DNA from: Psychromicrobium lacuslunae
Lineage (GTDB): Bacteria; Actinomycetota; Actinomycetes; Actinomycetales; Micrococcaceae
Direction: 5' to 3'
Length of the DNA stretch: 64,000 bases
Assembly (NCBI RefSeq): GCF_000950575.1
Contig: NZ_CP011005.1
Coordinates: forward strand, 2,976,001-3,040,000
Below, piece by piece: positions 1 through 64,000 of this stretch (positions are counted from its first letter, which is position 1; every line of letters begins with the position of its first letter). The position numbers and the translations under genes were made by a program. The notes below the pieces were generated by a model. The model saw nothing but the letters and a program-made list of their open reading frames with translations. It was not told the DNA's origin and did not search any database.

Positions 1-795
1 ATTAGTGGCGCTGTCCTGCGGGTTGCCGTGATCGTAGAGTTCTACGACGACGTTTTCCGCGCCGAAGAGTGCCACTAAGTTGCTGACTTCCCGCTCGGCT
101 GCGGCCCCGCCGTCCTGCTCGGTCAATCCAGCAGCTAATGCTCGGCGCACCGCACCCTTACGGCAACCGGTCAAAATCAGCCAGTGACCGTCCGCCCAAT
201 TGGCCAATTCGCTGAGTTGGTAACGCGGCCGCCCCTTCTGCGCACCATGAGCCAATTGGCCCTGGGTGATGGCGCTGGAAAGCCGGTGATAGCCCTCGAT
301 GCCACGGGCCAGAATGAGCAGGTGGTTACCTTCCGGATCGGCCTCGCCGTTTTGCGGTTTGCTCAGACCTAGGGAGAGTTCGGCACCGTAGATCGTTTTG
401 AGTTGCGGGTAGCTGGCAGCAGCCTCAGCCATAATGGCGGCCCCGTAGAGACCGTCGTGATCAGTGATCGCTAGGGCATGCAGGCCGAGACGGACGGCTT
501 CCTCGACCAGTTCAGCGGGCTCCGAGGCGCCGTCGAGGAAACTGAAATTCGAGTGCGCATGCAGTTCGGCATAGGGCAGCACCGGGCCCGCCGGGGGGCC
601 GATCTCAGCCGGAATATAGGGCGGGCGATGATAGCTCCAGGCCGGGGCATCGCCACCGTCAACCTCAGGATAGGCCGCGTTTAAGGATTGCGACGCTTTC
701 CCTGCTTCATTCTTTTCCGGATGGTTGAGAGCTGGTCGGCCGGAAAGCTTCCGTTCAAATTCTTTCCAGGGCATTGGAGGGTTATGCCATCCCAT
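1..795 (-). CDS. dnaE2: Error-prone DNA polymerase III alpha subunit DnaE2, N-terminal part
   Basis: Only the first 265 codons are present; the frame is open through the left edge of the window. The N-terminus carries a PHP domain: AELHAHSNFSFLDGAS is the first metal-binding motif and ALAITDHDGLYGA the second. The sequence then continues as expected for a C-family polymerase. In actinobacteria DnaE2 performs translesion synthesis together with ImuA' and ImuB. A GGAGG Shine-Dalgarno lies about 8 nt before the ATG at 793-795, and imuB ends 34 nt upstream, so this is the last gene of an imuA'-imuB-dnaE2 operon. Identification rests on the PHP motifs and the gene order; the polymerase core is outside the window. 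Confidence 0.93.
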   Translation of the reverse strand, partial: MGWHNPPMPWKEFERKLSGRPALNHPEKNEAGKASQSLNAAYPEVDGGDAPAWSYHRPPYIPAEIGPPAGPVLPYAELHAHSNFSFLDGASEPAELVEEAVRLGLHALAITDHDGLYGAAIMAEAAASYPQLKTIYGAELSLGLSKPQNGEADPEGNHLLILARGIEGYHRLSSAITQGQLAHGAQKGRPRYQLSELANWADGHWLILTGCRKGAVRRALAAGLTEQDGGAAAEREVSNLVALFGAENVVVELYDHGNPQDSATN

Positions 796-829
796 GCTGT
801 ACCTCCGGAAATCTCATAGTGAGTGACAT

Positions 830-2398
830 TTAGTCATACCTCGCTTCTGCGAGCCATTCGCCGGCCTGGCAAAACAAGAGCCAGCCGGTATCGGCACTAT
901 CCACGATCTGGAAACGATGGATTTGCTGGTCCGCGGCGTCCCACCAGCGTTCATCGACCGGCCATGGGCCAGCCCAAGCATTAATCAGCCGCTGCTGGGT
1001 TTTTGCGACACCAGAAGAGGCCGGTGGATCGAAAAAAGCGGGTGATCCGGAGAGCTGTAGACGCTGATTTACCGTAATGGGCTGCCCTGCGGCGTCTAAT
1101 ACTGTTACGGCTGGCGGGTGTTCGAAGAGAGTCGCGGGTGCTGGTCCGGAGAGCGCACCAGGCCACGGCTGGGAACGACTTTTTTGCTCGGCAACGAGCG
1201 GCGGCGAATCGCCCCAAGGAATCAAAACACGGCGTTGTGCCAGCATTCGACCGCCGGTCAGTACCGCTGTCAGCACTGCTCCGTGACCTACCATGCTCTG
1301 AATCCGGGAGAGCCCGTGATGAACGCGTTCCTGCGGACCGTTTCCCCATAAACCTCTGGCATGGGCGGCGCGATCATCGGTAGTCTCCGGGCTCAACACC
1401 ACTTTGACAATGCCGGAGCTCAGTTCCGCGTCCAGAGTTGTCGGCACCCCGACGCTACCTTGCAATTGCCATCGAACTCGATCTAGAACGTCTTCAGCAT
1501 CGAAGAACTGCGGGTGCTTCCAGACCCGCTCCAGCTGCTCTCCGGAGTCGCTAAAGAGTTGCACTCTGAGTTCGGTGCAGACCTGACCAGTCTCAGCAAT
1601 GCCATCGATAAATTTCTCCGCCGATGTTTTGACCGCAAAAGCCAGCTGATCAACGCGCTCTAAAGCGGGTTCAAAGCTGAGCGCAATATCCATATTTCGT
1701 GGTGGGGTGCGGGGTCTTACTGCTCGCGGGTCCAGGCCGCGGGCTAGTAAATGTGCCCGAGCGCCCTCTTCGCCAAAACGGTTTCGTACCTTCCGGTCGG
1801 TGAGCGCGGCAAAATCGCCCAAGGTTTGCAAGCCTAGCCTCTGCAGCAGGGTGGCGAGCTCGGGCTGAGCTAAAACGTCCAATCCCAGGGTCGAGAGAAA
1901 ATCCGGCGAAGCACCGGGGGCCACAATACGACTGGTGCTAGTTTTTCGGGCAGCCTGTTCAGCGGCAAAAATACCGTCCGCAATGCCTACGCTGACCCAG
2001 GGGATGCCTAATCCCAATAAGCTCTCACGCAATACGTCCGCTGCTTGCTGTTCACCGCCAAAGTAGCGGGCCGGACCCTTAGCCCGAATCGCGCAGGTGC
2101 CGGGCCTCAGCACCTGGACTCCGGGCATAATCTGTTCAATGGCAGCCAGTATTGGCGCGAAAGCTCGGCTATCTATCGCGGGATCGTAGTCAAGAACTTC
2201 CAGCGTGGTGCATCGAGCCTGAGCTTCTCTGACTTTCAAGCCACGTTTCACCCCGTGCTGCCGTGCCGCGGCGGAGCAAGCGAAAACTTCCCCCCGGTCC
2301 ACCAGCGCCAATGGTTTTTCAGGGTCTAGACCTTGCTCTTGAATCACCGCGGTAACCGGCCAGTCCGGACACCACAGCACGATGGCTCGGTGGTTCAT
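830..2398 (-). CDS. imuB: Y-family DNA polymerase-like protein ImuB
   Basis: Protein of 522 residues with the fold of Y-family polymerases (starts MNHRAIVLWCPDWPV). Where active Pol IV has the catalytic SIDE motif this protein has LRPGTCAI, matching the known loss of catalytic acids in ImuB, which acts as an adaptor between the sliding clamp and DnaE2. The frame is open far upstream (to about 2803), but that stretch overlaps imuA' and is a shadow. The start at 2398 follows GGTGGGA and overlaps the imuA' stop by 4 nt (ATGA), indicating translational coupling. It would be induced with imuA' from the LexA-controlled promoter. Confidence 0.92.
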   Translation of the reverse strand: MNHRAIVLWCPDWPVTAVIQEQGLDPEKPLALVDRGEVFACSAAARQHGVKRGLKVREAQARCTTLEVLDYDPAIDSRAFAPILAAIEQIMPGVQVLRPGTCAIRAKGPARYFGGEQQAADVLRESLLGLGIPWVSVGIADGIFAAEQAARKTSTSRIVAPGASPDFLSTLGLDVLAQPELATLLQRLGLQTLGDFAALTDRKVRNRFGEEGARAHLLARGLDPRAVRPRTPPRNMDIALSFEPALERVDQLAFAVKTSAEKFIDGIAETGQVCTELRVQLFSDSGEQLERVWKHPQFFDAEDVLDRVRWQLQGSVGVPTTLDAELSSGIVKVVLSPETTDDRAAHARGLWGNGPQERVHHGLSRIQSMVGHGAVLTAVLTGGRMLAQRRVLIPWGDSPPLVAEQKSRSQPWPGALSGPAPATLFEHPPAVTVLDAAGQPITVNQRLQLSGSPAFFDPPASSGVAKTQQRLINAWAGPWPVDERWWDAADQQIHRFQIVDSADTGWLLFCQAGEWLAEARYD

Positions 2399-3198
2399 CG
2401 TCCCACCGCCAGGGTCAGCGCGGGATGCTGCAGGGGCTCGGACTGCGTCTTCTCGGATTGAGTTCCGGAGAGTGCCTGCGAACCCGGCAGCTGCGGCATC
2501 GAACCTGGCAGCCTCAGTTCGGCACGTTTTTCGGCTCGATTCTTCCGGCTTCGCCAGGCCGCAGCTACAGTTATGCTTCGACCGTTCAGCTGGCCGTGGC
2601 CTTGATCGAGGCCCTGCCAGGAGTTCCCGGCGGCTCGGAGTTCCGCCTCGGCGGTAGACCAAGGAGCTTGGCTGATTAAGACGGCTTCGCGTTGTCGCAA
2701 ACGGGCGCTGAGTCTGGCCATTTGACCGGCAGAAGGCTGGGCCGGGGGATTGATGAGTACCGCAGCGGTGATGTCGACCAGGGCCGCGGTGACCGCTAAC
2801 CAATTTTCGCCGGGATGAGGGATGAGTACTAGGTGCGCTAGGTCGATGCCGAACTCCGCGGCCGCCTCAACGTTGAAGTCCGGTACCCCGACCACGCCGC
2901 ACCACAGGCCCGCCGAAGAAGGTCCGGCGAGCATCGCGATCGCAATGCTAGTGGAGTTCTGTACTGCATAACTGCTGCCAGCCTGCAGTGTTCCAGCTGG
3001 TAAGAGTGGCCGAAGGTCGGGGTGAGTCGGTAGGCTGCGAGTTTCTAGTCGTGAGCCCTGCGCCTGGTGAATTTGAGACTGTAGCTGCTGGATCGCTTCC
3101 CCAGACGGCATGGCGGAACCCATCCCGGACACGGCAGAGAGTTGAGATTTGCGGCGTGTCGCAATCTCGAACTGACGTTCCTGTGGTAAAGCGCTCAT
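2395..3198 (-). CDS. imuA': ImuA'-like mutasome protein (RecA-like)
   Basis: 267 residues, first gene of the imuA'-imuB-dnaE2 operon. The middle (about residues 70-185) resembles a degenerate RecA-type ATPase core (PAGTLQAGSSYAVQNSTS where RecA has its P-loop, then GVVGVPDFNVEAAAEFGIDL) without a clean Walker A lysine. The C-terminal 70 residues are basic and low in complexity. Family knowledge: ImuA' helps assemble ImuB and DnaE2 on damaged DNA. The name depends strongly on gene order, since this family diverges fast. Start chosen at the ATG just downstream of a LexA box. No clear Shine-Dalgarno is visible, so the transcript may be nearly leaderless. Confidence 0.85.
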   Translation of the reverse strand: MSALPQERQFEIATRRKSQLSAVSGMGSAMPSGEAIQQLQSQIHQAQGSRLETRSLPTHPDLRPLLPAGTLQAGSSYAVQNSTSIAIAMLAGPSSAGLWCGVVGVPDFNVEAAAEFGIDLAHLVLIPHPGENWLAVTAALVDITAAVLINPPAQPSAGQMARLSARLRQREAVLISQAPWSTAEAELRAAGNSWQGLDQGHGQLNGRSITVAAAWRSRKNRAEKRAELRLPGSMPQLPGSQALSGTQSEKTQSEPLQHPALTLAVGR

Positions 3199-3201
3199 CT
3201 A

Positions 3202-3233
3202 TCTATATTCGAAGATATGTTCGATCATGTCAA
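3202..3233 (-). promoter_or_regulatory. SOS (LexA) box inside the imuA' promoter
   Basis: On the minus strand TCGAAC-ATAT-CTTCGA (3209-3224) matches 11 of 12 defined bases of the actinobacterial/Bacillus-type LexA site TCGAAC-N4-GTTCGA. It sits between a perfect -35 TTGACA (3228-3233) and a weak -10 (GAATAT at 3205-3210, 17-bp spacer), just before the imuA' ATG at 3198. Repression by LexA and induction by DNA damage follow from established SOS logic for this operon; the transcription start is inferred. Confidence 0.85.
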
Positions 3234-3289
3234 CTAGTAAAGCAGCGAGCTCCGACTGTTTTGGCGCGGCAGTCAACTAGGCTTGTTCC

Positions 3290-4042
3290 GTGCTACGCAT
3301 TGGATTTGTGCCGGGAGTGAGCCCGGATAAGTGGTTTCATCGCTGGGCTGAGAGGCATCCGGAGAACCCGCTTGAATATCAGCTGCTCGCTGTTCAGGAA
3401 CAGCGCTCTGCGTTGCTGGAGAATCGGTTCGAGCTGTGTTTCGTGCGCCTGCCGATAGACCGGGATCAGTTGCACGTGATTCCGCTCTATCGGGAGATTG
3501 GCGTAGTGCTTGCGCCTAAGGATCATGAGATTACGGCGTTTGATGAGCTGGAGCTCAAAGATTTGGTTGACGAGAATCTGCTGCCAACTGCTGAGGGGGC
3601 GGAGGCTATCGAGGCCGCCTTGGATCTGGTGCAGGCGGGGGCCGGCTTATTACTGCTACCGCAATCTCTAGCGCGGCATCATCATCGCCAGCAACTGCGG
3701 TACCGCCCGGTACTGGATGCGCCAGAGAGTGAGATTGGCTTGGCCTGGCTTGCTGACCGGGAGGAGCCAGAGATTGAAGAATTTATCGGCGTCGTCAGGG
3801 GGCGTACCGTGAATAGCTCACGGCAAGAGCCGACCCCACCACAAAAACAGCAAAAACAGCAGAAGAAGTCAGCGGGTCAAAATGCTGACGGTAAACAAGG
3901 GCAGCAGTCCCGCCGCTCCGGGGCGAAGTCGTCGGTGAAATCGTCGGCGAAGTCGGCTGCTACTAAGCGAGCGGGTAAACCCAGTAAACCCAGTAAACCC
4001 AGTAAATCTGGTAAGCCCGGTAAGTCAGGAAAGCGACGCTAG
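3290..4042 (+). CDS. LysR-type effector-binding domain protein without HTH, with Lys-rich tail
   Basis: 250 residues. Residues 1-170 read as a LysR-type substrate-binding domain (MLRIGFVPG, FELCFVRLPI, VIPLYREIGVVLAP, GAGLLLLPQS), but there is no N-terminal winged helix. From about residue 180 the protein becomes a basic low-complexity tail (KKS, SVKSSAKSAATKR, then repeated KPSKPSKPSK), encoded by near-perfect 9-bp repeats around 3980-4010. The GTG start lies 57 nt from the imuA' promoter, divergently. Such HTH-less LysR-like proteins with histone-like tails occur in actinobacteria; the tail may bind nucleic acid non-specifically. Function unknown. Its last 4 nt overlap the convergent marR gene. 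Confidence 0.75.
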   Translation: MLRIGFVPGVSPDKWFHRWAERHPENPLEYQLLAVQEQRSALLENRFELCFVRLPIDRDQLHVIPLYREIGVVLAPKDHEITAFDELELKDLVDENLLPTAEGAEAIEAALDLVQAGAGLLLLPQSLARHHHRQQLRYRPVLDAPESEIGLAWLADREEPEIEEFIGVVRGRTVNSSRQEPTPPQKQQKQQKKSAGQNADGKQGQQSRRSGAKSSVKSSAKSAATKRAGKPSKPSKPSKSGKPGKSGKRR

Positions 4043-4545
4043 TCTTTCCTCGATGGCTCTAGTTTCACCGGTGTTTTGCTGACTTCATCTTGCGCCGCCT
4101 TGGTTGCGCTGATCATATCGTCGATGAACTGCCGCACCAGCGCCAACTGATCTTCAGAATAGTTAGACATGCTTCGGCGCATCTGCTCGGCGAGTGGCGA
4201 AAACAGTCTGCGTCCCATCTCCTGAGCGGGCGGTGTGCTGACAATATGCACTTGGCGACGGTCCACAGCATCTCTTTTTCGCTCCACATGTCCGGCCCGG
4301 TCGAGCCGATCCACGAGTGCCGTGGTGGCTGGCGAGCTGAGTCCTAACTCGTGCCCTAGCTTTCCAGCTGTCACTGCTTCACCAGAGATTTGGGATTTGG
4401 ACAGTACGCCAAGGGCGTTTAGATGTGTTCTGTGCAGGCCGTGTCGAGAGCTCACTACTTCGACGAATCTGTCGGCTTGCACCGTAAGCTCGCGGAGCAG
4501 CAAGGTTAGCTCTAACTGGCTTTGCTGTATTTCTTGCTGATTCAT
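4039..4545 (-). CDS. MarR-family transcriptional regulator
   Basis: 168 residues with the MarR winged helix: a recognition-helix region LGHELGLSSPATTALVDRL and the wing RKRDAVDRRQVHI with the DRR signature. It is divergent from an MMPL exporter that begins 16 nt away, the usual arrangement of a repressor with its efflux target. A GGAG Shine-Dalgarno lies 8 nt before the ATG and is itself part of the inverted repeat at 4553-4567, so autoregulation is likely. The ligand is unknown. Confidence 0.88.
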   Translation of the reverse strand: MNQQEIQQSQLELTLLLRELTVQADRFVEVVSSRHGLHRTHLNALGVLSKSQISGEAVTAGKLGHELGLSSPATTALVDRLDRAGHVERKRDAVDRRQVHIVSTPPAQEMGRRLFSPLAEQMRRSMSNYSEDQLALVRQFIDDMISATKAAQDEVSKTPVKLEPSRKD

Positions 4546-4547
4546 TG

Positions 4548-4567
4548 TATTATCTCCACTATGGAGA
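4548..4567. promoter_or_regulatory. Candidate MarR operator and MMPL promoter
   Basis: TCTCCA-CTA-TGGAGA (4553-4567) is a perfect inverted repeat with 6-bp arms. It covers the ATG of the MMPL gene (4561) on one strand and the Shine-Dalgarno of marR on the other. TATTAT (4548-4553) is a -10-like hexamer 7 nt before the MMPL start, which would give a leaderless transcript. Repressor binding here would block both genes. This is inference from symmetry and position. Confidence 0.55.
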
Positions 4568-6780
4568 GACTAGATGATGGAAATAGTACCAGTAGTCCCC
4601 GAGAACGTTCTGCCTCTGAATATTACAAGAGTGCCAAGACGCGCGGGGATTTTTCTCCACGACGTTGGCTTCGGATCACGCTGCCAGCGCTGATCCTGGT
4701 GCTCTGGTTGGTCGCCGCGAGCTTTGGTGGGCCAACCTTTGGCAAGCTCTCAGGCGTCTCGACGAATGACCAAGCCAGCTTCCTGCCGGCTAGTGCAGAG
4801 TCCACAAAAGCCTCGGAGTGGCAGCAGAAGTTCTCAGATACTCAAGCGGTGCCGGCGATCATCCTGATCACCGCCGAGAAGAAATTAAGTCCAGAGCAGC
4901 TCGGAGTGCTGGCCAAGGCGAGTAGTAATTTTGCCGAGGTGGGAGGAGTGCAGGCTCCGCAGCCCCCGGCGACTAGTTCAATTGCCGGTCCTATTCCGTC
5001 TCAGGACGGCTTGGCGGTCGAATTCATTGTGCCGGTCAGCAAGGACGCGGAGAGCAAAACGGTGATTGCAAAGTTGCGCACCGTGGCCAATGATCTCGCT
5101 CCGGATGGGATGCGCGCCTACGTCACCGGGCCAGCCGGATTGAGCGCCGATTTGGTCAGCGCTTTCGGTGGCATTGACGGCATTCTTTTAGTGGTAGCGC
5201 TCGCCGCAGTGCTGGTGATTTTGCTGATTGTCTACCGCTCCATTGTCTTGCCGTTTATCGTGCTCTTGACCTCAGTTTTTGCGCTCACCGGAGCGATCCT
5301 GCTGGTTTACGCTTTCGCCAGCTGGGGCTGGATTACGTTGAACGGTCAGAGTCAAGGAATTCTGAGCATTCTGGTGATTGGCGCGGCCACTGACTATTCG
5401 CTGCTTTTAGTCTCGCGTTTCCGCGAGGCACTTGAGCACACCGAGCAGCGCTGGGCCGCCATTGGCCGAGCCATCCGGGGTGCCTGGGAGCCAATTCTGG
5501 CTTCCGGTGGTACCGTCATCGTTGCCCTGCTGTGTCTACTGATCTCGGACCTCAATTCGAATCGCAGCCTCGGCCCCATTGCCGCCATCGGCATCGTCTT
5601 TTCGCTCGCGGCAGCGCTAACTTTCCTACCCGCACTTTTAGTCGTATTTGGCCGGGTGGCTTTCTGGCCGTTCAAACCGAAACTGCAGGAAGCCTCGGAC
5701 CAGCATCATCAGCACCGGGCCGAGGTTTCAGGCCTGGAGGGAATCAGCGGGCTGTGGGCCCGGGTGGGCGGCTTGATTTCGCGACGCCCTCGGTGGAGCT
5801 GGATTATCGCCTCAGTCCTTTTGCTGGCCGGCGCGGCCGGGGTGCTGCAACTACAAGCCAACGGTGTTCCGCAGACGGCGCTCATCCTCAAGCAGTCAGA
5901 CGCCGTCGATGGCCAGCAGGCACTAGCTAAGCATTTCGATGCCGGTAGCGGCAGTCCTCTGGTAGTGATTGTGCCGCAGGGCTCCGCCCAAGAGGCAATC
6001 AAAACCTTGACCGCGAACGCCAATATTTCCGATGCCACTGCCTACCAAGGGCCCGGCCGTCCGGCTCAGGGTGCGCCAGCTGTGGTCAAAGATGGCAAGG
6101 AAATGATCGACGCTACGCTGACCGTGCCAGCTGACTCGGCGGAGGCCGAAGAAACGGTCAAAGAGCTGCGCCAGGCTTTCAGTGGCAAAGACGTTCTGAT
6201 CGGTGGAGTGACCGCGGTGGCGCTAGACACCAATCAGACCGCCCAACAGGACTTACTCAAAATCATCCCGATTGTGTTACTGGTGATCCTCTTCATCCTG
6301 ATGCTCTTGCTGCGTTCGGTGCTCGCGCCGGTGCTGTTGATTGGTTCAGTGGTGTTGAGCTATCTCGCTGCCCTAGGCGTCTCAGCGCTGGTGTTCAACC
6401 AGATCTTCCACTTTCCTGGCGCGGACGCAGCGGTGCCGCTCTTCAGCTTCGTTTTCCTGGTGGCGCTCGGCGTGGATTACAACATTTTCCTGATGACCCG
6501 GGTGCGGGAGGAGTCATTCAAGCTGGGCACTCGGCCCGGCGTGCTGCGGGGGCTGGGCGTCACCGGTGGGGTGATCACCTCCGCGGGGGTAGTGCTCGCG
6601 GCTACCTTCGCCGCTCTCGGGGTAATCCCGATTCTCTTTCTGGCGCAGATTTCATTCATCGTGGCTTTCGGCGTCCTGGTGGACACCGTGCTGGTGCGTT
6701 CCATCCTGGTGCCAGCCCTGGCCTACGATATCGGCAAAGCCATTTGGTGGCCTTCGAAGCTATCCCGGCAGGCCAAGTAG
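4561..6780 (+). CDS. MMPL family (RND-type) transporter
   Basis: 739 residues arranged as a duplicated half: a cytosolic N-terminus, TM1 (LPALILVLWLVAASFGG), a large external loop, then a block of five TM segments; the pattern repeats after about residue 410. Each half carries the conserved charged TM motif (ATDYSLLLVSRFRE and LGVDYNIFLMTRVRE), whose Asp/Tyr residues serve the proton relay in MMPL/RND pumps. Likely exports a lipid or hydrophobic compound. An in-frame extension to 4522 exists but overlaps marR; I chose ATG 4561 because a -10-like TATTAT precedes it by 7 nt. Probably repressed by the divergent MarR. Confidence 0.92.
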   Translation: MERLDDGNSTSSPRERSASEYYKSAKTRGDFSPRRWLRITLPALILVLWLVAASFGGPTFGKLSGVSTNDQASFLPASAESTKASEWQQKFSDTQAVPAIILITAEKKLSPEQLGVLAKASSNFAEVGGVQAPQPPATSSIAGPIPSQDGLAVEFIVPVSKDAESKTVIAKLRTVANDLAPDGMRAYVTGPAGLSADLVSAFGGIDGILLVVALAAVLVILLIVYRSIVLPFIVLLTSVFALTGAILLVYAFASWGWITLNGQSQGILSILVIGAATDYSLLLVSRFREALEHTEQRWAAIGRAIRGAWEPILASGGTVIVALLCLLISDLNSNRSLGPIAAIGIVFSLAAALTFLPALLVVFGRVAFWPFKPKLQEASDQHHQHRAEVSGLEGISGLWARVGGLISRRPRWSWIIASVLLLAGAAGVLQLQANGVPQTALILKQSDAVDGQQALAKHFDAGSGSPLVVIVPQGSAQEAIKTLTANANISDATAYQGPGRPAQGAPAVVKDGKEMIDATLTVPADSAEAEETVKELRQAFSGKDVLIGGVTAVALDTNQTAQQDLLKIIPIVLLVILFILMLLLRSVLAPVLLIGSVVLSYLAALGVSALVFNQIFHFPGADAAVPLFSFVFLVALGVDYNIFLMTRVREESFKLGTRPGVLRGLGVTGGVITSAGVVLAATFAALGVIPILFLAQISFIVAFGVLVDTVLVRSILVPALAYDIGKAIWWPSKLSRQAK

Positions 6781-6814
6781 TCCGGACCAGTCCCTACGCT
6801 CCCGCCGAGCCTCC

Positions 6815-6875
6815 ATCGAGTGTGCAGCTCTACACGATTTGAACGCCGTTTAACGTGTAGAGCTGCACACTCGAT
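6815..6875. repeat. Palindromic intergenic element, copy 1
   Basis: A perfect 22-bp inverted repeat (6815-6836 with 6854-6875) with a 17-nt AT-rich centre, core arm CGAGTGTGCAGCTCTACA. It lies between two convergent genes, 34 nt after the MMPL stop. No U-tract follows on either strand, so it is not a canonical Rho-independent terminator. One of six related copies in this window (8406, 15714, 17173, 20822, 26260). Confidence 0.9.
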
Positions 6876-6925
6876 AAGGAAGGGGGCGATGAGGAAGCGG
6901 GCGAGGAACTGGGAGCAATCCTTGC

Positions 6926-7375
6926 TTAGGCGCTCATATTTTCGGCGCCGACCATCCAGGAGTACTGCTCCAGCTTCTCAATAATCGCGTGCAGCAAATC
7001 TGCCGAGGTGGGGTCTTCGGCGTCGACCTCGTCGTGCACTCGGCGAGCCGTGGCTGCCGCGGCATCGAGCCGTTCCACCACCAGGTCAACGGCCTTGCCG
7101 GTATCGACCAGCCCCGACGGGAAAGCAGGCAATGCGGTACTAGCGGTAACTGTCGCCGTGCGGCCATCCGGCACCGCGTGCAGCGCTCGCATCCGCTCTG
7201 CAATGGTGTCGGAAAATTCCCGTGCGTCGGCGATGATCTCGTCGAGCTGCAAGTGCAGATCACGGAAGTTCTTGCCCACGATATTCCAGTGAGCCTGCTT
7301 GCCTTGGACATGAAGTTCGATCAGATCGACCAGAACTGACTGGAGATTTGCGCTGAGAGTTTCGGACGCTTTCAT
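6926..7375 (-). CDS. dps: Dps-family DNA-binding ferritin-like protein
   Basis: 149 residues, a normal length for Dps. The ferroxidase-type pattern is present: KQAHWNIVGKNFRDLHLQLDE followed by a DTIAERMRAL helix, as in the inter-subunit site of Dps dodecamers. Family role: binds and oxidises ferrous iron with peroxide and protects DNA in stationary phase. There is no long Lys-rich N-terminal tail, so direct DNA binding is uncertain. It has a good Shine-Dalgarno (GGAGGAAAAG) before the ATG and stands alone, with the BASS transporter 41 nt upstream on the same strand. Confidence 0.88.
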   Translation of the reverse strand: MKASETLSANLQSVLVDLIELHVQGKQAHWNIVGKNFRDLHLQLDEIIADAREFSDTIAERMRALHAVPDGRTATVTASTALPAFPSGLVDTGKAVDLVVERLDAAAATARRVHDEVDAEDPTSADLLHAIIEKLEQYSWMVGAENMSA

Positions 7376-7416
7376 AACTTTTCCTCCAAAAATGTAGGGG
7401 TTACTACTCTTCGAGC

Positions 7417-8388
7417 CTAGGCCGATGCTCCCTGAGCTTCAACCGAGGCTGGGCTTGGTTCGCTGGGTTCGGCCCGTCGAGCCATAAAAGCGGCAACAAT
7501 CGCTCCGGAGACGTTATGCCAGACCGAGAAGATCGCGGCGGGAAGTGCAGCGAGGGGTGAGAAGTGAGCTGTCGCCAGCGAGGAGGCTAGCCCGGAGTTC
7601 TGCATGCCGACCTCGAAGGCCAGCGCGCGGCGGGCGCGTACATCCAAGCCGCCCAGCTTTCCGGCTAGGTAGCCCAAGCCGAGGCCGAAAGCATTGTGTA
7701 GCACCACGGCGAGGAAGACCACCCCAGCGGCGCTGGCGATCTTGCTGGCGCTGCCAGCCACCACAATGGCGACAATAAAGGCGATCACCAGTGCGGAGAT
7801 CCAGGGCAGCGCCGGCAAAACTTTGGCCACCAGTTTCTTCAGGAAAAGTCGTACCAAGAGACCGGCAATGACCGGAATTAAGACGGTCTTGACGATGTCA
7901 AGCACCATTGCCCCGGCGTCGATATTGAGGAAGCTACCGGCCAGCAAGAGCACCAGGGCGGGCGTGACCAGCGGGGCGATCAGCGTTGAGACGGTGGCCA
8001 CCGCGACGGAGAGCGCGACATCGCCTTTCGCTAAGAAGGCCATTACATTCGAGGCGGTGCCGCTCGGCGCGCAACCCACCAGAATGACACCGGCCGCAAG
8101 AGCTGGGTCCAGGTGCAGAGCGACGGCGATCAGCCAACCAGCGCCCGGCATAATCACGTAGTGAGCCAGGATACCGAGACCAACCGCCCAGGGGCGACGC
8201 ACAACGGAGGCGAAATCGGGCGGAGTCAGGGTCAGCCCCATGCAGAACATAATCACGCCGAGCAAATACGGCACTGCTGGAGCCATTGGGGTGAAACCAC
8301 CGGGCCAGAGGAAACCCAGAATCCCGGCAGCAATCACCAGCAGCGGGAACACGGTAACAGCAACTTTGGCGCGACGTTCTTCGATCAC
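7417..8388 (-). CDS. Bile acid:sodium symporter (BASS) family transporter
   Basis: 323 residues, about ten hydrophobic segments. Two family signatures are visible: GCAPSGTASNVMAFLAKGD (sodium-site region) and EVGMQNSGLASSLA. Bacterial members of this branch carry organic anions such as pantoate or pyruvate-type acids; the substrate cannot be read from the sequence. Start at ATG 8388, 18 nt inside palindromic element 2. The C-terminal tail (RAEPSEPSPASVEAQ) is hydrophilic. Confidence 0.88.
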   Translation of the reverse strand: MIEERRAKVAVTVFPLLVIAAGILGFLWPGGFTPMAPAVPYLLGVIMFCMGLTLTPPDFASVVRRPWAVGLGILAHYVIMPGAGWLIAVALHLDPALAAGVILVGCAPSGTASNVMAFLAKGDVALSVAVATVSTLIAPLVTPALVLLLAGSFLNIDAGAMVLDIVKTVLIPVIAGLLVRLFLKKLVAKVLPALPWISALVIAFIVAIVVAGSASKIASAAGVVFLAVVLHNAFGLGLGYLAGKLGGLDVRARRALAFEVGMQNSGLASSLATAHFSPLAALPAAIFSVWHNVSGAIVAAFMARRAEPSEPSPASVEAQGASA

Positions 8389-8405
8389 TTTTCTATTCTT
8401 TCCGT

Positions 8406-8462
8406 CGAGTGTGCAGATCTACATGGTTTGAAGCTCTCAAAACGTGTAGATCTGCACACTCG
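8406..8462. repeat. Palindromic intergenic element, copy 2
   Basis: Inverted repeat with perfect 18-bp arms (CGAGTGTGCAGATCTACA at 8406-8423 and its complement at 8445-8462) and a 21-nt centre. It lies 25 nt downstream of the stop of the alarmone-synthetase-like gene (minus strand) and 17 nt upstream of the BASS start, so it forms the 3' end of the former. Confidence 0.9.
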
Positions 8463-8487
8463 GCCATGAGTCAATGGGTGGAGTTTG

Positions 8488-9591
8488 CTAGTTACCCCGG
8501 GACTTTCGATAACTGAGCATTTGCCGCCAGCGTCGTTGCAGGCTTTCTCGGCGACTGTTCCCGGCTTCGCCGGAAGCGGTGAGTTCAATGTGCACAGGAC
8601 CGTACCGCCAGAGCAAGAGATCATCCAGCAGCCGGTCGGGGCCGGGTGAATATCGATGGTCCAGCGCGGTCCGCACATCAATAATCGATTCGGACTGCAG
8701 CAAATCGGCCAGGTCGATGGTCTTGGTTAGCCCGTGCGCGGCCAATAGTTCAGCCGCCCAGCCCCAGTCGTCGTCGGACTTCCGATCCACGTGTGGCAGC
8801 AGCGTTACCCAGATCTCTTTAATCCGTTCCGGGGTGAGTGGTTGCTGGCCTTCTCCGTCCTCGTCCCAATAACTCGTCACCGTCTCGTATCGCTCGTGGA
8901 GCTCAGAGAATGCCGACTCAACGGCTTCCAACATGGCTGCGGTAGCGGTGAACTGTCGATCGAAGTAAGGGCTCCAAGCCCGCCGGTCCTCGGCCTTGAA
9001 ACGAATATCGTGCTCAATCTCGCTCCAAGCGTGGGCGAAAACGGTACGGATCTGACATTCGAAGAGGTAGCTACCGTTAGGCTTTACGGCACCCTCAAGC
9101 TGCTCCTGAAACTCGCGCACCACCGGATTTTGAATGCTGCGCAAAATCAAGTGCCGACTCGAATATCCATAAGTGCCGGACTCGATGGAGCCGATGTCCT
9201 TTTCCCGGTCCCCACGGCAGTCGAAGGTATGCCTCTGCCGCTTGATCAAATTGGCCGCCATGGCGTTTTCGCTGGGTAACGTGGTGATCACCCGGACGCC
9301 GACCAGATCGGTGAGGTTACGGAGCGGTTCGGGAAACTGCAGTACCGGTTCGCCGTCCGGCTCAGTGGCTTCAAGCATTCGGGAGGCCTTCTCTCGAAAG
9401 GACTCAACCGTTTTGGTCCGGCTGGAGACGAAGAGCGGTTTGGCTTCGGCCTCAGCGAAAATTTCCCGAATTCTGGTTTCCATTTCAGCGGTAACCAGTT
9501 TCAAAGCCGGCCTAATCCGGGCATACTCTGCCACGCTCGCGGCCACCGATGGGCGCAGGCGTTCATCGAGGCGTTCCCAATTGCTGGCCAT
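8488..9591 (-). CDS. RelA/SpoT-domain protein, putative small alarmone synthetase
   Basis: 367 residues. A RelA_SpoT nucleotidyltransferase domain occupies roughly residues 35-215: RNLTDLVGVRVITTLP (the Asp region), GYSSRHLILR in place of GYRSVHL, and FECQIRTVFAHAWSEIEHD, matching the QIRT...W..LEH motif. There is no HD hydrolase, TGS or ACT domain, so it would be a synthetase only, making (p)ppGpp or a related nucleotide. The C-terminal 150 residues are longer than in typical small synthetases and unassigned. It stands alone on the minus strand; its 3' end is palindromic element 2. Confidence 0.8.
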   Translation of the reverse strand: MASNWERLDERLRPSVAASVAEYARIRPALKLVTAEMETRIREIFAEAEAKPLFVSSRTKTVESFREKASRMLEATEPDGEPVLQFPEPLRNLTDLVGVRVITTLPSENAMAANLIKRQRHTFDCRGDREKDIGSIESGTYGYSSRHLILRSIQNPVVREFQEQLEGAVKPNGSYLFECQIRTVFAHAWSEIEHDIRFKAEDRRAWSPYFDRQFTATAAMLEAVESAFSELHERYETVTSYWDEDGEGQQPLTPERIKEIWVTLLPHVDRKSDDDWGWAAELLAAHGLTKTIDLADLLQSESIIDVRTALDHRYSPGPDRLLDDLLLWRYGPVHIELTASGEAGNSRRESLQRRWRQMLSYRKSRGN

Positions 9592-9686
9592 GGCATGAGC
9601 TTAACACCGTAGCCCCGGTAACCGAGATATCCAGCGGCAGAACCCCCTGCTCGGCTGATATAGAACTGATGTGAAACCATGGAAGG

Positions 9687-10421
9687 GTGAAGCCATTCCT
9701 GCTGATCTCTACCCGTGCCGAGGATGCTGCTGCCCTAGAGGAAGCGCAGGCTTTCGCGCGCTACACCGGTTTGAGTAAGCAATTGCTACATTGGCACCGA
9801 CTGGAAGCATCGCCGCTGCCGAAGGTTCGGCTAGCAGACTATTCGGGCATCATTCTGGGTGGTAGTCCGTTCAACTCCTCCGATCCATCCTCCTATAAAA
9901 GCCCAACCCAAAATCGGGTTGAAGCTGAACTGAGCTGGCTTTTGGATGAGGTAGTGGCGCTGGATTTCCCCTTTCTTGGTGCTTGTTACGGGGTGGGCAC
10001 GCTGGGTAAACACCAGGGCGCTGTGATTGATAAGAAGTTTGGCGAACCCATTGGGCCGGTTGAGATTGAATTGAGCGACGACGGAATGGCGGACCCACTG
10101 CTGAGCGGTCTGCCACGACGATTCCAAGCCTTCGTGGGGCATAAAGAGGCTTGTTCGGTTTTGCCGCCGGAGGCCACCTTGCTCGCTTCCTCAGAGAGCT
10201 GCCGAGTACAGATGTTTCGGGTCCGAAAGAACCTCTACGCAACTCAGTTCCATCCCGAACTAGACGTGGTGGGTTTGCTGACCCGGATCGATGTCTACCG
10301 GCATGCCGGATATTTCCCAGCCGAAGAATTCGAGCAAGTGAAGAATCGTGCGCTCGCCGCGAAGGTGCTCGAACCCGCTCGGATTTTACGGAATTTCGCT
10401 GAATATTACGGCCGGGAGTAG
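9687..10421 (+). CDS. Class I glutamine amidotransferase (GMP synthase-like)
   Basis: 244 residues forming a class I glutaminase domain. The nucleophile is the Cys of GACYGVGTLG (family GxCxG), with His and Glu in QFHPEL completing the triad. The GILGG-type oxyanion strand is present (GIILGGSPFN). There is no synthetase domain, so it is a free-standing GuaA-glutaminase-like protein as in YfeJ relatives; the amide acceptor is unknown. GTG start right after GGAAGG, with TATAGA at 9659-9664 as possible -10. The next gene follows after 9 nt. Confidence 0.85.
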   Translation: MKPFLLISTRAEDAAALEEAQAFARYTGLSKQLLHWHRLEASPLPKVRLADYSGIILGGSPFNSSDPSSYKSPTQNRVEAELSWLLDEVVALDFPFLGACYGVGTLGKHQGAVIDKKFGEPIGPVEIELSDDGMADPLLSGLPRRFQAFVGHKEACSVLPPEATLLASSESCRVQMFRVRKNLYATQFHPELDVVGLLTRIDVYRHAGYFPAEEFEQVKNRALAAKVLEPARILRNFAEYYGRE

Positions 10422-10430
10422 GGGGCGAGG

Positions 10431-11177
10431 ATGCGAACCATCAACTACGGGGATGATCCGAGTCAATACGGGGAGCTGAGCGTGCCCGCTCCGGAATCGG
10501 GCCGCCGGGCCGGTCTCGCGATAATCATCCACGGCGGCTACTGGCGCTCGCGCTATGGCGCTGAGCTGGGCCGGCCGCTGGCCGCAGACCTGGCCGCACA
10601 CGGCGTGACAAGCTGGAACTTGGAGTACCGTCGGGCCGGAAACGGTGGGGGCTGGCCGGAAACTTTTGAGGACGTGGCTGCCGGAATCGATATTTTGTGC
10701 GATCTCGAAGTGGATCTGTACAAAGTTGTTATTGTCGGCCATTCCGCCGGCGGTCATTTGGCCACTTGGGCTGCTGGCCGGGCGAAGCTGCCAGCCGGTG
10801 TTCCAGGGGCTGAGCCAAGGCTGCTGCCAGATGCGGTGGTGAGCCAATCAGGATTGCTTGACCTGGGGACGGCACGACAGCTTGGTCTGAGCGACGGCGC
10901 AGTGCTTAATTTTCTGGGTGGGCACCCTGATGATCCCCGCTATCATTGGGCCGATCCGATCCAGCAGGTACCGGTGCCAGCCAAGATTTGGGCGGTTTAC
11001 GGCGAGGCGGACGATACGGTTCCGGCCCAGCTTTCCAAGGACTACCTGGCGGCTGCCCGGGCGGCCGGGGGAGACGCTGAATTGGTGGCGGTGCCGGGGG
11101 ACCATTTCGCCTTGATCGATCCGACCACGGTGGCTTGGCGGAGCTGCCGGGAGTTGGTGCTGCGCGAATTGCTTTGA
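10431..11177 (+). CDS. Alpha/beta hydrolase, kynurenine formamidase-like
   Basis: 248 residues. IIHGGYW is the HGGxW oxyanion motif typical of esterase/kynurenine formamidase relatives, GHSAGGHLA holds the nucleophile serine, and GDHFALIDP the catalytic histidine; the acid is probably in GEADDTVPA. It is 9 nt downstream of the amidotransferase with GGGGGCGAGG as ribosome site, so the two are co-transcribed. No tryptophan-degradation partner is nearby, so the substrate is open. Confidence 0.85.
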   Translation: MRTINYGDDPSQYGELSVPAPESGRRAGLAIIIHGGYWRSRYGAELGRPLAADLAAHGVTSWNLEYRRAGNGGGWPETFEDVAAGIDILCDLEVDLYKVVIVGHSAGGHLATWAAGRAKLPAGVPGAEPRLLPDAVVSQSGLLDLGTARQLGLSDGAVLNFLGGHPDDPRYHWADPIQQVPVPAKIWAVYGEADDTVPAQLSKDYLAAARAAGGDAELVAVPGDHFALIDPTTVAWRSCRELVLRELL

Positions 11178-11198
11178 TGAGTAGGGCAGCTCGACCGC

Positions 11199-11283
11199 GG
11201 GACCCGGTCAACTGTGGGAGGCGGTCAACCGCGGGAACTGGCCAACTGTGGGAACTGGCCAACTGTGGGAACTGGCCAACTGT
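11199..11283. repeat. 17-bp tandem repeat, five units
   Basis: Five head-to-tail 17-bp units between the hydrolase and the VOC gene. Units 3-5 (11233-11283) are identical (GGGAACTGGCCAACTGT); units 1-2 (11199-11232) are diverged. The units contain TGGCCA and the run begins 22 nt after a stop codon. It is a small minisatellite, with no evident coding or protein-binding role. Confidence 0.85.
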
Positions 11284-11345
11284 GGCTTTGGGATCAGCGT
11301 GGACAATGCCTTGTCAGCTAACGGAAAGATTGATTTGCTAGAGGG

Positions 11346-11765
11346 ATGCTGGGGCTTAGCGGCGCTGGCATTCTGACTCAGGAGAAAATCATCACAGTTA
11401 GCTTTAATCACACCATTATTGCCGCCAAAGATCGGCACGAATCAGCTAAGTTCTATAGGGATATTTTTGGCCTCCCGGAGGCGCTCAGCTGGGGGCCGTT
11501 TATTAATATTCAGCTTGACGACGGGGTATTGCTGCAGTTCGCGGAACCGCCAGTTGAAATCCAGATGCAGCATTACGCTTTCCTGGTGGATGACGATCGC
11601 TTTGACCGGGCTTACACCTGGTTGCAAGAAAACGGCGTCGAGCATTGGGCTGACCCGCAGCGGCAGCGGCCGAATGAAACCAACACCGAGCACGGCGGCC
11701 GAGGGGTTTATTTTATGGACCCGGCGGGGCACGGGCTGGAGATCATCACTCGACCATATTTCTGA
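11346..11765 (+). CDS. VOC family (glyoxalase/bleomycin resistance-like) protein
   Basis: 139 residues with a single vicinal-oxygen-chelate repeat: FNHTIIAAKDRHESAKFYRDIFGL at the N-terminal half and GRGVYFMDPAGHGLEIITRPY at the end, giving the usual HxxxxxxD...E ligand set. Substrate unknown. The only canonical start in frame is ATG 11346; an apparent AGGAG at 11381-11385 sits too far inside the frame and has no ATG/GTG/TTG after it, so the first 15 residues may not be real. Confidence 0.78.
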   Translation: MLGLSGAGILTQEKIITVSFNHTIIAAKDRHESAKFYRDIFGLPEALSWGPFINIQLDDGVLLQFAEPPVEIQMQHYAFLVDDDRFDRAYTWLQENGVEHWADPQRQRPNETNTEHGGRGVYFMDPAGHGLEIITRPYF

Positions 11766-11790
11766 TCCGCGAGTTGATCGGCGCTGCGCT

Positions 11791-12288
11791 TCACCGTGTC
11801 GTTGATTCGTCAATCCGTGCCGGGACCTGTGCTCGGGCCGCCGCGAAGCGTTCCCGATAGGGGCGTTCTGTGAGGAGTTGGAGCACTTCATCAAGTGCTG
11901 TGCTCAGTGGGAAACTCATCTCGGACTCCAACTGTCTTGCCATGATCGCGGTGCTCCGCCATTCTTCGTCGAGCAAAGGCATCAGTTTCTTAGCGTCGTC
12001 GCTGAGCCGGATCAGTCGAGAACGGGCATCGCGACCCTGGCTGCTGAGCACCAGAGCATCTTTGAGCAGTGCAGCGACGGTTTGGCTCATCGCTGAATGA
12101 GTCACTCCGACGGCGGTCGCCAGTTCCCCGATGCTCTGCCCATCCTGGGCTTGCAAGGCTTGTAATACCGGGGTGTAGCGCAAACGGAATCCGGGGAGCC
12201 CCAGCTCTGCGTACACCTCGGCCAATCCTCCGTCGAGAGCATCCTGAACTTGCTTTAGACGGGTGCCAATCAAATCTACGGATTCCAT
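11791..12288 (-). CDS. MarR-family transcriptional regulator
   Basis: 165 residues. The winged helix reads SIGELATAVGVTHSAMSQTVAALL followed by SSQGRDARSRLIRLS, the MarR wing. The N-terminus (MESVDLIGTRLKQVQDALDGGLAEVY) is an amphipathic dimerisation helix. It is divergent from the prolyl iminopeptidase-like gene; both start codons lie inside one 38-bp palindrome, so the regulator very probably represses both genes. Confidence 0.87.
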   Translation of the reverse strand: MESVDLIGTRLKQVQDALDGGLAEVYAELGLPGFRLRYTPVLQALQAQDGQSIGELATAVGVTHSAMSQTVAALLKDALVLSSQGRDARSRLIRLSDDAKKLMPLLDEEWRSTAIMARQLESEMSFPLSTALDEVLQLLTERPYRERFAAARAQVPARIDESTTR

Positions 12289-12324
12289 TCTTAAAATATA
12301 ACAGTGCTGTTATATTTTAAGAAT
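12287..12324. promoter_or_regulatory. Perfect 38-bp palindrome: shared operator/promoter
   Basis: Arms of 18 bp (12287-12304 and 12307-12324) are perfectly complementary around a central TG; the core reads TATAACAGTGCTGTTATA. The outer bases overlap the start codons of both flanking genes (ATG ending at 12288 on minus, ATG at 12323 on plus). A -10-like TATATT lies 6 nt before each start by symmetry, so both mRNAs would be leaderless and both promoters covered by one bound dimer. Confidence 0.8.
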
Positions 12325-13285
12325 GATTGAGCGTTTTGCACCGATAGAGCCCTACCGTAGTGGAATGCTCGACGTGGGTGATGGCCAGCTGATGTATTGG
12401 GAGGAGAGCGGTAATCCGGAAGGCTTGCCGGTGCTTGTGCTGCATGGTGGTCCTGGTTCGGGTACCACGCCGGGTGGCCGACGGAACTGGGATCCAGCTC
12501 GTTATCGGATCATCCAACTTGACCAGCGCAATTGCGGGCGGAGTACGCCCTCGGCAAGCGACCCAACAACTGATCTTGCGCTGAACACCACGCACTATCT
12601 GATCGCGGATATTGAATCTTTGCGGCAGTTTTTAAGAGTGGATCGCTGGGTGCTCTGGGGAGGCTCTTGGGGAGTCACTCTGGCGCTGGCCTATGCCCAA
12701 AAGCATCCGGAGCGGGTGGTGGCGATGATCCTCATCTCTGTGACGATGACCAGGCGCAGTGACGTGCATTGGCTCTACCACGAGACCGGGCGCTACCTAC
12801 CGGAGCAGTGGCAGCGCTTTCGCGACGGTGTTCCGGAAGCCGAACGGGAAGGTGATCTGGTTGCTGCGTACAACCGGTTGCTCAATGAATCGGACGATCT
12901 CGGTGTGCGGCGTGAGGCGGCGCAGCGCTGGTGCGATTGGGAGGACGCCGCTCTCTCGCTAGAGCCTGGTTGGAAACCTTCAGAACGCTTTCAAGACGAA
13001 GATTTCAGACTGCAGTTCGCCCGAATCGTCAGTCATTATTTCCATCACGGTGCTTGGCTTGAAGAAGGCCAACTGCTCCGTGAGATCGACCGACTGCGCG
13101 GCATTCCAGCGGTCCTCATCCACGGTCAGCATGATCTGGGCAGCCCGGTCGACGTGCCCTGGCTATTGGCCCAGTCTTGGCCGGAAGCAGAACTGCACAT
13201 CGTTAAGGAAGCCGGGCACAGCGGGAGCGAGAAGTCCGGCCAGCTCATTCTGCAGGCAGCTGAAAAGTTTAGTCAGTTGAGCTAA
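12323..13285 (+). CDS. pip: Prolyl iminopeptidase-like alpha/beta hydrolase
   Basis: 320 residues of the S33 family. HGGPGSG is the oxyanion loop and GGSWGVTLALAYAQ carries the catalytic serine (GGSWG is the prolyl iminopeptidase signature). HGQHDLGSP provides the acid and EAGHSGSE the histidine. It would release N-terminal proline from peptides in the cytoplasm. Leaderless-type start inside the shared palindrome; probably controlled by the divergent MarR. Confidence 0.9.
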   Translation: MIERFAPIEPYRSGMLDVGDGQLMYWEESGNPEGLPVLVLHGGPGSGTTPGGRRNWDPARYRIIQLDQRNCGRSTPSASDPTTDLALNTTHYLIADIESLRQFLRVDRWVLWGGSWGVTLALAYAQKHPERVVAMILISVTMTRRSDVHWLYHETGRYLPEQWQRFRDGVPEAEREGDLVAAYNRLLNESDDLGVRREAAQRWCDWEDAALSLEPGWKPSERFQDEDFRLQFARIVSHYFHHGAWLEEGQLLREIDRLRGIPAVLIHGQHDLGSPVDVPWLLAQSWPEAELHIVKEAGHSGSEKSGQLILQAAEKFSQLS

Positions 13286-13300
13286 TCTCCGCTTTCTAGT

Positions 13301-13960
13301 TCAACCTTCGATTCGAATCCCCAAATTCCGTGCCAGCGAAACCGCCAGGAACATCACCTGTTGCTCGGTCAGGGTGGCACCGGCGAGCGATTCTGGGCTG
13401 GTCAATTCAGCGATGTCGGCTGCTCGCAGATCGACGTCTTGAAAGCTCGCATGGGTGATGTCGAGGCGGCCAATTCTGCAGCCGGGAAGGCTCACCCGAT
13501 GAGTCTTGGCGTTGCCAAGATCCAGCTCGTCGATGGTGCAGTTCTCAAAGATCACATCCAGCAGGTTAGCTCCGCGCATATTGACGTAGCCGAGCTTGCA
13601 GTTGCTGAAGATCACTGAATTAAAGCCGGTTTCGTAGACTTCCACCGAACCGAGCCGAGAGTTTTCCAATCGAACATCGGCCCAGCGACCGCGCGGCGCA
13701 CTGAAGGCGGCCGCGTTGATCCGGGAGAGAGTGCTTTCTTTGAAGGCGGCCGCCTTGAGCTTGGTGCCGTCGAGGTTGATGTCTTCCAGGGCTGATTCCA
13801 CAAACTGGATGCCACTCAAATCAAGATCCGAAAGATCTTGCCCCACCAGGCTTTTTGCCTCGAAATAACCTTCAGCCTCAAGCTCCTCGGCACGGCAAGG
13901 GCTAAGTTCTGGGAGCGATATTTCATTGATTCTGGGTGCCAGGGTCTTTTTTGCAGCCAC
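13301..13960 (-). CDS. Pentapeptide-repeat protein
   Basis: 219 residues. From about residue 40 onwards the chain follows the A(D/N)LxX five-residue rhythm (DLSDLDLSGIQF, ALEDINLDGTKL, GYVNMRGANLLDVIF, HASFQDVDLRAADI), predicting a right-handed quadrilateral beta helix. Such proteins include gyrase protectors (MfpA/Qnr) but many have no known role; no gyrase-mimic evidence is visible. GTG start (13960). Convergent with the iminopeptidase gene, 15 nt apart. Confidence 0.85.
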   Translation of the reverse strand: MAAKKTLAPRINEISLPELSPCRAEELEAEGYFEAKSLVGQDLSDLDLSGIQFVESALEDINLDGTKLKAAAFKESTLSRINAAAFSAPRGRWADVRLENSRLGSVEVYETGFNSVIFSNCKLGYVNMRGANLLDVIFENCTIDELDLGNAKTHRVSLPGCRIGRLDITHASFQDVDLRAADIAELTSPESLAGATLTEQQVMFLAVSLARNLGIRIEG

Positions 13961-14138
13961 TGTGAGGTCCCGTCTTTTCTGCTTTTTCGGCGTCGCTGTC
14001 TGAACATCCTAGGCGGGTTCTGCCGAGGAAGATATCTGCTACAGCCCGATTAGCTGCCGATTTCTCAGCGAATCCGAAGACAGCCGTTGCGGTGATCATC
14101 TGAAAACCCGGTTATCTCGCTCGTTATAGGCTTGCCGT
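13961..14138. promoter_or_regulatory. Divergent intergenic region, with PfkB promoter
   Basis: 178 bp between the pentapeptide gene and the sugar kinase. TATAGG at 14125-14130 is a -10-like hexamer 8 nt before the kinase ATG, suggesting a leaderless transcript. No inverted repeat, RNA gene or small reading frame stands out otherwise. Confidence 0.4.
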
Positions 14139-15059
14139 ATGCTGACTGTGATCGGTGAGGCTCTGATTGATGAAGTGGTCCGCCCGGGCGCGGAGCCGGT
14201 GCCGCACGTCGGCGGCAGCCCAATGAACGTGGCGGTCGGCTTAGCTCGGCTGGGGCATCCGGTGCAATTCCTGGGACGCTACGGAAGCGATCATTACGGG
14301 CAGCTGATCTCCACTCATTTGCGAACTAATTCGGTCTTGCTGCCGTGGCCTGCTGACCAGGCACCGAGCAGTGTGGCCCGCGCCGAGCTCGATGAATCGG
14401 GTGCTGCCGATTACCAATTCGAGCTGAGCTGGATCTTGCCGCGGATAGAAGCAGGGCTGCTGCAAGGCAGCACCTTGCTGCACACCGGATCGATTGCCGC
14501 AATGCTGGAACCTGGTGTCGAAACTGTCAAAAATGCGGTGCTGGCCGCCCGTGGCCATGCCACGATTAGCTACGATCCGAATTACCGACCCAGCATTATT
14601 GGCAATGTGGAGTATGCCCGAGAGTGGGCGGAGAAGTTTGTCAGCCTGGCTGATGTGGTGAAGGCTTCGGATGAGGATTTGGCGGCTCTCTACCCCGGAG
14701 CCGAGCCGCTCGATTCGGCGCGGAGCTGGTTGAAGCGAGGCCCAGCTGTGGTGGTGGTCACCCGAGGTGTTGACGGGCCGTGGGCGGTGAGCGCGGCCGG
14801 CGAGGCCCAGTGTGTTGCGCCGGCCACACGGGTTGCCGATACCGTAGGTGCGGGCGATTCCTTTATGTCGGCGCTGCTTTCGGCGATAGTGGATCGAGAG
14901 CTGGACGGTGCGCAGCGGCGTGAGCAGCTCGCTGCGATCAGCGTGCAGCAATTGCATGAGATCCTGCAGTTCGCGGCTGCGGCGGCCGCTATTACGGTGA
15001 CCCGGCCCGGTGCTAATCCGCCCAGTCGTGAGGAACTCCGCGGCCTCGGCCTGCACTAA
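14139..15059 (+). CDS. PfkB-family carbohydrate kinase (fructokinase-like)
   Basis: 306 residues of the ribokinase fold. The N-terminus VIGEALIDEVV and GGSPMNVAVGLARLG form the substrate half. DTVGAGDSFMSALL is the C-terminal PfkB signature with the catalytic Asp and the anion hole (GAGDS). ASDEDLAALYPG is the ATP-side NxxE-like motif. Most similar in layout to fructokinases; the sugar is inferred. It is monocistronic, with no sugar transporter next to it. Confidence 0.85.
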   Translation: MLTVIGEALIDEVVRPGAEPVPHVGGSPMNVAVGLARLGHPVQFLGRYGSDHYGQLISTHLRTNSVLLPWPADQAPSSVARAELDESGAADYQFELSWILPRIEAGLLQGSTLLHTGSIAAMLEPGVETVKNAVLAARGHATISYDPNYRPSIIGNVEYAREWAEKFVSLADVVKASDEDLAALYPGAEPLDSARSWLKRGPAVVVVTRGVDGPWAVSAAGEAQCVAPATRVADTVGAGDSFMSALLSAIVDRELDGAQRREQLAAISVQQLHEILQFAAAAAAITVTRPGANPPSREELRGLGLH

Positions 15060-15150
15060 TCTGAAAAGTAGGTGCCTTGAGCAGCACCTGGCTTGAATTG
15101 TGCTCGGCCTCAGCAGAAAAGTACCCCGGAAGAGAAGTCGAAAGGCGAAA

Positions 15151-15684
15151 ATGTCTAGTTACGATCCGTACGATGCCTTACCGCAATTGCCCAGCTTTGA
15201 GTTGAGCAGCACCTCCTTCAACGACGGCGAGACCTTGTCCGCGGCTCAAACCTCAGCGGCGATGGGTGTTCCCGGTGGGGCCGATGAGTCACCCGAACTC
15301 AGCTGGTCGGGTTTTCCGGCCGAAACGAAGAGCTTCGCGGTCACTGTTTTCGACCCCGACGCCCCGACCGCGAGCGGCTTTTGGCATTGGTCGGTGTTCA
15401 ACCTTCCGGCCTCGGTGACTTCGCTGCCGGCCGGTGCTGGCAGCCCGGGCTCAGCTGCGCTGCCAGCGGGCGCGGTGACGTTGCGTAACGACGCCGGGAT
15501 TGTGGGCTATGTGGGTGCCGCGCCGCCAGCTGGCCACGGTCCGCATCGCTATATTGTCGCGGTCCATGCGCTTGATGTGGAGAGCTTGGACATCCCCGCG
15601 GAAGGTTCCCCGGCTTATCTGGGCTTCAATATTTTCGCGCACGGCATTGCCCGGGCCAGGCTGACCGGAACCTTCAGCCAGTAA
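15151..15684 (+). CDS. YbhB/YbcL-type PEBP (Raf kinase inhibitor-like) protein
   Basis: 177 residues. The PEBP ligand pocket is clear: [20 protein letters not shown] (DPDAP and the HW motif) and [16 protein letters not shown] (GxHRY). In-frame sequence reaches 15100, but ATG 15151 gives the family's normal N-terminus and a purine-rich AGAGAAGTCGAAAGGCG precedes it. Bacterial PEBP function is not firmly known. Palindromic element 3 starts 29 nt after the stop. Confidence 0.85.
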
Positions 15685-15713
15685 ATCTAAAAAACCCGGT
15701 GCCGTCCACGTAT

Positions 15714-15770
15714 CGAGTGTGCAGATCTACATCTTAAGACCGATCGAAAAGATGTAGATCTGCACACTCG
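15714..15770. repeat. Palindromic intergenic element, copy 3
   Basis: Perfect 22-bp inverted repeat (15714-15735 with 15749-15770), 13-nt centre, arm starting CGAGTGTGCAGATCTACA. It sits between two genes on the plus strand, 29 nt after the PEBP stop and 55 nt before the MFS start. The closest copy to the family consensus. Confidence 0.92.
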
Positions 15771-15825
15771 GCGAGGGTTTGAGCGGCAAGGAGGGGGGGG
15801 AGCGCCCCCGAGCTAAGGAGTCGGC

Positions 15826-17157
15826 ATGAGGCTGCGGGAGCATCCGGCCTTCATGCTGCTCTGGACCGCCTCCACCGTGTCGAGTTTTGGCAGTTATGTC
15901 ACCTCGCTGGCGCTCTCCGTCATTGTGGTAGTCAACCTGGGTGGTAATTCAACCGATGTCGGCTGGGTCAACGCGGCGCGCTGGCTGCCCTACGCCGCGC
16001 TCGGCTTGATCGTCGGCGCCTTGGTCGAACACTGGTCCAAGCGTCGGCTTCTAGTGAGCGTGGACCTGCTTCGCGGCCTAGCGCTAGGCCTGATCAGCGT
16101 TTTGGGGCTCAGTGGATTACTGAACATTCCCACCGTGATCGCCCTGATGATCCTTTTTGGCGTGCTTTCCTTACTCGGTGATGTGGCACATCAGTCCTAC
16201 CTGCCGATCCTGGTGCCGCGTGGCTTGCTGGTGAAAGCAAATGCTCGGATTGAGCAGAGCGATGCGGTGGCGCAAACCACCGGGCAGCTACTTGCCGGAT
16301 TGCTGATCGACCTGATTAAGGCGCCGCTGGCGTTGCTGGTCGATGCTCTTTCCTACATCTTCTCTGCCCTGGTGATTTGGCGGATTAGCAGCAAATCACC
16401 GACCTTCAAGGAGCAGACGCCCGCAGCGCAATCGAACGAACCACCCACCGCTGAGGTAGATGACTCGGACACCTTGCGAGTTGTCGGTACTGCCAAGAGT
16501 CTGCGCAGCCAGATCCTCGAAGGCCTAGCGGCGGTTTATCAGCAACCCAGACTCCGAGTCCTCGCTCTGAGTACCCACCTGTGGTTTTTGTTCAATGCCA
16601 TGGTGGGGGTAAGTTTCACCGTCTACCTACTCGACTCGCTCAAACTCGATGCTTGGCAGGTCGGCCTGATCCTCACCTGCGCGGGGGTTGGTGCGGTGCT
16701 AGGCACCTCGGTAACAACTCGGCTGGGGCAACGAATCGGGCCCGGTCGGTGCATCATCCTCTCCGGTGTTTTCGACGTCGCCGCCTTCGTGCTGATCGCC
16801 GGGCAGGCCAGTCTGTGGCCCACCGCATCGAGCGGATCCAATGTCTGGTGGCAACTGTGGATACCACTGGTGCTGGGCCAGTTGCTCTTCGGCTTCAGCC
16901 TGGGACTCAGTGGAGCCCATGAAATGGCCTATCGAGCGGTGGTCACACCGGTCCGATTGCTGACCAGGCTGAGTGCAACAATGCGATCAATCAACCGGTC
17001 GATGATCGTTATCGGCGCTCCGCTTGGTGGCTTCTTGGCGGCAACTCTGGGCTATAGCTGGGTTTTCTGGATTGTTGCGGCTGGCTTTGCGCTCTCTCGG
17101 GGCTGGCTCTGGCTCAGTGGCTTTGCCGCCGCAAGCTACACCGACCGCCCGGCCTAA
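15826..17157 (+). CDS. MFS transporter (EntS/MefA-like branch)
   Basis: 443 residues, about 12 TM segments in two halves joined by a hydrophilic stretch at residues 190-225. The start (MRLREHPAFMLLWTASTVSSFGSYVTSLAL) resembles the enterobactin exporter/macrolide efflux branch of the MFS. Likely a small-molecule exporter; substrate not readable. Start follows GCTAAGGAGTCGGC. Flanked on both sides by palindromic elements (15714 and 17173). Confidence 0.87.
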   Translation: MRLREHPAFMLLWTASTVSSFGSYVTSLALSVIVVVNLGGNSTDVGWVNAARWLPYAALGLIVGALVEHWSKRRLLVSVDLLRGLALGLISVLGLSGLLNIPTVIALMILFGVLSLLGDVAHQSYLPILVPRGLLVKANARIEQSDAVAQTTGQLLAGLLIDLIKAPLALLVDALSYIFSALVIWRISSKSPTFKEQTPAAQSNEPPTAEVDDSDTLRVVGTAKSLRSQILEGLAAVYQQPRLRVLALSTHLWFLFNAMVGVSFTVYLLDSLKLDAWQVGLILTCAGVGAVLGTSVTTRLGQRIGPGRCIILSGVFDVAAFVLIAGQASLWPTASSGSNVWWQLWIPLVLGQLLFGFSLGLSGAHEMAYRAVVTPVRLLTRLSATMRSINRSMIVIGAPLGGFLAATLGYSWVFWIVAAGFALSRGWLWLSGFAAASYTDRPA

Positions 17158-17172
17158 CCGTGTCCTTCCCCT

Positions 17173-17235
17173 CGCCGAGTGTGCAGATCTGCAGGTTTTG
17201 AGCCGGTTTTTAGATGTAGATCTACACACTCGGCG
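17173..17235. repeat. Palindromic intergenic element, copy 4
   Basis: Inverted repeat with 21-bp arms (17173-17193 and 17215-17235) with two mismatched positions, one of which is a G-U pair in RNA; 21-nt centre with TTTTGAG. It lies 15 nt after the MFS stop and 67 nt before the HAD gene. Confidence 0.88.
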
Positions 17236-17302
17236 GCGGGGCGCGAGGGGGAGAATTTGCGGTGCGTGCAGCGAAGCTGCCGGAAGCCGATAACCTGAGA
17301 AG

Positions 17303-18109
17303 ATGAAATTGGTGGCCAGCGACATCGACGGCACAATCCTGGCGCATAACGGCAAGATTAGCCCGCGAACCATCGCCGCCTTCCAGGCTTGTGTCGCGGC
17401 CGGCGTCGAAGTGGTTTTTGTCACCGGTCGGCCGCCCCGCTGGCTGGCCCCGGTGCGCGAGCAATTGGGGCATCTGGGCACCGTGATCTGTTCCAACGGT
17501 GCGCTGGTTTATGACCTTGCCACGGAGCAGGTGGTTTCCAGCCAGTGCATTGCTATCCCTGATGTGTTGGCCGCGCGTGCCGCGATCAAGCAATTAGTCC
17601 CCTCGGCGAGTTTTGCTGCTGAAACTCTGGAAGGGCTCTACCTGGAAGAGGATTTTATTGGCGAGAACGCTCCGGAAGCGCTGAAACAGATCGAAGCTCG
17701 GCCTTTAGCTGAATCACTTAGGGCGGAGTGCGGCGTAGTTAAGTTCCTCGCTAAGGTGCAAAACAGTACCGCGGATGAGTTTCTGGCCAAGGTGCGTCCG
17801 GTGGTTTCGCCCTGGGTCGATGCCACCCATTCGGCTCCCGATGTGGCGCTTTTAGAAATGTCGCTACGTGGCGTGAATAAAGCCGCCACGCTGAGTCAGT
17901 TCGCCGCGTCGAAAGGCATTTCAGCAAGTCAGGTGGTTGCCTTTGGCGATATGCCTAACGATATCCAGATGCTCAGTTGGTCCGGTCGAGGCTATGCGAT
18001 GGCAAGCGGGCATCCGGAAGCAAAGCAAGCGGCTAATTTACTGGCACCAGGCATTGAGGACGACGGTGTGGCGCAGGTTCTAGAACAATTACTGCTGGAA
18101 GCTGTCTGA
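17303..18109 (+). CDS. Cof-type HAD hydrolase
   Basis: 268 residues. SDIDGTIL holds the nucleophile and acid Asp pair, VTGRPP is motif II, and VVAFGDMPNDIQML the metal-binding motif IV. The central insert is the C2B cap of Cof-type phosphatases that dephosphorylate sugar phosphates or cofactors. ATG preceded by GAGAAG. The GDPD gene follows 29 nt later on the same strand. Confidence 0.88.
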   Translation: MKLVASDIDGTILAHNGKISPRTIAAFQACVAAGVEVVFVTGRPPRWLAPVREQLGHLGTVICSNGALVYDLATEQVVSSQCIAIPDVLAARAAIKQLVPSASFAAETLEGLYLEEDFIGENAPEALKQIEARPLAESLRAECGVVKFLAKVQNSTADEFLAKVRPVVSPWVDATHSAPDVALLEMSLRGVNKAATLSQFAASKGISASQVVAFGDMPNDIQMLSWSGRGYAMASGHPEAKQAANLLAPGIEDDGVAQVLEQLLLEAV

Positions 18110-18138
18110 GTATCCACGCTGCTTGATACGCTAGCCGC

Positions 18139-18921
18139 GTGAGCACTCATTCCGGCACCGGATATCTGGACTCTGACGTTCCGCTGGCCTTTGCGCACCG
18201 CGGTTTTTCTCCACACGGAACGGCTGTAGAGAATTCTTTACGCTCCTTCAAGGCCGCTATTGATCAGGGCTTCGACTACCTGGAAACCGATCTACGCACT
18301 TCAGCTGACGGGGTCTTACTGGTCTTTCACGATGAGAGCCTTGATCGCGCCACCGATGGCAGTGGCAAAATTTCGGCACACAGCGCTGCGCAGCTTTCTC
18401 ACTTAAAGATTGGTGGCAGCGAACCGATTCCTCGCTTTGAAGATATGGTGCTCGCTTTTCCGGAGGCTCGGATTAATTTCGATGTGAAGGACGGCGCCTC
18501 GGTAGAGCCGCTTATCGAAGTGATCGAAAGACACGCTTTGCATGACCGAATCTGTGTAGCTTCCTTCGCTGACCGGCGACGTCGAGCGGTGTTGCGACGG
18601 CTATCTCGGCGGACCACGAGTTCCGGTGGGATGGCCTCTATTGCCGCTTTTGTCTTATTGGCTGCTTGGTTGCCACGGAAGTTGCTGAGCCGGGTGTTGC
18701 ACGATGTCGACTGCTTGCAATTACCAGTGAATTTCGGGCCTTTTCGGTTGGTGACCGCGAAATCCGTACGGCGAGCCCACCGGCTTGGCTTGAAAATGCA
18801 TGTCTGGACAATTAACGATAAGGCTCAAATGCATGCTCTTTTTGATCTAGGGGTAGACGGTGTGATGACTGATCGGGCCGATCTATTGGCCGAAGTGATG
18901 CGCGAACGAGGCTACTGGTGA
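18139..18921 (+). CDS. Glycerophosphodiester phosphodiesterase
   Basis: 260 residues of the GDPD TIM barrel. FAHRGFSPHGTAVENSLRSF contains the HR and E-N catalytic/metal residues, YLETDLRTSADGVLLVFHDESLDR the second set (ExD, HD). Hydrolyses glycerophosphodiesters to glycerol-3-phosphate and alcohol. No signal peptide, so cytoplasmic. GTG start. The next gene's GTG overlaps its TGA by 4 nt, so translation is coupled. Confidence 0.9.
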   Translation: MSTHSGTGYLDSDVPLAFAHRGFSPHGTAVENSLRSFKAAIDQGFDYLETDLRTSADGVLLVFHDESLDRATDGSGKISAHSAAQLSHLKIGGSEPIPRFEDMVLAFPEARINFDVKDGASVEPLIEVIERHALHDRICVASFADRRRRAVLRRLSRRTTSSGGMASIAAFVLLAAWLPRKLLSRVLHDVDCLQLPVNFGPFRLVTAKSVRRAHRLGLKMHVWTINDKAQMHALFDLGVDGVMTDRADLLAEVMRERGYW

Positions 18922-19559
18922 GTCCGCAGCACGCAATGACGCCGTTGCTCCGGGTTTTCGGCGTCCTGCGTCTGCTGGTCGCGGCGGCGATCTTGCTTGC
19001 GGTGCTCGCGACTTTCGCCGATACCGCCAGCAGATCAGCAATTAACCCGTTCAATTTCTTTGGCTACTTCACCATGCAGAGCAACATCATCATGATGCTG
19101 GTTCTTGTGGGTGCCGGTCTGGCTGCGCTGCGTGGCAGTAAAAGCTCGCGGCTCTGGATGCTCATTCGAGCCAGCGCTACTACTTACATGGTGATCGTTG
19201 GCTTGGTCTATAACACTTTGCTGATCGGCCTCCCGGGCGGGGTCGAGCTGGCCTGGGCGAACGCTATTTTGCATATCGTGGTGCCGGTTTACGTCTTGCT
19301 CGATTGGCTCTGTTGCCCTGATCGGCAGCCATTGGCGTGGCGAGATTTGTGGTTCGTACTGCTCTACCCAGCGCTTTGGTGCACTGTGGTGCTAATCCGC
19401 GGTGCTACTGACGGCTGGGTGCCTTACCCCTTCCTGAACCCCGCAACGGGTTATGGTTCGGTGTTCTTCTTCGTCGCCCTGATTGGAGCCGGCACTATCG
19501 GCATCGGGGCCTTGGCATGGTGGCGGAGTCGGGTAGGGCTTGGGCGAAAGACTGGCTGA
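18918..19559 (+). CDS. Pr6Pr family membrane protein
   Basis: 213 residues, six hydrophobic segments, with the family pattern FNFFGYFTMQSNI in the second segment region and a conserved VPVYVLLDWLCC and DGWVPYPFLNP near the end. Members are multi-pass membrane proteins of unknown function in actinobacteria. Overlaps the GDPD gene by 4 nt (GTGA), suggesting a shared transcript and perhaps a lipid-related role (inference). Confidence 0.78.
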   Translation: MSPQHAMTPLLRVFGVLRLLVAAAILLAVLATFADTASRSAINPFNFFGYFTMQSNIIMMLVLVGAGLAALRGSKSSRLWMLIRASATTYMVIVGLVYNTLLIGLPGGVELAWANAILHIVVPVYVLLDWLCCPDRQPLAWRDLWFVLLYPALWCTVVLIRGATDGWVPYPFLNPATGYGSVFFFVALIGAGTIGIGALAWWRSRVGLGRKTG

Positions 19560-19676
19560 AGATCTTGCTGTCCGTTGCGTGGTTTTCGGGCGCTTCACCA
19601 CTGCTCAGTAGCGAAGATTACCGCACATAGAAGCTGCGGCATCGGCTTTCCTTGGTCGGAATGGCAGGATGGAGAG

Positions 19677-20801
19677 ATGCGTGTTTTGATAGCCCCGGAT
19701 AAGTTCAAAGGAACCCTGAGCGCGGCCCAAGCCGCGGCCGCAATAGCCGAGGGCGCGCTGAGGATTTACCCGGAGGCCGTGACGACCGTGCTGCCGATGG
19801 CTGATGGCGGCGAGGGCACTGTTGAGGCGGCTGTGGCGGCAGGTTTTGAGGAACGCTTGAACGCCGTGGTTGGACCGATTCTGCGGCCGACCGGCGCGGT
19901 CTGGGCGGTCAATGGTGTTAGCGCGGTAATTGAGACGGCGCAAGCAAGCGGTTATCTTCTCGCCGAACCGAGTCCGGAAAATGCGCTGCGGGCTCACAGC
20001 TATGGTTGTGGGCAGTTGATTGCCGCTGCGCTCGACGCCGGGGCCAGCGAAATAGTTTTGGGCCTGGGTGGCTCGGCAATGACCGATGGCGGCACCGGGG
20101 CGTTGCGTGCCCTGGGCTTGAAACTGCTTGATCAACACGGCGCCTTCGTGCCCTTGGGTGGTGGCTCTTTGGCCGAAGTGGTCGCGATTGACGCCAGTGG
20201 CTTAGACCAGCGGTTGGCCACGGTGAAGTTCCGGATTGCCGTAGACGTAGACAACCCGCTCTATGGTCCGCTCGGAGCCGCCCAGGTATTTGCTCCGCAA
20301 AAAGGTGCTGACGCGGATGGTGTCGAGCTTTTGGACGCTGGTCTGCGCAATCTAGCCTCGCTGCTGAGGGAGTCTTTCGGGGTGGACGTGGATGTTCCCG
20401 GAGCCGGTGCAGCGGGCGGCTTCCCGGCATCCTTCCTCGCATTAGCTGGTTCGGGGCTTGCCGAGGTGACGATCGAATCGGGTGTGGAATTGGTCGCAGA
20501 GTTGCTGGGGCTACGGGAGAAGATCGCCGAAGCCGATTTGGTGATTACGGGCGAGGGCAGCGTGGACGAACAGTCGCTAGCCGGAAAGACCCCGATCGGG
20601 GTGGCCCGGGCCGCGCAGGCGCTCGGCGTGCCGGTGGTTTTGGTCGCCGGGCAGTTGAGCGTCGGGCTCGACGTTTTGGGTGAATTAGGAGTGGTGGCCG
20701 CCGCCTCCGCGGCGGAGAGCGCGCGCAGCGAAGAGCTGGCGATGTCAGAGCCGGAGCGCTACCTCCGCCAAGCCACCGAAAACGCCCTCAACGGCATCTA
20801 A
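19677..20801 (+). CDS. glxK: Glycerate kinase (GlxK/GarK type)
   Basis: 374 residues. MRVLIAPDKFKGTLSAAQAA is the diagnostic N-terminus; PMADGGEGT and LGLGGSAMTDGGTGALRALG are the glycine-rich substrate motifs, and VITGEGSVDEQSLAGKTP the C-terminal signature. Converts D-glycerate to 2-phosphoglycerate with ATP. The frame opens earlier (19575), but ATG 19677 after AGGATGGAGAG matches the family's start. Palindromic element 5 begins 20 nt after the stop. Confidence 0.92.
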   Translation: MRVLIAPDKFKGTLSAAQAAAAIAEGALRIYPEAVTTVLPMADGGEGTVEAAVAAGFEERLNAVVGPILRPTGAVWAVNGVSAVIETAQASGYLLAEPSPENALRAHSYGCGQLIAAALDAGASEIVLGLGGSAMTDGGTGALRALGLKLLDQHGAFVPLGGGSLAEVVAIDASGLDQRLATVKFRIAVDVDNPLYGPLGAAQVFAPQKGADADGVELLDAGLRNLASLLRESFGVDVDVPGAGAAGGFPASFLALAGSGLAEVTIESGVELVAELLGLREKIAEADLVITGEGSVDEQSLAGKTPIGVARAAQALGVPVVLVAGQLSVGLDVLGELGVVAAASAAESARSEELAMSEPERYLRQATENALNGI

Positions 20802-20821
20802 GCCACCACCCGGTTTCGCGC

Positions 20822-20878
20822 TGAGTGTGCAGCTCTACATCTTAAAGACGTCTCAAAACGTGTAGATCTGCACACTCG
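20822..20878. repeat. Palindromic intergenic element, copy 5
   Basis: Inverted repeat with 18-bp arms (20822-20839 and 20861-20878), one mismatch and one wobble, 21-nt centre containing CTTTAAGA on the reverse. Lies between the convergent glycerate kinase and uracil permease genes. Its centre is in the opposite orientation to copies 1, 4 and 6. Confidence 0.88.
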
Positions 20879-20918
20879 AGGGCGGAAATGGGCCGATCCG
20901 ATGGTGGAAGTCGGCAGC

Positions 20919-22208
20919 TTAGGCTGGCGGCGTTGAACCGGTGCGGAGCCTGAGTAGGCCACGCATACCGTGGTAGATCAAGAGCGCCGCCGCGGTGCCG
21001 AGCGCGATACCAGCGAACTGCAGCTCGTTACCGCCCACCGACAGCGTCCAGGTGTAGTCGGCGATGCCAATGATCAGCGCAACGGCGGCCGTGGTCAGGT
21101 TTACCGGGTTACCGAAGTCGACCTTGTTCTGCACCCAGATCCGTACCCCGAGCACCCCGATCATGCCGTACAGCATAGTAGCGGCACCGCCCAGCACGCC
21201 GGGCGGTACGGTGGCGATCAGGGCACCAAACTTCGGCGAGAAGCTCAGCAGCAGCGCGGCAATTGCGGCCACCCAATAAGCCGCCGTCGAATAGACCTTG
21301 GTCGCCGCCATGACACCAATGTTCTCGGCATAAGTAGTAGTGCCGGACCCGCCGCCGAAACCGGCTAGCGTGGTGGCCAGCCCATCGGCCATCAGCGCGC
21401 GGCCGGCCAGTGGATCGAGGTCTTCCTTGGTCATCAGGGCCACCGATTTCACGTGGCCGATATTCTCAGCCACCAGCACCAAGACCACCGGGATGAAAAG
21501 CCCGGCCACCGCAAGGTTGAAGGTTGGGGTTTGGAATTGTGGCAGGCCAATCCAGGCTTGCTTATCGATTGCCGAAAAGTCGACCTGACCTTGCAGGATG
21601 GCTACGAGATAGCCGACCACGACGCCGACCAGAATCGAAAGTCGCCCCAGAATGCCGCGGAAGAGTACCGACACCAGAATGATCACCAGCAAGGTGATCA
21701 GCGCGGTGAGCGGTGCCTTATCAAAATTGCTCTTAGCCGAGGGGGCAAGGTTGAGGCCAATTAGGGCCACGATGGTGCCGGTCACCGCCGGTGGCATCAA
21801 ACGGTTGATCCAACTGGCACCAAAGCGTTGCACTACCAAGCCAATCAGGAATAGCACGACGCCGGCCATCACCACGCCACCCAACGCTCCGGCCACGCCG
21901 TACTGAGCCTGGGAGGCCATGATTGGGGCGATAAAGGCGAAGCTGGAACCCAGGTAACTGGGAATCCGACCGGCGGTCAACAGCAGGAACACAATGGTGC
22001 CGATGCCGGAGAAAAACAGCGTGGTGGCTGGCGGCATTCCGGTCAGGATCGGCACCAGGAAGGTGGCGCCGAACATCGCCACCACGTGCTGCAAGCCGAT
22101 GCCAATGGTGCGCGGCCAGCTCAGCCGCTCGTTGGGTGCAACCACTTCACCAGGGGTGATGGTCTTACCGTTGCCGTGAATACTCCAACGAACTCCGACG
22201 TTGCTCAT
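20919..22208 (-). CDS. uraA: Uracil-xanthine permease (NCS2 family)
   Basis: 429 residues, about 14 TM segments. Family motifs: GLQHVVAMFGATFLVPI in TM1, and FGGGSGTTTYAENIGVMAATKV, the NCS2 substrate-site signature of the UraA branch. Imports uracil by proton symport. A first ATG lies at 22223 inside the Shine-Dalgarno; I chose ATG 22208, 8 nt after GGAGG. Monocistronic. Confidence 0.92.
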   Translation of the reverse strand: MSNVGVRWSIHGNGKTITPGEVVAPNERLSWPRTIGIGLQHVVAMFGATFLVPILTGMPPATTLFFSGIGTIVFLLLTAGRIPSYLGSSFAFIAPIMASQAQYGVAGALGGVVMAGVVLFLIGLVVQRFGASWINRLMPPAVTGTIVALIGLNLAPSAKSNFDKAPLTALITLLVIILVSVLFRGILGRLSILVGVVVGYLVAILQGQVDFSAIDKQAWIGLPQFQTPTFNLAVAGLFIPVVLVLVAENIGHVKSVALMTKEDLDPLAGRALMADGLATTLAGFGGGSGTTTYAENIGVMAATKVYSTAAYWVAAIAALLLSFSPKFGALIATVPPGVLGGAATMLYGMIGVLGVRIWVQNKVDFGNPVNLTTAAVALIIGIADYTWTLSVGGNELQFAGIALGTAAALLIYHGMRGLLRLRTGSTPPA

Positions 22209-22350
22209 CGCCGTTTCCTCCATCTCGGGCTTAGCCGTTGAACCTGCTCTGTGCTCAAGGGGCTCAGCTAAGAGTATCGGCTGCTGCTGCTTCGGGTAGT
22301 CTGCGAGATATCAGCATTAAGCCGAGTCTAAAAACCCAAGGAGCTAGAAG

Positions 22351-22707
22351 ATGTCCGGAGCGCTGTTTAGCAACACTCGAACCGGTCCGGCGGGGCTGGT
22401 TTTTATTTCCGGACAAGTGCCGGTTGACGACGCCGGGGAGCTGGTAACCGGCGGCATGACCGAGCAGGCCAACGCGGTCTTTGATCGGCTTGCAGACCGG
22501 CTAGCAGAGCACGGCGGAACGCTTGAGCAGATAGTGAAAATCACCTATTTTTTGACCGATCTGGCCCAGCTTGAGGAATTTCGGCAGGTGCTGCGAAGCC
22601 GCTTAACCGACCCTAAACCGGCGGCCAGCTTAGTCGAAGTCTCTGCCTTGGTGCGTCCGGAATTTTTGCTGGAGATTGAGGCGATCGCGGTGGTTCCCGA
22701 GTCTTAG
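22351..22707 (+). CDS. RidA family protein
   Basis: 118 residues, normal for the YjgF/YER057c/RidA trimer. Landmarks: GLVFISGQVPVDDAGELV, a TEQANAVFDRL helix, VKITYFLTDL and PAASLVEVSALVRPEFLLEIEAIAV. The usual Arg of the active cleft appears in VRPEFLLEIE. RidA deaminates reactive enamine/imine intermediates. AAGGAG precedes the ATG. It sits next to, but convergent with, the GntR regulator. Confidence 0.88.
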   Translation: MSGALFSNTRTGPAGLVFISGQVPVDDAGELVTGGMTEQANAVFDRLADRLAEHGGTLEQIVKITYFLTDLAQLEEFRQVLRSRLTDPKPAASLVEVSALVRPEFLLEIEAIAVVPES

Positions 22708-22732
22708 TCGAGGCCAGACCGTAGCGGCTCAG

Positions 22733-23419
22733 CTAGTCCAAGCCGAGTGCGCCATACAGCTGCTCTCTACTGTCGTCGAGATAGACTCGCATGAGTTCAG
22801 CCGCCCGGCCGGGCTGCCCCGCCAACAGCGTCTCAACGATCAGTCGGTTCCGCGAAATATAGGGCTCTAAAAACGCCCGAGCATCGGCCATGCTGTGGAA
22901 GGCTAGCCGGACTTCGGCCATGAGTTGCCGGGAGGTTTCGGAGATTCGATTGCTGCCGACACTTTCCATCAGAGCCTGATGGAAAGCGAGATTGTCGGTG
23001 GCTACCTCGGTCCAGTCGCCACGAAGAGCCGCACTCTCGGCCCGCTCCACCGCCTGCAACGCCTGCTGCAGCTGAGGATGATCAGCGGGACATTGGGCAA
23101 CCGCTGATACTTCCAAGAACATTCGGGCCGAATAGACCTCGAGCACATCAACCCGGCCCAGCCGCCGAACAAAGACGCCACGGTGCAGCTCGTGATTGAT
23201 CAGCCGTTCGTGGGCCAGTAACCGAAACGCTTCACGCAGTGAGTTCCTGGAGACCTGAAGGGACTCGGCGAGCGCCTCTTCAGCCAATTGGGTGCCGGGA
23301 GGTAAATCGCCCTCAAAAATGCGCTGCTTGAGTACCGCAGCGATCATCTCTCCGGTGCCACTGCGCCGAATATCAGGGCGTTTACGGGCAAATAGCTCGG
23401 TGAAATCAACCTCGGGCAT
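22733..23419 (-). CDS. GntR-family regulator (FadR subfamily, FCD domain)
   Basis: 228 residues. N-terminal winged helix: LKQRIFEGDLPPGTQLAEEALAESLQVSRNSLREAFRLL; C-terminal FCD all-helical ligand domain with the metal-site Asp/His pattern (NLAFHQALMESVGSNRI, YISRNRLIVETL). An upstream in-frame ATG (23446) exists, but ATG 23419 has GGAGG 5-9 nt before it. It is divergent from the DUF969-DUF979-DUF2891 operon and is its likely local regulator; ligand probably a small organic acid (family inference). Confidence 0.88.
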   Translation of the reverse strand: MPEVDFTELFARKRPDIRRSGTGEMIAAVLKQRIFEGDLPPGTQLAEEALAESLQVSRNSLREAFRLLAHERLINHELHRGVFVRRLGRVDVLEVYSARMFLEVSAVAQCPADHPQLQQALQAVERAESAALRGDWTEVATDNLAFHQALMESVGSNRISETSRQLMAEVRLAFHSMADARAFLEPYISRNRLIVETLLAGQPGRAAELMRVYLDDSREQLYGALGLD

Positions 23420-23473
23420 CGCTCCCTCCTTCCACGTTTGCTTCACTGTATCGCAAATTAATTGATTGAAGGA

Positions 23474-23504
23474 TTGTTCAACAACATGTAGTGTGAATCA
23501 CACT
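23474..23504. promoter_or_regulatory. Candidate GntR operators
   Basis: Two small palindromes in the divergent region: TTGTT-C-AACAA (23474-23484) and AGTGTG-AAT-CACACT (23490-23504). The second is a perfect 6-bp-arm dyad, the size range used by FadR-type regulators, and lies just upstream of the GGAGG (23516-23520) serving the DUF969 gene. Assignment is by position only. Confidence 0.5.
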
Positions 23505-23539
23505 TGCGTCCCTTGGGAGGAAATTGCTGTGGATCAATC

Positions 23540-24253
23540 ATGTTCGTGCTGATCGGTGTCGCGCTCGTCATCGTCGGCTTCGCGCTCCGACTCAATGCTC
23601 TCTTGGTGGTGGCCGTCTCCGGCATTGTCACCGCGTTGATCGGTGGGCTCAGCCCGCTGGATATTCTCAACGCGCTGGGCTCCGGTTTCACCAGCGGCAG
23701 ATCGGTGACCATTTTCGTCATCTTGCTGCCGGTGATCGGTCTAATCGAGCGATTCGGACTTCAGCAACAGGCGAAGCGATTGATCGGTAAGCTCGCTAAG
23801 CTCACCGCTGGGCGGATCATCTTCCTCTATCTAGCCATCCGGCAGATCACCATTGCACTGGGACTGCCGATCGGCGGACATCCACAGATGGTGCGGCCGC
23901 TGATCTACCCGATGGCCGAGGGTGCGGCTGAGGCGAAATACGGCAACCTCTCCGAGAAAACCAAAGACAAGATCAAGGGTCACGCCGCAGGTGCGGACAA
24001 TGTTGGAAACTTCTTCGCCGAGGACGTCTTCGTTGCGGTTGGCTCCATCCTGCTGATCACCTCCTTTGTTGACGCGCAATACAAACTGCAATTGGAACCC
24101 ATCCAGCTCGCGCTCTGGGCCATTCCGACGGCGATTATCGCCTTCCTGGTGCACGGCTTCCGGCTGCTTAGACTGGACGGCCAACTTGATCGCTTGGTGA
24201 AGTCCGATGCCGCCATCGGAAGCGTGGCAACCGAAAGCGGGGCGAGCAAATGA
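23540..24253 (+). CDS. DUF969 family membrane protein
   Basis: 237 residues, about five to six TM segments. Recognisable DUF969 stretches: MFVLIGVALVIVGFALRLN, GLPIGGHPQMVRPLIYPMAE and HAAGADNVGNFFAEDVFVAVG. It always travels with DUF979; together they look like a two-part transporter. The frame extends to a TTG at 23504; ATG 23540 matches the family start but the GGAGG is about 20 nt upstream, so the exact start is uncertain. The downstream gene overlaps by 4 nt (ATGA). Confidence 0.85.
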   Translation: MFVLIGVALVIVGFALRLNALLVVAVSGIVTALIGGLSPLDILNALGSGFTSGRSVTIFVILLPVIGLIERFGLQQQAKRLIGKLAKLTAGRIIFLYLAIRQITIALGLPIGGHPQMVRPLIYPMAEGAAEAKYGNLSEKTKDKIKGHAAGADNVGNFFAEDVFVAVGSILLITSFVDAQYKLQLEPIQLALWAIPTAIIAFLVHGFRLLRLDGQLDRLVKSDAAIGSVATESGASK

Positions 24254-25227
24254 TTAACTCAGAGCCGGTTTACTGGCTGATTGGCCTGGTCTTCCTGGTC
24301 TTTGGCGTGCTGATTTTCGCTGATAAGACCAACCCCAAGCGCTACACCTCCGGAGCCTTCTGGTCGCTCATTGGCGCCAGCTTTATTTATGGCACCTGGG
24401 TGGCAGTCAATGCGGTTCCGCCGTGGACGCTGGGCATCGTGGTGCTAGCCATCGTCATCTTAGGTTCCACACCGAAGCTGCTTTTTGCCGGAACTACCCA
24501 AACCACAACCACCGAACAGCGTGAAGCCGGCGCGATCAAATACGGTAATAAACTCTTCATTCCGGCGCTGCTGATTCCGTTGGTCACCATTGCCGTCACG
24601 ATCGCCGCACCCTACCTCACGGTCGCCGGAAAACCGCTGTTGGCCACCGGTAGCGCCACCCTGATTGGCCTCGGCCTGGGAGCGGTGATTGCCGTCGTGG
24701 TCGGCCTGATTCTGCTTCGCCCGGTCCGCCCGGTGACCTCGGTGTATGAAGGCAAGCGACTGTTGGAGACCATCGGTTGGGCGGCGATTTTGCCGCAAAT
24801 GCTTTCGGTTTTGGGCATCCTGTTCACCCAAGCCGGCGTGGGCACAGCGGTAGGCAGCATTATGAAGTCGATTGTGCCGCCGGGAGTATTGATCTTTGCG
24901 GTGATCGCTTACTGCGTGGGGATGGCGCTATTCACCATTCTGATGGGCAACGCCTTCGCCGCGTTCCCCATCATGACCGCGGCCATTGGCTGGCCGCTGC
25001 TGGTCCAGGGCTTCGACGGCAACCCGGCGGTAATCTTCGCAGTCGGTATGCTGGCTGGGTTCTGTGGCACCCTGTGCACGCCGATGGCGGCAAACTTCAA
25101 TATCGTCCCGGCCGCGCTATTGGAGATGAAAAATAAGTACGGCGTGATCACCGCGCAACTACCCACCGCTGGCATTATCTTGGTGGCCAATATTGCGATC
25201 ATGTACTTCTTCGGTTTCCCCAAATAG
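24250..25227 (+). CDS. DUF979 family membrane protein
   Basis: 325 residues, nine or so TM segments; NAFAAFPIMTAAIGWPLLVQ, GFCGTLCTPMAANFNIVPAALLEM and QLPTAGIILVANIAIMYFFG resemble helices of ion-coupled carboxylate/peptide permeases. Partner of the DUF969 protein, translationally coupled to it. Reported neighbourhoods often include peptidases, so an amino-acid or peptide-derived substrate is plausible (recollection, not shown here). Function not established. Confidence 0.85.
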   Translation: MINSEPVYWLIGLVFLVFGVLIFADKTNPKRYTSGAFWSLIGASFIYGTWVAVNAVPPWTLGIVVLAIVILGSTPKLLFAGTTQTTTTEQREAGAIKYGNKLFIPALLIPLVTIAVTIAAPYLTVAGKPLLATGSATLIGLGLGAVIAVVVGLILLRPVRPVTSVYEGKRLLETIGWAAILPQMLSVLGILFTQAGVGTAVGSIMKSIVPPGVLIFAVIAYCVGMALFTILMGNAFAAFPIMTAAIGWPLLVQGFDGNPAVIFAVGMLAGFCGTLCTPMAANFNIVPAALLEMKNKYGVITAQLPTAGIILVANIAIMYFFGFPK

Positions 25228-25248
25228 GCCAGCAAAGAGGAGCGAACA

Positions 25249-26232
25249 ATGAACATTCCAGCCAGCCACGAATTAGCGCCGGTCTACGCAGCAATAGTGC
25301 TTGAGAACCTCTCACAGAGTCATCCCTACCACTTGGTACATATGCTGCGTTCGACTGCGGATCTGCGCTCACCAGCGGAGCTCTATCCGGCCTTCCATAC
25401 CTCCTATGACTGGCATTCCTGTGTGCATATGCACTGGCTCGGGGTTGAACTGCTGCGCTCAGGTCTGGAGTCTGCACCATTGCGGGCGCGTTTGAACGAG
25501 AACCTGACCGAGTCAAAGCTCGAGGTCGAAGCGGCGTACCTCCGAGCCAATTCGATTTTTGAGCGGCCCTATGGTTGGGCCTGGGCGGCCCGGCTGGCGG
25601 CTTCCAGCGAGGCCTTCGGGCGGCAGGGAGACGCCGATGCGCAGCGCTGGAGTAGCGCGCTAGCGCCGCTGACAGAGGCGGTTTTTGGCAATGCCACGCG
25701 GTGGGCCGCAGCGATTAATCACCCGGTGCGGCACGGTGTGCATTCGAACACTGCCTTCGGCCTGAGTCTGCTTTTGACGGCGGCCGAGCAGCTGGGCAGA
25801 ACTGAGGACGCGTCAATGCTCAAGCAAGCGGCATTACGACTATTTGCCGCCGATCAGAATTGGGCTGGCCGTTGGGAGCTGAGCGGTCAAGACTTCCTTT
25901 CCGCGGGGCTAGCCGAGGCGGATTTGCTCTCCCGGGTGCTGCCGGAGACTGAGTTCGCCTCGTGGTTCGCGGCCTTCCTGCCGGAGCCAGCCGACGTCGT
26001 TCAACCAGCCGTGGTGACCGATAAGACGGACGCCCAAATGGTACACCTCGACGGCTTGAATCTCTCCCGGGCGGGGGCGCTGTTCAGAATCTCTACTGCC
26101 TTGCAAGACGCCGGGCTCCGGGAAAGCGCCGAGACCCTGCTGGCCGCCGGCCTGAGCGCTGTTGAAACCGATGAATTCGTCTCCTCGCACTGGCTAGCCT
26201 CATTTGCCTGGGATGCCCTGCTAAGTCGCTGA
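25249..26232 (+). CDS. DUF2891 family protein
   Basis: 327 residues, soluble, all-helical composition. Signature: LYPAFHTSYDWHSCVHMHWLGVELLR (DWHSxVHxHW) near residue 55, and HPVRHGVHSNTAFGLSLLL around residue 160, with His/Asp/Glu residues that could form an active site like alpha/alpha-toroid enzymes. It follows the DUF979 gene after 21 nt with GAGGAG before the ATG, making a three-gene operon. The enzyme activity is unknown; context suggests it processes the transported compound. Confidence 0.82.
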   Translation: MNIPASHELAPVYAAIVLENLSQSHPYHLVHMLRSTADLRSPAELYPAFHTSYDWHSCVHMHWLGVELLRSGLESAPLRARLNENLTESKLEVEAAYLRANSIFERPYGWAWAARLAASSEAFGRQGDADAQRWSSALAPLTEAVFGNATRWAAAINHPVRHGVHSNTAFGLSLLLTAAEQLGRTEDASMLKQAALRLFAADQNWAGRWELSGQDFLSAGLAEADLLSRVLPETEFASWFAAFLPEPADVVQPAVVTDKTDAQMVHLDGLNLSRAGALFRISTALQDAGLRESAETLLAAGLSAVETDEFVSSHWLASFAWDALLSR

Positions 26233-26259
26233 GGTTCTTCTCGGGTGCTGACGCCCCGT

Positions 26260-26316
26260 CGAGTGTGCAGCTTTCCACGTTTTGAGCGGGTTTTAAGATG
26301 TAGATCTGCACACTCG
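26260..26316. repeat. Palindromic intergenic element, copy 6 (decayed left arm)
   Basis: Arms 26260-26277 and 26299-26316. The right arm matches consensus exactly; the left arm differs at three positions (CTTTCCA for ATCTACA). The centre TTTTGAGCGGGTTTTAAGA matches the orientation of copies 1 and 4. Located between the convergent DUF2891 and arsR genes, 27 nt after the DUF2891 stop. Confidence 0.85.
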
Positions 26317-26376
26317 GCGGCGGGTTAGTGCGATACGGTGTTGCGGCGTCGGGTGCGTGACGCGCTTTGCGGCGGC

Positions 26377-26691
26377 TTAGGCCTTGAGTGGTTGATGCTC
26401 CGGGTTGACGGCCAGTGCCAGGCTAAGCAAGTCTTCCAGGGCGTGGGCGATTTTGCCGTCGGCGAGCTCGTAACGAGTGCGGCGACCTTCGGGGATGGCC
26501 AGCACCAAGCCGCAATCACGGAGGCATGCCAAGTGATTCGAGATGCTCTGCCGAGAAACTGCCAGCTGATCGGCCAAATCTGAGGGGTAGGCCGGGTTCT
26601 CCACCAGGGTCATTAGAATGTGGGCTCGGGTGGCATCGGAGAGGGCGTAACCGAATCGAGCTAAGACGGCACCTTTGGTGATTTTCTCCAT
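26377..26691 (-). CDS. ArsR/SmtB-family metal-sensing repressor
   Basis: 104 residues. Winged helix: PSDLADQLAVSRQSISNHLACLRDCGLV, followed by the wing EGRRTRYEL. A Cys in the recognition-helix region (HLACLRDCG) resembles the CVC-type metal site of ArsR/CadC/CmtR relatives, and a C-terminal helix carries an Asp/His pattern. It is divergent from a CDF metal exporter, 84 nt apart, so it likely senses a divalent metal such as Zn, Cd or Pb and controls export. Confidence 0.85.
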   Translation of the reverse strand: MEKITKGAVLARFGYALSDATRAHILMTLVENPAYPSDLADQLAVSRQSISNHLACLRDCGLVLAIPEGRRTRYELADGKIAHALEDLLSLALAVNPEHQPLKA

Positions 26692-26742
26692 GCTTCAACG
26701 ATACCCCTGAGAATGAGTACGGTTATCAATTAGTTCAGCATT

Positions 26743-26769
26743 TTGTGAATACATAATCTGATGTACTAT
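26743..26769 (+). promoter_or_regulatory. CDF promoter with candidate ArsR operator
   Basis: TACAT-N6-ATGTA (26750-26765) is an inverted repeat lying between a -35-like TTGTGA (26743-26748) and a -10-like TACTAT (26764-26769). The -10 ends 6 nt before the CDF ATG, so the transcript is probably leaderless. A dyad in the promoter spacer is the normal position for ArsR/SmtB repression. Confidence 0.55.
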
Positions 26770-26775
26770 TGAAAC

Positions 26776-27702
26776 ATGAGTGGACATAATCATGAGCACG
26801 GGCCAGTGGTCGGGGGCGGAGTGCACCGAAAGCGGATTGCGATCGCCCTAGGCATCACCCTGGCGGTTTTTGTTTTCCAGGTGATTGGTTCGATCATCAC
26901 CGGCTCGCTCGCGCTGCTCTTTGATTCGGCTCACGTGCTCACCGACGCTACTGGTTTGGTGATGGCGCTGATTGCCGCCTGGCTGAGTTCCCGACCGACC
27001 TCGGATAAGCGCAGTTGGGGCTTCGCCCGTGCTGAGGTGCTCGCCGCCACCGCTCAGGCCGCATTGCTGCTCGGCGTTGGGCTCTTCGTTTTGGTTGAAG
27101 GCATTCAACGGCTGATTACCCCGACTGAGGTCGCTAGCGCTGAGATGGTGGTCTTCGGCGCCCTCGGCTTATTAGGAAATATTGCTGCGCTCTTGGTGCT
27201 TTCGGCCGGTCGCGGCGCCAATTTCAATATGCGCGCCGCCTTCCTCGAGGTGCTCAACGACGCGCTTGGTTCAGTAGCCGTAATCGTGGCGGCAGTCATT
27301 ATTTGGACCACCGGCTTCGTCCAGGCGGATGCTCTGGTGGCAATGTTAATCGGCGTTTTGATCTTGCCGCGTACCATCAAACTGCTCTGGGAGACCATTA
27401 ATGTGTTGCTAGAAGCGACACCGAAGGGCTTGGACGTCGCAGAACTGCGGCAGCACATTCTCGATGTGCCGCACGTGCTGGATGTGCATGATCTGCATGT
27501 CACCCAAATAGCCACCGGGCTGCCGGTACTGACCGCGCACGTGGTTTTGGATTCCTCCTGCTTCGAAGACGGCCATGCGCCGCAGATGCTTGATCAGCTA
27601 CAAAAATGCGTGGCTGAGCACTTTGAGATCAGCATTGAACATTCCACCTTTCAACTCGAACCCGAAAAGCACACCGAACACGAACACGGCGTGCACGGCT
27701 AA
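26776..27702 (+). CDS. Cation diffusion facilitator (CzcD/ZitB-type) exporter
   Basis: 308 residues. His-rich start (MSGHNHEHGPV) and end (EKHTEHEHGVHG) flank six TM segments; the transport site is in FDSAHVLTDATG (HxxxD) and EVLNDALGSVAVI (a DxxxD variant with N/D), followed by the cytosolic C-terminal domain with VLDVHDLHVTQIATGLPVLTAHV. Exports Zn or Co/Cd by proton antiport. Probably derepressed by metal through the divergent ArsR. Confidence 0.92.
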   Translation: MSGHNHEHGPVVGGGVHRKRIAIALGITLAVFVFQVIGSIITGSLALLFDSAHVLTDATGLVMALIAAWLSSRPTSDKRSWGFARAEVLAATAQAALLLGVGLFVLVEGIQRLITPTEVASAEMVVFGALGLLGNIAALLVLSAGRGANFNMRAAFLEVLNDALGSVAVIVAAVIIWTTGFVQADALVAMLIGVLILPRTIKLLWETINVLLEATPKGLDVAELRQHILDVPHVLDVHDLHVTQIATGLPVLTAHVVLDSSCFEDGHAPQMLDQLQKCVAEHFEISIEHSTFQLEPEKHTEHEHGVHG

Positions 27703-27753
27703 CGGGTGCTGAACGGCGTGAAAGCAATGACTGACCACCATAGAATTTATTGA

Positions 27754-29484
27754 ATGAAAGCGTCCTTAGCCGAGATTTCCCAGACCTTGAGGGATTCAAT
27801 TGAATTCCTTGCCGGCCCCCTGCCAACTGATTTCGACGTTGACCTGCGCCGCTCCGAATTCTCGGACTTTCAATCAGGAGTGGCCTTCAGCCTGGCCAAA
27901 CCGCTGCGTCAGAGCCCCCGTCAGATCGCGGATCAGCTTGCCTCGACGCTGACCGCCAAAGAAGAGTGGTTGACGGCAGAAGCCTCCGGCCCGGGGTTCA
28001 TCAATCTCAGTGTGAGCAAAGCTTGGCTGGAAGCCGCTGTGCAGGCGGAGCAACACCGAGACCCGTCAGGCAACGCCTATCAGCAGACCGCCGTCGTTGA
28101 CTATTCCTCGCCCAATGTGGCCAAGGAGATGCATGTCGGACATCTGCGCACCACCATTATTGGTGACGCAATCTCTAAACTTCTTGAAGCGGTAGGAACT
28201 ACCGTGATCCGGCAGAATCACGTCGGCGATTGGGGGACGCCGTTCGGAATGCTGATCGAGCACCTCATTGACGTCGGTGAAGAGTCGGCGGAGGCAAAGT
28301 TATTGGAGACCCAGCCGAACCGCTTCTACCAAGCGGCGCGGGAAAAATTTGATAGCTCTGCCGAATTCGCCGAACGTTCACGGCAGCGGGTGGTGGCACT
28401 CCAGGCCGGCGATGAGCCTACATTGCTGCAATGGCGGATGCTGACCGAATTATCCCGACATTATTTTGAGCGCATTTACCAACAGCTGGAAGTCTCGCTG
28501 AGCGCCGAGCACCTGGCCGGGGAAAGTATCTATAACGATATGTTGGCCGGGCTCACCCAGGAACTATTGGATGCCGGGATCGCGGTGATCAGCAGAGGGG
28601 CGGTCTGCGTCTTCCTCGACGGTTATCTAGGTCGGGAGGGCGAGCCGCTGCCACTGATCGTGCGCAAGAGCGACGGCGGCTATGGCTATGCTGCCACGGA
28701 CTTGGCCGCGGTCCGCTACCGCACCGAAGTGCTGAAAGCGGATCATTTGATCTACGTAGTTGGTGCCGCGCAAGAACTTCACCTCCAGATGATTGAAGAA
28801 ACCGCACGAAAGGCCGGTTGGCTGACCGAGCAGGTCCAGTTCTCTCACGTCAAGGTCGGCAGCGTACTGGGCTCGGATGGCAAGATTCTGCGGACCAGGA
28901 GCGGTGATTCCCAAAAACTGGCTGACTTAGTTGAAGAAGCACTCACTCGGGCGAATCGTGCCGTCGAGCAGAGCCGCCCCGAATTGCCGGCCGAAGTTCA
29001 ACACAAGATTGGCCAGCAAGTCGGTATCGGCGCAATTAAATATGCCGATCTATCTATCGGACACGCTTCTGATTACACCTTCGATCTGGAAAGAATGCTG
29101 GCCTTCACCGGCAATACAGCCCCCTACATCCAATACTCAGCGGCGCGGATTCAAGCAATGTTGCGGAAGGCTGCCGAGGCCGGCAGCTCTTTCCAAGAGA
29201 CCGGTTTAGACCTGACTGAACCTCAGGAAAGATCGCTGGCTATTGCCTTGCTGAACTATTCGCACATTGTGGAGCAGTCGGCACAGACGCTACAGCCACA
29301 TCGTTTAGCGAACTGCCTCTTTGAGCTAGCTCAGGCGTTCTCAAGTTTCTACGACCACTGCCCGGTCTTCACCGCAGCATCTGAGCATTCACGAGATGCC
29401 CGGTTGAAGTTGTGTCAGCTGACTCTTGGTGTCTTGAGTTCCGGTTTAGGGCTGCTCGGGATCCGCACGCCAGAGCAGATGTAG
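27754..29484 (+). CDS. argS: Arginyl-tRNA synthetase
   Basis: 576 residues, complete class Ia enzyme: N-terminal Add1 domain, VAKEMHVGHLRTTIIGDA (HIGH motif), and DGKILRTRSGDSQKL in the KMSKS position, as usual for ArgS, then the DALR anticodon-binding domain with YSHIVEQ and AFSSFYDHCPV. TAGAAT (27741-27746) lies 7 nt before the ATG, suggesting a leaderless mRNA. Whether a second argS exists elsewhere cannot be told. A 14-bp duplication spans the stop codon. Confidence 0.93.
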   Translation: MKASLAEISQTLRDSIEFLAGPLPTDFDVDLRRSEFSDFQSGVAFSLAKPLRQSPRQIADQLASTLTAKEEWLTAEASGPGFINLSVSKAWLEAAVQAEQHRDPSGNAYQQTAVVDYSSPNVAKEMHVGHLRTTIIGDAISKLLEAVGTTVIRQNHVGDWGTPFGMLIEHLIDVGEESAEAKLLETQPNRFYQAAREKFDSSAEFAERSRQRVVALQAGDEPTLLQWRMLTELSRHYFERIYQQLEVSLSAEHLAGESIYNDMLAGLTQELLDAGIAVISRGAVCVFLDGYLGREGEPLPLIVRKSDGGYGYAATDLAAVRYRTEVLKADHLIYVVGAAQELHLQMIEETARKAGWLTEQVQFSHVKVGSVLGSDGKILRTRSGDSQKLADLVEEALTRANRAVEQSRPELPAEVQHKIGQQVGIGAIKYADLSIGHASDYTFDLERMLAFTGNTAPYIQYSAARIQAMLRKAAEAGSSFQETGLDLTEPQERSLAIALLNYSHIVEQSAQTLQPHRLANCLFELAQAFSSFYDHCPVFTAASEHSRDARLKLCQLTLGVLSSGLGLLGIRTPEQM

Positions 29485-29502
29485 CGTGGCAGATGTAGCG
29501 TG
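29475..29502 (+). repeat. 14-bp tandem duplication across the argS stop codon
   Basis: GCAGATGTAGCGTG occurs twice in direct succession (29475-29488 and 29489-29502). The first copy encodes the last two residues and the TAG stop of argS; the second repeats them in the 3' untranslated gap before the convergent pgm stop. Confidence 0.85.
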
Positions 29503-29507
29503 GCGGC

Positions 29508-31142
29508 CTAAGAAATAACCCCGTCCACCAGTGCTTTGGCGGCCTTCTGAACTTCCGACAAGTGCTCGGCACCTTTGAAGGATTCGGCGTAGATCTTGTA
29601 GACGTCTTCGGTGCCGGACGGCCTGGCGGCGAACCAAGCATTTTCGGTAGTAACCTTTAGGCCGCCGATCGCAGCTCCGTTTCCGGGCGCTTCGGTGAGC
29701 TTTGCGGTGATCGGTTCACCGGCCAGCTCGGTGGCTGAGACGTCGTCAGCTGAGAGTTTCGCCAAGGCGGCTTTTTGCTCCCGGCTGGCGGCGGCATCGA
29801 TTCGGGCGTAGGCGGGTGCGCCGAACCTTTCAGTCAGCTTGGTGTAATGCTGGGAAGGCGTTGAATCGGTGACAGCGGTGATTTCCGAGGCGAGCAGAGC
29901 TAGCAGGATGCCGTCCTTATCGGTGGTCCACACCTTGCCATTTCTCCGCACGAAGGAAGCCCCCGCTGATTCTTCGCCACCGAAGACGCCTTCACCGGAA
30001 AGTAGTCCCGGCACAAACCATTTAAAGCCAACCGGCACTTCAACCAACTGGCGACCCAAATCGACAGCAACGCGGTCGATGATGGAGGAAGAGACTAAGG
30101 TTTTCCCTACCCCGGCTTGGCTGGGCCAAGCCGAACGGTGGGTGTAAAGATATTGAATCGCCACCGCGAGGTAGTGATTCGGATTCATCAATCCGGCATC
30201 CGGGGTGACGATGCCGTGTCGGTCGGAGTCGGCGTCGTTACCGGTGGCGATGTCGTACTTACTGGCCTGGGCGATCAGCGATGCCATTGCCCAGGGTGAA
30301 GAGCAATCCATCCGGATCTTTTCGTCCCAGTCCAGGGTCATAAAGGCCCACTGCGGATCAATTGTCGGGTTCACTACGGTCAAATCGAGGTTGTGCCGTT
30401 CGCCGATCTCCCCCCAGTAGTCGACTGAGGCCCCGCCCATCGGGTCGGCGCCAATCCGCAGCCCGGCCGCCCGAATCGCGTCGAGGTCGAGGACTTCGGG
30501 CAGTGAGTCAACGTAGCTGGAGAGAAAATCAAAGCTGCCCGCGCGGCTTAGGGCTTCGGTGAGCGCTACTCGTCGCACCCCGGCCAACTCCGTTTCAAGC
30601 AACTCATTAGCTCGATGAGCAATCCAGCCGGTGGCATCACTATCGGCTGGTCCGCCATGCGGCGGGTTGTATTTAAAACCACCATCGCCTGGCGGGTTAT
30701 GTGAAGGAGTGACGACGATGCCGTCAGCTTGATCAGAGTGACTCTCAGGCCCATGGTTGTAGGTCAAGATGGCGTGGCTGAGCGCCGGAGTCGGCGTGAA
30801 GCCATGCCGAGCATCGACAAGGACATTGACGTTATTCGCGGCCAATACTTCCAAAGCGGTGTTCTGCGCTGGTTCGGAGAGCGCGTGAGTATCTTTCGCC
30901 AGAAAGAGCGGCCCAGTGATGCCTTGCTGCCGTCGATACTCCACTATTGCCTGAGTGGTGGCGGCAATATGGTTCTCATTGAAAGATGTCTTGAGGCTAC
31001 TGCCGCGATGCCCGGACGTGCCGAAAACCACTCGCTGATCCGGATTGTCTGGATCAGGTTTGAGGTCGTAATACGCGTCTAAGAGCGCGGTAAGGTCGAC
31101 TAGATCGCTGGGGAGGGCAACTGTGCCCGCTCGGCTGGCCAT
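29508..31142 (-). CDS. pgm: Phosphoglucomutase (alpha-D-glucose phosphate-specific)
   Basis: 544 residues of the alpha-D-phosphohexomutase superfamily. [10 protein letters not shown] near residue 40, the phosphoserine loop [13 protein letters not shown], the metal loop [12 protein letters not shown] (DxDxDR type), the sugar-binding [10 protein letters not shown] and the phosphate-site [14 protein letters not shown] are all present. Interconverts glucose-1- and glucose-6-phosphate, feeding glycogen/cell-wall sugar synthesis. In-frame sequence extends to 31202; ATG 31142 gives the family's normal N-terminus. Convergent with argS. Confidence 0.94.
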
Positions 31143-31293
31143 AAAGCAAGCATGCCAGAGTAAAGCCATTCGGGATATTGCGGCTCTGTATGACGCCAGC
31201 AATATCCCAGAAAATTAGCTAAAAACCAGGAGCGAACTGTCAGAAATCACATAGCATTGAGATGCATTCGCTCCCTGACACTCGAGGCCTCCC

Positions 31294-31782
31294 ATGTCGA
31301 ACCAGCCAGACCAGCCCTTCCAGCCGCCGGCGCAGCCCTTCCAGCCGCCTCCACCGGGTTACCCGGGCGGCTACGGCCAGCAGCCGCCGCCCGGGTATCC
31401 CGGTGCTCCGCAGCAATCACAAGGTGCTTTCCAGGGCCAGAATCAGCAGCAGGTGCCAGCGCAGCCGGTTTACTACAGCAACCCGAGCTATGTCATACAG
31501 CCGATGGTCTACGCGGATGCTGGCCCCAAAGGCCTGAGCATCGCCGGCATGATCCTTGGCATAGCCAGCATTGTGGGCTTCGCGGCGCTCATCGTGCCAC
31601 CTATTGTCGGGGTGATTCTTTCTCATATCGGCTGGTCTAAGGAGCAGCCCCAGGGCAGAGGTTTTGCGCTGACCGGGCTGATACTGAACTACCTGGCAAT
31701 TTTGATTTGGGTGGTTTTTGTGGTCGGTGGACCGTTGCTGGTCGCTCTCGTCTTCGGTCTTGCGTCGATCGGTCAGAACTGA
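31294..31782 (+). CDS. DUF4190-type membrane protein with Pro/Gln-rich N-terminus
   Basis: 162 residues. The first 70 are a low-complexity Pro/Gln/Gly/Tyr region (repeats of QPFQPP and PPPGYPG), the rest two TM hairpin segments: LSIAGMILGIASIVGFAALIVPPIVGVILSHI and GFALTGLILNYLAILIWVVFVVGGPLLVAL. Such proteins are common in actinobacteria near envelope functions; role unknown. Start ATG 31294 after GAGGCCTCCC. Convergent with the POT transporter, 15 nt apart. Confidence 0.75.
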   Translation: MSNQPDQPFQPPAQPFQPPPPGYPGGYGQQPPPGYPGAPQQSQGAFQGQNQQQVPAQPVYYSNPSYVIQPMVYADAGPKGLSIAGMILGIASIVGFAALIVPPIVGVILSHIGWSKEQPQGRGFALTGLILNYLAILIWVVFVVGGPLLVALVFGLASIGQN

Positions 31783-31797
31783 CGACTCCCGGGTTTT

Positions 31798-33267
31798 CTA
31801 GTGAACCCCAGCCATCAGCTTGCGGATCGGCTTGGTAGCTGCCGCCAAGGCCAGGCCGAGCACAATGGCGGCGCCTCCGATGGCGGTGAAATACGGTAGC
31901 TCGTTATCGGCTTTGTAGAATCCGGCCAATACTCCGGAGAGCGTGGTGCCCAAGGAGATCGATAAGAAGAAAAGTGCGACCATCTGAGTATGGAAGGCCT
32001 GCGGAGCAAGTTTAGTGGCGAGCGAGAGGCCCACCGGCGAAATCAAAAGCTCAGCCATGGTGAAGAGGAACAGAATTCCGACTAGGGCCAGTAGCGGCAC
32101 TGCGCTGAAACCTGAGAGCGGAATGAAGCACAGGAAGGCTAGACCCATGATCACCAGTGCCAGACTGAACTTGATCGGAGTGCTGGGCTGACGTGACCCC
32201 AGCTTGGTCCAGAGCACGGCGAAGACACCGGCGAAGACGATGATGAAAATCGGGTTGATCGACTGTACCCAGGCTGCTGGGAATTCCCAGCCGAAGAGAT
32301 TCCGGTCGAGTCGGGTGTCAGCGTAGCGCGGTAAGAAAGTGAACTGCTGCTGGTAGAGCGACCAGAACGCGGCGCTGGCGATGAAAAGCGGGATAAAAGC
32401 GAAGACCCGGCTGCGTTCCTCGCTACTGACGCGTTTATTGGCCAGAATGACAGTGAAATAGGCAATGGCAGCAATAACCACGACGCCGACCACCACCCAT
32501 TTGAGGTTATCGGCCCTGATCCAGCCCAATAGCACAGCAATCACGATCACAACCAGGGCGACGGCGGCGATGCTTATCGCGCGCCCAAGCTGCTGGCGAG
32601 GCAAGGGATTCGGTACCAGATGGGCCTGCTCGGGCAGTGATTTGCGAGTCAGCCCGTATTGCACCAGGCCTAGCGCCATACCAATTGCCGCTGCGCCGAA
32701 GCCCCAATGGAATCCTGCTGTGGTTTGCAGCCACCCGGTGATCAGCGGTCCGATAAAGCCGCCGGCGTTAACTCCCATGTAGAAGATCGAGAACCCGGCG
32801 TCGCGCCGCTCGTCCTGCTGGCTGTAGAGGGTGCCGACGATTGAGGTGGCATTCGCTTTCAGGCCGCCAGAACCGATGGCCACCAGGATTAGACCAACCG
32901 TCAAACCAATGGCACCGGGGAGCAGCGCGAGGGCGATATGCCCCAGCATGATCAGCATGGCGCTGTAGAACAAGACGCGTTCCGAACCGAGCAAACGGTC
33001 AGCTAGCCAAGCCCCGAGAATTGTAGAGAGATAGACGCCGCCGCCGTAAGCGCCGACCAGGCCGACCGCCATATCCTGGTCGAGCCCCAGACCGCCATCG
33101 GTCACCGAGTAGTACATGTAGAACGCCAAAATTGCCTGCATCCCGTAGAACGAGAAGCGCTCCCACAGCTCGATGCTGAACAGGTTGAAAAGTGGCAGTG
33201 GGTGGCCTAAAAAGGTCTTTCCCCCGGGGGCTTTGCTGGACAGCACGTCATGGCTGGGTCTACTCAT
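31798..33267 (-). CDS. POT/PTR-family proton-coupled peptide transporter
   Basis: 489 residues, 14 TM-like segments. ELWERFSFYGMQAILAFYM is the ExxERFxYY signature of TM1 (proton coupling), and GSGGLKANATSIVGTLY with FSIFYMGVNAGGFIGPLI are the two PTR signatures. Takes up di- and tripeptides (DtpT/DtpA type). A -10-like TACAAT on the minus strand (33283-33288) precedes the start by 15 nt. Confidence 0.92.
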   Translation of the reverse strand: MSRPSHDVLSSKAPGGKTFLGHPLPLFNLFSIELWERFSFYGMQAILAFYMYYSVTDGGLGLDQDMAVGLVGAYGGGVYLSTILGAWLADRLLGSERVLFYSAMLIMLGHIALALLPGAIGLTVGLILVAIGSGGLKANATSIVGTLYSQQDERRDAGFSIFYMGVNAGGFIGPLITGWLQTTAGFHWGFGAAAIGMALGLVQYGLTRKSLPEQAHLVPNPLPRQQLGRAISIAAVALVVIVIAVLLGWIRADNLKWVVVGVVVIAAIAYFTVILANKRVSSEERSRVFAFIPLFIASAAFWSLYQQQFTFLPRYADTRLDRNLFGWEFPAAWVQSINPIFIIVFAGVFAVLWTKLGSRQPSTPIKFSLALVIMGLAFLCFIPLSGFSAVPLLALVGILFLFTMAELLISPVGLSLATKLAPQAFHTQMVALFFLSISLGTTLSGVLAGFYKADNELPYFTAIGGAAIVLGLALAAATKPIRKLMAGVH

Positions 33268-33321
33268 TTAGCCCATTCTGGCATTGTAATTACGCCATGT
33301 CACACCGAGCCGTGCCGCGAT

Positions 33322-34065
33322 TCAGCCGAGATAGCGCGGTTCGATCCGCTCTTCGGTGACTTCGTTGCCATTGCGGCGAACCAAGTATGCGCCCTTTCCT
33401 GGCTGTTCGCTCACCGCTTCGATCAGCGTCGTTCCGCGGTAAAGCAGCCCTACGCCGTCATCGGTGCAGTGGGTTTCGCCGAGCACGCCACGGTCAACCA
33501 GGTCATGAATCACCGGTCGCCGACGGGCCTCACTGTCATAATGCACACCATTTCCATAGGGCAGGAAGCCCAGGGCGTTATCGACGCCGCTCAACTCGGG
33601 TCCAAAAGAATCGGTGCTGCCGCCGTTGAACCAGCAAATCGAGCCAGCTGAGACGCCGGTGAGCACCACGCCAGCTTGCCAGACCCTCCGCAAAATCTGG
33701 TCAAGGCCATGCGCCCGCCAGACGGCAAGCAGGTTGACCACCGAACCACCGCCGACCCAGATCACATCCTGTTCGAGCAGGTGGGCCTCAATATCCTCGA
33801 CACTGGGCATGGTGAAAAGATTCAGATGGCTGAGCCGGAACCCGGCGATGCGCGCGGCTTCATTGAGCTCACCCGCCCACCAGCGCTGATCGCCGGAAGC
33901 GGTGCCAATGTGACAGACTCTCGGCCCGGCGGAGTTTCCTGTGGTTCCTGTGGTTCCGGAAAGTTCGACAGCGTGATGCACCAATGAATTGAATTCCACC
34001 CGGCTACGGTGGCCCGGGCGGATTCCGCCAGAGGTAGCCAGAATTGTCGGTTCTTGTGTCGGCAT
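33322..34065 (-). CDS. Peptidase E-like (S51 family) serine peptidase
   Basis: 247 residues. GVSAGSICWFNGG contains the S51 nucleophile serine (GxSAG), preceded by IWVGGGSVVNLLAVWR, the oxyanion strand. Acts on N-terminal Asp peptides in characterised PepE, or on related substrates; the alpha/beta class I amidotransferase-like fold is expected. A short SGTTGTTGN repeat is encoded by a 9-bp duplication near 33937-33954. TATAGT on the minus strand (34072-34077) ends 6 nt before the ATG, so it may be leaderless. It is near the peptide transporter and could share a peptide-use role. Confidence 0.85.
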   Translation of the reverse strand: MPTQEPTILATSGGIRPGHRSRVEFNSLVHHAVELSGTTGTTGNSAGPRVCHIGTASGDQRWWAGELNEAARIAGFRLSHLNLFTMPSVEDIEAHLLEQDVIWVGGGSVVNLLAVWRAHGLDQILRRVWQAGVVLTGVSAGSICWFNGGSTDSFGPELSGVDNALGFLPYGNGVHYDSEARRRPVIHDLVDRGVLGETHCTDDGVGLLYRGTTLIEAVSEQPGKGAYLVRRNGNEVTEERIEPRYLG

Positions 34066-34128
34066 GACTCCACTATAGGCTGGGCGCAGCGGCAGAAATT
34101 CCCGAAAGATCGAGAGTTAGATTCTGAG

Positions 34129-34455
34129 ATGAATGAATTTGAAAGCGTACCCGTCGAGCAATTGACCGCAGACAGCACTATTGTTGACGTTCGAGAGCAA
34201 TACGAGTGGGATGAGGGCCATATCGCCGGGGCCATTCATCTGCCGCTCGGTGATTTGCCGCTGCGTTTCGAGGAACTTGATCCCGATGAGGATCTTTACG
34301 TCATCTGCCGCACTGGAGGAAGATCCTTCCGGGCCGTGCAGTGGCTGATTGGCCAGGGCTATTCCGCCTTTAATGTGGCGGGCGGGATGGGTGCCTGGCA
34401 GGACGCGGAGAAACCCATGGTCTCCGAAAATGGTGAAGTTCCACAGGTCCGCTGA
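34129..34455 (+). CDS. Single-domain rhodanese-like sulfurtransferase
   Basis: 108 residues. TIVDVREQYEWDEGHIAGAIHLPLG is the N-terminal rhodanese motif, and VICRTGGRSFRAVQWL holds the active-site Cys and cradle loop (CRTGGRS, as in GlpE/PspE types). Cytoplasmic, moves sulfane sulfur. In-frame sequence reaches back to 34009 over the divergent peptidase gene, but ATG 34129 gives the domain's proper start. Confidence 0.88.
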   Translation: MNEFESVPVEQLTADSTIVDVREQYEWDEGHIAGAIHLPLGDLPLRFEELDPDEDLYVICRTGGRSFRAVQWLIGQGYSAFNVAGGMGAWQDAEKPMVSENGEVPQVR

Positions 34456-34489
34456 ATCATAAAAAGATATTCTTAGATGGGAATATAAA

Positions 34490-35428
34490 GTGGATTCCTA
34501 CACTTATCTCGGCCCCGAGGGCACCTTCACCGAAGCTGCCCTGCTCCAGGTGCCCGGGGCAGTCCAGGCGCGGCGAGTGCCCTCAAGTAGTGCCGTCGCC
34601 GCATTGGCAATGGTGCGCAGCGGGGAGGTTGACGCCGCCATGCTGCCGATTGAAAACTCAATCGAGGGCGGCGTTTCTGCGACCCTAGACGCCATTGCTA
34701 CTGGCCAGGAGCTGAGGATCATCCGGGAAGCCATTGTGCCAGTGAGCTTCGTGCTGGCTGTGCGGCCCGGTGTTGAGTTTTCTGGAGTGAGCCGCATCGG
34801 TACTCACCCACATGCCTGGGCGCAGACTCGTGGCTGGGTTGATCTAAACATTCCGAAAGCAGAATATGTCCCGGCGACCTCCACTGCTGCTGCCGCCCAC
34901 GAACTGCTCAATGACAAGCCGGCCTATCAGGCCGCGATCTGTGCCAAGCTCGTCGCACAGCGACTTGGCTTGGATGTTCTGGCAGAGGGGATTGAAGACA
35001 ATACCGGCGCGGTGACCAGGTTTGTCTTGGTCTCTCGCCCCGGGGTACTGCCAGCTGCCACCGGTTCGGATAAGACCACGGTCGCCATTCCGCTGCCGCA
35101 GGACCGGCCCGGCGCGCTGATGGAAATTCTGGATCAGTTCGCCACCAGAGGGGTGAATCTGAGTCGGATTGAATCACGGCCCACCGGTCAGTTCCTCGGC
35201 CATTACTTCTTCAGCATCGATGCCGAGGGCCACCTTGCCGATGCTCGAATGGCTGATGCGCTCCGCGCGCTACACCGAATTAGTCCGCAACTACGCTTCA
35301 TGGGCTCTTATCCGAGGGCCGATGCGCAATACCCGCAAGTTCCGGCGCACACCACTGATCGGGCTTTTGATGCCGCCCAGCGTTGGCTTGCCGATTTGCT
35401 CACCCCGGGGGAGACCCCGGAACAATGA
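34490..35428 (+). CDS. pheA: Prephenate dehydratase
   Basis: 312 residues. PDT catalytic domain (YTYLGPEGTFTEAAL, LPIENSIEGGVSATLD, and the IEDNTGAVTRFVLVS motif with the conserved TRF), then an ACT regulatory domain from about residue 195 (TTVAIPLPQDRPGALMEILDQF, LSRIESRPT) that binds phenylalanine. Makes phenylpyruvate in phenylalanine synthesis; monofunctional, no chorismate mutase domain. GTG start. Confidence 0.93.
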   Translation: MDSYTYLGPEGTFTEAALLQVPGAVQARRVPSSSAVAALAMVRSGEVDAAMLPIENSIEGGVSATLDAIATGQELRIIREAIVPVSFVLAVRPGVEFSGVSRIGTHPHAWAQTRGWVDLNIPKAEYVPATSTAAAAHELLNDKPAYQAAICAKLVAQRLGLDVLAEGIEDNTGAVTRFVLVSRPGVLPAATGSDKTTVAIPLPQDRPGALMEILDQFATRGVNLSRIESRPTGQFLGHYFFSIDAEGHLADARMADALRALHRISPQLRFMGSYPRADAQYPQVPAHTTDRAFDAAQRWLADLLTPGETPEQ

Positions 35429-35518
35429 GTTCTATAGTTTTAGCCATATGATGTGCTGCAAGTAAGTAATCATGCGAGCTAAGACCAGTGACGAACAGAG
35501 ATAGACAGCGGAGGAATC

Positions 35519-35695
35519 ATGACTGACAGCAATAACGACGGAACCATCGTCAACCCGGGTGCGGTCTACGATCCCGAACTCGATTACGACCAAGTGGGGG
35601 ATGTCGCCGACGAGGCCAACGATCTGCGATTCAACGAAGAGGAAGTTCTCATTCGTGAGCAGGCGCAGGCTGAAGACGAGCCTACCGAGGGCTAG
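35519..35695 (+). CDS. Small acidic conserved protein (58 aa)
   Basis: 58 residues, strongly acidic (many Asp/Glu, few basic residues): [20 protein letters not shown] then [19 protein letters not shown]. No TM segment. A strong GGAGGAA Shine-Dalgarno 3 nt before the ATG and tight coupling to the next gene (GTG two nt after its TAG) make it a real gene. No known function. Confidence 0.75.
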
Positions 35696-35697
35696 CC

Positions 35698-36258
35698 GTG
35701 GCGCTCAGCTCGCTCATCGCTTCGGCCAAGGCGGCTCGTCGTAAACTGTTGCGCATTGACGATTACGATCGGCTGATCCGCCGCGGCATGAAAGTTGGCA
35801 GCGATGTGGACATCCAGCACGGAGTTGTTTTCGATTTCAGTCACTGCTGGCTGATCGACATCGAAGATTCGGTGACCATCGCGCCTTTCGCCTATCTTTT
35901 AGCCCACGACGCCAGCACTAAGCGAGCACTGGGTTACACCGTGATCGGACGGGTTCGGATTTGCCGAGGAGCCTTTATTGGTGCGCGTGCGGTGATCATG
36001 CCCGGGGTGACGGTAGGCGAAGGAGCCGTAGTAGCGGCTGGCAGCGTGGTCACCAAGGATGTACCGGCTGGAGCCATAGTTGGCGGCAACCCGGCCAAGG
36101 TGATCGGTTCAACCGAAGAGCAATTGGCCCGGCATGCTGAGTTAATGAAACAGCGTCCAAACTTCGACGTCTCCTGGACTGAGCATGGCGGTATTGACGC
36201 CGGTATGAAAGAAGAAATGCGTTCCCGGCTTGCCGACGGAAAGGGATATCTGGTTTGA
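35698..36258 (+). CDS. Hexapeptide-repeat (LbH) acetyltransferase
   Basis: 186 residues. The LxxGxxI hexapeptide rhythm from about residue 40 to 140 ([74 protein letters not shown]) predicts a left-handed beta helix trimer of the maltose/galactoside/serine acetyltransferase type, with the catalytic His probably in AHDAST. Acceptor unknown. GTG start 2 nt after the small acidic gene. Confidence 0.88.
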
Positions 36259-36297
36259 ACTGCTTGTCGCCAGTTTGTCGAGCTTGCGGCGTGCCGG

Positions 36298-37350
36298 TTA
36301 GCTGTTGACTCGAATCAGCAATGCCCGCGGCTCCACTGCCACAGTGACTTTGGTGGCTTTGCCAGCGGGATCGCCATCGAGCTGAGTTTCTTGTGGCGCG
36401 GCCGCCTTGAGCACCACCTTCTGAGAGCGATAGAAATCTATCACCGGCAGGTTTCGGCGATGTTGAAAGAGAATTTTCACTCCCATTGCTGCCCAGCCCA
36501 AGGCGCTTCGCGGACTCATCACCACCACGTCGAGCACTCCGTCATCGATCAACGCTCCCGGGATGAAGTCAATGCCTCCCGGCAACAGCCCGCAATTGGC
36601 AAACAGTACCGAACGCACCTTGCGCTGCTGTGCAGGCTCATCATCGAGCGCGATACTCACTTTTTTCCGGCGCCCGGGCAGGTGCCGGACGCCGGCTTCG
36701 CTGTAGGCGAGCCAACCCAAGGACTTCTTCAGATCGTCATTGGTATCGCCGACCACTTCGGCGTCCAAGCCAATTCCGGCAATAACCAGGAAAGTATGGC
36801 TTGAGTGCGCCCCAGAGACCGAATTCTCAATTTCCATCACCGCTGTGTCGATCAGCCTCTGCTGACCAAAGAGTGCGGTATGCACATTGCCGTCGAGGTC
36901 ATTGACGTCCAGGCTCAGATTGCGGGCTAGTAAATTGCCGGTACCTAATGGCAAAAGACCCATCGCCACCCCGGTGTTCTTGAGCACCTCGGCGGCGACC
37001 CTGACGGTGCCGTCCCCGCCGCCAACTAAGACCAGATCGGCGCCCCACTCCAGGGCTTGTCTGGTTTGCGAGTATCCGGGGTCATCGACTGTGGTCTCAA
37101 GAAAAAGCGGTTCCGGCCAGGAAGCGAGCGCTACTGCGGCACGAATCCGGGTAGCGGCGGTCTCGGCCTGCGCTTTGACCGGATTAATGATCACCGCTAC
37201 CTTTTGCGGTCCGGTAGGACTTGCCTGGAGTTCCTCGCTGACTGCGCTCCTGGTGTGCTTCTGACGTAACTTTCGAACGCCCCGCCAGCTGAGCAGAACT
37301 ACTATGGCGGCCACCAGCACAATCAGCAGAATCCAAAGCCAGAGGTCCAT
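36298..37350 (-). CDS. Diacylglycerol kinase-like lipid kinase
   Basis: 350 residues. N-terminal TM anchor (LWLWILLIVLVAAIVVLLSW, expected at residues 3-22), then the DAGK catalytic domain with VIINPVKA, LVGGGDGTVRVAAEVLKN (the ATP-binding GGDGT) and LLPLGTGNLLARNL. Phosphorylates diacylglycerol or a related lipid at the membrane. The N-terminal anchor is unusual for the soluble YegS type. Convergent with the acetyltransferase gene. Confidence 0.88.
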   Translation of the reverse strand: MDLWLWILLIVLVAAIVVLLSWRGVRKLRQKHTRSAVSEELQASPTGPQKVAVIINPVKAQAETAATRIRAAVALASWPEPLFLETTVDDPGYSQTRQALEWGADLVLVGGGDGTVRVAAEVLKNTGVAMGLLPLGTGNLLARNLSLDVNDLDGNVHTALFGQQRLIDTAVMEIENSVSGAHSSHTFLVIAGIGLDAEVVGDTNDDLKKSLGWLAYSEAGVRHLPGRRKKVSIALDDEPAQQRKVRSVLFANCGLLPGGIDFIPGALIDDGVLDVVVMSPRSALGWAAMGVKILFQHRRNLPVIDFYRSQKVVLKAAAPQETQLDGDPAGKATKVTVAVEPRALLIRVNS

Positions 37351-37419
37351 AGTGCACCAGCTTATCGCCCTCCATCGTCTCGCAGGCTCGAGGTGGGGGC
37401 GCTGCGATAGTCTTAGTCA

Positions 37420-38700
37420 GTGATTGACGTTAAAGACCTCACCGAGAATCCTGAAAAGTATCGGGCCAGCCAACGTGCGCGCGGGGCCGACGAGTCGCAG
37501 GTGGATAAAATCATCTCCGCGGCCGCTAGCAGGAAGAATGCAATCACTTCTTATGAGTCCTTGCGGGCCGAGCAGAATTCCTTTGGCAAGCTGGTGGCGG
37601 CAGCCAAAGGCGAGGAAAAGCAAGCACTGCTGGCACAAGTCAAAGACTTGGCTGCCAAGGTGAAGCAGGCCTCGGCAACCGCCGAAGCGGCTCAGCTTGA
37701 GCAAGAAGAGTTGTTGCGCGCCTTTCCTAATCTCATCATCGAGGGAATTCCAGCCGGCGGTGAGGATGAGTTCGTGGTGCTCAAGACAGTTGGTGAACCG
37801 CGTGATTTCGCTGCTGAAGGGTTCGCGCCGCGCGACCATCTGGAACTCGGCGAACTGCTCGGCGGCATCGATATGGAGCGCGGTGCAAAAGTCTCCGGTG
37901 CCCGCTTCGCTTTTCTCAAGGGCCAGGTTGCCCGGTTGGAAATCGCGCTGATGAACATGGGTCTGGATCAGGCCCTGAGCTACGGATTCATTCCGATGAT
38001 CACCCCTACTTTGGTGCGTCCAGAGACGATGGCCGGTACCGGTTTCGACGTGAAGCACGATGATGAGATCTACCGCCTGGAAAAAGACGATCTCTACCTG
38101 GTGGGCACCTCTGAGGTGGCCCTAGCCGGGTATCACAGTGACGAGATTCTCGACCTCAGCGCCGGCCCGATCCGCTACGCTGGCTGGTCGTCTTGCTACC
38201 GCCGGGAGGCCGGTTCGGCAGGCAAGGACACTCGTGGCATCATCCGAGTCCACCAGTTCAACAAACTAGAGATGTTCAGCTATGTGCCGCTCGAAGAGGC
38301 CGAAGCCGAGCATGCGCGTCTGCTGGCTTGGGAAGAGGAGATGCTGGCCAAGCTCGATATTTCTTACCGGGTGATAGACACTGCGGCCGGCGATCTAGGA
38401 AACTCAGCTGCGCGGAAATTTGATTGTGAGGCTTGGGTGCCTAGCCAGGGCAAATTCCGCGAATTGACTTCGACCTCGAACTGCACGAGCTACCAGGCTC
38501 GGCGGCTGAATATTCGGGAGCGGATACCCGGTGAGGAGTCAAAGGGGACCAGGGCGGTGGCCACCCTGAACGGTACCTTGGCAACTGATCGCTGGATTGT
38601 TGCGATCTTAGAGAATCACCAGAATGCTGACGGTTCAGTCAACGTTCCGGAGGCTTTGCAGCCCTACTTGGGTGGTCTGCAGAAGTTCGAACTGGTGTAG
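37420..38700 (+). CDS. serS: Seryl-tRNA synthetase
   Basis: 426 residues. N-terminal coiled-coil arm (about residues 30-100), then the class II catalytic domain: [20 protein letters not shown] is motif 2 and [18 protein letters not shown] motif 3, as in actinobacterial SerS. Charges tRNA-Ser. GTG start; the ORF ends just before an inverted repeat at 38711-38758. Followed by a HAD phosphatase on the same strand. Confidence 0.95.
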
Positions 38701-38710
38701 CACGCTGCCC

Positions 38711-38758
38711 GGAAGGTAAACATTCACAGTGTGGATTGCTTGTGAATATTCACCTTCC
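38711..38758. terminator. Inverted repeat after serS, terminator-like
   Basis: 18-bp arms with two mismatches (GGAAGGTAAACATTCACA at 38711-38728 and its partner at 38741-38758, differing at two positions) with a 12-nt loop. It starts 10 nt after the serS stop, in the manner of an intrinsic terminator without a U-tract. It is distinct in sequence from the six-copy element family. Confidence 0.6.
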
Positions 38759-38819
38759 GTTCACCGCCTACGGTGCCGCCGTGCTGGCCGCTATCACTGG
38801 AATCTGCTTCACTGGAGTC

Positions 38820-39662
38820 ATGACATTACAGACTGAATATTCAGTCTCTGGCATCGACGACCAGAGAGAAACGAAGCAGAAAATGGTCGCTCTTGATGTG
38901 GACGGCACTCTTATCGATCACAATGGGGCGATGAGCGATGCGGTGCGCGAGGCCGCCCGAGGCGTAGTGGCGGCTGGTCATCAGGTGATCATTGCCACCG
39001 GCCGATCACTTGGAGCGACCCTGCCAGTGATCCGCCAAATTGGCTTAGAGAGCGGCTATGGGGTTTGTTGTAATGGCGCCGTGACACTCCGGCTGGACCC
39101 TTCCCTTCCGGAGGGGCATCAAGTGATCCGCCGGGAAATCTTCTCACCTCGCTCCGCACTGGTGGCGCTGAGCGGGAAGCTGCCGGAAGCGATGTATGCG
39201 CTTGAGAACGTCGACGGCGAGTTTCTTTCCACGCACAGCTTTCAGGATGCTAGTTTCGGCATCGAGGCGCGCAGCGTGAGCTTCAACGAACTGCTCGATA
39301 TGGAAGCGGTTCGGGTGGTGGTGCATAGCGCTGAGATCCCACTTGAGGAGTTTGAGCAGGCCATCGCCAGTGTTGGCCTGCAAGGCGTGGCCTATTCTGT
39401 TGGCTGGTCGTCCTGGCTGGATATCGCGGCCGCCGGGGTGACCAAAGCAACCGCTCTCGAACAGTTACGGGCCGAACTCAGGTTGCCCAAGGCGTCGACC
39501 ATCGCGGTGGGTGACGGTTTCAATGATCTTCAGATGCTCGCTTGGGCTGGTCGAGGAGTCGCGATGGGGCAGGCCCCGCTTGAGGTCCAGCAGGCAGCTG
39601 ATGAGGTGACCGGGTCGATTTACCAGGATGGCGCGGCGAAGGTTTTGCGAAGCCTCGTTTAG
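38820..39662 (+). CDS. HAD-family phosphatase (Cof-type)
   Basis: 280 residues from this start. VALDVDGTLIDHNG carries the DxDGT nucleophile motif, TGRSLGAT motif II and VGDGFNDLQMLAWAGRGVAMG motif IV; the central insert is a C2 cap. Common next to serS in Arthrobacter relatives. Starts at 38736 and 38883 are also in frame. I prefer 38820, because family members have a short leader before the DxDGT and 38736 falls in the serS hairpin. Its 3' end overlaps the convergent RDD gene by 4 nt. Confidence 0.85.
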   Translation: MTLQTEYSVSGIDDQRETKQKMVALDVDGTLIDHNGAMSDAVREAARGVVAAGHQVIIATGRSLGATLPVIRQIGLESGYGVCCNGAVTLRLDPSLPEGHQVIRREIFSPRSALVALSGKLPEAMYALENVDGEFLSTHSFQDASFGIEARSVSFNELLDMEAVRVVVHSAEIPLEEFEQAIASVGLQGVAYSVGWSSWLDIAAAGVTKATALEQLRAELRLPKASTIAVGDGFNDLQMLAWAGRGVAMGQAPLEVQQAADEVTGSIYQDGAAKVLRSLV

Positions 39663-39994
39663 CGTTCGCTAATACTCACATGCCAGCGATTGTCCTTGGG
39701 GTTCCCTGAACTTCCGCCGCCCAGAGCGCCAACCACGATAATAATCGAGAACACCAGAATTCCTACGGTGCGCACGAAGGAAACCCAACCGGAACGCCAG
39801 AAGCCTGGGCGTCCGCCATCGGAGAGCTTGACCACCCGAGTGCCGCAGATTACGCACCCCAGGCTCCGTTTGCCGGGCAGGATGAAGCCGTAAAGCCAGG
39901 AAATGACGATCCAGGCCAGGACTGCCAACGTAATGGATAGCCCAATATTGGTCTTTGGTAGCACTGCGAAGACAATAGCGGCCAGGGCCAGCAC
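39659..39994 (-). CDS. RDD family membrane protein (start unresolved)
   Basis: At least 111 residues, three TM segments. The first canonical start (GTG 39994) cuts through the RDD domain. The same frame continues upstream in clear RDD sequence (RAPGKAYFGAWLIDFLLVLA) back through a 12-bp repeat to the TAA of the preceding gene (40154), with no ATG, GTG or TTG in between. Either translation uses a non-standard codon (ATA or ATC after GGAG), the start was lost, or a shift or readthrough joins it to the gene before. RDD proteins are membrane proteins often of unknown function. Confidence 0.6.
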   Translation of the reverse strand: MLALAAIVFAVLPKTNIGLSITLAVLAWIVISWLYGFILPGKRSLGCVICGTRVVKLSDGGRPGFWRSGWVSFVRTVGILVFSIIIVVGALGGGSSGNPKDNRWHVSISER

Positions 39995-40084
39995 CAGAAG
40001 GAAGTCAATCAGCCAAGCACCAAAGTACGCCTTCCCCGGGGCGCGTAAGGCTCTGCTGCCATTTTTGAATTCGACGTATAGATT

Positions 40085-40132
40085 GTTCTGACTGCTGTTC
40101 TGACTGCTGTTCTGACTGCTGTTCTGACTGCT
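40085..40132. repeat. 12-bp tandem repeat, four units
   Basis: Four perfect copies of GTTCTGACTGCT (40085-40132). In the minus-strand RDD frame they encode repeating Ser-Gln-Asn-Ser, so copy number changes stay in frame. The repeat sits just before the RDD domain. Confidence 0.9.
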
Positions 40133-40153
40133 AGTTATGACGATCTCCGATGA

Positions 40154-40939
40154 TTAGCTGGTGGGGAAAATGACTCGGTTCGCTGCCTCAACAGCTGTCG
40201 AACGAGAAACCTTGGCCAAGCTCAGTTCGGCCGCACCATCCTTCTCCGCCGAGGTCAGTCCGAATAGTTCGGTGGAAGTGGTGTAAATCGTATAGTGCCG
40301 GAAGGAGTCTTCGGCGGCGCTAATGCCAGCAATTACGGTCACGCCGCGGGCGTCCGCCAGGACGGTCGGCGCAGCAGCTTCAAATTCTGCCTCACTGTAG
40401 GTTTGCGGTTCTCCGTCTTCGGACTCCAGGTCTGCCGCGTCGGCCAGCTGCAGCAGATGATCACCGAACTCTGCGGCCGGAACCACGGTGAAGGTATGAG
40501 TGCCTGCCGAATCAACCAATTCCTCAAGCACCTGATCCTGGTGCAGATAACCGTAGAGCCACGCTTTATCGTCGGATTTCGTCAGTTCGGCGCTGATGAT
40601 TCGTTCTCCGGTACGGCGCAGTGTCATCACGCCGACGATATTGTCAGTTGCGCCCAATGCGCTGGGCAAGGTTTCCCCTTCACTCACCAGCGGAAAAGCG
40701 AAGCCCTTGGTCAGCAGCGTGCGGAGAGCAACATTACAGACCAGTTCCTTCTGATCTTGGTGCTCGGCGAGCCAGGGGAGTTCTACGAATTGCTCTCGTT
40801 CAAGACCGTCGAGCGCAACGATTTCCTCATCGGTGAGCGTCGGTAGGTTGTCGCTCTCGGGGCTGCTCAGGGTAATTACCGCCTGGGCACAGTCCAAGTC
40901 ATGCTGGGTCCAGGTGATTTCCGCAGCTTGTTCGGTCAT
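40154..40939 (-). CDS. Protein of unknown function, partner of WXG100-type gene
   Basis: 261 residues, acidic and probably soluble (ITWTQHDLDCAQAVITLS at the N-terminus, SPESDNLPTLTDEEIVALDGL). Its overall layout recalls EspG-type chaperones or SseB-like proteins seen with ESX substrates, but no diagnostic motif is visible and I would not name it. Its ATG overlaps the stop of the upstream WXG100-type gene by 4 nt (ATGA), so the two are co-translated; chaperone or immunity protein for that product is the natural reading. Confidence 0.6.
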   Translation of the reverse strand: MTEQAAEITWTQHDLDCAQAVITLSSPESDNLPTLTDEEIVALDGLEREQFVELPWLAEHQDQKELVCNVALRTLLTKGFAFPLVSEGETLPSALGATDNIVGVMTLRRTGERIISAELTKSDDKAWLYGYLHQDQVLEELVDSAGTHTFTVVPAAEFGDHLLQLADAADLESEDGEPQTYSEAEFEAAAPTVLADARGVTVIAGISAAEDSFRHYTIYTTSTELFGLTSAEKDGAAELSLAKVSRSTAVEAANRVIFPTS

Positions 40940-41922
40940 CCGAAGAGGCCCCCTAGCGCCTTAATGGGATTCTTCACGACGTTTGCCACGCCGCTGGCAA
41001 CATTTTTGATGCCCTTACCCACGTCACTGGCTACATTAGCAACGCCATGGCCAATGTCGCTAGCAACGTTCGCTACGCCTCTGCCGATATTGCTGGCCGT
41101 GTTACCAATCCAACGTCCAGCGGCTTTGCCCCATTCGCTGTCCGCGATCATATTACCGAGTGCCCAGGCTCCCGCCACCACGCCTGCTCCCACGACGATG
41201 CCGATACCCACCGGATTAGTCAGCAAACCGGCAGCCATTAGGAGCGAACCGCCGCCAGCGATAACGCTCAAACCACCGGCCACCCGGTCGCCGCCGCCAC
41301 GCCAACCCTCGTGTTCCGGACTGATCATGTCGTGGATGCCGCCGAAGATAGCCAGCGGAGCGCCGACCACGCCAGCGATGCGGGCGAATTTTCCGAACTT
41401 ACTAGCGGCTATGAATTCATCTGAAAGGCTGCCGAGATTGCCTGCCCCAGCCAAGACAGATTTACCGGCTGCCAATGCTTCGGCACCTTTGGTAATACCG
41501 CCTGCGGTGCGCAGGAAGGTGTTGAGGTCCTTCAGTTTCAATCCGAGCCCAATCGCTGTCGAGCCCCAACCGACGATGCCCATCACTTTACTGATCAGGC
41601 CGCCGCCGTCACTACCGCCGTTGGGGCCTCCGGTGCCGCCGCCCCCGCCGTCGACCGCGCTCGCCTTCTCTTGTTCATCTGCGTTGCGGTTCAAGGTTTT
41701 CGCGACATCGAGCAGAGAGTCTGCGGTGTTATTGAGTAGCGGGTGCTGGGAGGAGTTCCAGCGCTGCCGGAAATGGCCGGCGTCGGGACCGTTCCAGCCT
41801 CGACCAGAGTTAATGGTGGCAGTGAGGGTATTACCCTGATCGCGGATAATGCCTGCAGCATTGGAAACTTGTTTGGCGAAGTCACGCAGTTCTTGCGGAT
41901 TCGCTCCGATGAAGCCTTCCAT
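40936..41922 (-). CDS. WXG100-type protein with hydrophobic, repeat-containing C-terminus
   Basis: 328 residues. Residues 1-90 are a WXG100-like helical hairpin (MEGFIGANPQELRDF, then W43-N-G in RGWNGPDAGHFRQRW). A Gly/Asn linker follows at about 93-108, then several hydrophobic stretches (VMGIVGWGSTAIGLG, IAGVVGAPLAIFGGI, GLLTNPVGIGIVVGAGVVAG), and a tail of four 11-residue amphipathic repeats (NTASNIGRGVA, NVASDIGHGVA, NVASDVGKGIK, NVASGVANVVK). Reads as a type VII-secreted, membrane-active effector. The in-frame start 18 codons upstream is rejected because the paralog begins at MEGFIGANPQ. No secretion ATPase is in the window. Confidence 0.72.
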   Translation of the reverse strand: MEGFIGANPQELRDFAKQVSNAAGIIRDQGNTLTATINSGRGWNGPDAGHFRQRWNSSQHPLLNNTADSLLDVAKTLNRNADEQEKASAVDGGGGGTGGPNGGSDGGGLISKVMGIVGWGSTAIGLGLKLKDLNTFLRTAGGITKGAEALAAGKSVLAGAGNLGSLSDEFIAASKFGKFARIAGVVGAPLAIFGGIHDMISPEHEGWRGGGDRVAGGLSVIAGGGSLLMAAGLLTNPVGIGIVVGAGVVAGAWALGNMIADSEWGKAAGRWIGNTASNIGRGVANVASDIGHGVANVASDVGKGIKNVASGVANVVKNPIKALGGLFG

Positions 41923-42041
41923 GGCACCCTTCTTCGTCGTCGACGGCGCACAACTCGCGGTGCCGCACTCTGTCAAAAATGCTAACCCTCAGCGCGGGGG
42001 TTGACCATGGGGAGGTCTCCCCACCGGGAGTTTGAGTCGGC

Positions 42042-52133: not shown

Positions 52134-52507
52134 TGACTGCGCTCAAGCGAGCGGATCGAATCAGCATCACCGGGGTCAGCGCAATCGGCCACCACGGAGT
52201 TTTCGAACGGGAGAAACGCGATGGCCAGCCATTTATCGTTGACGCGGTGTTATTCACCGATGTGCGAGCGGCGGCTCGCAATGACGAGCTCGGTAAAACA
52301 GCCAACTATGCCGAAGTGGCTGAGCTGATAAAGGCGATGATCACCGGCGAGGTTTTCGATCTGATTGAGACCTTGGCCGAACGCACCGCGCAGCGAATTC
52401 TAGAAGACTTCGACATCGAAGCCGTTGAGCTCACCGTGCATAAGCCGAAAGCCCCCATTCAGGTGCCTTTCGGCGACGTTTCGATCACGGTTTATCGGGA
52501 ACGCTGA
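52133..52507 (+). CDS. folB: Dihydroneopterin aldolase
   Basis: 124 residues. ISITGVSAIGHHGVFEREKRDGQPFIVDAVL carries the family's conserved HGV and the KRDGQ region; ETLAERTAQRILEDF and ELTVHKPKAPIQ complete the fold. Makes 6-hydroxymethyl-dihydropterin. GTG start overlapping the folP stop; the folK ATG overlaps its own stop (TGATG). Confidence 0.93.
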   Translation: MTALKRADRISITGVSAIGHHGVFEREKRDGQPFIVDAVLFTDVRAAARNDELGKTANYAEVAELIKAMITGEVFDLIETLAERTAQRILEDFDIEAVELTVHKPKAPIQVPFGDVSITVYRER

Positions 52508-53010
52508 TGACAGTACGTGCAGTCCTAGCGCTCGGCTCAAACCTTGGCGAACGCTCGGATACTTTGGCCGAGGCGGTTGCAGATATTGTTGACCATCCGC
52601 TGGTCCGACTCTGTGACGTTTCGCCGGTGGTACAGACCGAGCCGGTGGGCGGGCCTGAGGATCAGCCGCTTTATCTCAATATGGTGATGGAGATCGAAAC
52701 TGATCTCGAGCCGCTTGAGCTCTTGCGGCATTGCCAAGCTGTTGAGGCTAAACACCACAGGGAACGAGTGGTGCGCTGGGGGCCTCGCACCTTGGACATT
52801 GACATTATTGTTTACGATCAGCTGGAGCAGGATGACCCCGAGCTGACTCTGCCACATCCACGAGCCGCAGAGCGTGCCTTCGTGTTGGTTCCGTGGTTGC
52901 TGATGGACCCGGCGGCGACCTTGCTAGGCGTTCCGGTCCGGCAACTTGCCGCCGCGGCTGAGGATCTCGGCGGAGTGGAAGACTTCGACGCCTCGATGGA
53001 GCAGTCATGA
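52507..53010 (+). CDS. folK: 2-amino-4-hydroxy-6-hydroxymethyldihydropteridine pyrophosphokinase
   Basis: 167 residues. VLALGSNLGERSDTLAEAV is the N-terminal signature, VVRWGPRTLDIDIIVYDQ the catalytic GPRTLDLDI motif and LPHPRAAERAFVLVP the family end. Supplies the pyrophosphorylated pterin for FolP. Start overlaps the folB stop; its stop overlaps the next gene by 4 nt. Confidence 0.94.
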   Translation: MTVRAVLALGSNLGERSDTLAEAVADIVDHPLVRLCDVSPVVQTEPVGGPEDQPLYLNMVMEIETDLEPLELLRHCQAVEAKHHRERVVRWGPRTLDIDIIVYDQLEQDDPELTLPHPRAAERAFVLVPWLLMDPAATLLGVPVRQLAAAAEDLGGVEDFDASMEQS

Positions 53011-53489
53011 AGTCAAGGATGTCGGTGATCAAGTTTCGTTGGCTGCTGGTCATCGCGCTGGTAGCGGCGTTACTTGGCTGGCTGGTCACGGTGCTGGCAA
53101 ATCGGGCGGGCTTGCCGACGCCAGTGCTGCCCTATAGTGCGCTAATCACCTTGGCCCTGGTGATTGTGCTGGTTGTCATCTTGGGCGTCCGAGTGCGGCG
53201 TTGGCGCAACGGCAATCATGAAAAGGATCTCAGCCCTATCCTGGCCGCTCGCACCTTGATTTTGGCGCAGGCCAGCGCTTATGCCGGGGCAATTATTTTG
53301 GGCTGGCATTTCGGGGCTTTAGTGGACGCTTTGACCACCACCTTCTACGGCGCTTCCATCTCAGTGCTTGGCGCGCCGGTGGCGCTTATGCTGGGCTCGT
53401 TGGCGATGGTCGCGGCGGGCATCATCGTCGAGCGATTCTGCCGAATTCCACCCGAAGACGGCGCGGATTCGGCAGCAGGCTCGGCCTAA
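53007..53489 (+). CDS. DUF3180 family membrane protein
   Basis: 160 residues, four TM segments (LLVIALVAALLGWLVTV, ALVIVLVVILGVRVRRW, LILAQASAYAGAIILGW, LGSLAMVAAGIIVERFC). Typical last gene of the actinobacterial fol cluster, found only there as far as I know; function unknown. ATG overlaps the folK stop (ATGA). Confidence 0.88.
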   Translation: MKSRMSVIKFRWLLVIALVAALLGWLVTVLANRAGLPTPVLPYSALITLALVIVLVVILGVRVRRWRNGNHEKDLSPILAARTLILAQASAYAGAIILGWHFGALVDALTTTFYGASISVLGAPVALMLGSLAMVAAGIIVERFCRIPPEDGADSAAGSA

Positions 53490-53590
53490 CCGGCGCAAAT
53501 TCGTGGCCCTAGCTGGCTGGAATGACACATCAATTGACCCGGGCGCGGTAAGGTTTCTTTCGACCCCCAATGGTTTTCTAGGAGTTCAGC

Positions 53591-54100
53591 GTGAGTGAGC
53601 CGATCGATCCGGCCGGTATTCAATGGCTAAGAGTTTCGCCAAAGCTGGTACAACTCCGCTTCCTGCGTGAGGGGATAGGCAGCCTGGTGATATTGCTGCT
53701 ATTTGCGCTGCCGCTGAGCTTCCGGCTGCTCGGTATCTGGCCCGGTTTCCCGCTCTGGCTGGCTTGGTTATTGCTGATCGGCGCGGCCGTGGTCCAGCTT
53801 TGGCGGCTGCTGCTCATCCCGCGGCAAGTAAGGGCGCTAGGCTTTGCCGAGCGAGCCGAAGACCTCTTGATTCGCCGGGGATTGCTGTTTCAGAAGGTAC
53901 TTGTGGTGCCCTACGGGCGGATGCAGTACGTTGACGTCTCGGTTGGCCCAATAGAACGAGCGCTCGGTTTAGCCACTCTGAAACTGCATACTGCCTCGCC
54001 GGGCACAAATGCCGCTATTGAAGGCTTGCCCGCCGAGCAGGCCGCGCGGCTACGCGAGCAGCTCTCCTCCTTGGGTGAGGCGAAGCTGGCCGGGCTGTGA
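53591..54100 (+). CDS. PH domain-containing membrane protein (YdbS-like)
   Basis: 169 residues. Two TM segments (about 25-65) and a bacterial PH domain with DLLIRRGLLFQKVLVVPYGRMQYVDVSVGPIERALGLATLKL, the usual YdbS pattern. Partner of the next, larger PH protein. GTG start. These pairs are found across actinobacteria and Bacillus; their role at the membrane is not established. Confidence 0.85.
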   Translation: MSEPIDPAGIQWLRVSPKLVQLRFLREGIGSLVILLLFALPLSFRLLGIWPGFPLWLAWLLLIGAAVVQLWRLLLIPRQVRALGFAERAEDLLIRRGLLFQKVLVVPYGRMQYVDVSVGPIERALGLATLKLHTASPGTNAAIEGLPAEQAARLREQLSSLGEAKLAGL

Positions 54101-54107
54101 GCTCACG

Positions 54108-55595
54108 ATGAGCGCCAGCAACGGTAGTGCCGAACCCGTTTTCCACACCGACGCGAGCGATGTGTGGCATCGTGTCCATCCGGCCTCGCCGGCCATTCGC
54201 GGCTGGCTTGCGGTAGTTGCGGTGATGGTGATCTTCGGACGAAATTTTATTGAACAACTCGTCCAGAGCACTGCTTCAGGTAAGCGATCCGACACTGGCG
54301 GTCTGCCGGTATGGGTGGTGCTGCTGGTGATCCTTGGCGCTATATTGATTTTTGGCGTAGCTTTCGTGCTTTCTTGGTTCTTCACGCGCTACCAAGTCAC
54401 TGACGATCACGTTCGAATAAACTCTGGTTTCATCTTCCGTCAGCAGCGGCAGGCCAGGATAGACCGCGTTCAGGCGATCGACGTGGTGCAACCGCTGTTA
54501 GCTCGGATTTTCAATCTGGCGGAGCTGAAATTCGAAGTCGCCGACGCCGGTAAATCGGCAATGAAGCTTTCCTTCCTGAAACTGGATGAGGCGAAGCGGC
54601 TACGCGCAGCGATTCTGGCGCGAGCGGCTGGGGTCACCATCGATCCGGAACATCCCAGCCGAGTTGAGGAAGCCCCCGAGCAGGAAGTGTTACGGCTTTC
54701 ACCGGGGCGGATTATCGGTGCGACCGTCTTCTCAGCGCTCAGCGTCTCGCTGTTGATTGTCTGCGTGGTGTTGGTGATACTGGTGCTGCGAGGCTGGTGG
54801 GCGGCACTGATCGGCTTCCTACCTGCACTGCTCGGTCTCTTCGCTGGCTATTGGGGGGCCTTTAGCAAGGACTTTAACTTCCGCGTCGCGGTCTCCCCAG
54901 ATGGGGTCCGGCTGCACTATGGGCTGCTGGAAACCCGTTCCCAGACCATTCCGCCGGGGCGGGTGCAAGCAGTCAGCATCAGCCAAGGTCTGATTTGGCG
55001 GATCTTCGGCTGGTATCGGATTCATCTCAATGTTGCCGGATACGGAAATGAAGCGCATGAAAACCGCAGCACGCTGCTGCCGGTAGGCACAGCGCAGCAG
55101 GTGCTTTCGGTGTTATCGCTGGTCTTCCCTGATCCCGGAGTAGCTAATCCGCAGCAGGTTTTTGCGGCCGGGCTGAGCGGTAAGGGAGAGGCCGAAGGCT
55201 TCAATCATTCACCGAGTCGTGCCGCCTGGCTCGGCCCATTCGTGTGGCGACGCAATGCCTACCGAGCCACCGAGACCGCGCTCCTGTGCCGACATGGCGT
55301 GCTCACCCGGCGCCTCCAAGTGGTGCCCCACGAAAGAACCCAGTCGCTGCAATTAAAGCAAGGGTTGCTGCAACGCTGGTTGCGTTTGGCCGACTTTGAA
55401 TTGCACTCAACACCCGGTCCGATTAAACCCCTAGTCCGTCATTTAGACCTCGAGGCAGCTAAAGCACTTTTCACCGAACAGGCCGAGCGGGCCGCAAAGG
55501 CTCGGCGGATAGCGAAGCCGGAACACTGGATGTCTGCAGCCAAGTCAGCGGCAGCTGAAACGGAGCAGGAGGCGCCCGATGGATCGATCGGCTGA
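54108..55595 (+). CDS. PH domain-containing membrane protein (YdbT-like)
   Basis: 495 residues with three PH-like segments, each built on the QARIDRVQAIDVVQPLLARIFNLAELKF, SQTIPPGRVQAVSISQGLIWRIFG and VVPHERTQSLQLKQGLLQRWLRLADFELHS pattern, separated by TM pairs. Matches the YdbT architecture. An in-frame extension reaches 54009 but overlaps the previous gene; ATG 54108 is preferred. The next gene starts 17 nt before its stop, so the two are coupled. Confidence 0.84.
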   Translation: MSASNGSAEPVFHTDASDVWHRVHPASPAIRGWLAVVAVMVIFGRNFIEQLVQSTASGKRSDTGGLPVWVVLLVILGAILIFGVAFVLSWFFTRYQVTDDHVRINSGFIFRQQRQARIDRVQAIDVVQPLLARIFNLAELKFEVADAGKSAMKLSFLKLDEAKRLRAAILARAAGVTIDPEHPSRVEEAPEQEVLRLSPGRIIGATVFSALSVSLLIVCVVLVILVLRGWWAALIGFLPALLGLFAGYWGAFSKDFNFRVAVSPDGVRLHYGLLETRSQTIPPGRVQAVSISQGLIWRIFGWYRIHLNVAGYGNEAHENRSTLLPVGTAQQVLSVLSLVFPDPGVANPQQVFAAGLSGKGEAEGFNHSPSRAAWLGPFVWRRNAYRATETALLCRHGVLTRRLQVVPHERTQSLQLKQGLLQRWLRLADFELHSTPGPIKPLVRHLDLEAAKALFTEQAERAAKARRIAKPEHWMSAAKSAAAETEQEAPDGSIG

Positions 55596-56469
55596 ACGTC
55601 CGGGACGGCTCGGCGTCGGCATTATTGGTGCAGGCAAGGTCGGAGCGGTGTTGGGGGCTGCCTTGCGGGCAGCCGGTCATGGCATCGTCGGGGTGTCGGC
55701 TATCTCGCAGCAGTCAAAAGATCGCGCCGAGAGCCTGCTGCCCGGTATTCCGATCCTGGAGATTCCCGAACTTGTGGAACGCTCTGAACTTGTACTGTTA
55801 GCGGTGCCCGACGATGCGCTCAGCCAATTGGTGAGCGGATTAGCCCAAACTGGGGCTTGGCAGCTGGGACAACTGGTAGCCCATACCTCTGGAAGATTTG
55901 GTGTCGGAGTGCTGGCGCCGGTGCGGGAAGCCGGGGCCATCCCACTGGCCATTCACCCGGCGATGACTTTTTCCGGTCTGAGCATGGACCTGGCCAGACT
56001 GACGGACTGCAGCTTCGGGGTGACCGCTGACCCGGCCATGCTGCCGATTGCACAAGCGCTGGTGGTCGAAATGGGTGCCGAGCCGGTGCCGATTGCGGAG
56101 GCCGATCGAGCGCTCTACCATGCTGCCTTAGCGCATGGCGCTAACCATCTCGTCACCTTGGTGGCGCAGTCCAGTGAGTTACTTGAGAAAATCGGGGTGC
56201 CGCAACCGGAGCGGCTTCTCGGCCCGCTGCTAAGAGCATCCCTGGAGAACGCTCTAGCCTCGGGTGAGAATGCTTTGACCGGCCCGGTCGCCCGAGGTGA
56301 CAGTGGTACCGTGCAGGCCCATGTGCAAGCGCTCGCTGAATCGTCGGCGGAGATCTTGACGGCCTACCAGGCGATGGCGAAAAGCACCGCTCTACGAGCC
56401 GTCGCCCGGGATAAGCTCAGCGCCGCTCAAGTAGCAGAAATAACGCAAGCCCTGGAAGGGGAGCTGTGA
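55579..56469 (+). CDS. Rossmann-fold protein with DUF2520, candidate ketopantoate reductase-like
   Basis: 296 residues. [22 protein letters not shown] is a Rossmann GxGxxG-type nucleotide site; [13 protein letters not shown] and [10 protein letters not shown] follow as in NADP-dependent 6PGDH-like enzymes, with the DUF2520 C-terminal helical domain after residue 150 ([21 protein letters not shown]). It overlaps the previous gene by 17 nt and panC by 4 nt. Family context (next to panC) suggests a role in pantoate synthesis; not proven. Confidence 0.8.
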
Positions 56470-57350
56470 GGATAGCCCGAACCATCGCTGAATTTCGGCA
56501 GCTTAGCGCCGAGCTTCTGAGCCCTTACGAGTCGCCGTCTTTTGGTTTAGTGCCGACGATGGGGGCGCTACACGCCGGACATGCTGAGTTAGCCCGTCAG
56601 GCGGTGGTTTCTGAATCGGTGGTGGCGGCGTCGATCTTCGTCAATCCCTTGCAGTTTGGGGATGCCCTCGATCTTGAGCGTTACCCCCGTGATTTGGATG
56701 CTGATGCCGAGTTGCTGGAATCGGTGGGGGTCAAATTAGTTTTTGCACCCCCGCTACAAGAGATGTATCCGCAGGGCGAACCACAGGTGCGAGTATCTTC
56801 CGGGGCGCTGGGTACGGTTTTTGAGGGGGCTTCCAGGCCGGGGCACTTCGATGGTGCCCTCACTGTGGTGGCCAAGTTGTTGCATGCCGGTACGCCTGCG
56901 ATGGGCAGTTACCGGGCATATTTCGGTCAAAAAGACGCGCAGCAATTAGCCCTGGTGCGCCGGATGGTCAGCGACCTCAACTTTCCTGTGCAGATCGTTG
57001 GGGTGCCCACAGTGCGGGCCGAGGACGGTCTGGCATTATCTAGCCGCAATAGATTCCTCTCCGCCGAGCAGCGTGACGCTGCCTTGGTGCTATCACGTGC
57101 TTTGCGGCAGCTCGCCGCGCAGGCGGATGCCCAAGAGCCACTCGATATCGACTCAGCGATCGCTCTGATTGAGAGCGAGCCTTTGGTAAAACTCGACTAC
57201 CTTGAAGTGGTCGACCAGGAGAGCTTTGTGCCGCTGGCGGAAAATTGTCGGCACAGCCCGTTCAGGGGCAAAGCCTTGGCGCTTTTGGCCGCGCAGGTGG
57301 GCCAGGTCCGGCTGATAGACAATATGCCGCTCAGCGTGAAAGCTCAGTGA
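56466..57350 (+). CDS. panC: Pantothenate synthetase
   Basis: 294 residues. [20 protein letters not shown] is the HxGH-type adenylate motif, [22 protein letters not shown] and [27 protein letters not shown] the substrate loops, and [20 protein letters not shown] the KMSKS-like region. Joins pantoate and beta-alanine. GTG start overlapping the upstream gene (GTGA). Confidence 0.94.
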
Positions 57351-57808
57351 GCCCCGGCCACGGCCTCTGGATAGATCTGCTGGAAAGCTTGAGTTAAAGC
57401 TTGTAGTTCAGGGGTCTCCGACGCCTCCGCAATGGCCGCATGTAGGGTGCGATCGTGACTGGGTTTAGCCTGCTTGAGTAATTGTTGACCGGCCTTCGTC
57501 AGCTCGGTGTAAATCCCACGGCGGTCATCCGCACACAGATAGCGAGCGAGCAGATTTCGTTCCTCAAGTCTGGCAACTAAGCGGGTGGTCGCGCTGGAGG
57601 AGAGTGCGGCGGCGCGAGCTAGTTGCTGCATTCTCATATGCCAGCCGTCTTGTCGGCTGAGCGCATCGAGCACTGTGTACTCGACCACAGAGAGTTGATG
57701 CTCGCTCTGTAGTGATTTCTCTAAGGCGGTTTCGATAATCCCGTGTAGCGCCGCCAGAGCACGCCAACCCTGCGCTCTGATCTCGACGGCGTCGTCAGCG
57801 ATCGACAC
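57344..57808 (-). CDS. MarR-family transcriptional regulator
   Basis: 154 residues. [28 protein letters not shown] is the recognition helix and [16 protein letters not shown] the wing. Divergent from an MFS exporter; operator-like repeats lie between them, so it likely represses that pump. Its 3' end overlaps panC by 7 nt convergently. Confidence 0.87.
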
Positions 57809-57897
57809 GATACCTTTCCGACCTTCCTGCTTTGGCGCTCCGGAATCTTCCTGGAGCTACTCCAGCACAATACTAACAGCTTGCGCCGATATAGCGC

Positions 57898-57953
57898 GTG
57901 TGCAACTATATAGCGAGCGTGTGCAATTAATGCAGGCGCACTTATTTGCACAC
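57898..57953. promoter_or_regulatory. Three MarR-type half-sites upstream of the MFS gene
   Basis: GTGTGCAA occurs twice directly (57898-57905 and 57919-57926, both within GCGTGTGCAAnTA), and its complement TTGCACAC once (57946-57953). Copies 2 and 3 form an inverted pair spanning 35 bp; copies 1 and 2 are 21 bp apart, about two helix turns, so a dimer pair could bind on one face. The third site ends 15 nt before the MFS ATG. Confidence 0.6.
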
Positions 57954-57967
57954 AGAGGAGATCTGGT

Positions 57968-59164
57968 ATGCCCATTGCACTATTCGCTCTCGCGCTGGGG
58001 GGCTTCGGCATCGGGCTCACCGAATTCGTCATTATGGGCCTCCTGCCAGAAGTCGCTGCCGACTTCAAGGTCAGTGAAACAGCTGCTGGTTATCTGATTT
58101 CGGGTTATGCCTTGAGCGTCGCGGTCGGTGCTATCGCGGTGACCGCAGCCCTCACCAGACTTGACCGCAAAAAGGCGCTGCTAGGTCTGATGATTCTCTT
58201 TATCGCTGGCAACCTGGTGTCAGCACTCGCGCCTAGCTATGGCTTAATGCTGCTTGGCCGGGTGGTCGCTGCGCTTTGCCACGGTGCTTTCTTTGGCATC
58301 GGAGCGGTGGTGGCCGCTCAACTGGTGCCGTTGAATCGCAAAGCCGCAGCCATTTCAATGATGTTTGCCGGACTGACAATTTCCAATGTTCTTGGCGTCC
58401 CATTGGGTACTATGCTCGGGCAAGCGGCTGGCTGGCGGGCAACTTTTTGGGTTATCACTGCCATTGGCGTGATTGCGTTTATTGGCATAGCCATCCTGGT
58501 GCCGAATCGGGTGGGCGCGGAGCAAAAGGCGCAGGCTGGCGCCTTGCGCACCGAGTTCGCTGCCTTCCGGATTCCTCAAGTATGGTTTTCTATTTTGATC
58601 ACGGTGCTTGGCTATGGCGGGATGTTTGGTGGATTCAGTTACATTGCCTTCACGCTGACCGAGGTCAGCGGATTCAGCCCCTCGACCGTGCCTTGGCTGC
58701 TGATCTTATTCGGCGTCGGTCTATTTATCGGCAATATTGTCGGTGGCCGAGCCGCCGATAAGCAGCTCGGACGAACCTTATTGATACTGCTTTTCGTGCT
58801 CAGTGGGGTACTTGTGCTCTTCGCGCTTAGCGCCAGTAGTCAGCTGATGACGATCATTTGCCTGATATTGATGGGGTTCTTCGGCTTTGCCACGGTGCCT
58901 GGTTTGCAACTGCGCATTATGGCGTATGCGGATAAGGCGCCGACGCTGGCTTCGGGAGCCAATATTGCAGCCTTTAACCTGGGCAACGCCTTCGGGGCTT
59001 GGCTCGGCGGGCTGACCCTGGCTGCCGGTTGGGGCTATACCTCACCGCTCTGGGCGGGGGCAGTGGTCACGCTCTGCGGCCTGGTGGTATTTTTGCTGGC
59101 TGCCCGTGCTCAGCGCGGAGAGTTCAGCCGGAATGAGCCTGGAGCGCTGCTACCGGTAAAATAG
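57968..59164 (+). CDS. MFS transporter (AraJ/CmlR-like, DHA12 family)
   Basis: 398 residues, 12 TM segments. GGFGIGLTEFVIMGLLPEVAADF is the typical start of the AraJ/YdhP/CmlR branch, and GYALSVAVGAIAVTAALTRLDRKKALLG the motif A loop. A drug or sugar efflux pump by family; substrate not readable. GAGGAG lies 6-8 nt before the ATG. Probably controlled by the divergent MarR. Confidence 0.89.
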   Translation: MPIALFALALGGFGIGLTEFVIMGLLPEVAADFKVSETAAGYLISGYALSVAVGAIAVTAALTRLDRKKALLGLMILFIAGNLVSALAPSYGLMLLGRVVAALCHGAFFGIGAVVAAQLVPLNRKAAAISMMFAGLTISNVLGVPLGTMLGQAAGWRATFWVITAIGVIAFIGIAILVPNRVGAEQKAQAGALRTEFAAFRIPQVWFSILITVLGYGGMFGGFSYIAFTLTEVSGFSPSTVPWLLILFGVGLFIGNIVGGRAADKQLGRTLLILLFVLSGVLVLFALSASSQLMTIICLILMGFFGFATVPGLQLRIMAYADKAPTLASGANIAAFNLGNAFGAWLGGLTLAAGWGYTSPLWAGAVVTLCGLVVFLLAARAQRGEFSRNEPGALLPVK

Positions 59165-59170
59165 GTTTTC

Positions 59171-60679
59171 GTGACTGAATTAGAGACCCCGCCCACCGAA
59201 GACCAGATTTCCGAACAGATGCAGATTCGGCTGGACAAACGAGCCAGTCTGCTGGCCGATGGGCATCAGGCGTATCCGGTCGGTGTACCCCGAACTCACA
59301 GTCTCAGCGAGATCCGGGAGAAGTACGGCAGTCTGGAAGCCGATGAAACTACCGGCGAACTGGTCGGCATTGTTGGCCGGGTGGTCTTCATCCGCAATAC
59401 CGGCAAATTATGCTTTGTCACCTTGCAGGAGGGGAATGGTACCCGCTTGCAAGGCATGCTGAGCCTGGCCAAGATTGGCGAAACAGCGCTCGCGGACTGG
59501 AAAGCCCTGGTCGACCTCGGCGATCATGTCTTTCTGCACGGCGAGGTGATTTCTTCCAAGCGCGGCGAGCTATCGGTGCTTGCTGATTCCTGGCAGATGG
59601 CGTCGAAAGCGTTGCGCCCGATGCCGGTGTTGCACGCTGAGTTGAACGAGGAAAACCGGGTTCGCCAGCGATATGTGGATCTGATGGTTCGCGAGGAAGC
59701 CCGGCAGATGGTTTACACCCGCGCGGCAATAACTCGAGCTGTTCGCGAGACGCTGAACGGCCTCGACTACGTCGAGGTAGAAGGTCCCGTGCTGCAGTTG
59801 GTGCACGGCGGGGCCAGCGCACGTCCGTTTGAGACTCATGTGAACGCTTTCGACCAGAAAATGACTCTGCGAATCGCTTTGGAGTTGTACCTCAAGCGAG
59901 CTGTGGTGGGCGGTATTGACCGGGTCTATGAGCTGGGCAGAATCTTCCGCAACGAGGGCGTGGACTCCACGCACAGCCCGGAGTTCACCATGCTGGAATG
60001 CTACGAAGCCTATGCCGATCAATTCGTGATGGCCGAGCGAATGAAGCAAATCATTTTGAACTGCGCTGATCTTTTGGGCAGCCGGAAGATTGAAACAGCA
60101 AAGGGCACCATTGATCTAGACGGCGAGTGGCGCTGGCTGGCGGTTTATCCCGGGCTCTCCGAAGCGGTGGGCGAAGAGATCACGCCGCAGACCGAAGCGA
60201 CTACCTTGCGCGCGCTGGCGGCTCGTCATGAGATTAAGGTCGATCCGGCCTGGGACGCCGAGAAACTCGTGGTAGAGCTATTCGGTGAATTGGTTGAGCC
60301 GCAGTTATTGCAGCCTACTTTTGTTTACGATTATCCGCCCTCGGCTCAACCATTGGCCAGGCCGCATCGTAGTAAGCCAGGACTTATCGAAGCATGGGAT
60401 TTAATAATTGGTGGAATGGAGCGGGGCACCGCTTTTTCTGAACTGATTGATCCAGTAATCCAGCGAGAGCGGCTTACCGAACAATCCTTGCGTGCTGCCG
60501 GAGGTGATCCCGAGGCCATGCAATTGGATGAGGACTTCTTGCGTGCGCTGGAATATGGCGCGCCGCCGATGGGAGGAATCGGCTTGGGCATTGATCGTCT
60601 TGTCATGCTATTCACGAATTCGGGTATTCGGGAAACTATTCTTTTTCCGTTGCTCAAGCCCGATGCGCAGAGGAGCTAG
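59171..60679 (+). CDS. lysS: Lysyl-tRNA synthetase (class II)
   Basis: 502 residues. OB-fold anticodon domain (residues 60-150, GIVGRVVFIRNTGKLCFVTLQ), then the class II core with motif 2 around RIFRNEGVDSTHSPEFTMLE and motif 3 GGIGLGIDRLVMLFTNSG. Charges tRNA-Lys. GTG start 7 nt after the MFS stop. Followed by a 50-residue membrane protein. Confidence 0.95.
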   Translation: MTELETPPTEDQISEQMQIRLDKRASLLADGHQAYPVGVPRTHSLSEIREKYGSLEADETTGELVGIVGRVVFIRNTGKLCFVTLQEGNGTRLQGMLSLAKIGETALADWKALVDLGDHVFLHGEVISSKRGELSVLADSWQMASKALRPMPVLHAELNEENRVRQRYVDLMVREEARQMVYTRAAITRAVRETLNGLDYVEVEGPVLQLVHGGASARPFETHVNAFDQKMTLRIALELYLKRAVVGGIDRVYELGRIFRNEGVDSTHSPEFTMLECYEAYADQFVMAERMKQIILNCADLLGSRKIETAKGTIDLDGEWRWLAVYPGLSEAVGEEITPQTEATTLRALAARHEIKVDPAWDAEKLVVELFGELVEPQLLQPTFVYDYPPSAQPLARPHRSKPGLIEAWDLIIGGMERGTAFSELIDPVIQRERLTEQSLRAAGGDPEAMQLDEDFLRALEYGAPPMGGIGLGIDRLVMLFTNSGIRETILFPLLKPDAQRS

Positions 60680-60682
60680 TCA

Positions 60683-60835
60683 ATGGAGTATTTAGCCGTC
60701 ATTGTGCCATCGCTCGGCGTGGGGCTGGTGTTTTTCTTCGCAATGAAAGCGATTTTCAATGCTGATCGAGCCGAGCGGCAAGCCCTGGCCCGGGCGGAGC
60801 AAGAGGCCGATCAACGCATTAAAAAAACCGAGTAA
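60683..60835 (+). CDS. Small single-pass membrane protein (50 aa)
   Basis: 50 residues. TM segment AVIVPSLGVGLVFFFAMKAIF, then a charged helix (NADRAERQALARAEQEADQRIKK). AGAGGAG lies just upstream of the ATG, which comes 4 nt after the lysS stop. Such a gene after lysS is seen in related actinobacteria (recollection). Function unknown. Confidence 0.75.
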   Translation: MEYLAVIVPSLGVGLVFFFAMKAIFNADRAERQALARAEQEADQRIKKTE

Positions 60836-61073
60836 TCTGTTTTATTCATATTCCGTGCATGCCTCCACTGAAATCTGCCATGAATATAAGGCCAACCTGC
60901 GTCGCGTATTTAAGCGAGATTAAAAAATTTTGAACTTTTGGTGGATCATCCACAATTCTCCACACAGAGGACCTACAGGAATTTATTTTTGACTAGCGAC
61001 CCTGAGCAATAGATAATCAATATTTAGGCGCGATGGATGTCGTGCTGTAATAAAAAAATCTAGGGGCGAAATA
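60836..61073. promoter_or_regulatory. AT-rich leader of lsr2
   Basis: 238 bp, visibly richer in AT than its surroundings (TTAAAAAATTTTGAACTTTT near 60930). It contains the dyad GTGGAT-C-ATCCAC (60941-60953) and an AGGGG ribosome site 8 nt before lsr2. AT-rich DNA is the binding target of Lsr2, so autoregulation is likely (inference). No small gene is visible in it. Confidence 0.5.
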
Positions 61074-61403
61074 ATGGCACAAAAAGTAAAGATCATCCTG
61101 GTGGATGACCTCGATGGGGGAACCGCCGAGGAAACGGTTAGGTTTGGACTTGACGGCGTCAATTACGAAGTCGATTTGTCCAGCAAGCACGCCGCACAAT
61201 TGCGGGATGCCATTCAGCCCTTCGCGGCCGTAGGTCGTAAATTAGCGGCGCGTGGGCCAAAAGCTCGCCAGCAGAATGCCGCCAGCCGGAGCAACGAGGT
61301 AGCGCAGATCCGCTCCTGGGCCCGGGAGAACGGCCACACGGTCAGTGATCGAGGCCGAATTCAGGCGGACATCGTCGCCGCCTACCACAAGGCGAACGCT
61401 TAA
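61074..61403 (+). CDS. lsr2: Lsr2 nucleoid-associated protein (H-NS-like)
   Basis: 109 residues. N-terminal dimerisation domain ([33 protein letters not shown]) and C-terminal AT-hook-like DNA-binding domain ([33 protein letters not shown]; the RGR loop contacts the minor groove of AT-rich DNA). Silences AT-rich or foreign genes in actinobacteria. Downstream is a strong dyad and clpC. Confidence 0.94.
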
Positions 61404-61423
61404 TTTATTCCCGAGTTTTCCCT

Positions 61424-61505
61424 GTGGCGAACATCGCCACACTCCTGGCAGAAACTGCGTAGCATCTTTGTTAGAGATGGCTAGTAGTAGCTAGGAGTGT
61501 GGCGA
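61424..61505 (+). promoter_or_regulatory. Competing stem-loops controlling the clpC ribosome site
   Basis: Two mutually exclusive pairings share the segment TCGCCAC (61434-61440). It can close a 7-bp hairpin with GTGGCGA (61424-61430), or extend as TCGCCACACTCCTGGC (61434-61449) to pair over 16 bp (one G-U) with GCTAGGAGTGTGGCGA (61490-61505). The long stem buries AGGAG, the clpC Shine-Dalgarno, and ends just before the ATG at 61507. This could act as a translation switch or the first hairpin as the lsr2 terminator. If transcription starts inside the 40-nt loop the left arm is absent from the RNA. Confidence 0.55.
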
Positions 61506-61506
61506 A

Positions 61507-63999
<2,493 letters not shown>

Positions 64000-64000
64000 T

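What the first reader, a model, noticed from the sequence alone, without database searches (positions are those of the whole stretch)
6815..26316. Six-copy family of palindromic elements restricted to gene 3' ends
Copies at 6815, 8406, 15714, 17173, 20822 and 26260 share the arm CGAGTGTGCAGATCTACA and its complement around a 13-21 nt centre with a TTTTGAG/TTAAGA core. Every copy starts 15-35 nt after a stop codon; three lie between convergent genes and three in tandem gaps. None is in a gene and none has a U-tract. I found none after 26.3 kb. This looks like an uncatalogued REP/MITE-like family or a terminator/mRNA-end stem-loop spread by copying. Covarying changes (ATCT to GCTC) keep some arms paired, arguing for selection on structure.
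Basis: partly seen in the sequence, partly recalled or inferred. Interest (0 to 1): 0.82.

Follow-up and report, generated by a model that had tools for sequence, protein, structure and literature searches.

The report
Palindromic repeats with a nuclease partner
Short palindromes scattered after the ends of genes in this bacterium share their arm sequence with two copies that bracket the gene of a nuclease-like protein, and the same pairing of protein and palindromes, each with its own arm sequence, turns up across actinobacteria, which points to an undescribed kind of self-spreading repeat system.

Summary
The six window copies (two 21-bp arms, 21-nt centre) belong to at least 71 in this 3.6-Mb genome, in three arm 'dialects', mostly just after stop codons. 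No RAYT (Y1_Tnp) is found in the genome. Instead one gene, for a 318-aa protein with an AbiEi-like front and a DUF559/MTES_1575 (PD-(D/E)XK-like) end, is bracketed by two copies of the window's dialect. It and its orthologues lie between the same two genes in five species of the genus; beside each lie palindromes with that species' own arms (in one species on one side only), and scattered copies match them. Across Actinomycetes 30 of 83 homologue loci have palindromes on both sides, against 1 of 197 control ORFs from Micrococcaceae; the two sides usually share an arm, different genes do not. Arm and protein divergence correlate (n=25, Mantel p 0.0006). In another genus seven copies are nearly identical including the centre, so copies spread. 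I read this as a REP/RAYT-like two-part system built on an unrelated nuclease-type protein. The pairing is well supported; binding, cutting and copying are inferred. No paper linking the two was found in the open-access library searched.

The parts
6814..6876 (.). palindromic element copy 1 (dialect A with CTCT/AGAG arms), convergent gap
   Evidence: genome C1:2982814
8403..8465 (.). palindromic element copy 2 (dialect A), tandem gap, 22 nt behind the stop of the minus-strand gene ending at 8488
   Evidence: an element with other arms (GAGTGTGGAG) sits at the same boundary in P. silvestre
15711..15773 (.). palindromic element copy 3 (dialect A), tandem gap
17173..17235 (.). palindromic element copy 4 (dialect A, imperfect arms), tandem gap
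20819..20881 (.). palindromic element copy 5 (dialect A, imperfect arms), convergent gap
   Evidence: elements at the same boundary in P. silvestre and in G006, each with its own arms (the G006 match is supported on one side)
26257..26319 (.). palindromic element copy 6 (dialect A, imperfect left arm), convergent gap
   Evidence: the same boundary in P. silvestre has a 49-nt gap without an element

Best explanation
The copies are the dispersed half of a two-part system. The other half is a single gene (G000 C1:2530400-2531356, outside the window) for a protein with an AbiEi-like N-terminal region and a C-terminal DUF559/MTES_1575-type, PD-(D/E)XK-like nuclease domain, itself bracketed by two copies. 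SHOWN by sequence: protein and palindromes occur together; the two palindromes of one gene share arms while different lineages of the protein have different arms; in five species of the genus the scattered copies carry arms like those beside the orthologous gene; copies have spread recently in at least one related genus. INFERRED: the AbiEi-like part binds the two arms (as double-stranded DNA or as an extruded hairpin); the nuclease part cuts at or near the conserved base (GAGTG/CACTC in this genus); break repair or replication then copies the element into, or keeps it at, tolerated places just behind stop codons; when the protein's specificity drifts, the arms at all sites follow, while the 21-nt centre, a spacer or loop, is free to vary. 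It works like REP/RAYT but with an unrelated enzyme.
For: (1) Copies 2530364 and 2531432 bracket the gene, and the gene's 3' end overlaps the first. (2) The gene and its orthologues lie between the same MFS and dcd genes (Pfam) in five species (L220, L221, L222, L224, L225). The palindromes beside them have arms that differ by species and resemble that species' scattered copies: by nearest type 34 of 68 comparable copies in this genome (A), 46 of 46 in P. silvestre, 28 of 30 in G006; three palindromes in 263 kb of G003; three loci and three palindromes in 60 kb of G002. (3) Both sides: 13 of 29 homologue loci from eight Micrococcaceae genomes (three more, L221, L222 and L232, have a second copy below the cut), 10 of 29 order-wide, 7 of 25 class-wide; together 30 of 83 against 1 of 197 control ORFs, Fisher 4e-17. 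In 51 of the 54 order and class loci, 46 palindromes in 27.5 kb near the gene ends against 3 in 101 kb further off. (4) Arms of the two sides agree: 13 genes, median 15 of 17 against a mode of 9 of 17 between genes; 17 genes, 13-15 of 15 against a mode of 8 of 15 between genes, 14-15 in 4 of 272. (5) Protein and arm identity correlate, n=25, Mantel p 0.0006; p 0.009 without L220 and L222. (6) Independent named cases: of three near-full-length homologues on Arthrobacter megaplasmids the standard scan finds both sides in one, one side in one, none in one; a relaxed scan finds imperfect palindromes on both sides of the latter two, with arms alike on the two sides. The ERGS1:01 arm occurs 25 times on its 754-kb plasmid, six of them beside the gene, reversed control 0. 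(7) Domains: PADLOC AbiEi E 1e-6 in the own protein; MTES_1575 in 12 of 14 members (best E 1e-6) and DUF559 in 10 of 14 (best E 3e-4). (8) Copying: seven G014 places within 0-4 differences of one 64-mer including the centre, left flanks unrelated.
Against: No binding, cutting or movement has been shown. In the own protein all Pfam matches are below the curated cut-off. The fold prediction from one sequence failed (pLDDT 37). 7 of 29 loci, 14 of 29 and 9 of 25 show no palindrome at the cut used, so many homologues may lack the partner, carry decayed palindromes, or belong to another branch. 34 of 197 control ORFs have a palindrome on one side, so one-sided cases count for little. In G002 the palindrome on one side of the orthologue does not carry the dialect arm as a normal element. 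Dialects B and C in this genome have no close protein of their own. Positions are conserved between species (25 reciprocal pairs), which looks more like old, kept sites than an active mobile element; 12 of 31 G006 elements had a G005 locus in hand and all 12 are shared (loci chosen because they carry elements). Centres of positional pairs are closer than chance only for G000-P. silvestre (p 0.0006; 0.026 within orientation class), not for the two comparisons with G006 (p 0.82 and 0.997), so descent at each site is not proven and re-insertion at favoured sites is not excluded.
Confidence: 0.74

Rival explanations
1. The palindromes are operators of an AbiEi-like DNA-binding regulator: the protein represses its own gene through flanking inverted repeats and binds the scattered sites as a regulon or DNA-architecture network, with no copying.
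For: The N-terminal part resembles AbiEi. AbiEi antitoxins are reported to bind inverted repeats and so regulate their own operon (PMC7319586, start of abstract seen). Positions are conserved across species while arms change together, as binding sites would that follow a changing regulator.
Against: Sites lie behind genes rather than in promoters (62 of 70 downstream of at least one gene); palindromes flank the gene on both sides; a nuclease-type domain is fused to it; near-identical copies with unrelated left flanks show copying in G014.
Confidence: 0.14
2. Ordinary bidirectional terminators or mRNA 3'-end hairpins that happen to be alike.
For: Placement a median of 18 nt behind stop codons and excess in convergent gaps; strong hairpins.
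Against: Terminators need no shared 17-nt arm sequence, no species dialect, no fixed 21-nt spacing and no link to one protein family. At least 71 copies only, and no U-tract directly after any window copy by reading.
Confidence: 0.08
3. Members of the known REP/RAYT (REPIN) superfamily.
For: Palindromes bracketing a partner gene, dispersed copies in 3' intergenic gaps, species-specific stems: the organisation described for GTAG REPs and RAYTs (PMC3733652, abstract and passages).
Against: No Y1_Tnp protein in this genome; elements of about 63 nt with 21-bp arms against stems of 5-13 bp; no unpaired GTAG tag; the partner protein is of another family.
Confidence: 0.02
4. MITEs moved by the transposase of an ordinary insertion sequence.
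For: Palindromic, dispersed, copy number differs between species.
Against: The arms recur beside the AbiEi/nuclease gene in lineage after lineage. Target duplications could not be judged, the empty sites being too diverged. I did not search for IS transposases bearing these arms.
Confidence: 0.02

Closest known systems
REP/BIME repeats and RAYT transposases (GTAG REPs, REPINs)
   Same: Dispersed extragenic palindromes mostly downstream of genes, stems specific to a lineage, a partner gene bracketed by the same palindromes.
   Different: Partner is AbiEi-like plus a PD-(D/E)XK-like domain instead of an HUH tyrosine transposase; element about 63 nt with 21-bp arms and a fixed 21-nt centre; constant paired base GAGTG/CACTC in this genus instead of an unpaired GTAG. 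In the passages I saw, the 2013 survey lists no actinobacterial phylum for tagged REPs but mentions untagged REP-like repeats in M. tuberculosis (PMC3733652).
REPs called by RepRanger
   Same: That tool reports large REP numbers in Arthrobacter livingstonensis, a Micrococcaceae species (one table passage seen, PMC12306157), so some repeats of this kind may already be listed there as REPs.
   Different: The word RAYT does not occur in its main text; I saw nothing of a partner protein, and did not compare its repeats with these.
CGTC-tagged REPs
   Same: Palindromes with CGTC at one end (many copies here read CGTC before GAGTG); the paper says they lack a dedicated transposase.
   Different: CGTC REPs have 8-9 bp stems and 4-5 nt loops and were found in five other phyla (PMC3733652); here CGTC pairs with GACG at the other end and the arms are 21 bp.
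AbiEi antitoxins of type IV toxin-antitoxin systems
   Same: N-terminal region scores as AbiEi; AbiEi is reported to bind inverted repeats (PMC7319586, start of abstract).
   Different: Fused to a nuclease-type domain; the neighbours are an MFS transporter and dcd, no AbiEii toxin; palindromes on both sides and dispersed.
DUF559 / REase_MTES_1575 / Vsr-like nucleases, including stand-alone homing endonucleases of that fold
   Same: C-terminal domain; weak profile match to PDB 3hrl, E 0.05. The homing and Vsr parallels are recalled, not tested.
   Different: Known homing enzymes of this fold sit in introns or phage genes (recalled); no paper linking the domain with dispersed palindromes appeared in the listings.

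Membership tests
REP/RAYT | cognate HUH tyrosine transposase (Y1_Tnp, PF01797) in the genome | tested here: not met
   0 matches in G000; 1 of 7 genomes of the genus matches, in two pieces
REP/RAYT | short stem (5-13 bp) with unpaired GTAG tag | tested here: not met
   21-bp arms, paired base CRYCGAGTG/CACTCGRYG
REP/RAYT | partner gene bracketed by the same palindromes | tested here: met
   met in organisation, with an unrelated protein
REP/RAYT | extragenic, mostly downstream of genes, dispersed | tested here: met
   62 of 70 copies downstream of at least one gene; 1 further copy inside a crude ORF call
CGTC REP | 8-9 bp stem, 4-5 nt loop, unpaired CGTC at one end | tested here: not met
   against the description in PMC3733652
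intrinsic terminator | GC-rich hairpin followed by a U-tract | tested here: not met
MITE | terminal repeats shared with a transposase gene | not tested
   IS transposases of the genome were not searched for these arms; the arms were found beside the AbiEi/nuclease gene instead
MITE | target-site duplication | tested here: inconclusive
   empty sites in P. silvestre and G006 too diverged to read
type IV AbiE toxin-antitoxin | AbiEi next to an AbiEii nucleotidyltransferase toxin | tested here: not met
   the genes on either side are an MFS transporter and dcd (Pfam), and the same two flank the four orthologues
DUF559/MTES_1575 nuclease | profile match and conserved catalytic residues | tested here: inconclusive
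   12 of 14 members match MTES_1575 at E<=0.1, best 1e-6; own protein below gathering; invariant columns D238, Y250, G252, H255, D264, R267, their catalytic role recalled by analogy; activity untested

The most novel reading that the evidence does not exclude
An order-to-class-wide class of selfish or domesticated palindromic repeats in Actinomycetes, mobilised by a fused AbiEi-like/PD-(D/E)XK nuclease rather than by any transposase. Each lineage has a private arm 'dialect' that co-evolves with its nuclease, so that dozens of dispersed sites change their arms in concert at conserved gene boundaries.
Probability: 0.55. Interest if true: 0.95.

Novelty: categorically new. Interest (0 to 1): 0.9.

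Why it matters
It would be a second, independent solution to the REP/RAYT problem, with a restriction-type nuclease in place of a transposase, and would give a function to a widespread actinobacterial protein family (match in 117 of 149 genomes of the order at E<=1e-15, and in 56 of 98 of the class at E<=1e-20; genomes drawn evenly from larger groups). The matched protein and arm variants are ready-made specificity pairs for testing how such a nuclease reads and copies its site, and the concerted change of arms at conserved sites is a directly testable case of molecular co-evolution.

Tried and rejected
RAYT search: no match in the own genome. Rfam over the window: no match at the gathering cut. 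Exact pattern in viral contigs: none; no viral relative of the protein confirmed; one weak partial match in phage records and a partial one in a Nonomuraea record without a palindrome beside it. Fold of the P. silvestre protein from one sequence: pLDDT 37, not used. I first took all copies for one family; the covariance model showed three dialects. Model R1 gave zero in G003, which proved to have a dialect that it could not see, so low counts from R1 elsewhere are not absence. R1 scored only 150 first-look candidates per genome, so 71 and 50 are lower bounds. Centre similarity as proof of descent works for one species pair only. NCBIfam: no family for 14 members. PDB by sequence: weak matches only.

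Rows dropped: one search used 29 of the 30 loci (L242, an N-terminal piece belonging with L230, was left out, and the L230 end was set to include it); two of the 32 matches have no locus. One search used 29 of 30 loci (the own gene was left out, being); L280 was first scanned at a wrong position and still has no palindrome at the right one. One search left out L280, L299 and L310 (51 of 54). One search left out three G000-P. silvestre pairs with shifted frames (22 of 25) and copies of unequal length. one-way pairs (four) were not counted. One search is superseded. One search used 25 loci whose arms I could read, one side each, of the 61 examined by then. The control comes from the window and 20-kb stretches of G001, G002, G003 and G014 only. 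Palindromes were sought with one home-made score; no whole-family tree was built.
Full report
THE OBSERVATION. The arm CGAGTGTGCAGATCTACA occurs 12 times in the window, always as an inverted pair, at the six places given (0.04 expected). Aligned, all six have arms 21 nt apart. A pattern search found 33 such places in the own genome, G000, with up to 3 mismatches, reversed control 0. A covariance model of 38 copies (34 from this genome, 4 from a relative) found 71 places (listed). They fall into three arm types with the same geometry: A GAGTGTGCAGATCTACA (window), B GAGTTCGGAGATCTGCA, C GAGTGTCGAGATCTGGG. Three copies have a centre of 20 or 22 nt instead of 21. Within a type, arms differ by 6-10% between copies and centres by 28-43% even in the better orientation.

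PLACEMENT. With a simple codon-usage gene caller trained on the window, 34 of 71 copies lie in tandem gaps, 28 in convergent gaps, 8 in divergent gaps and 1 inside a crude ORF call. Convergent gaps are over-represented (28 of 70, p 1e-6, against 9 of 57 gaps in the window). In tandem gaps 28 of 34 are nearer the upstream stop; the median distance behind a stop is 18 nt.

RELATIVES. P. silvestre has at least 50 copies; all 46 comparable ones are nearest to GAGTGTGGAGATCTGCA. For G006, 31 were listed and taken; 28 of 30 comparable ones are nearest to GAGTGGCCAGATCTGCA. G003, with none by the model, has its own type GAGTGGTCGG or close to it, found by a de novo palindrome scan of 263 kb. By flanking DNA, 25 reciprocal pairs of elements sit at the same gene boundary in G000 and P. 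silvestre (of 71 and 50; 18 supported on both sides), 12 in G000 and G006 (6 on both sides) and 9 in P. silvestre and G006 (3 on both sides), each time with different arms. Boundaries without an element exist too. Centres of G000-P. silvestre pairs are closer than permuted pairs (22 pairs, 8.55 against 10.14 differences, p 0.0006; 0.026 within orientation class); the pairs with G006 are not (p 0.82 and 0.997).

THE PARTNER GENE. Two copies 1.07 kb apart bracket one gene in this genome, and two elements bracket its orthologue in P. silvestre and G006. The 318-aa product matches AbiEi in its N-terminal half (PADLOC, E 1e-6) and DUF559/MTES_1575 in its C-terminal part: sub-threshold in the own protein, but MTES_1575 in 12 of 14 family members (best E 1e-6) and DUF559 in 10 of 14 (best E 3e-4). 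A profile of five such proteins found homologues in 8 of 8 genomes searched. Of 29 loci, 13 have palindromes on both sides and 9 on one at the cut used; the control is 1 and 34 of 197 ORFs. Three more loci have a second copy below the cut (L221, L222, L232). The two palindromes of one gene share their arm (13 genes, median 15 of 17); those of different genes mostly do not. The gene and four orthologues lie between the same MFS and dcd genes. Beside each lie arms like those of the species' own scattered copies; in G002 this holds for one side only, the other palindrome being of another make.

BREADTH. A 14-member profile matched 117 of 149 genomes of the order and 56 of 98 of the class, drawn evenly from larger groups. 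Of 29 and 25 loci, the best-scoring ones held, 10 and 7 have palindromes on both sides, 5 and 9 on one, 14 and 9 on none. In the 17 two-sided cases left and right arms agree in 13-15 of 15 positions; between genes the mode is 8 and 14-15 occurs in 4 of 272 comparisons. In 51 of the 54 loci palindromes are 56 times denser within 250 nt of the gene ends than 450-1440 nt away. Three near-full-length homologues on Arthrobacter megaplasmids were found by protein search. The standard scan finds both palindromes in one, one in another and none in the third; a relaxed scan finds imperfect ones on both sides of the latter two, against 22 and 11 relaxed palindromes in the whole 8.9-kb loci. The arm of the ERGS1:01 gene recurs 25 times on its plasmid, six beside the gene, reversed control 0; the other two plasmids, whose arms differ, have none. 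Protein and arm identities correlate over 25 loci (Spearman 0.26, Mantel p 0.0006; 0.19 and p 0.009 without L220 and L222). The arms were picked by eye from the outputs, one side each.

SPREAD BY COPYING. In G014, another genus of the family, seven places lie within 0-4 differences of one 64-nt element including the centre, with unrelated left flanks and a short similar stretch on the right. Two of them bracket the gene in L232 in opposite orientation. This is the best evidence of recent copying. In the window's own genome the copies look older.

READING. The pairing of palindrome and protein is the firm result. That the protein binds the arms and cuts DNA follows from domain resemblance and co-divergence only. 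A selfish or domesticated system like REP/RAYT is my preferred reading; a regulator with dispersed operators is the strongest rival. The constant base GAGTG/CACTC beside variable arms suggests a common processing site plus a specificity region, by analogy with the GTAG tag of REPs (PMC3733652, abstract and passages). I call it categorically new because enzyme and element both differ from REP/RAYT, while the organisation is alike.

PRINT. Listings for DUF559 with palindromes (two unrelated papers), AbiEi/Vsr/palindromic repeats, RAYT/REPIN with endonuclease or Actinobacteria, MTES_1575, AbiEi with inverted repeats, palindromic repeats with homing endonuclease or RAYT, and Renibacterium or Arthrobacter with palindromes showed no paper describing the pairing. 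Several of these searches listed only the top 6-15 of many. I judged from titles and abstract starts, except PMC3733652 (outline, abstract, passages) and one passage of PMC12306157, which reports REP counts for an Arthrobacter. The library is open access only.

Noticed in passing
L250:3836-3960 (NZ_CP012477.1): Three direct repeats of one palindrome arm (TGAGGGCCCAGATAATCCGC, 31 nt apart) upstream of the ERGS1:01 homologue.
   Followed up: no
L109:986 and L144:2079 (P. silvestre): Two elements share almost the whole 63-mer and at least 60 nt of right flank, so they look like parts of a larger duplicated unit.
   Followed up: no
L132:4070-6169 (Renibacterium sp. RGIG571): A 2.1-kb stretch next to an element is absent from the sister genome G006 and ends about 20 nt before the element; its ORFs look like a dioxygenase and an HD-domain protein by eye.
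   Followed up: partly
G014 copies in L038, L042, L048, L052, L214, L232: A similar half-palindrome (like TCGAGTGTGCAC) follows the 64-mer in all seven copies seen, suggesting a composite (BIME-like) unit.
   Followed up: no
G002:C1:910569-911479, G006:C1:499449-500375, G014:C18 and C3 loci: Several homologues are broken by stops or split into pieces, as expected of a gene in turnover.
   Followed up: no
window:12286-12325: A perfect 19-bp AT-rich inverted repeat with a 2-nt centre just before the ORF starting at 12323.
   Followed up: no
G000:C1:1043002 (L234) and G004:C1:602818 (L237): A second, distant homologue in each species has palindromes sharing TCTCGG.TTCGC, possibly another co-diverging pair.
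   Followed up: partly
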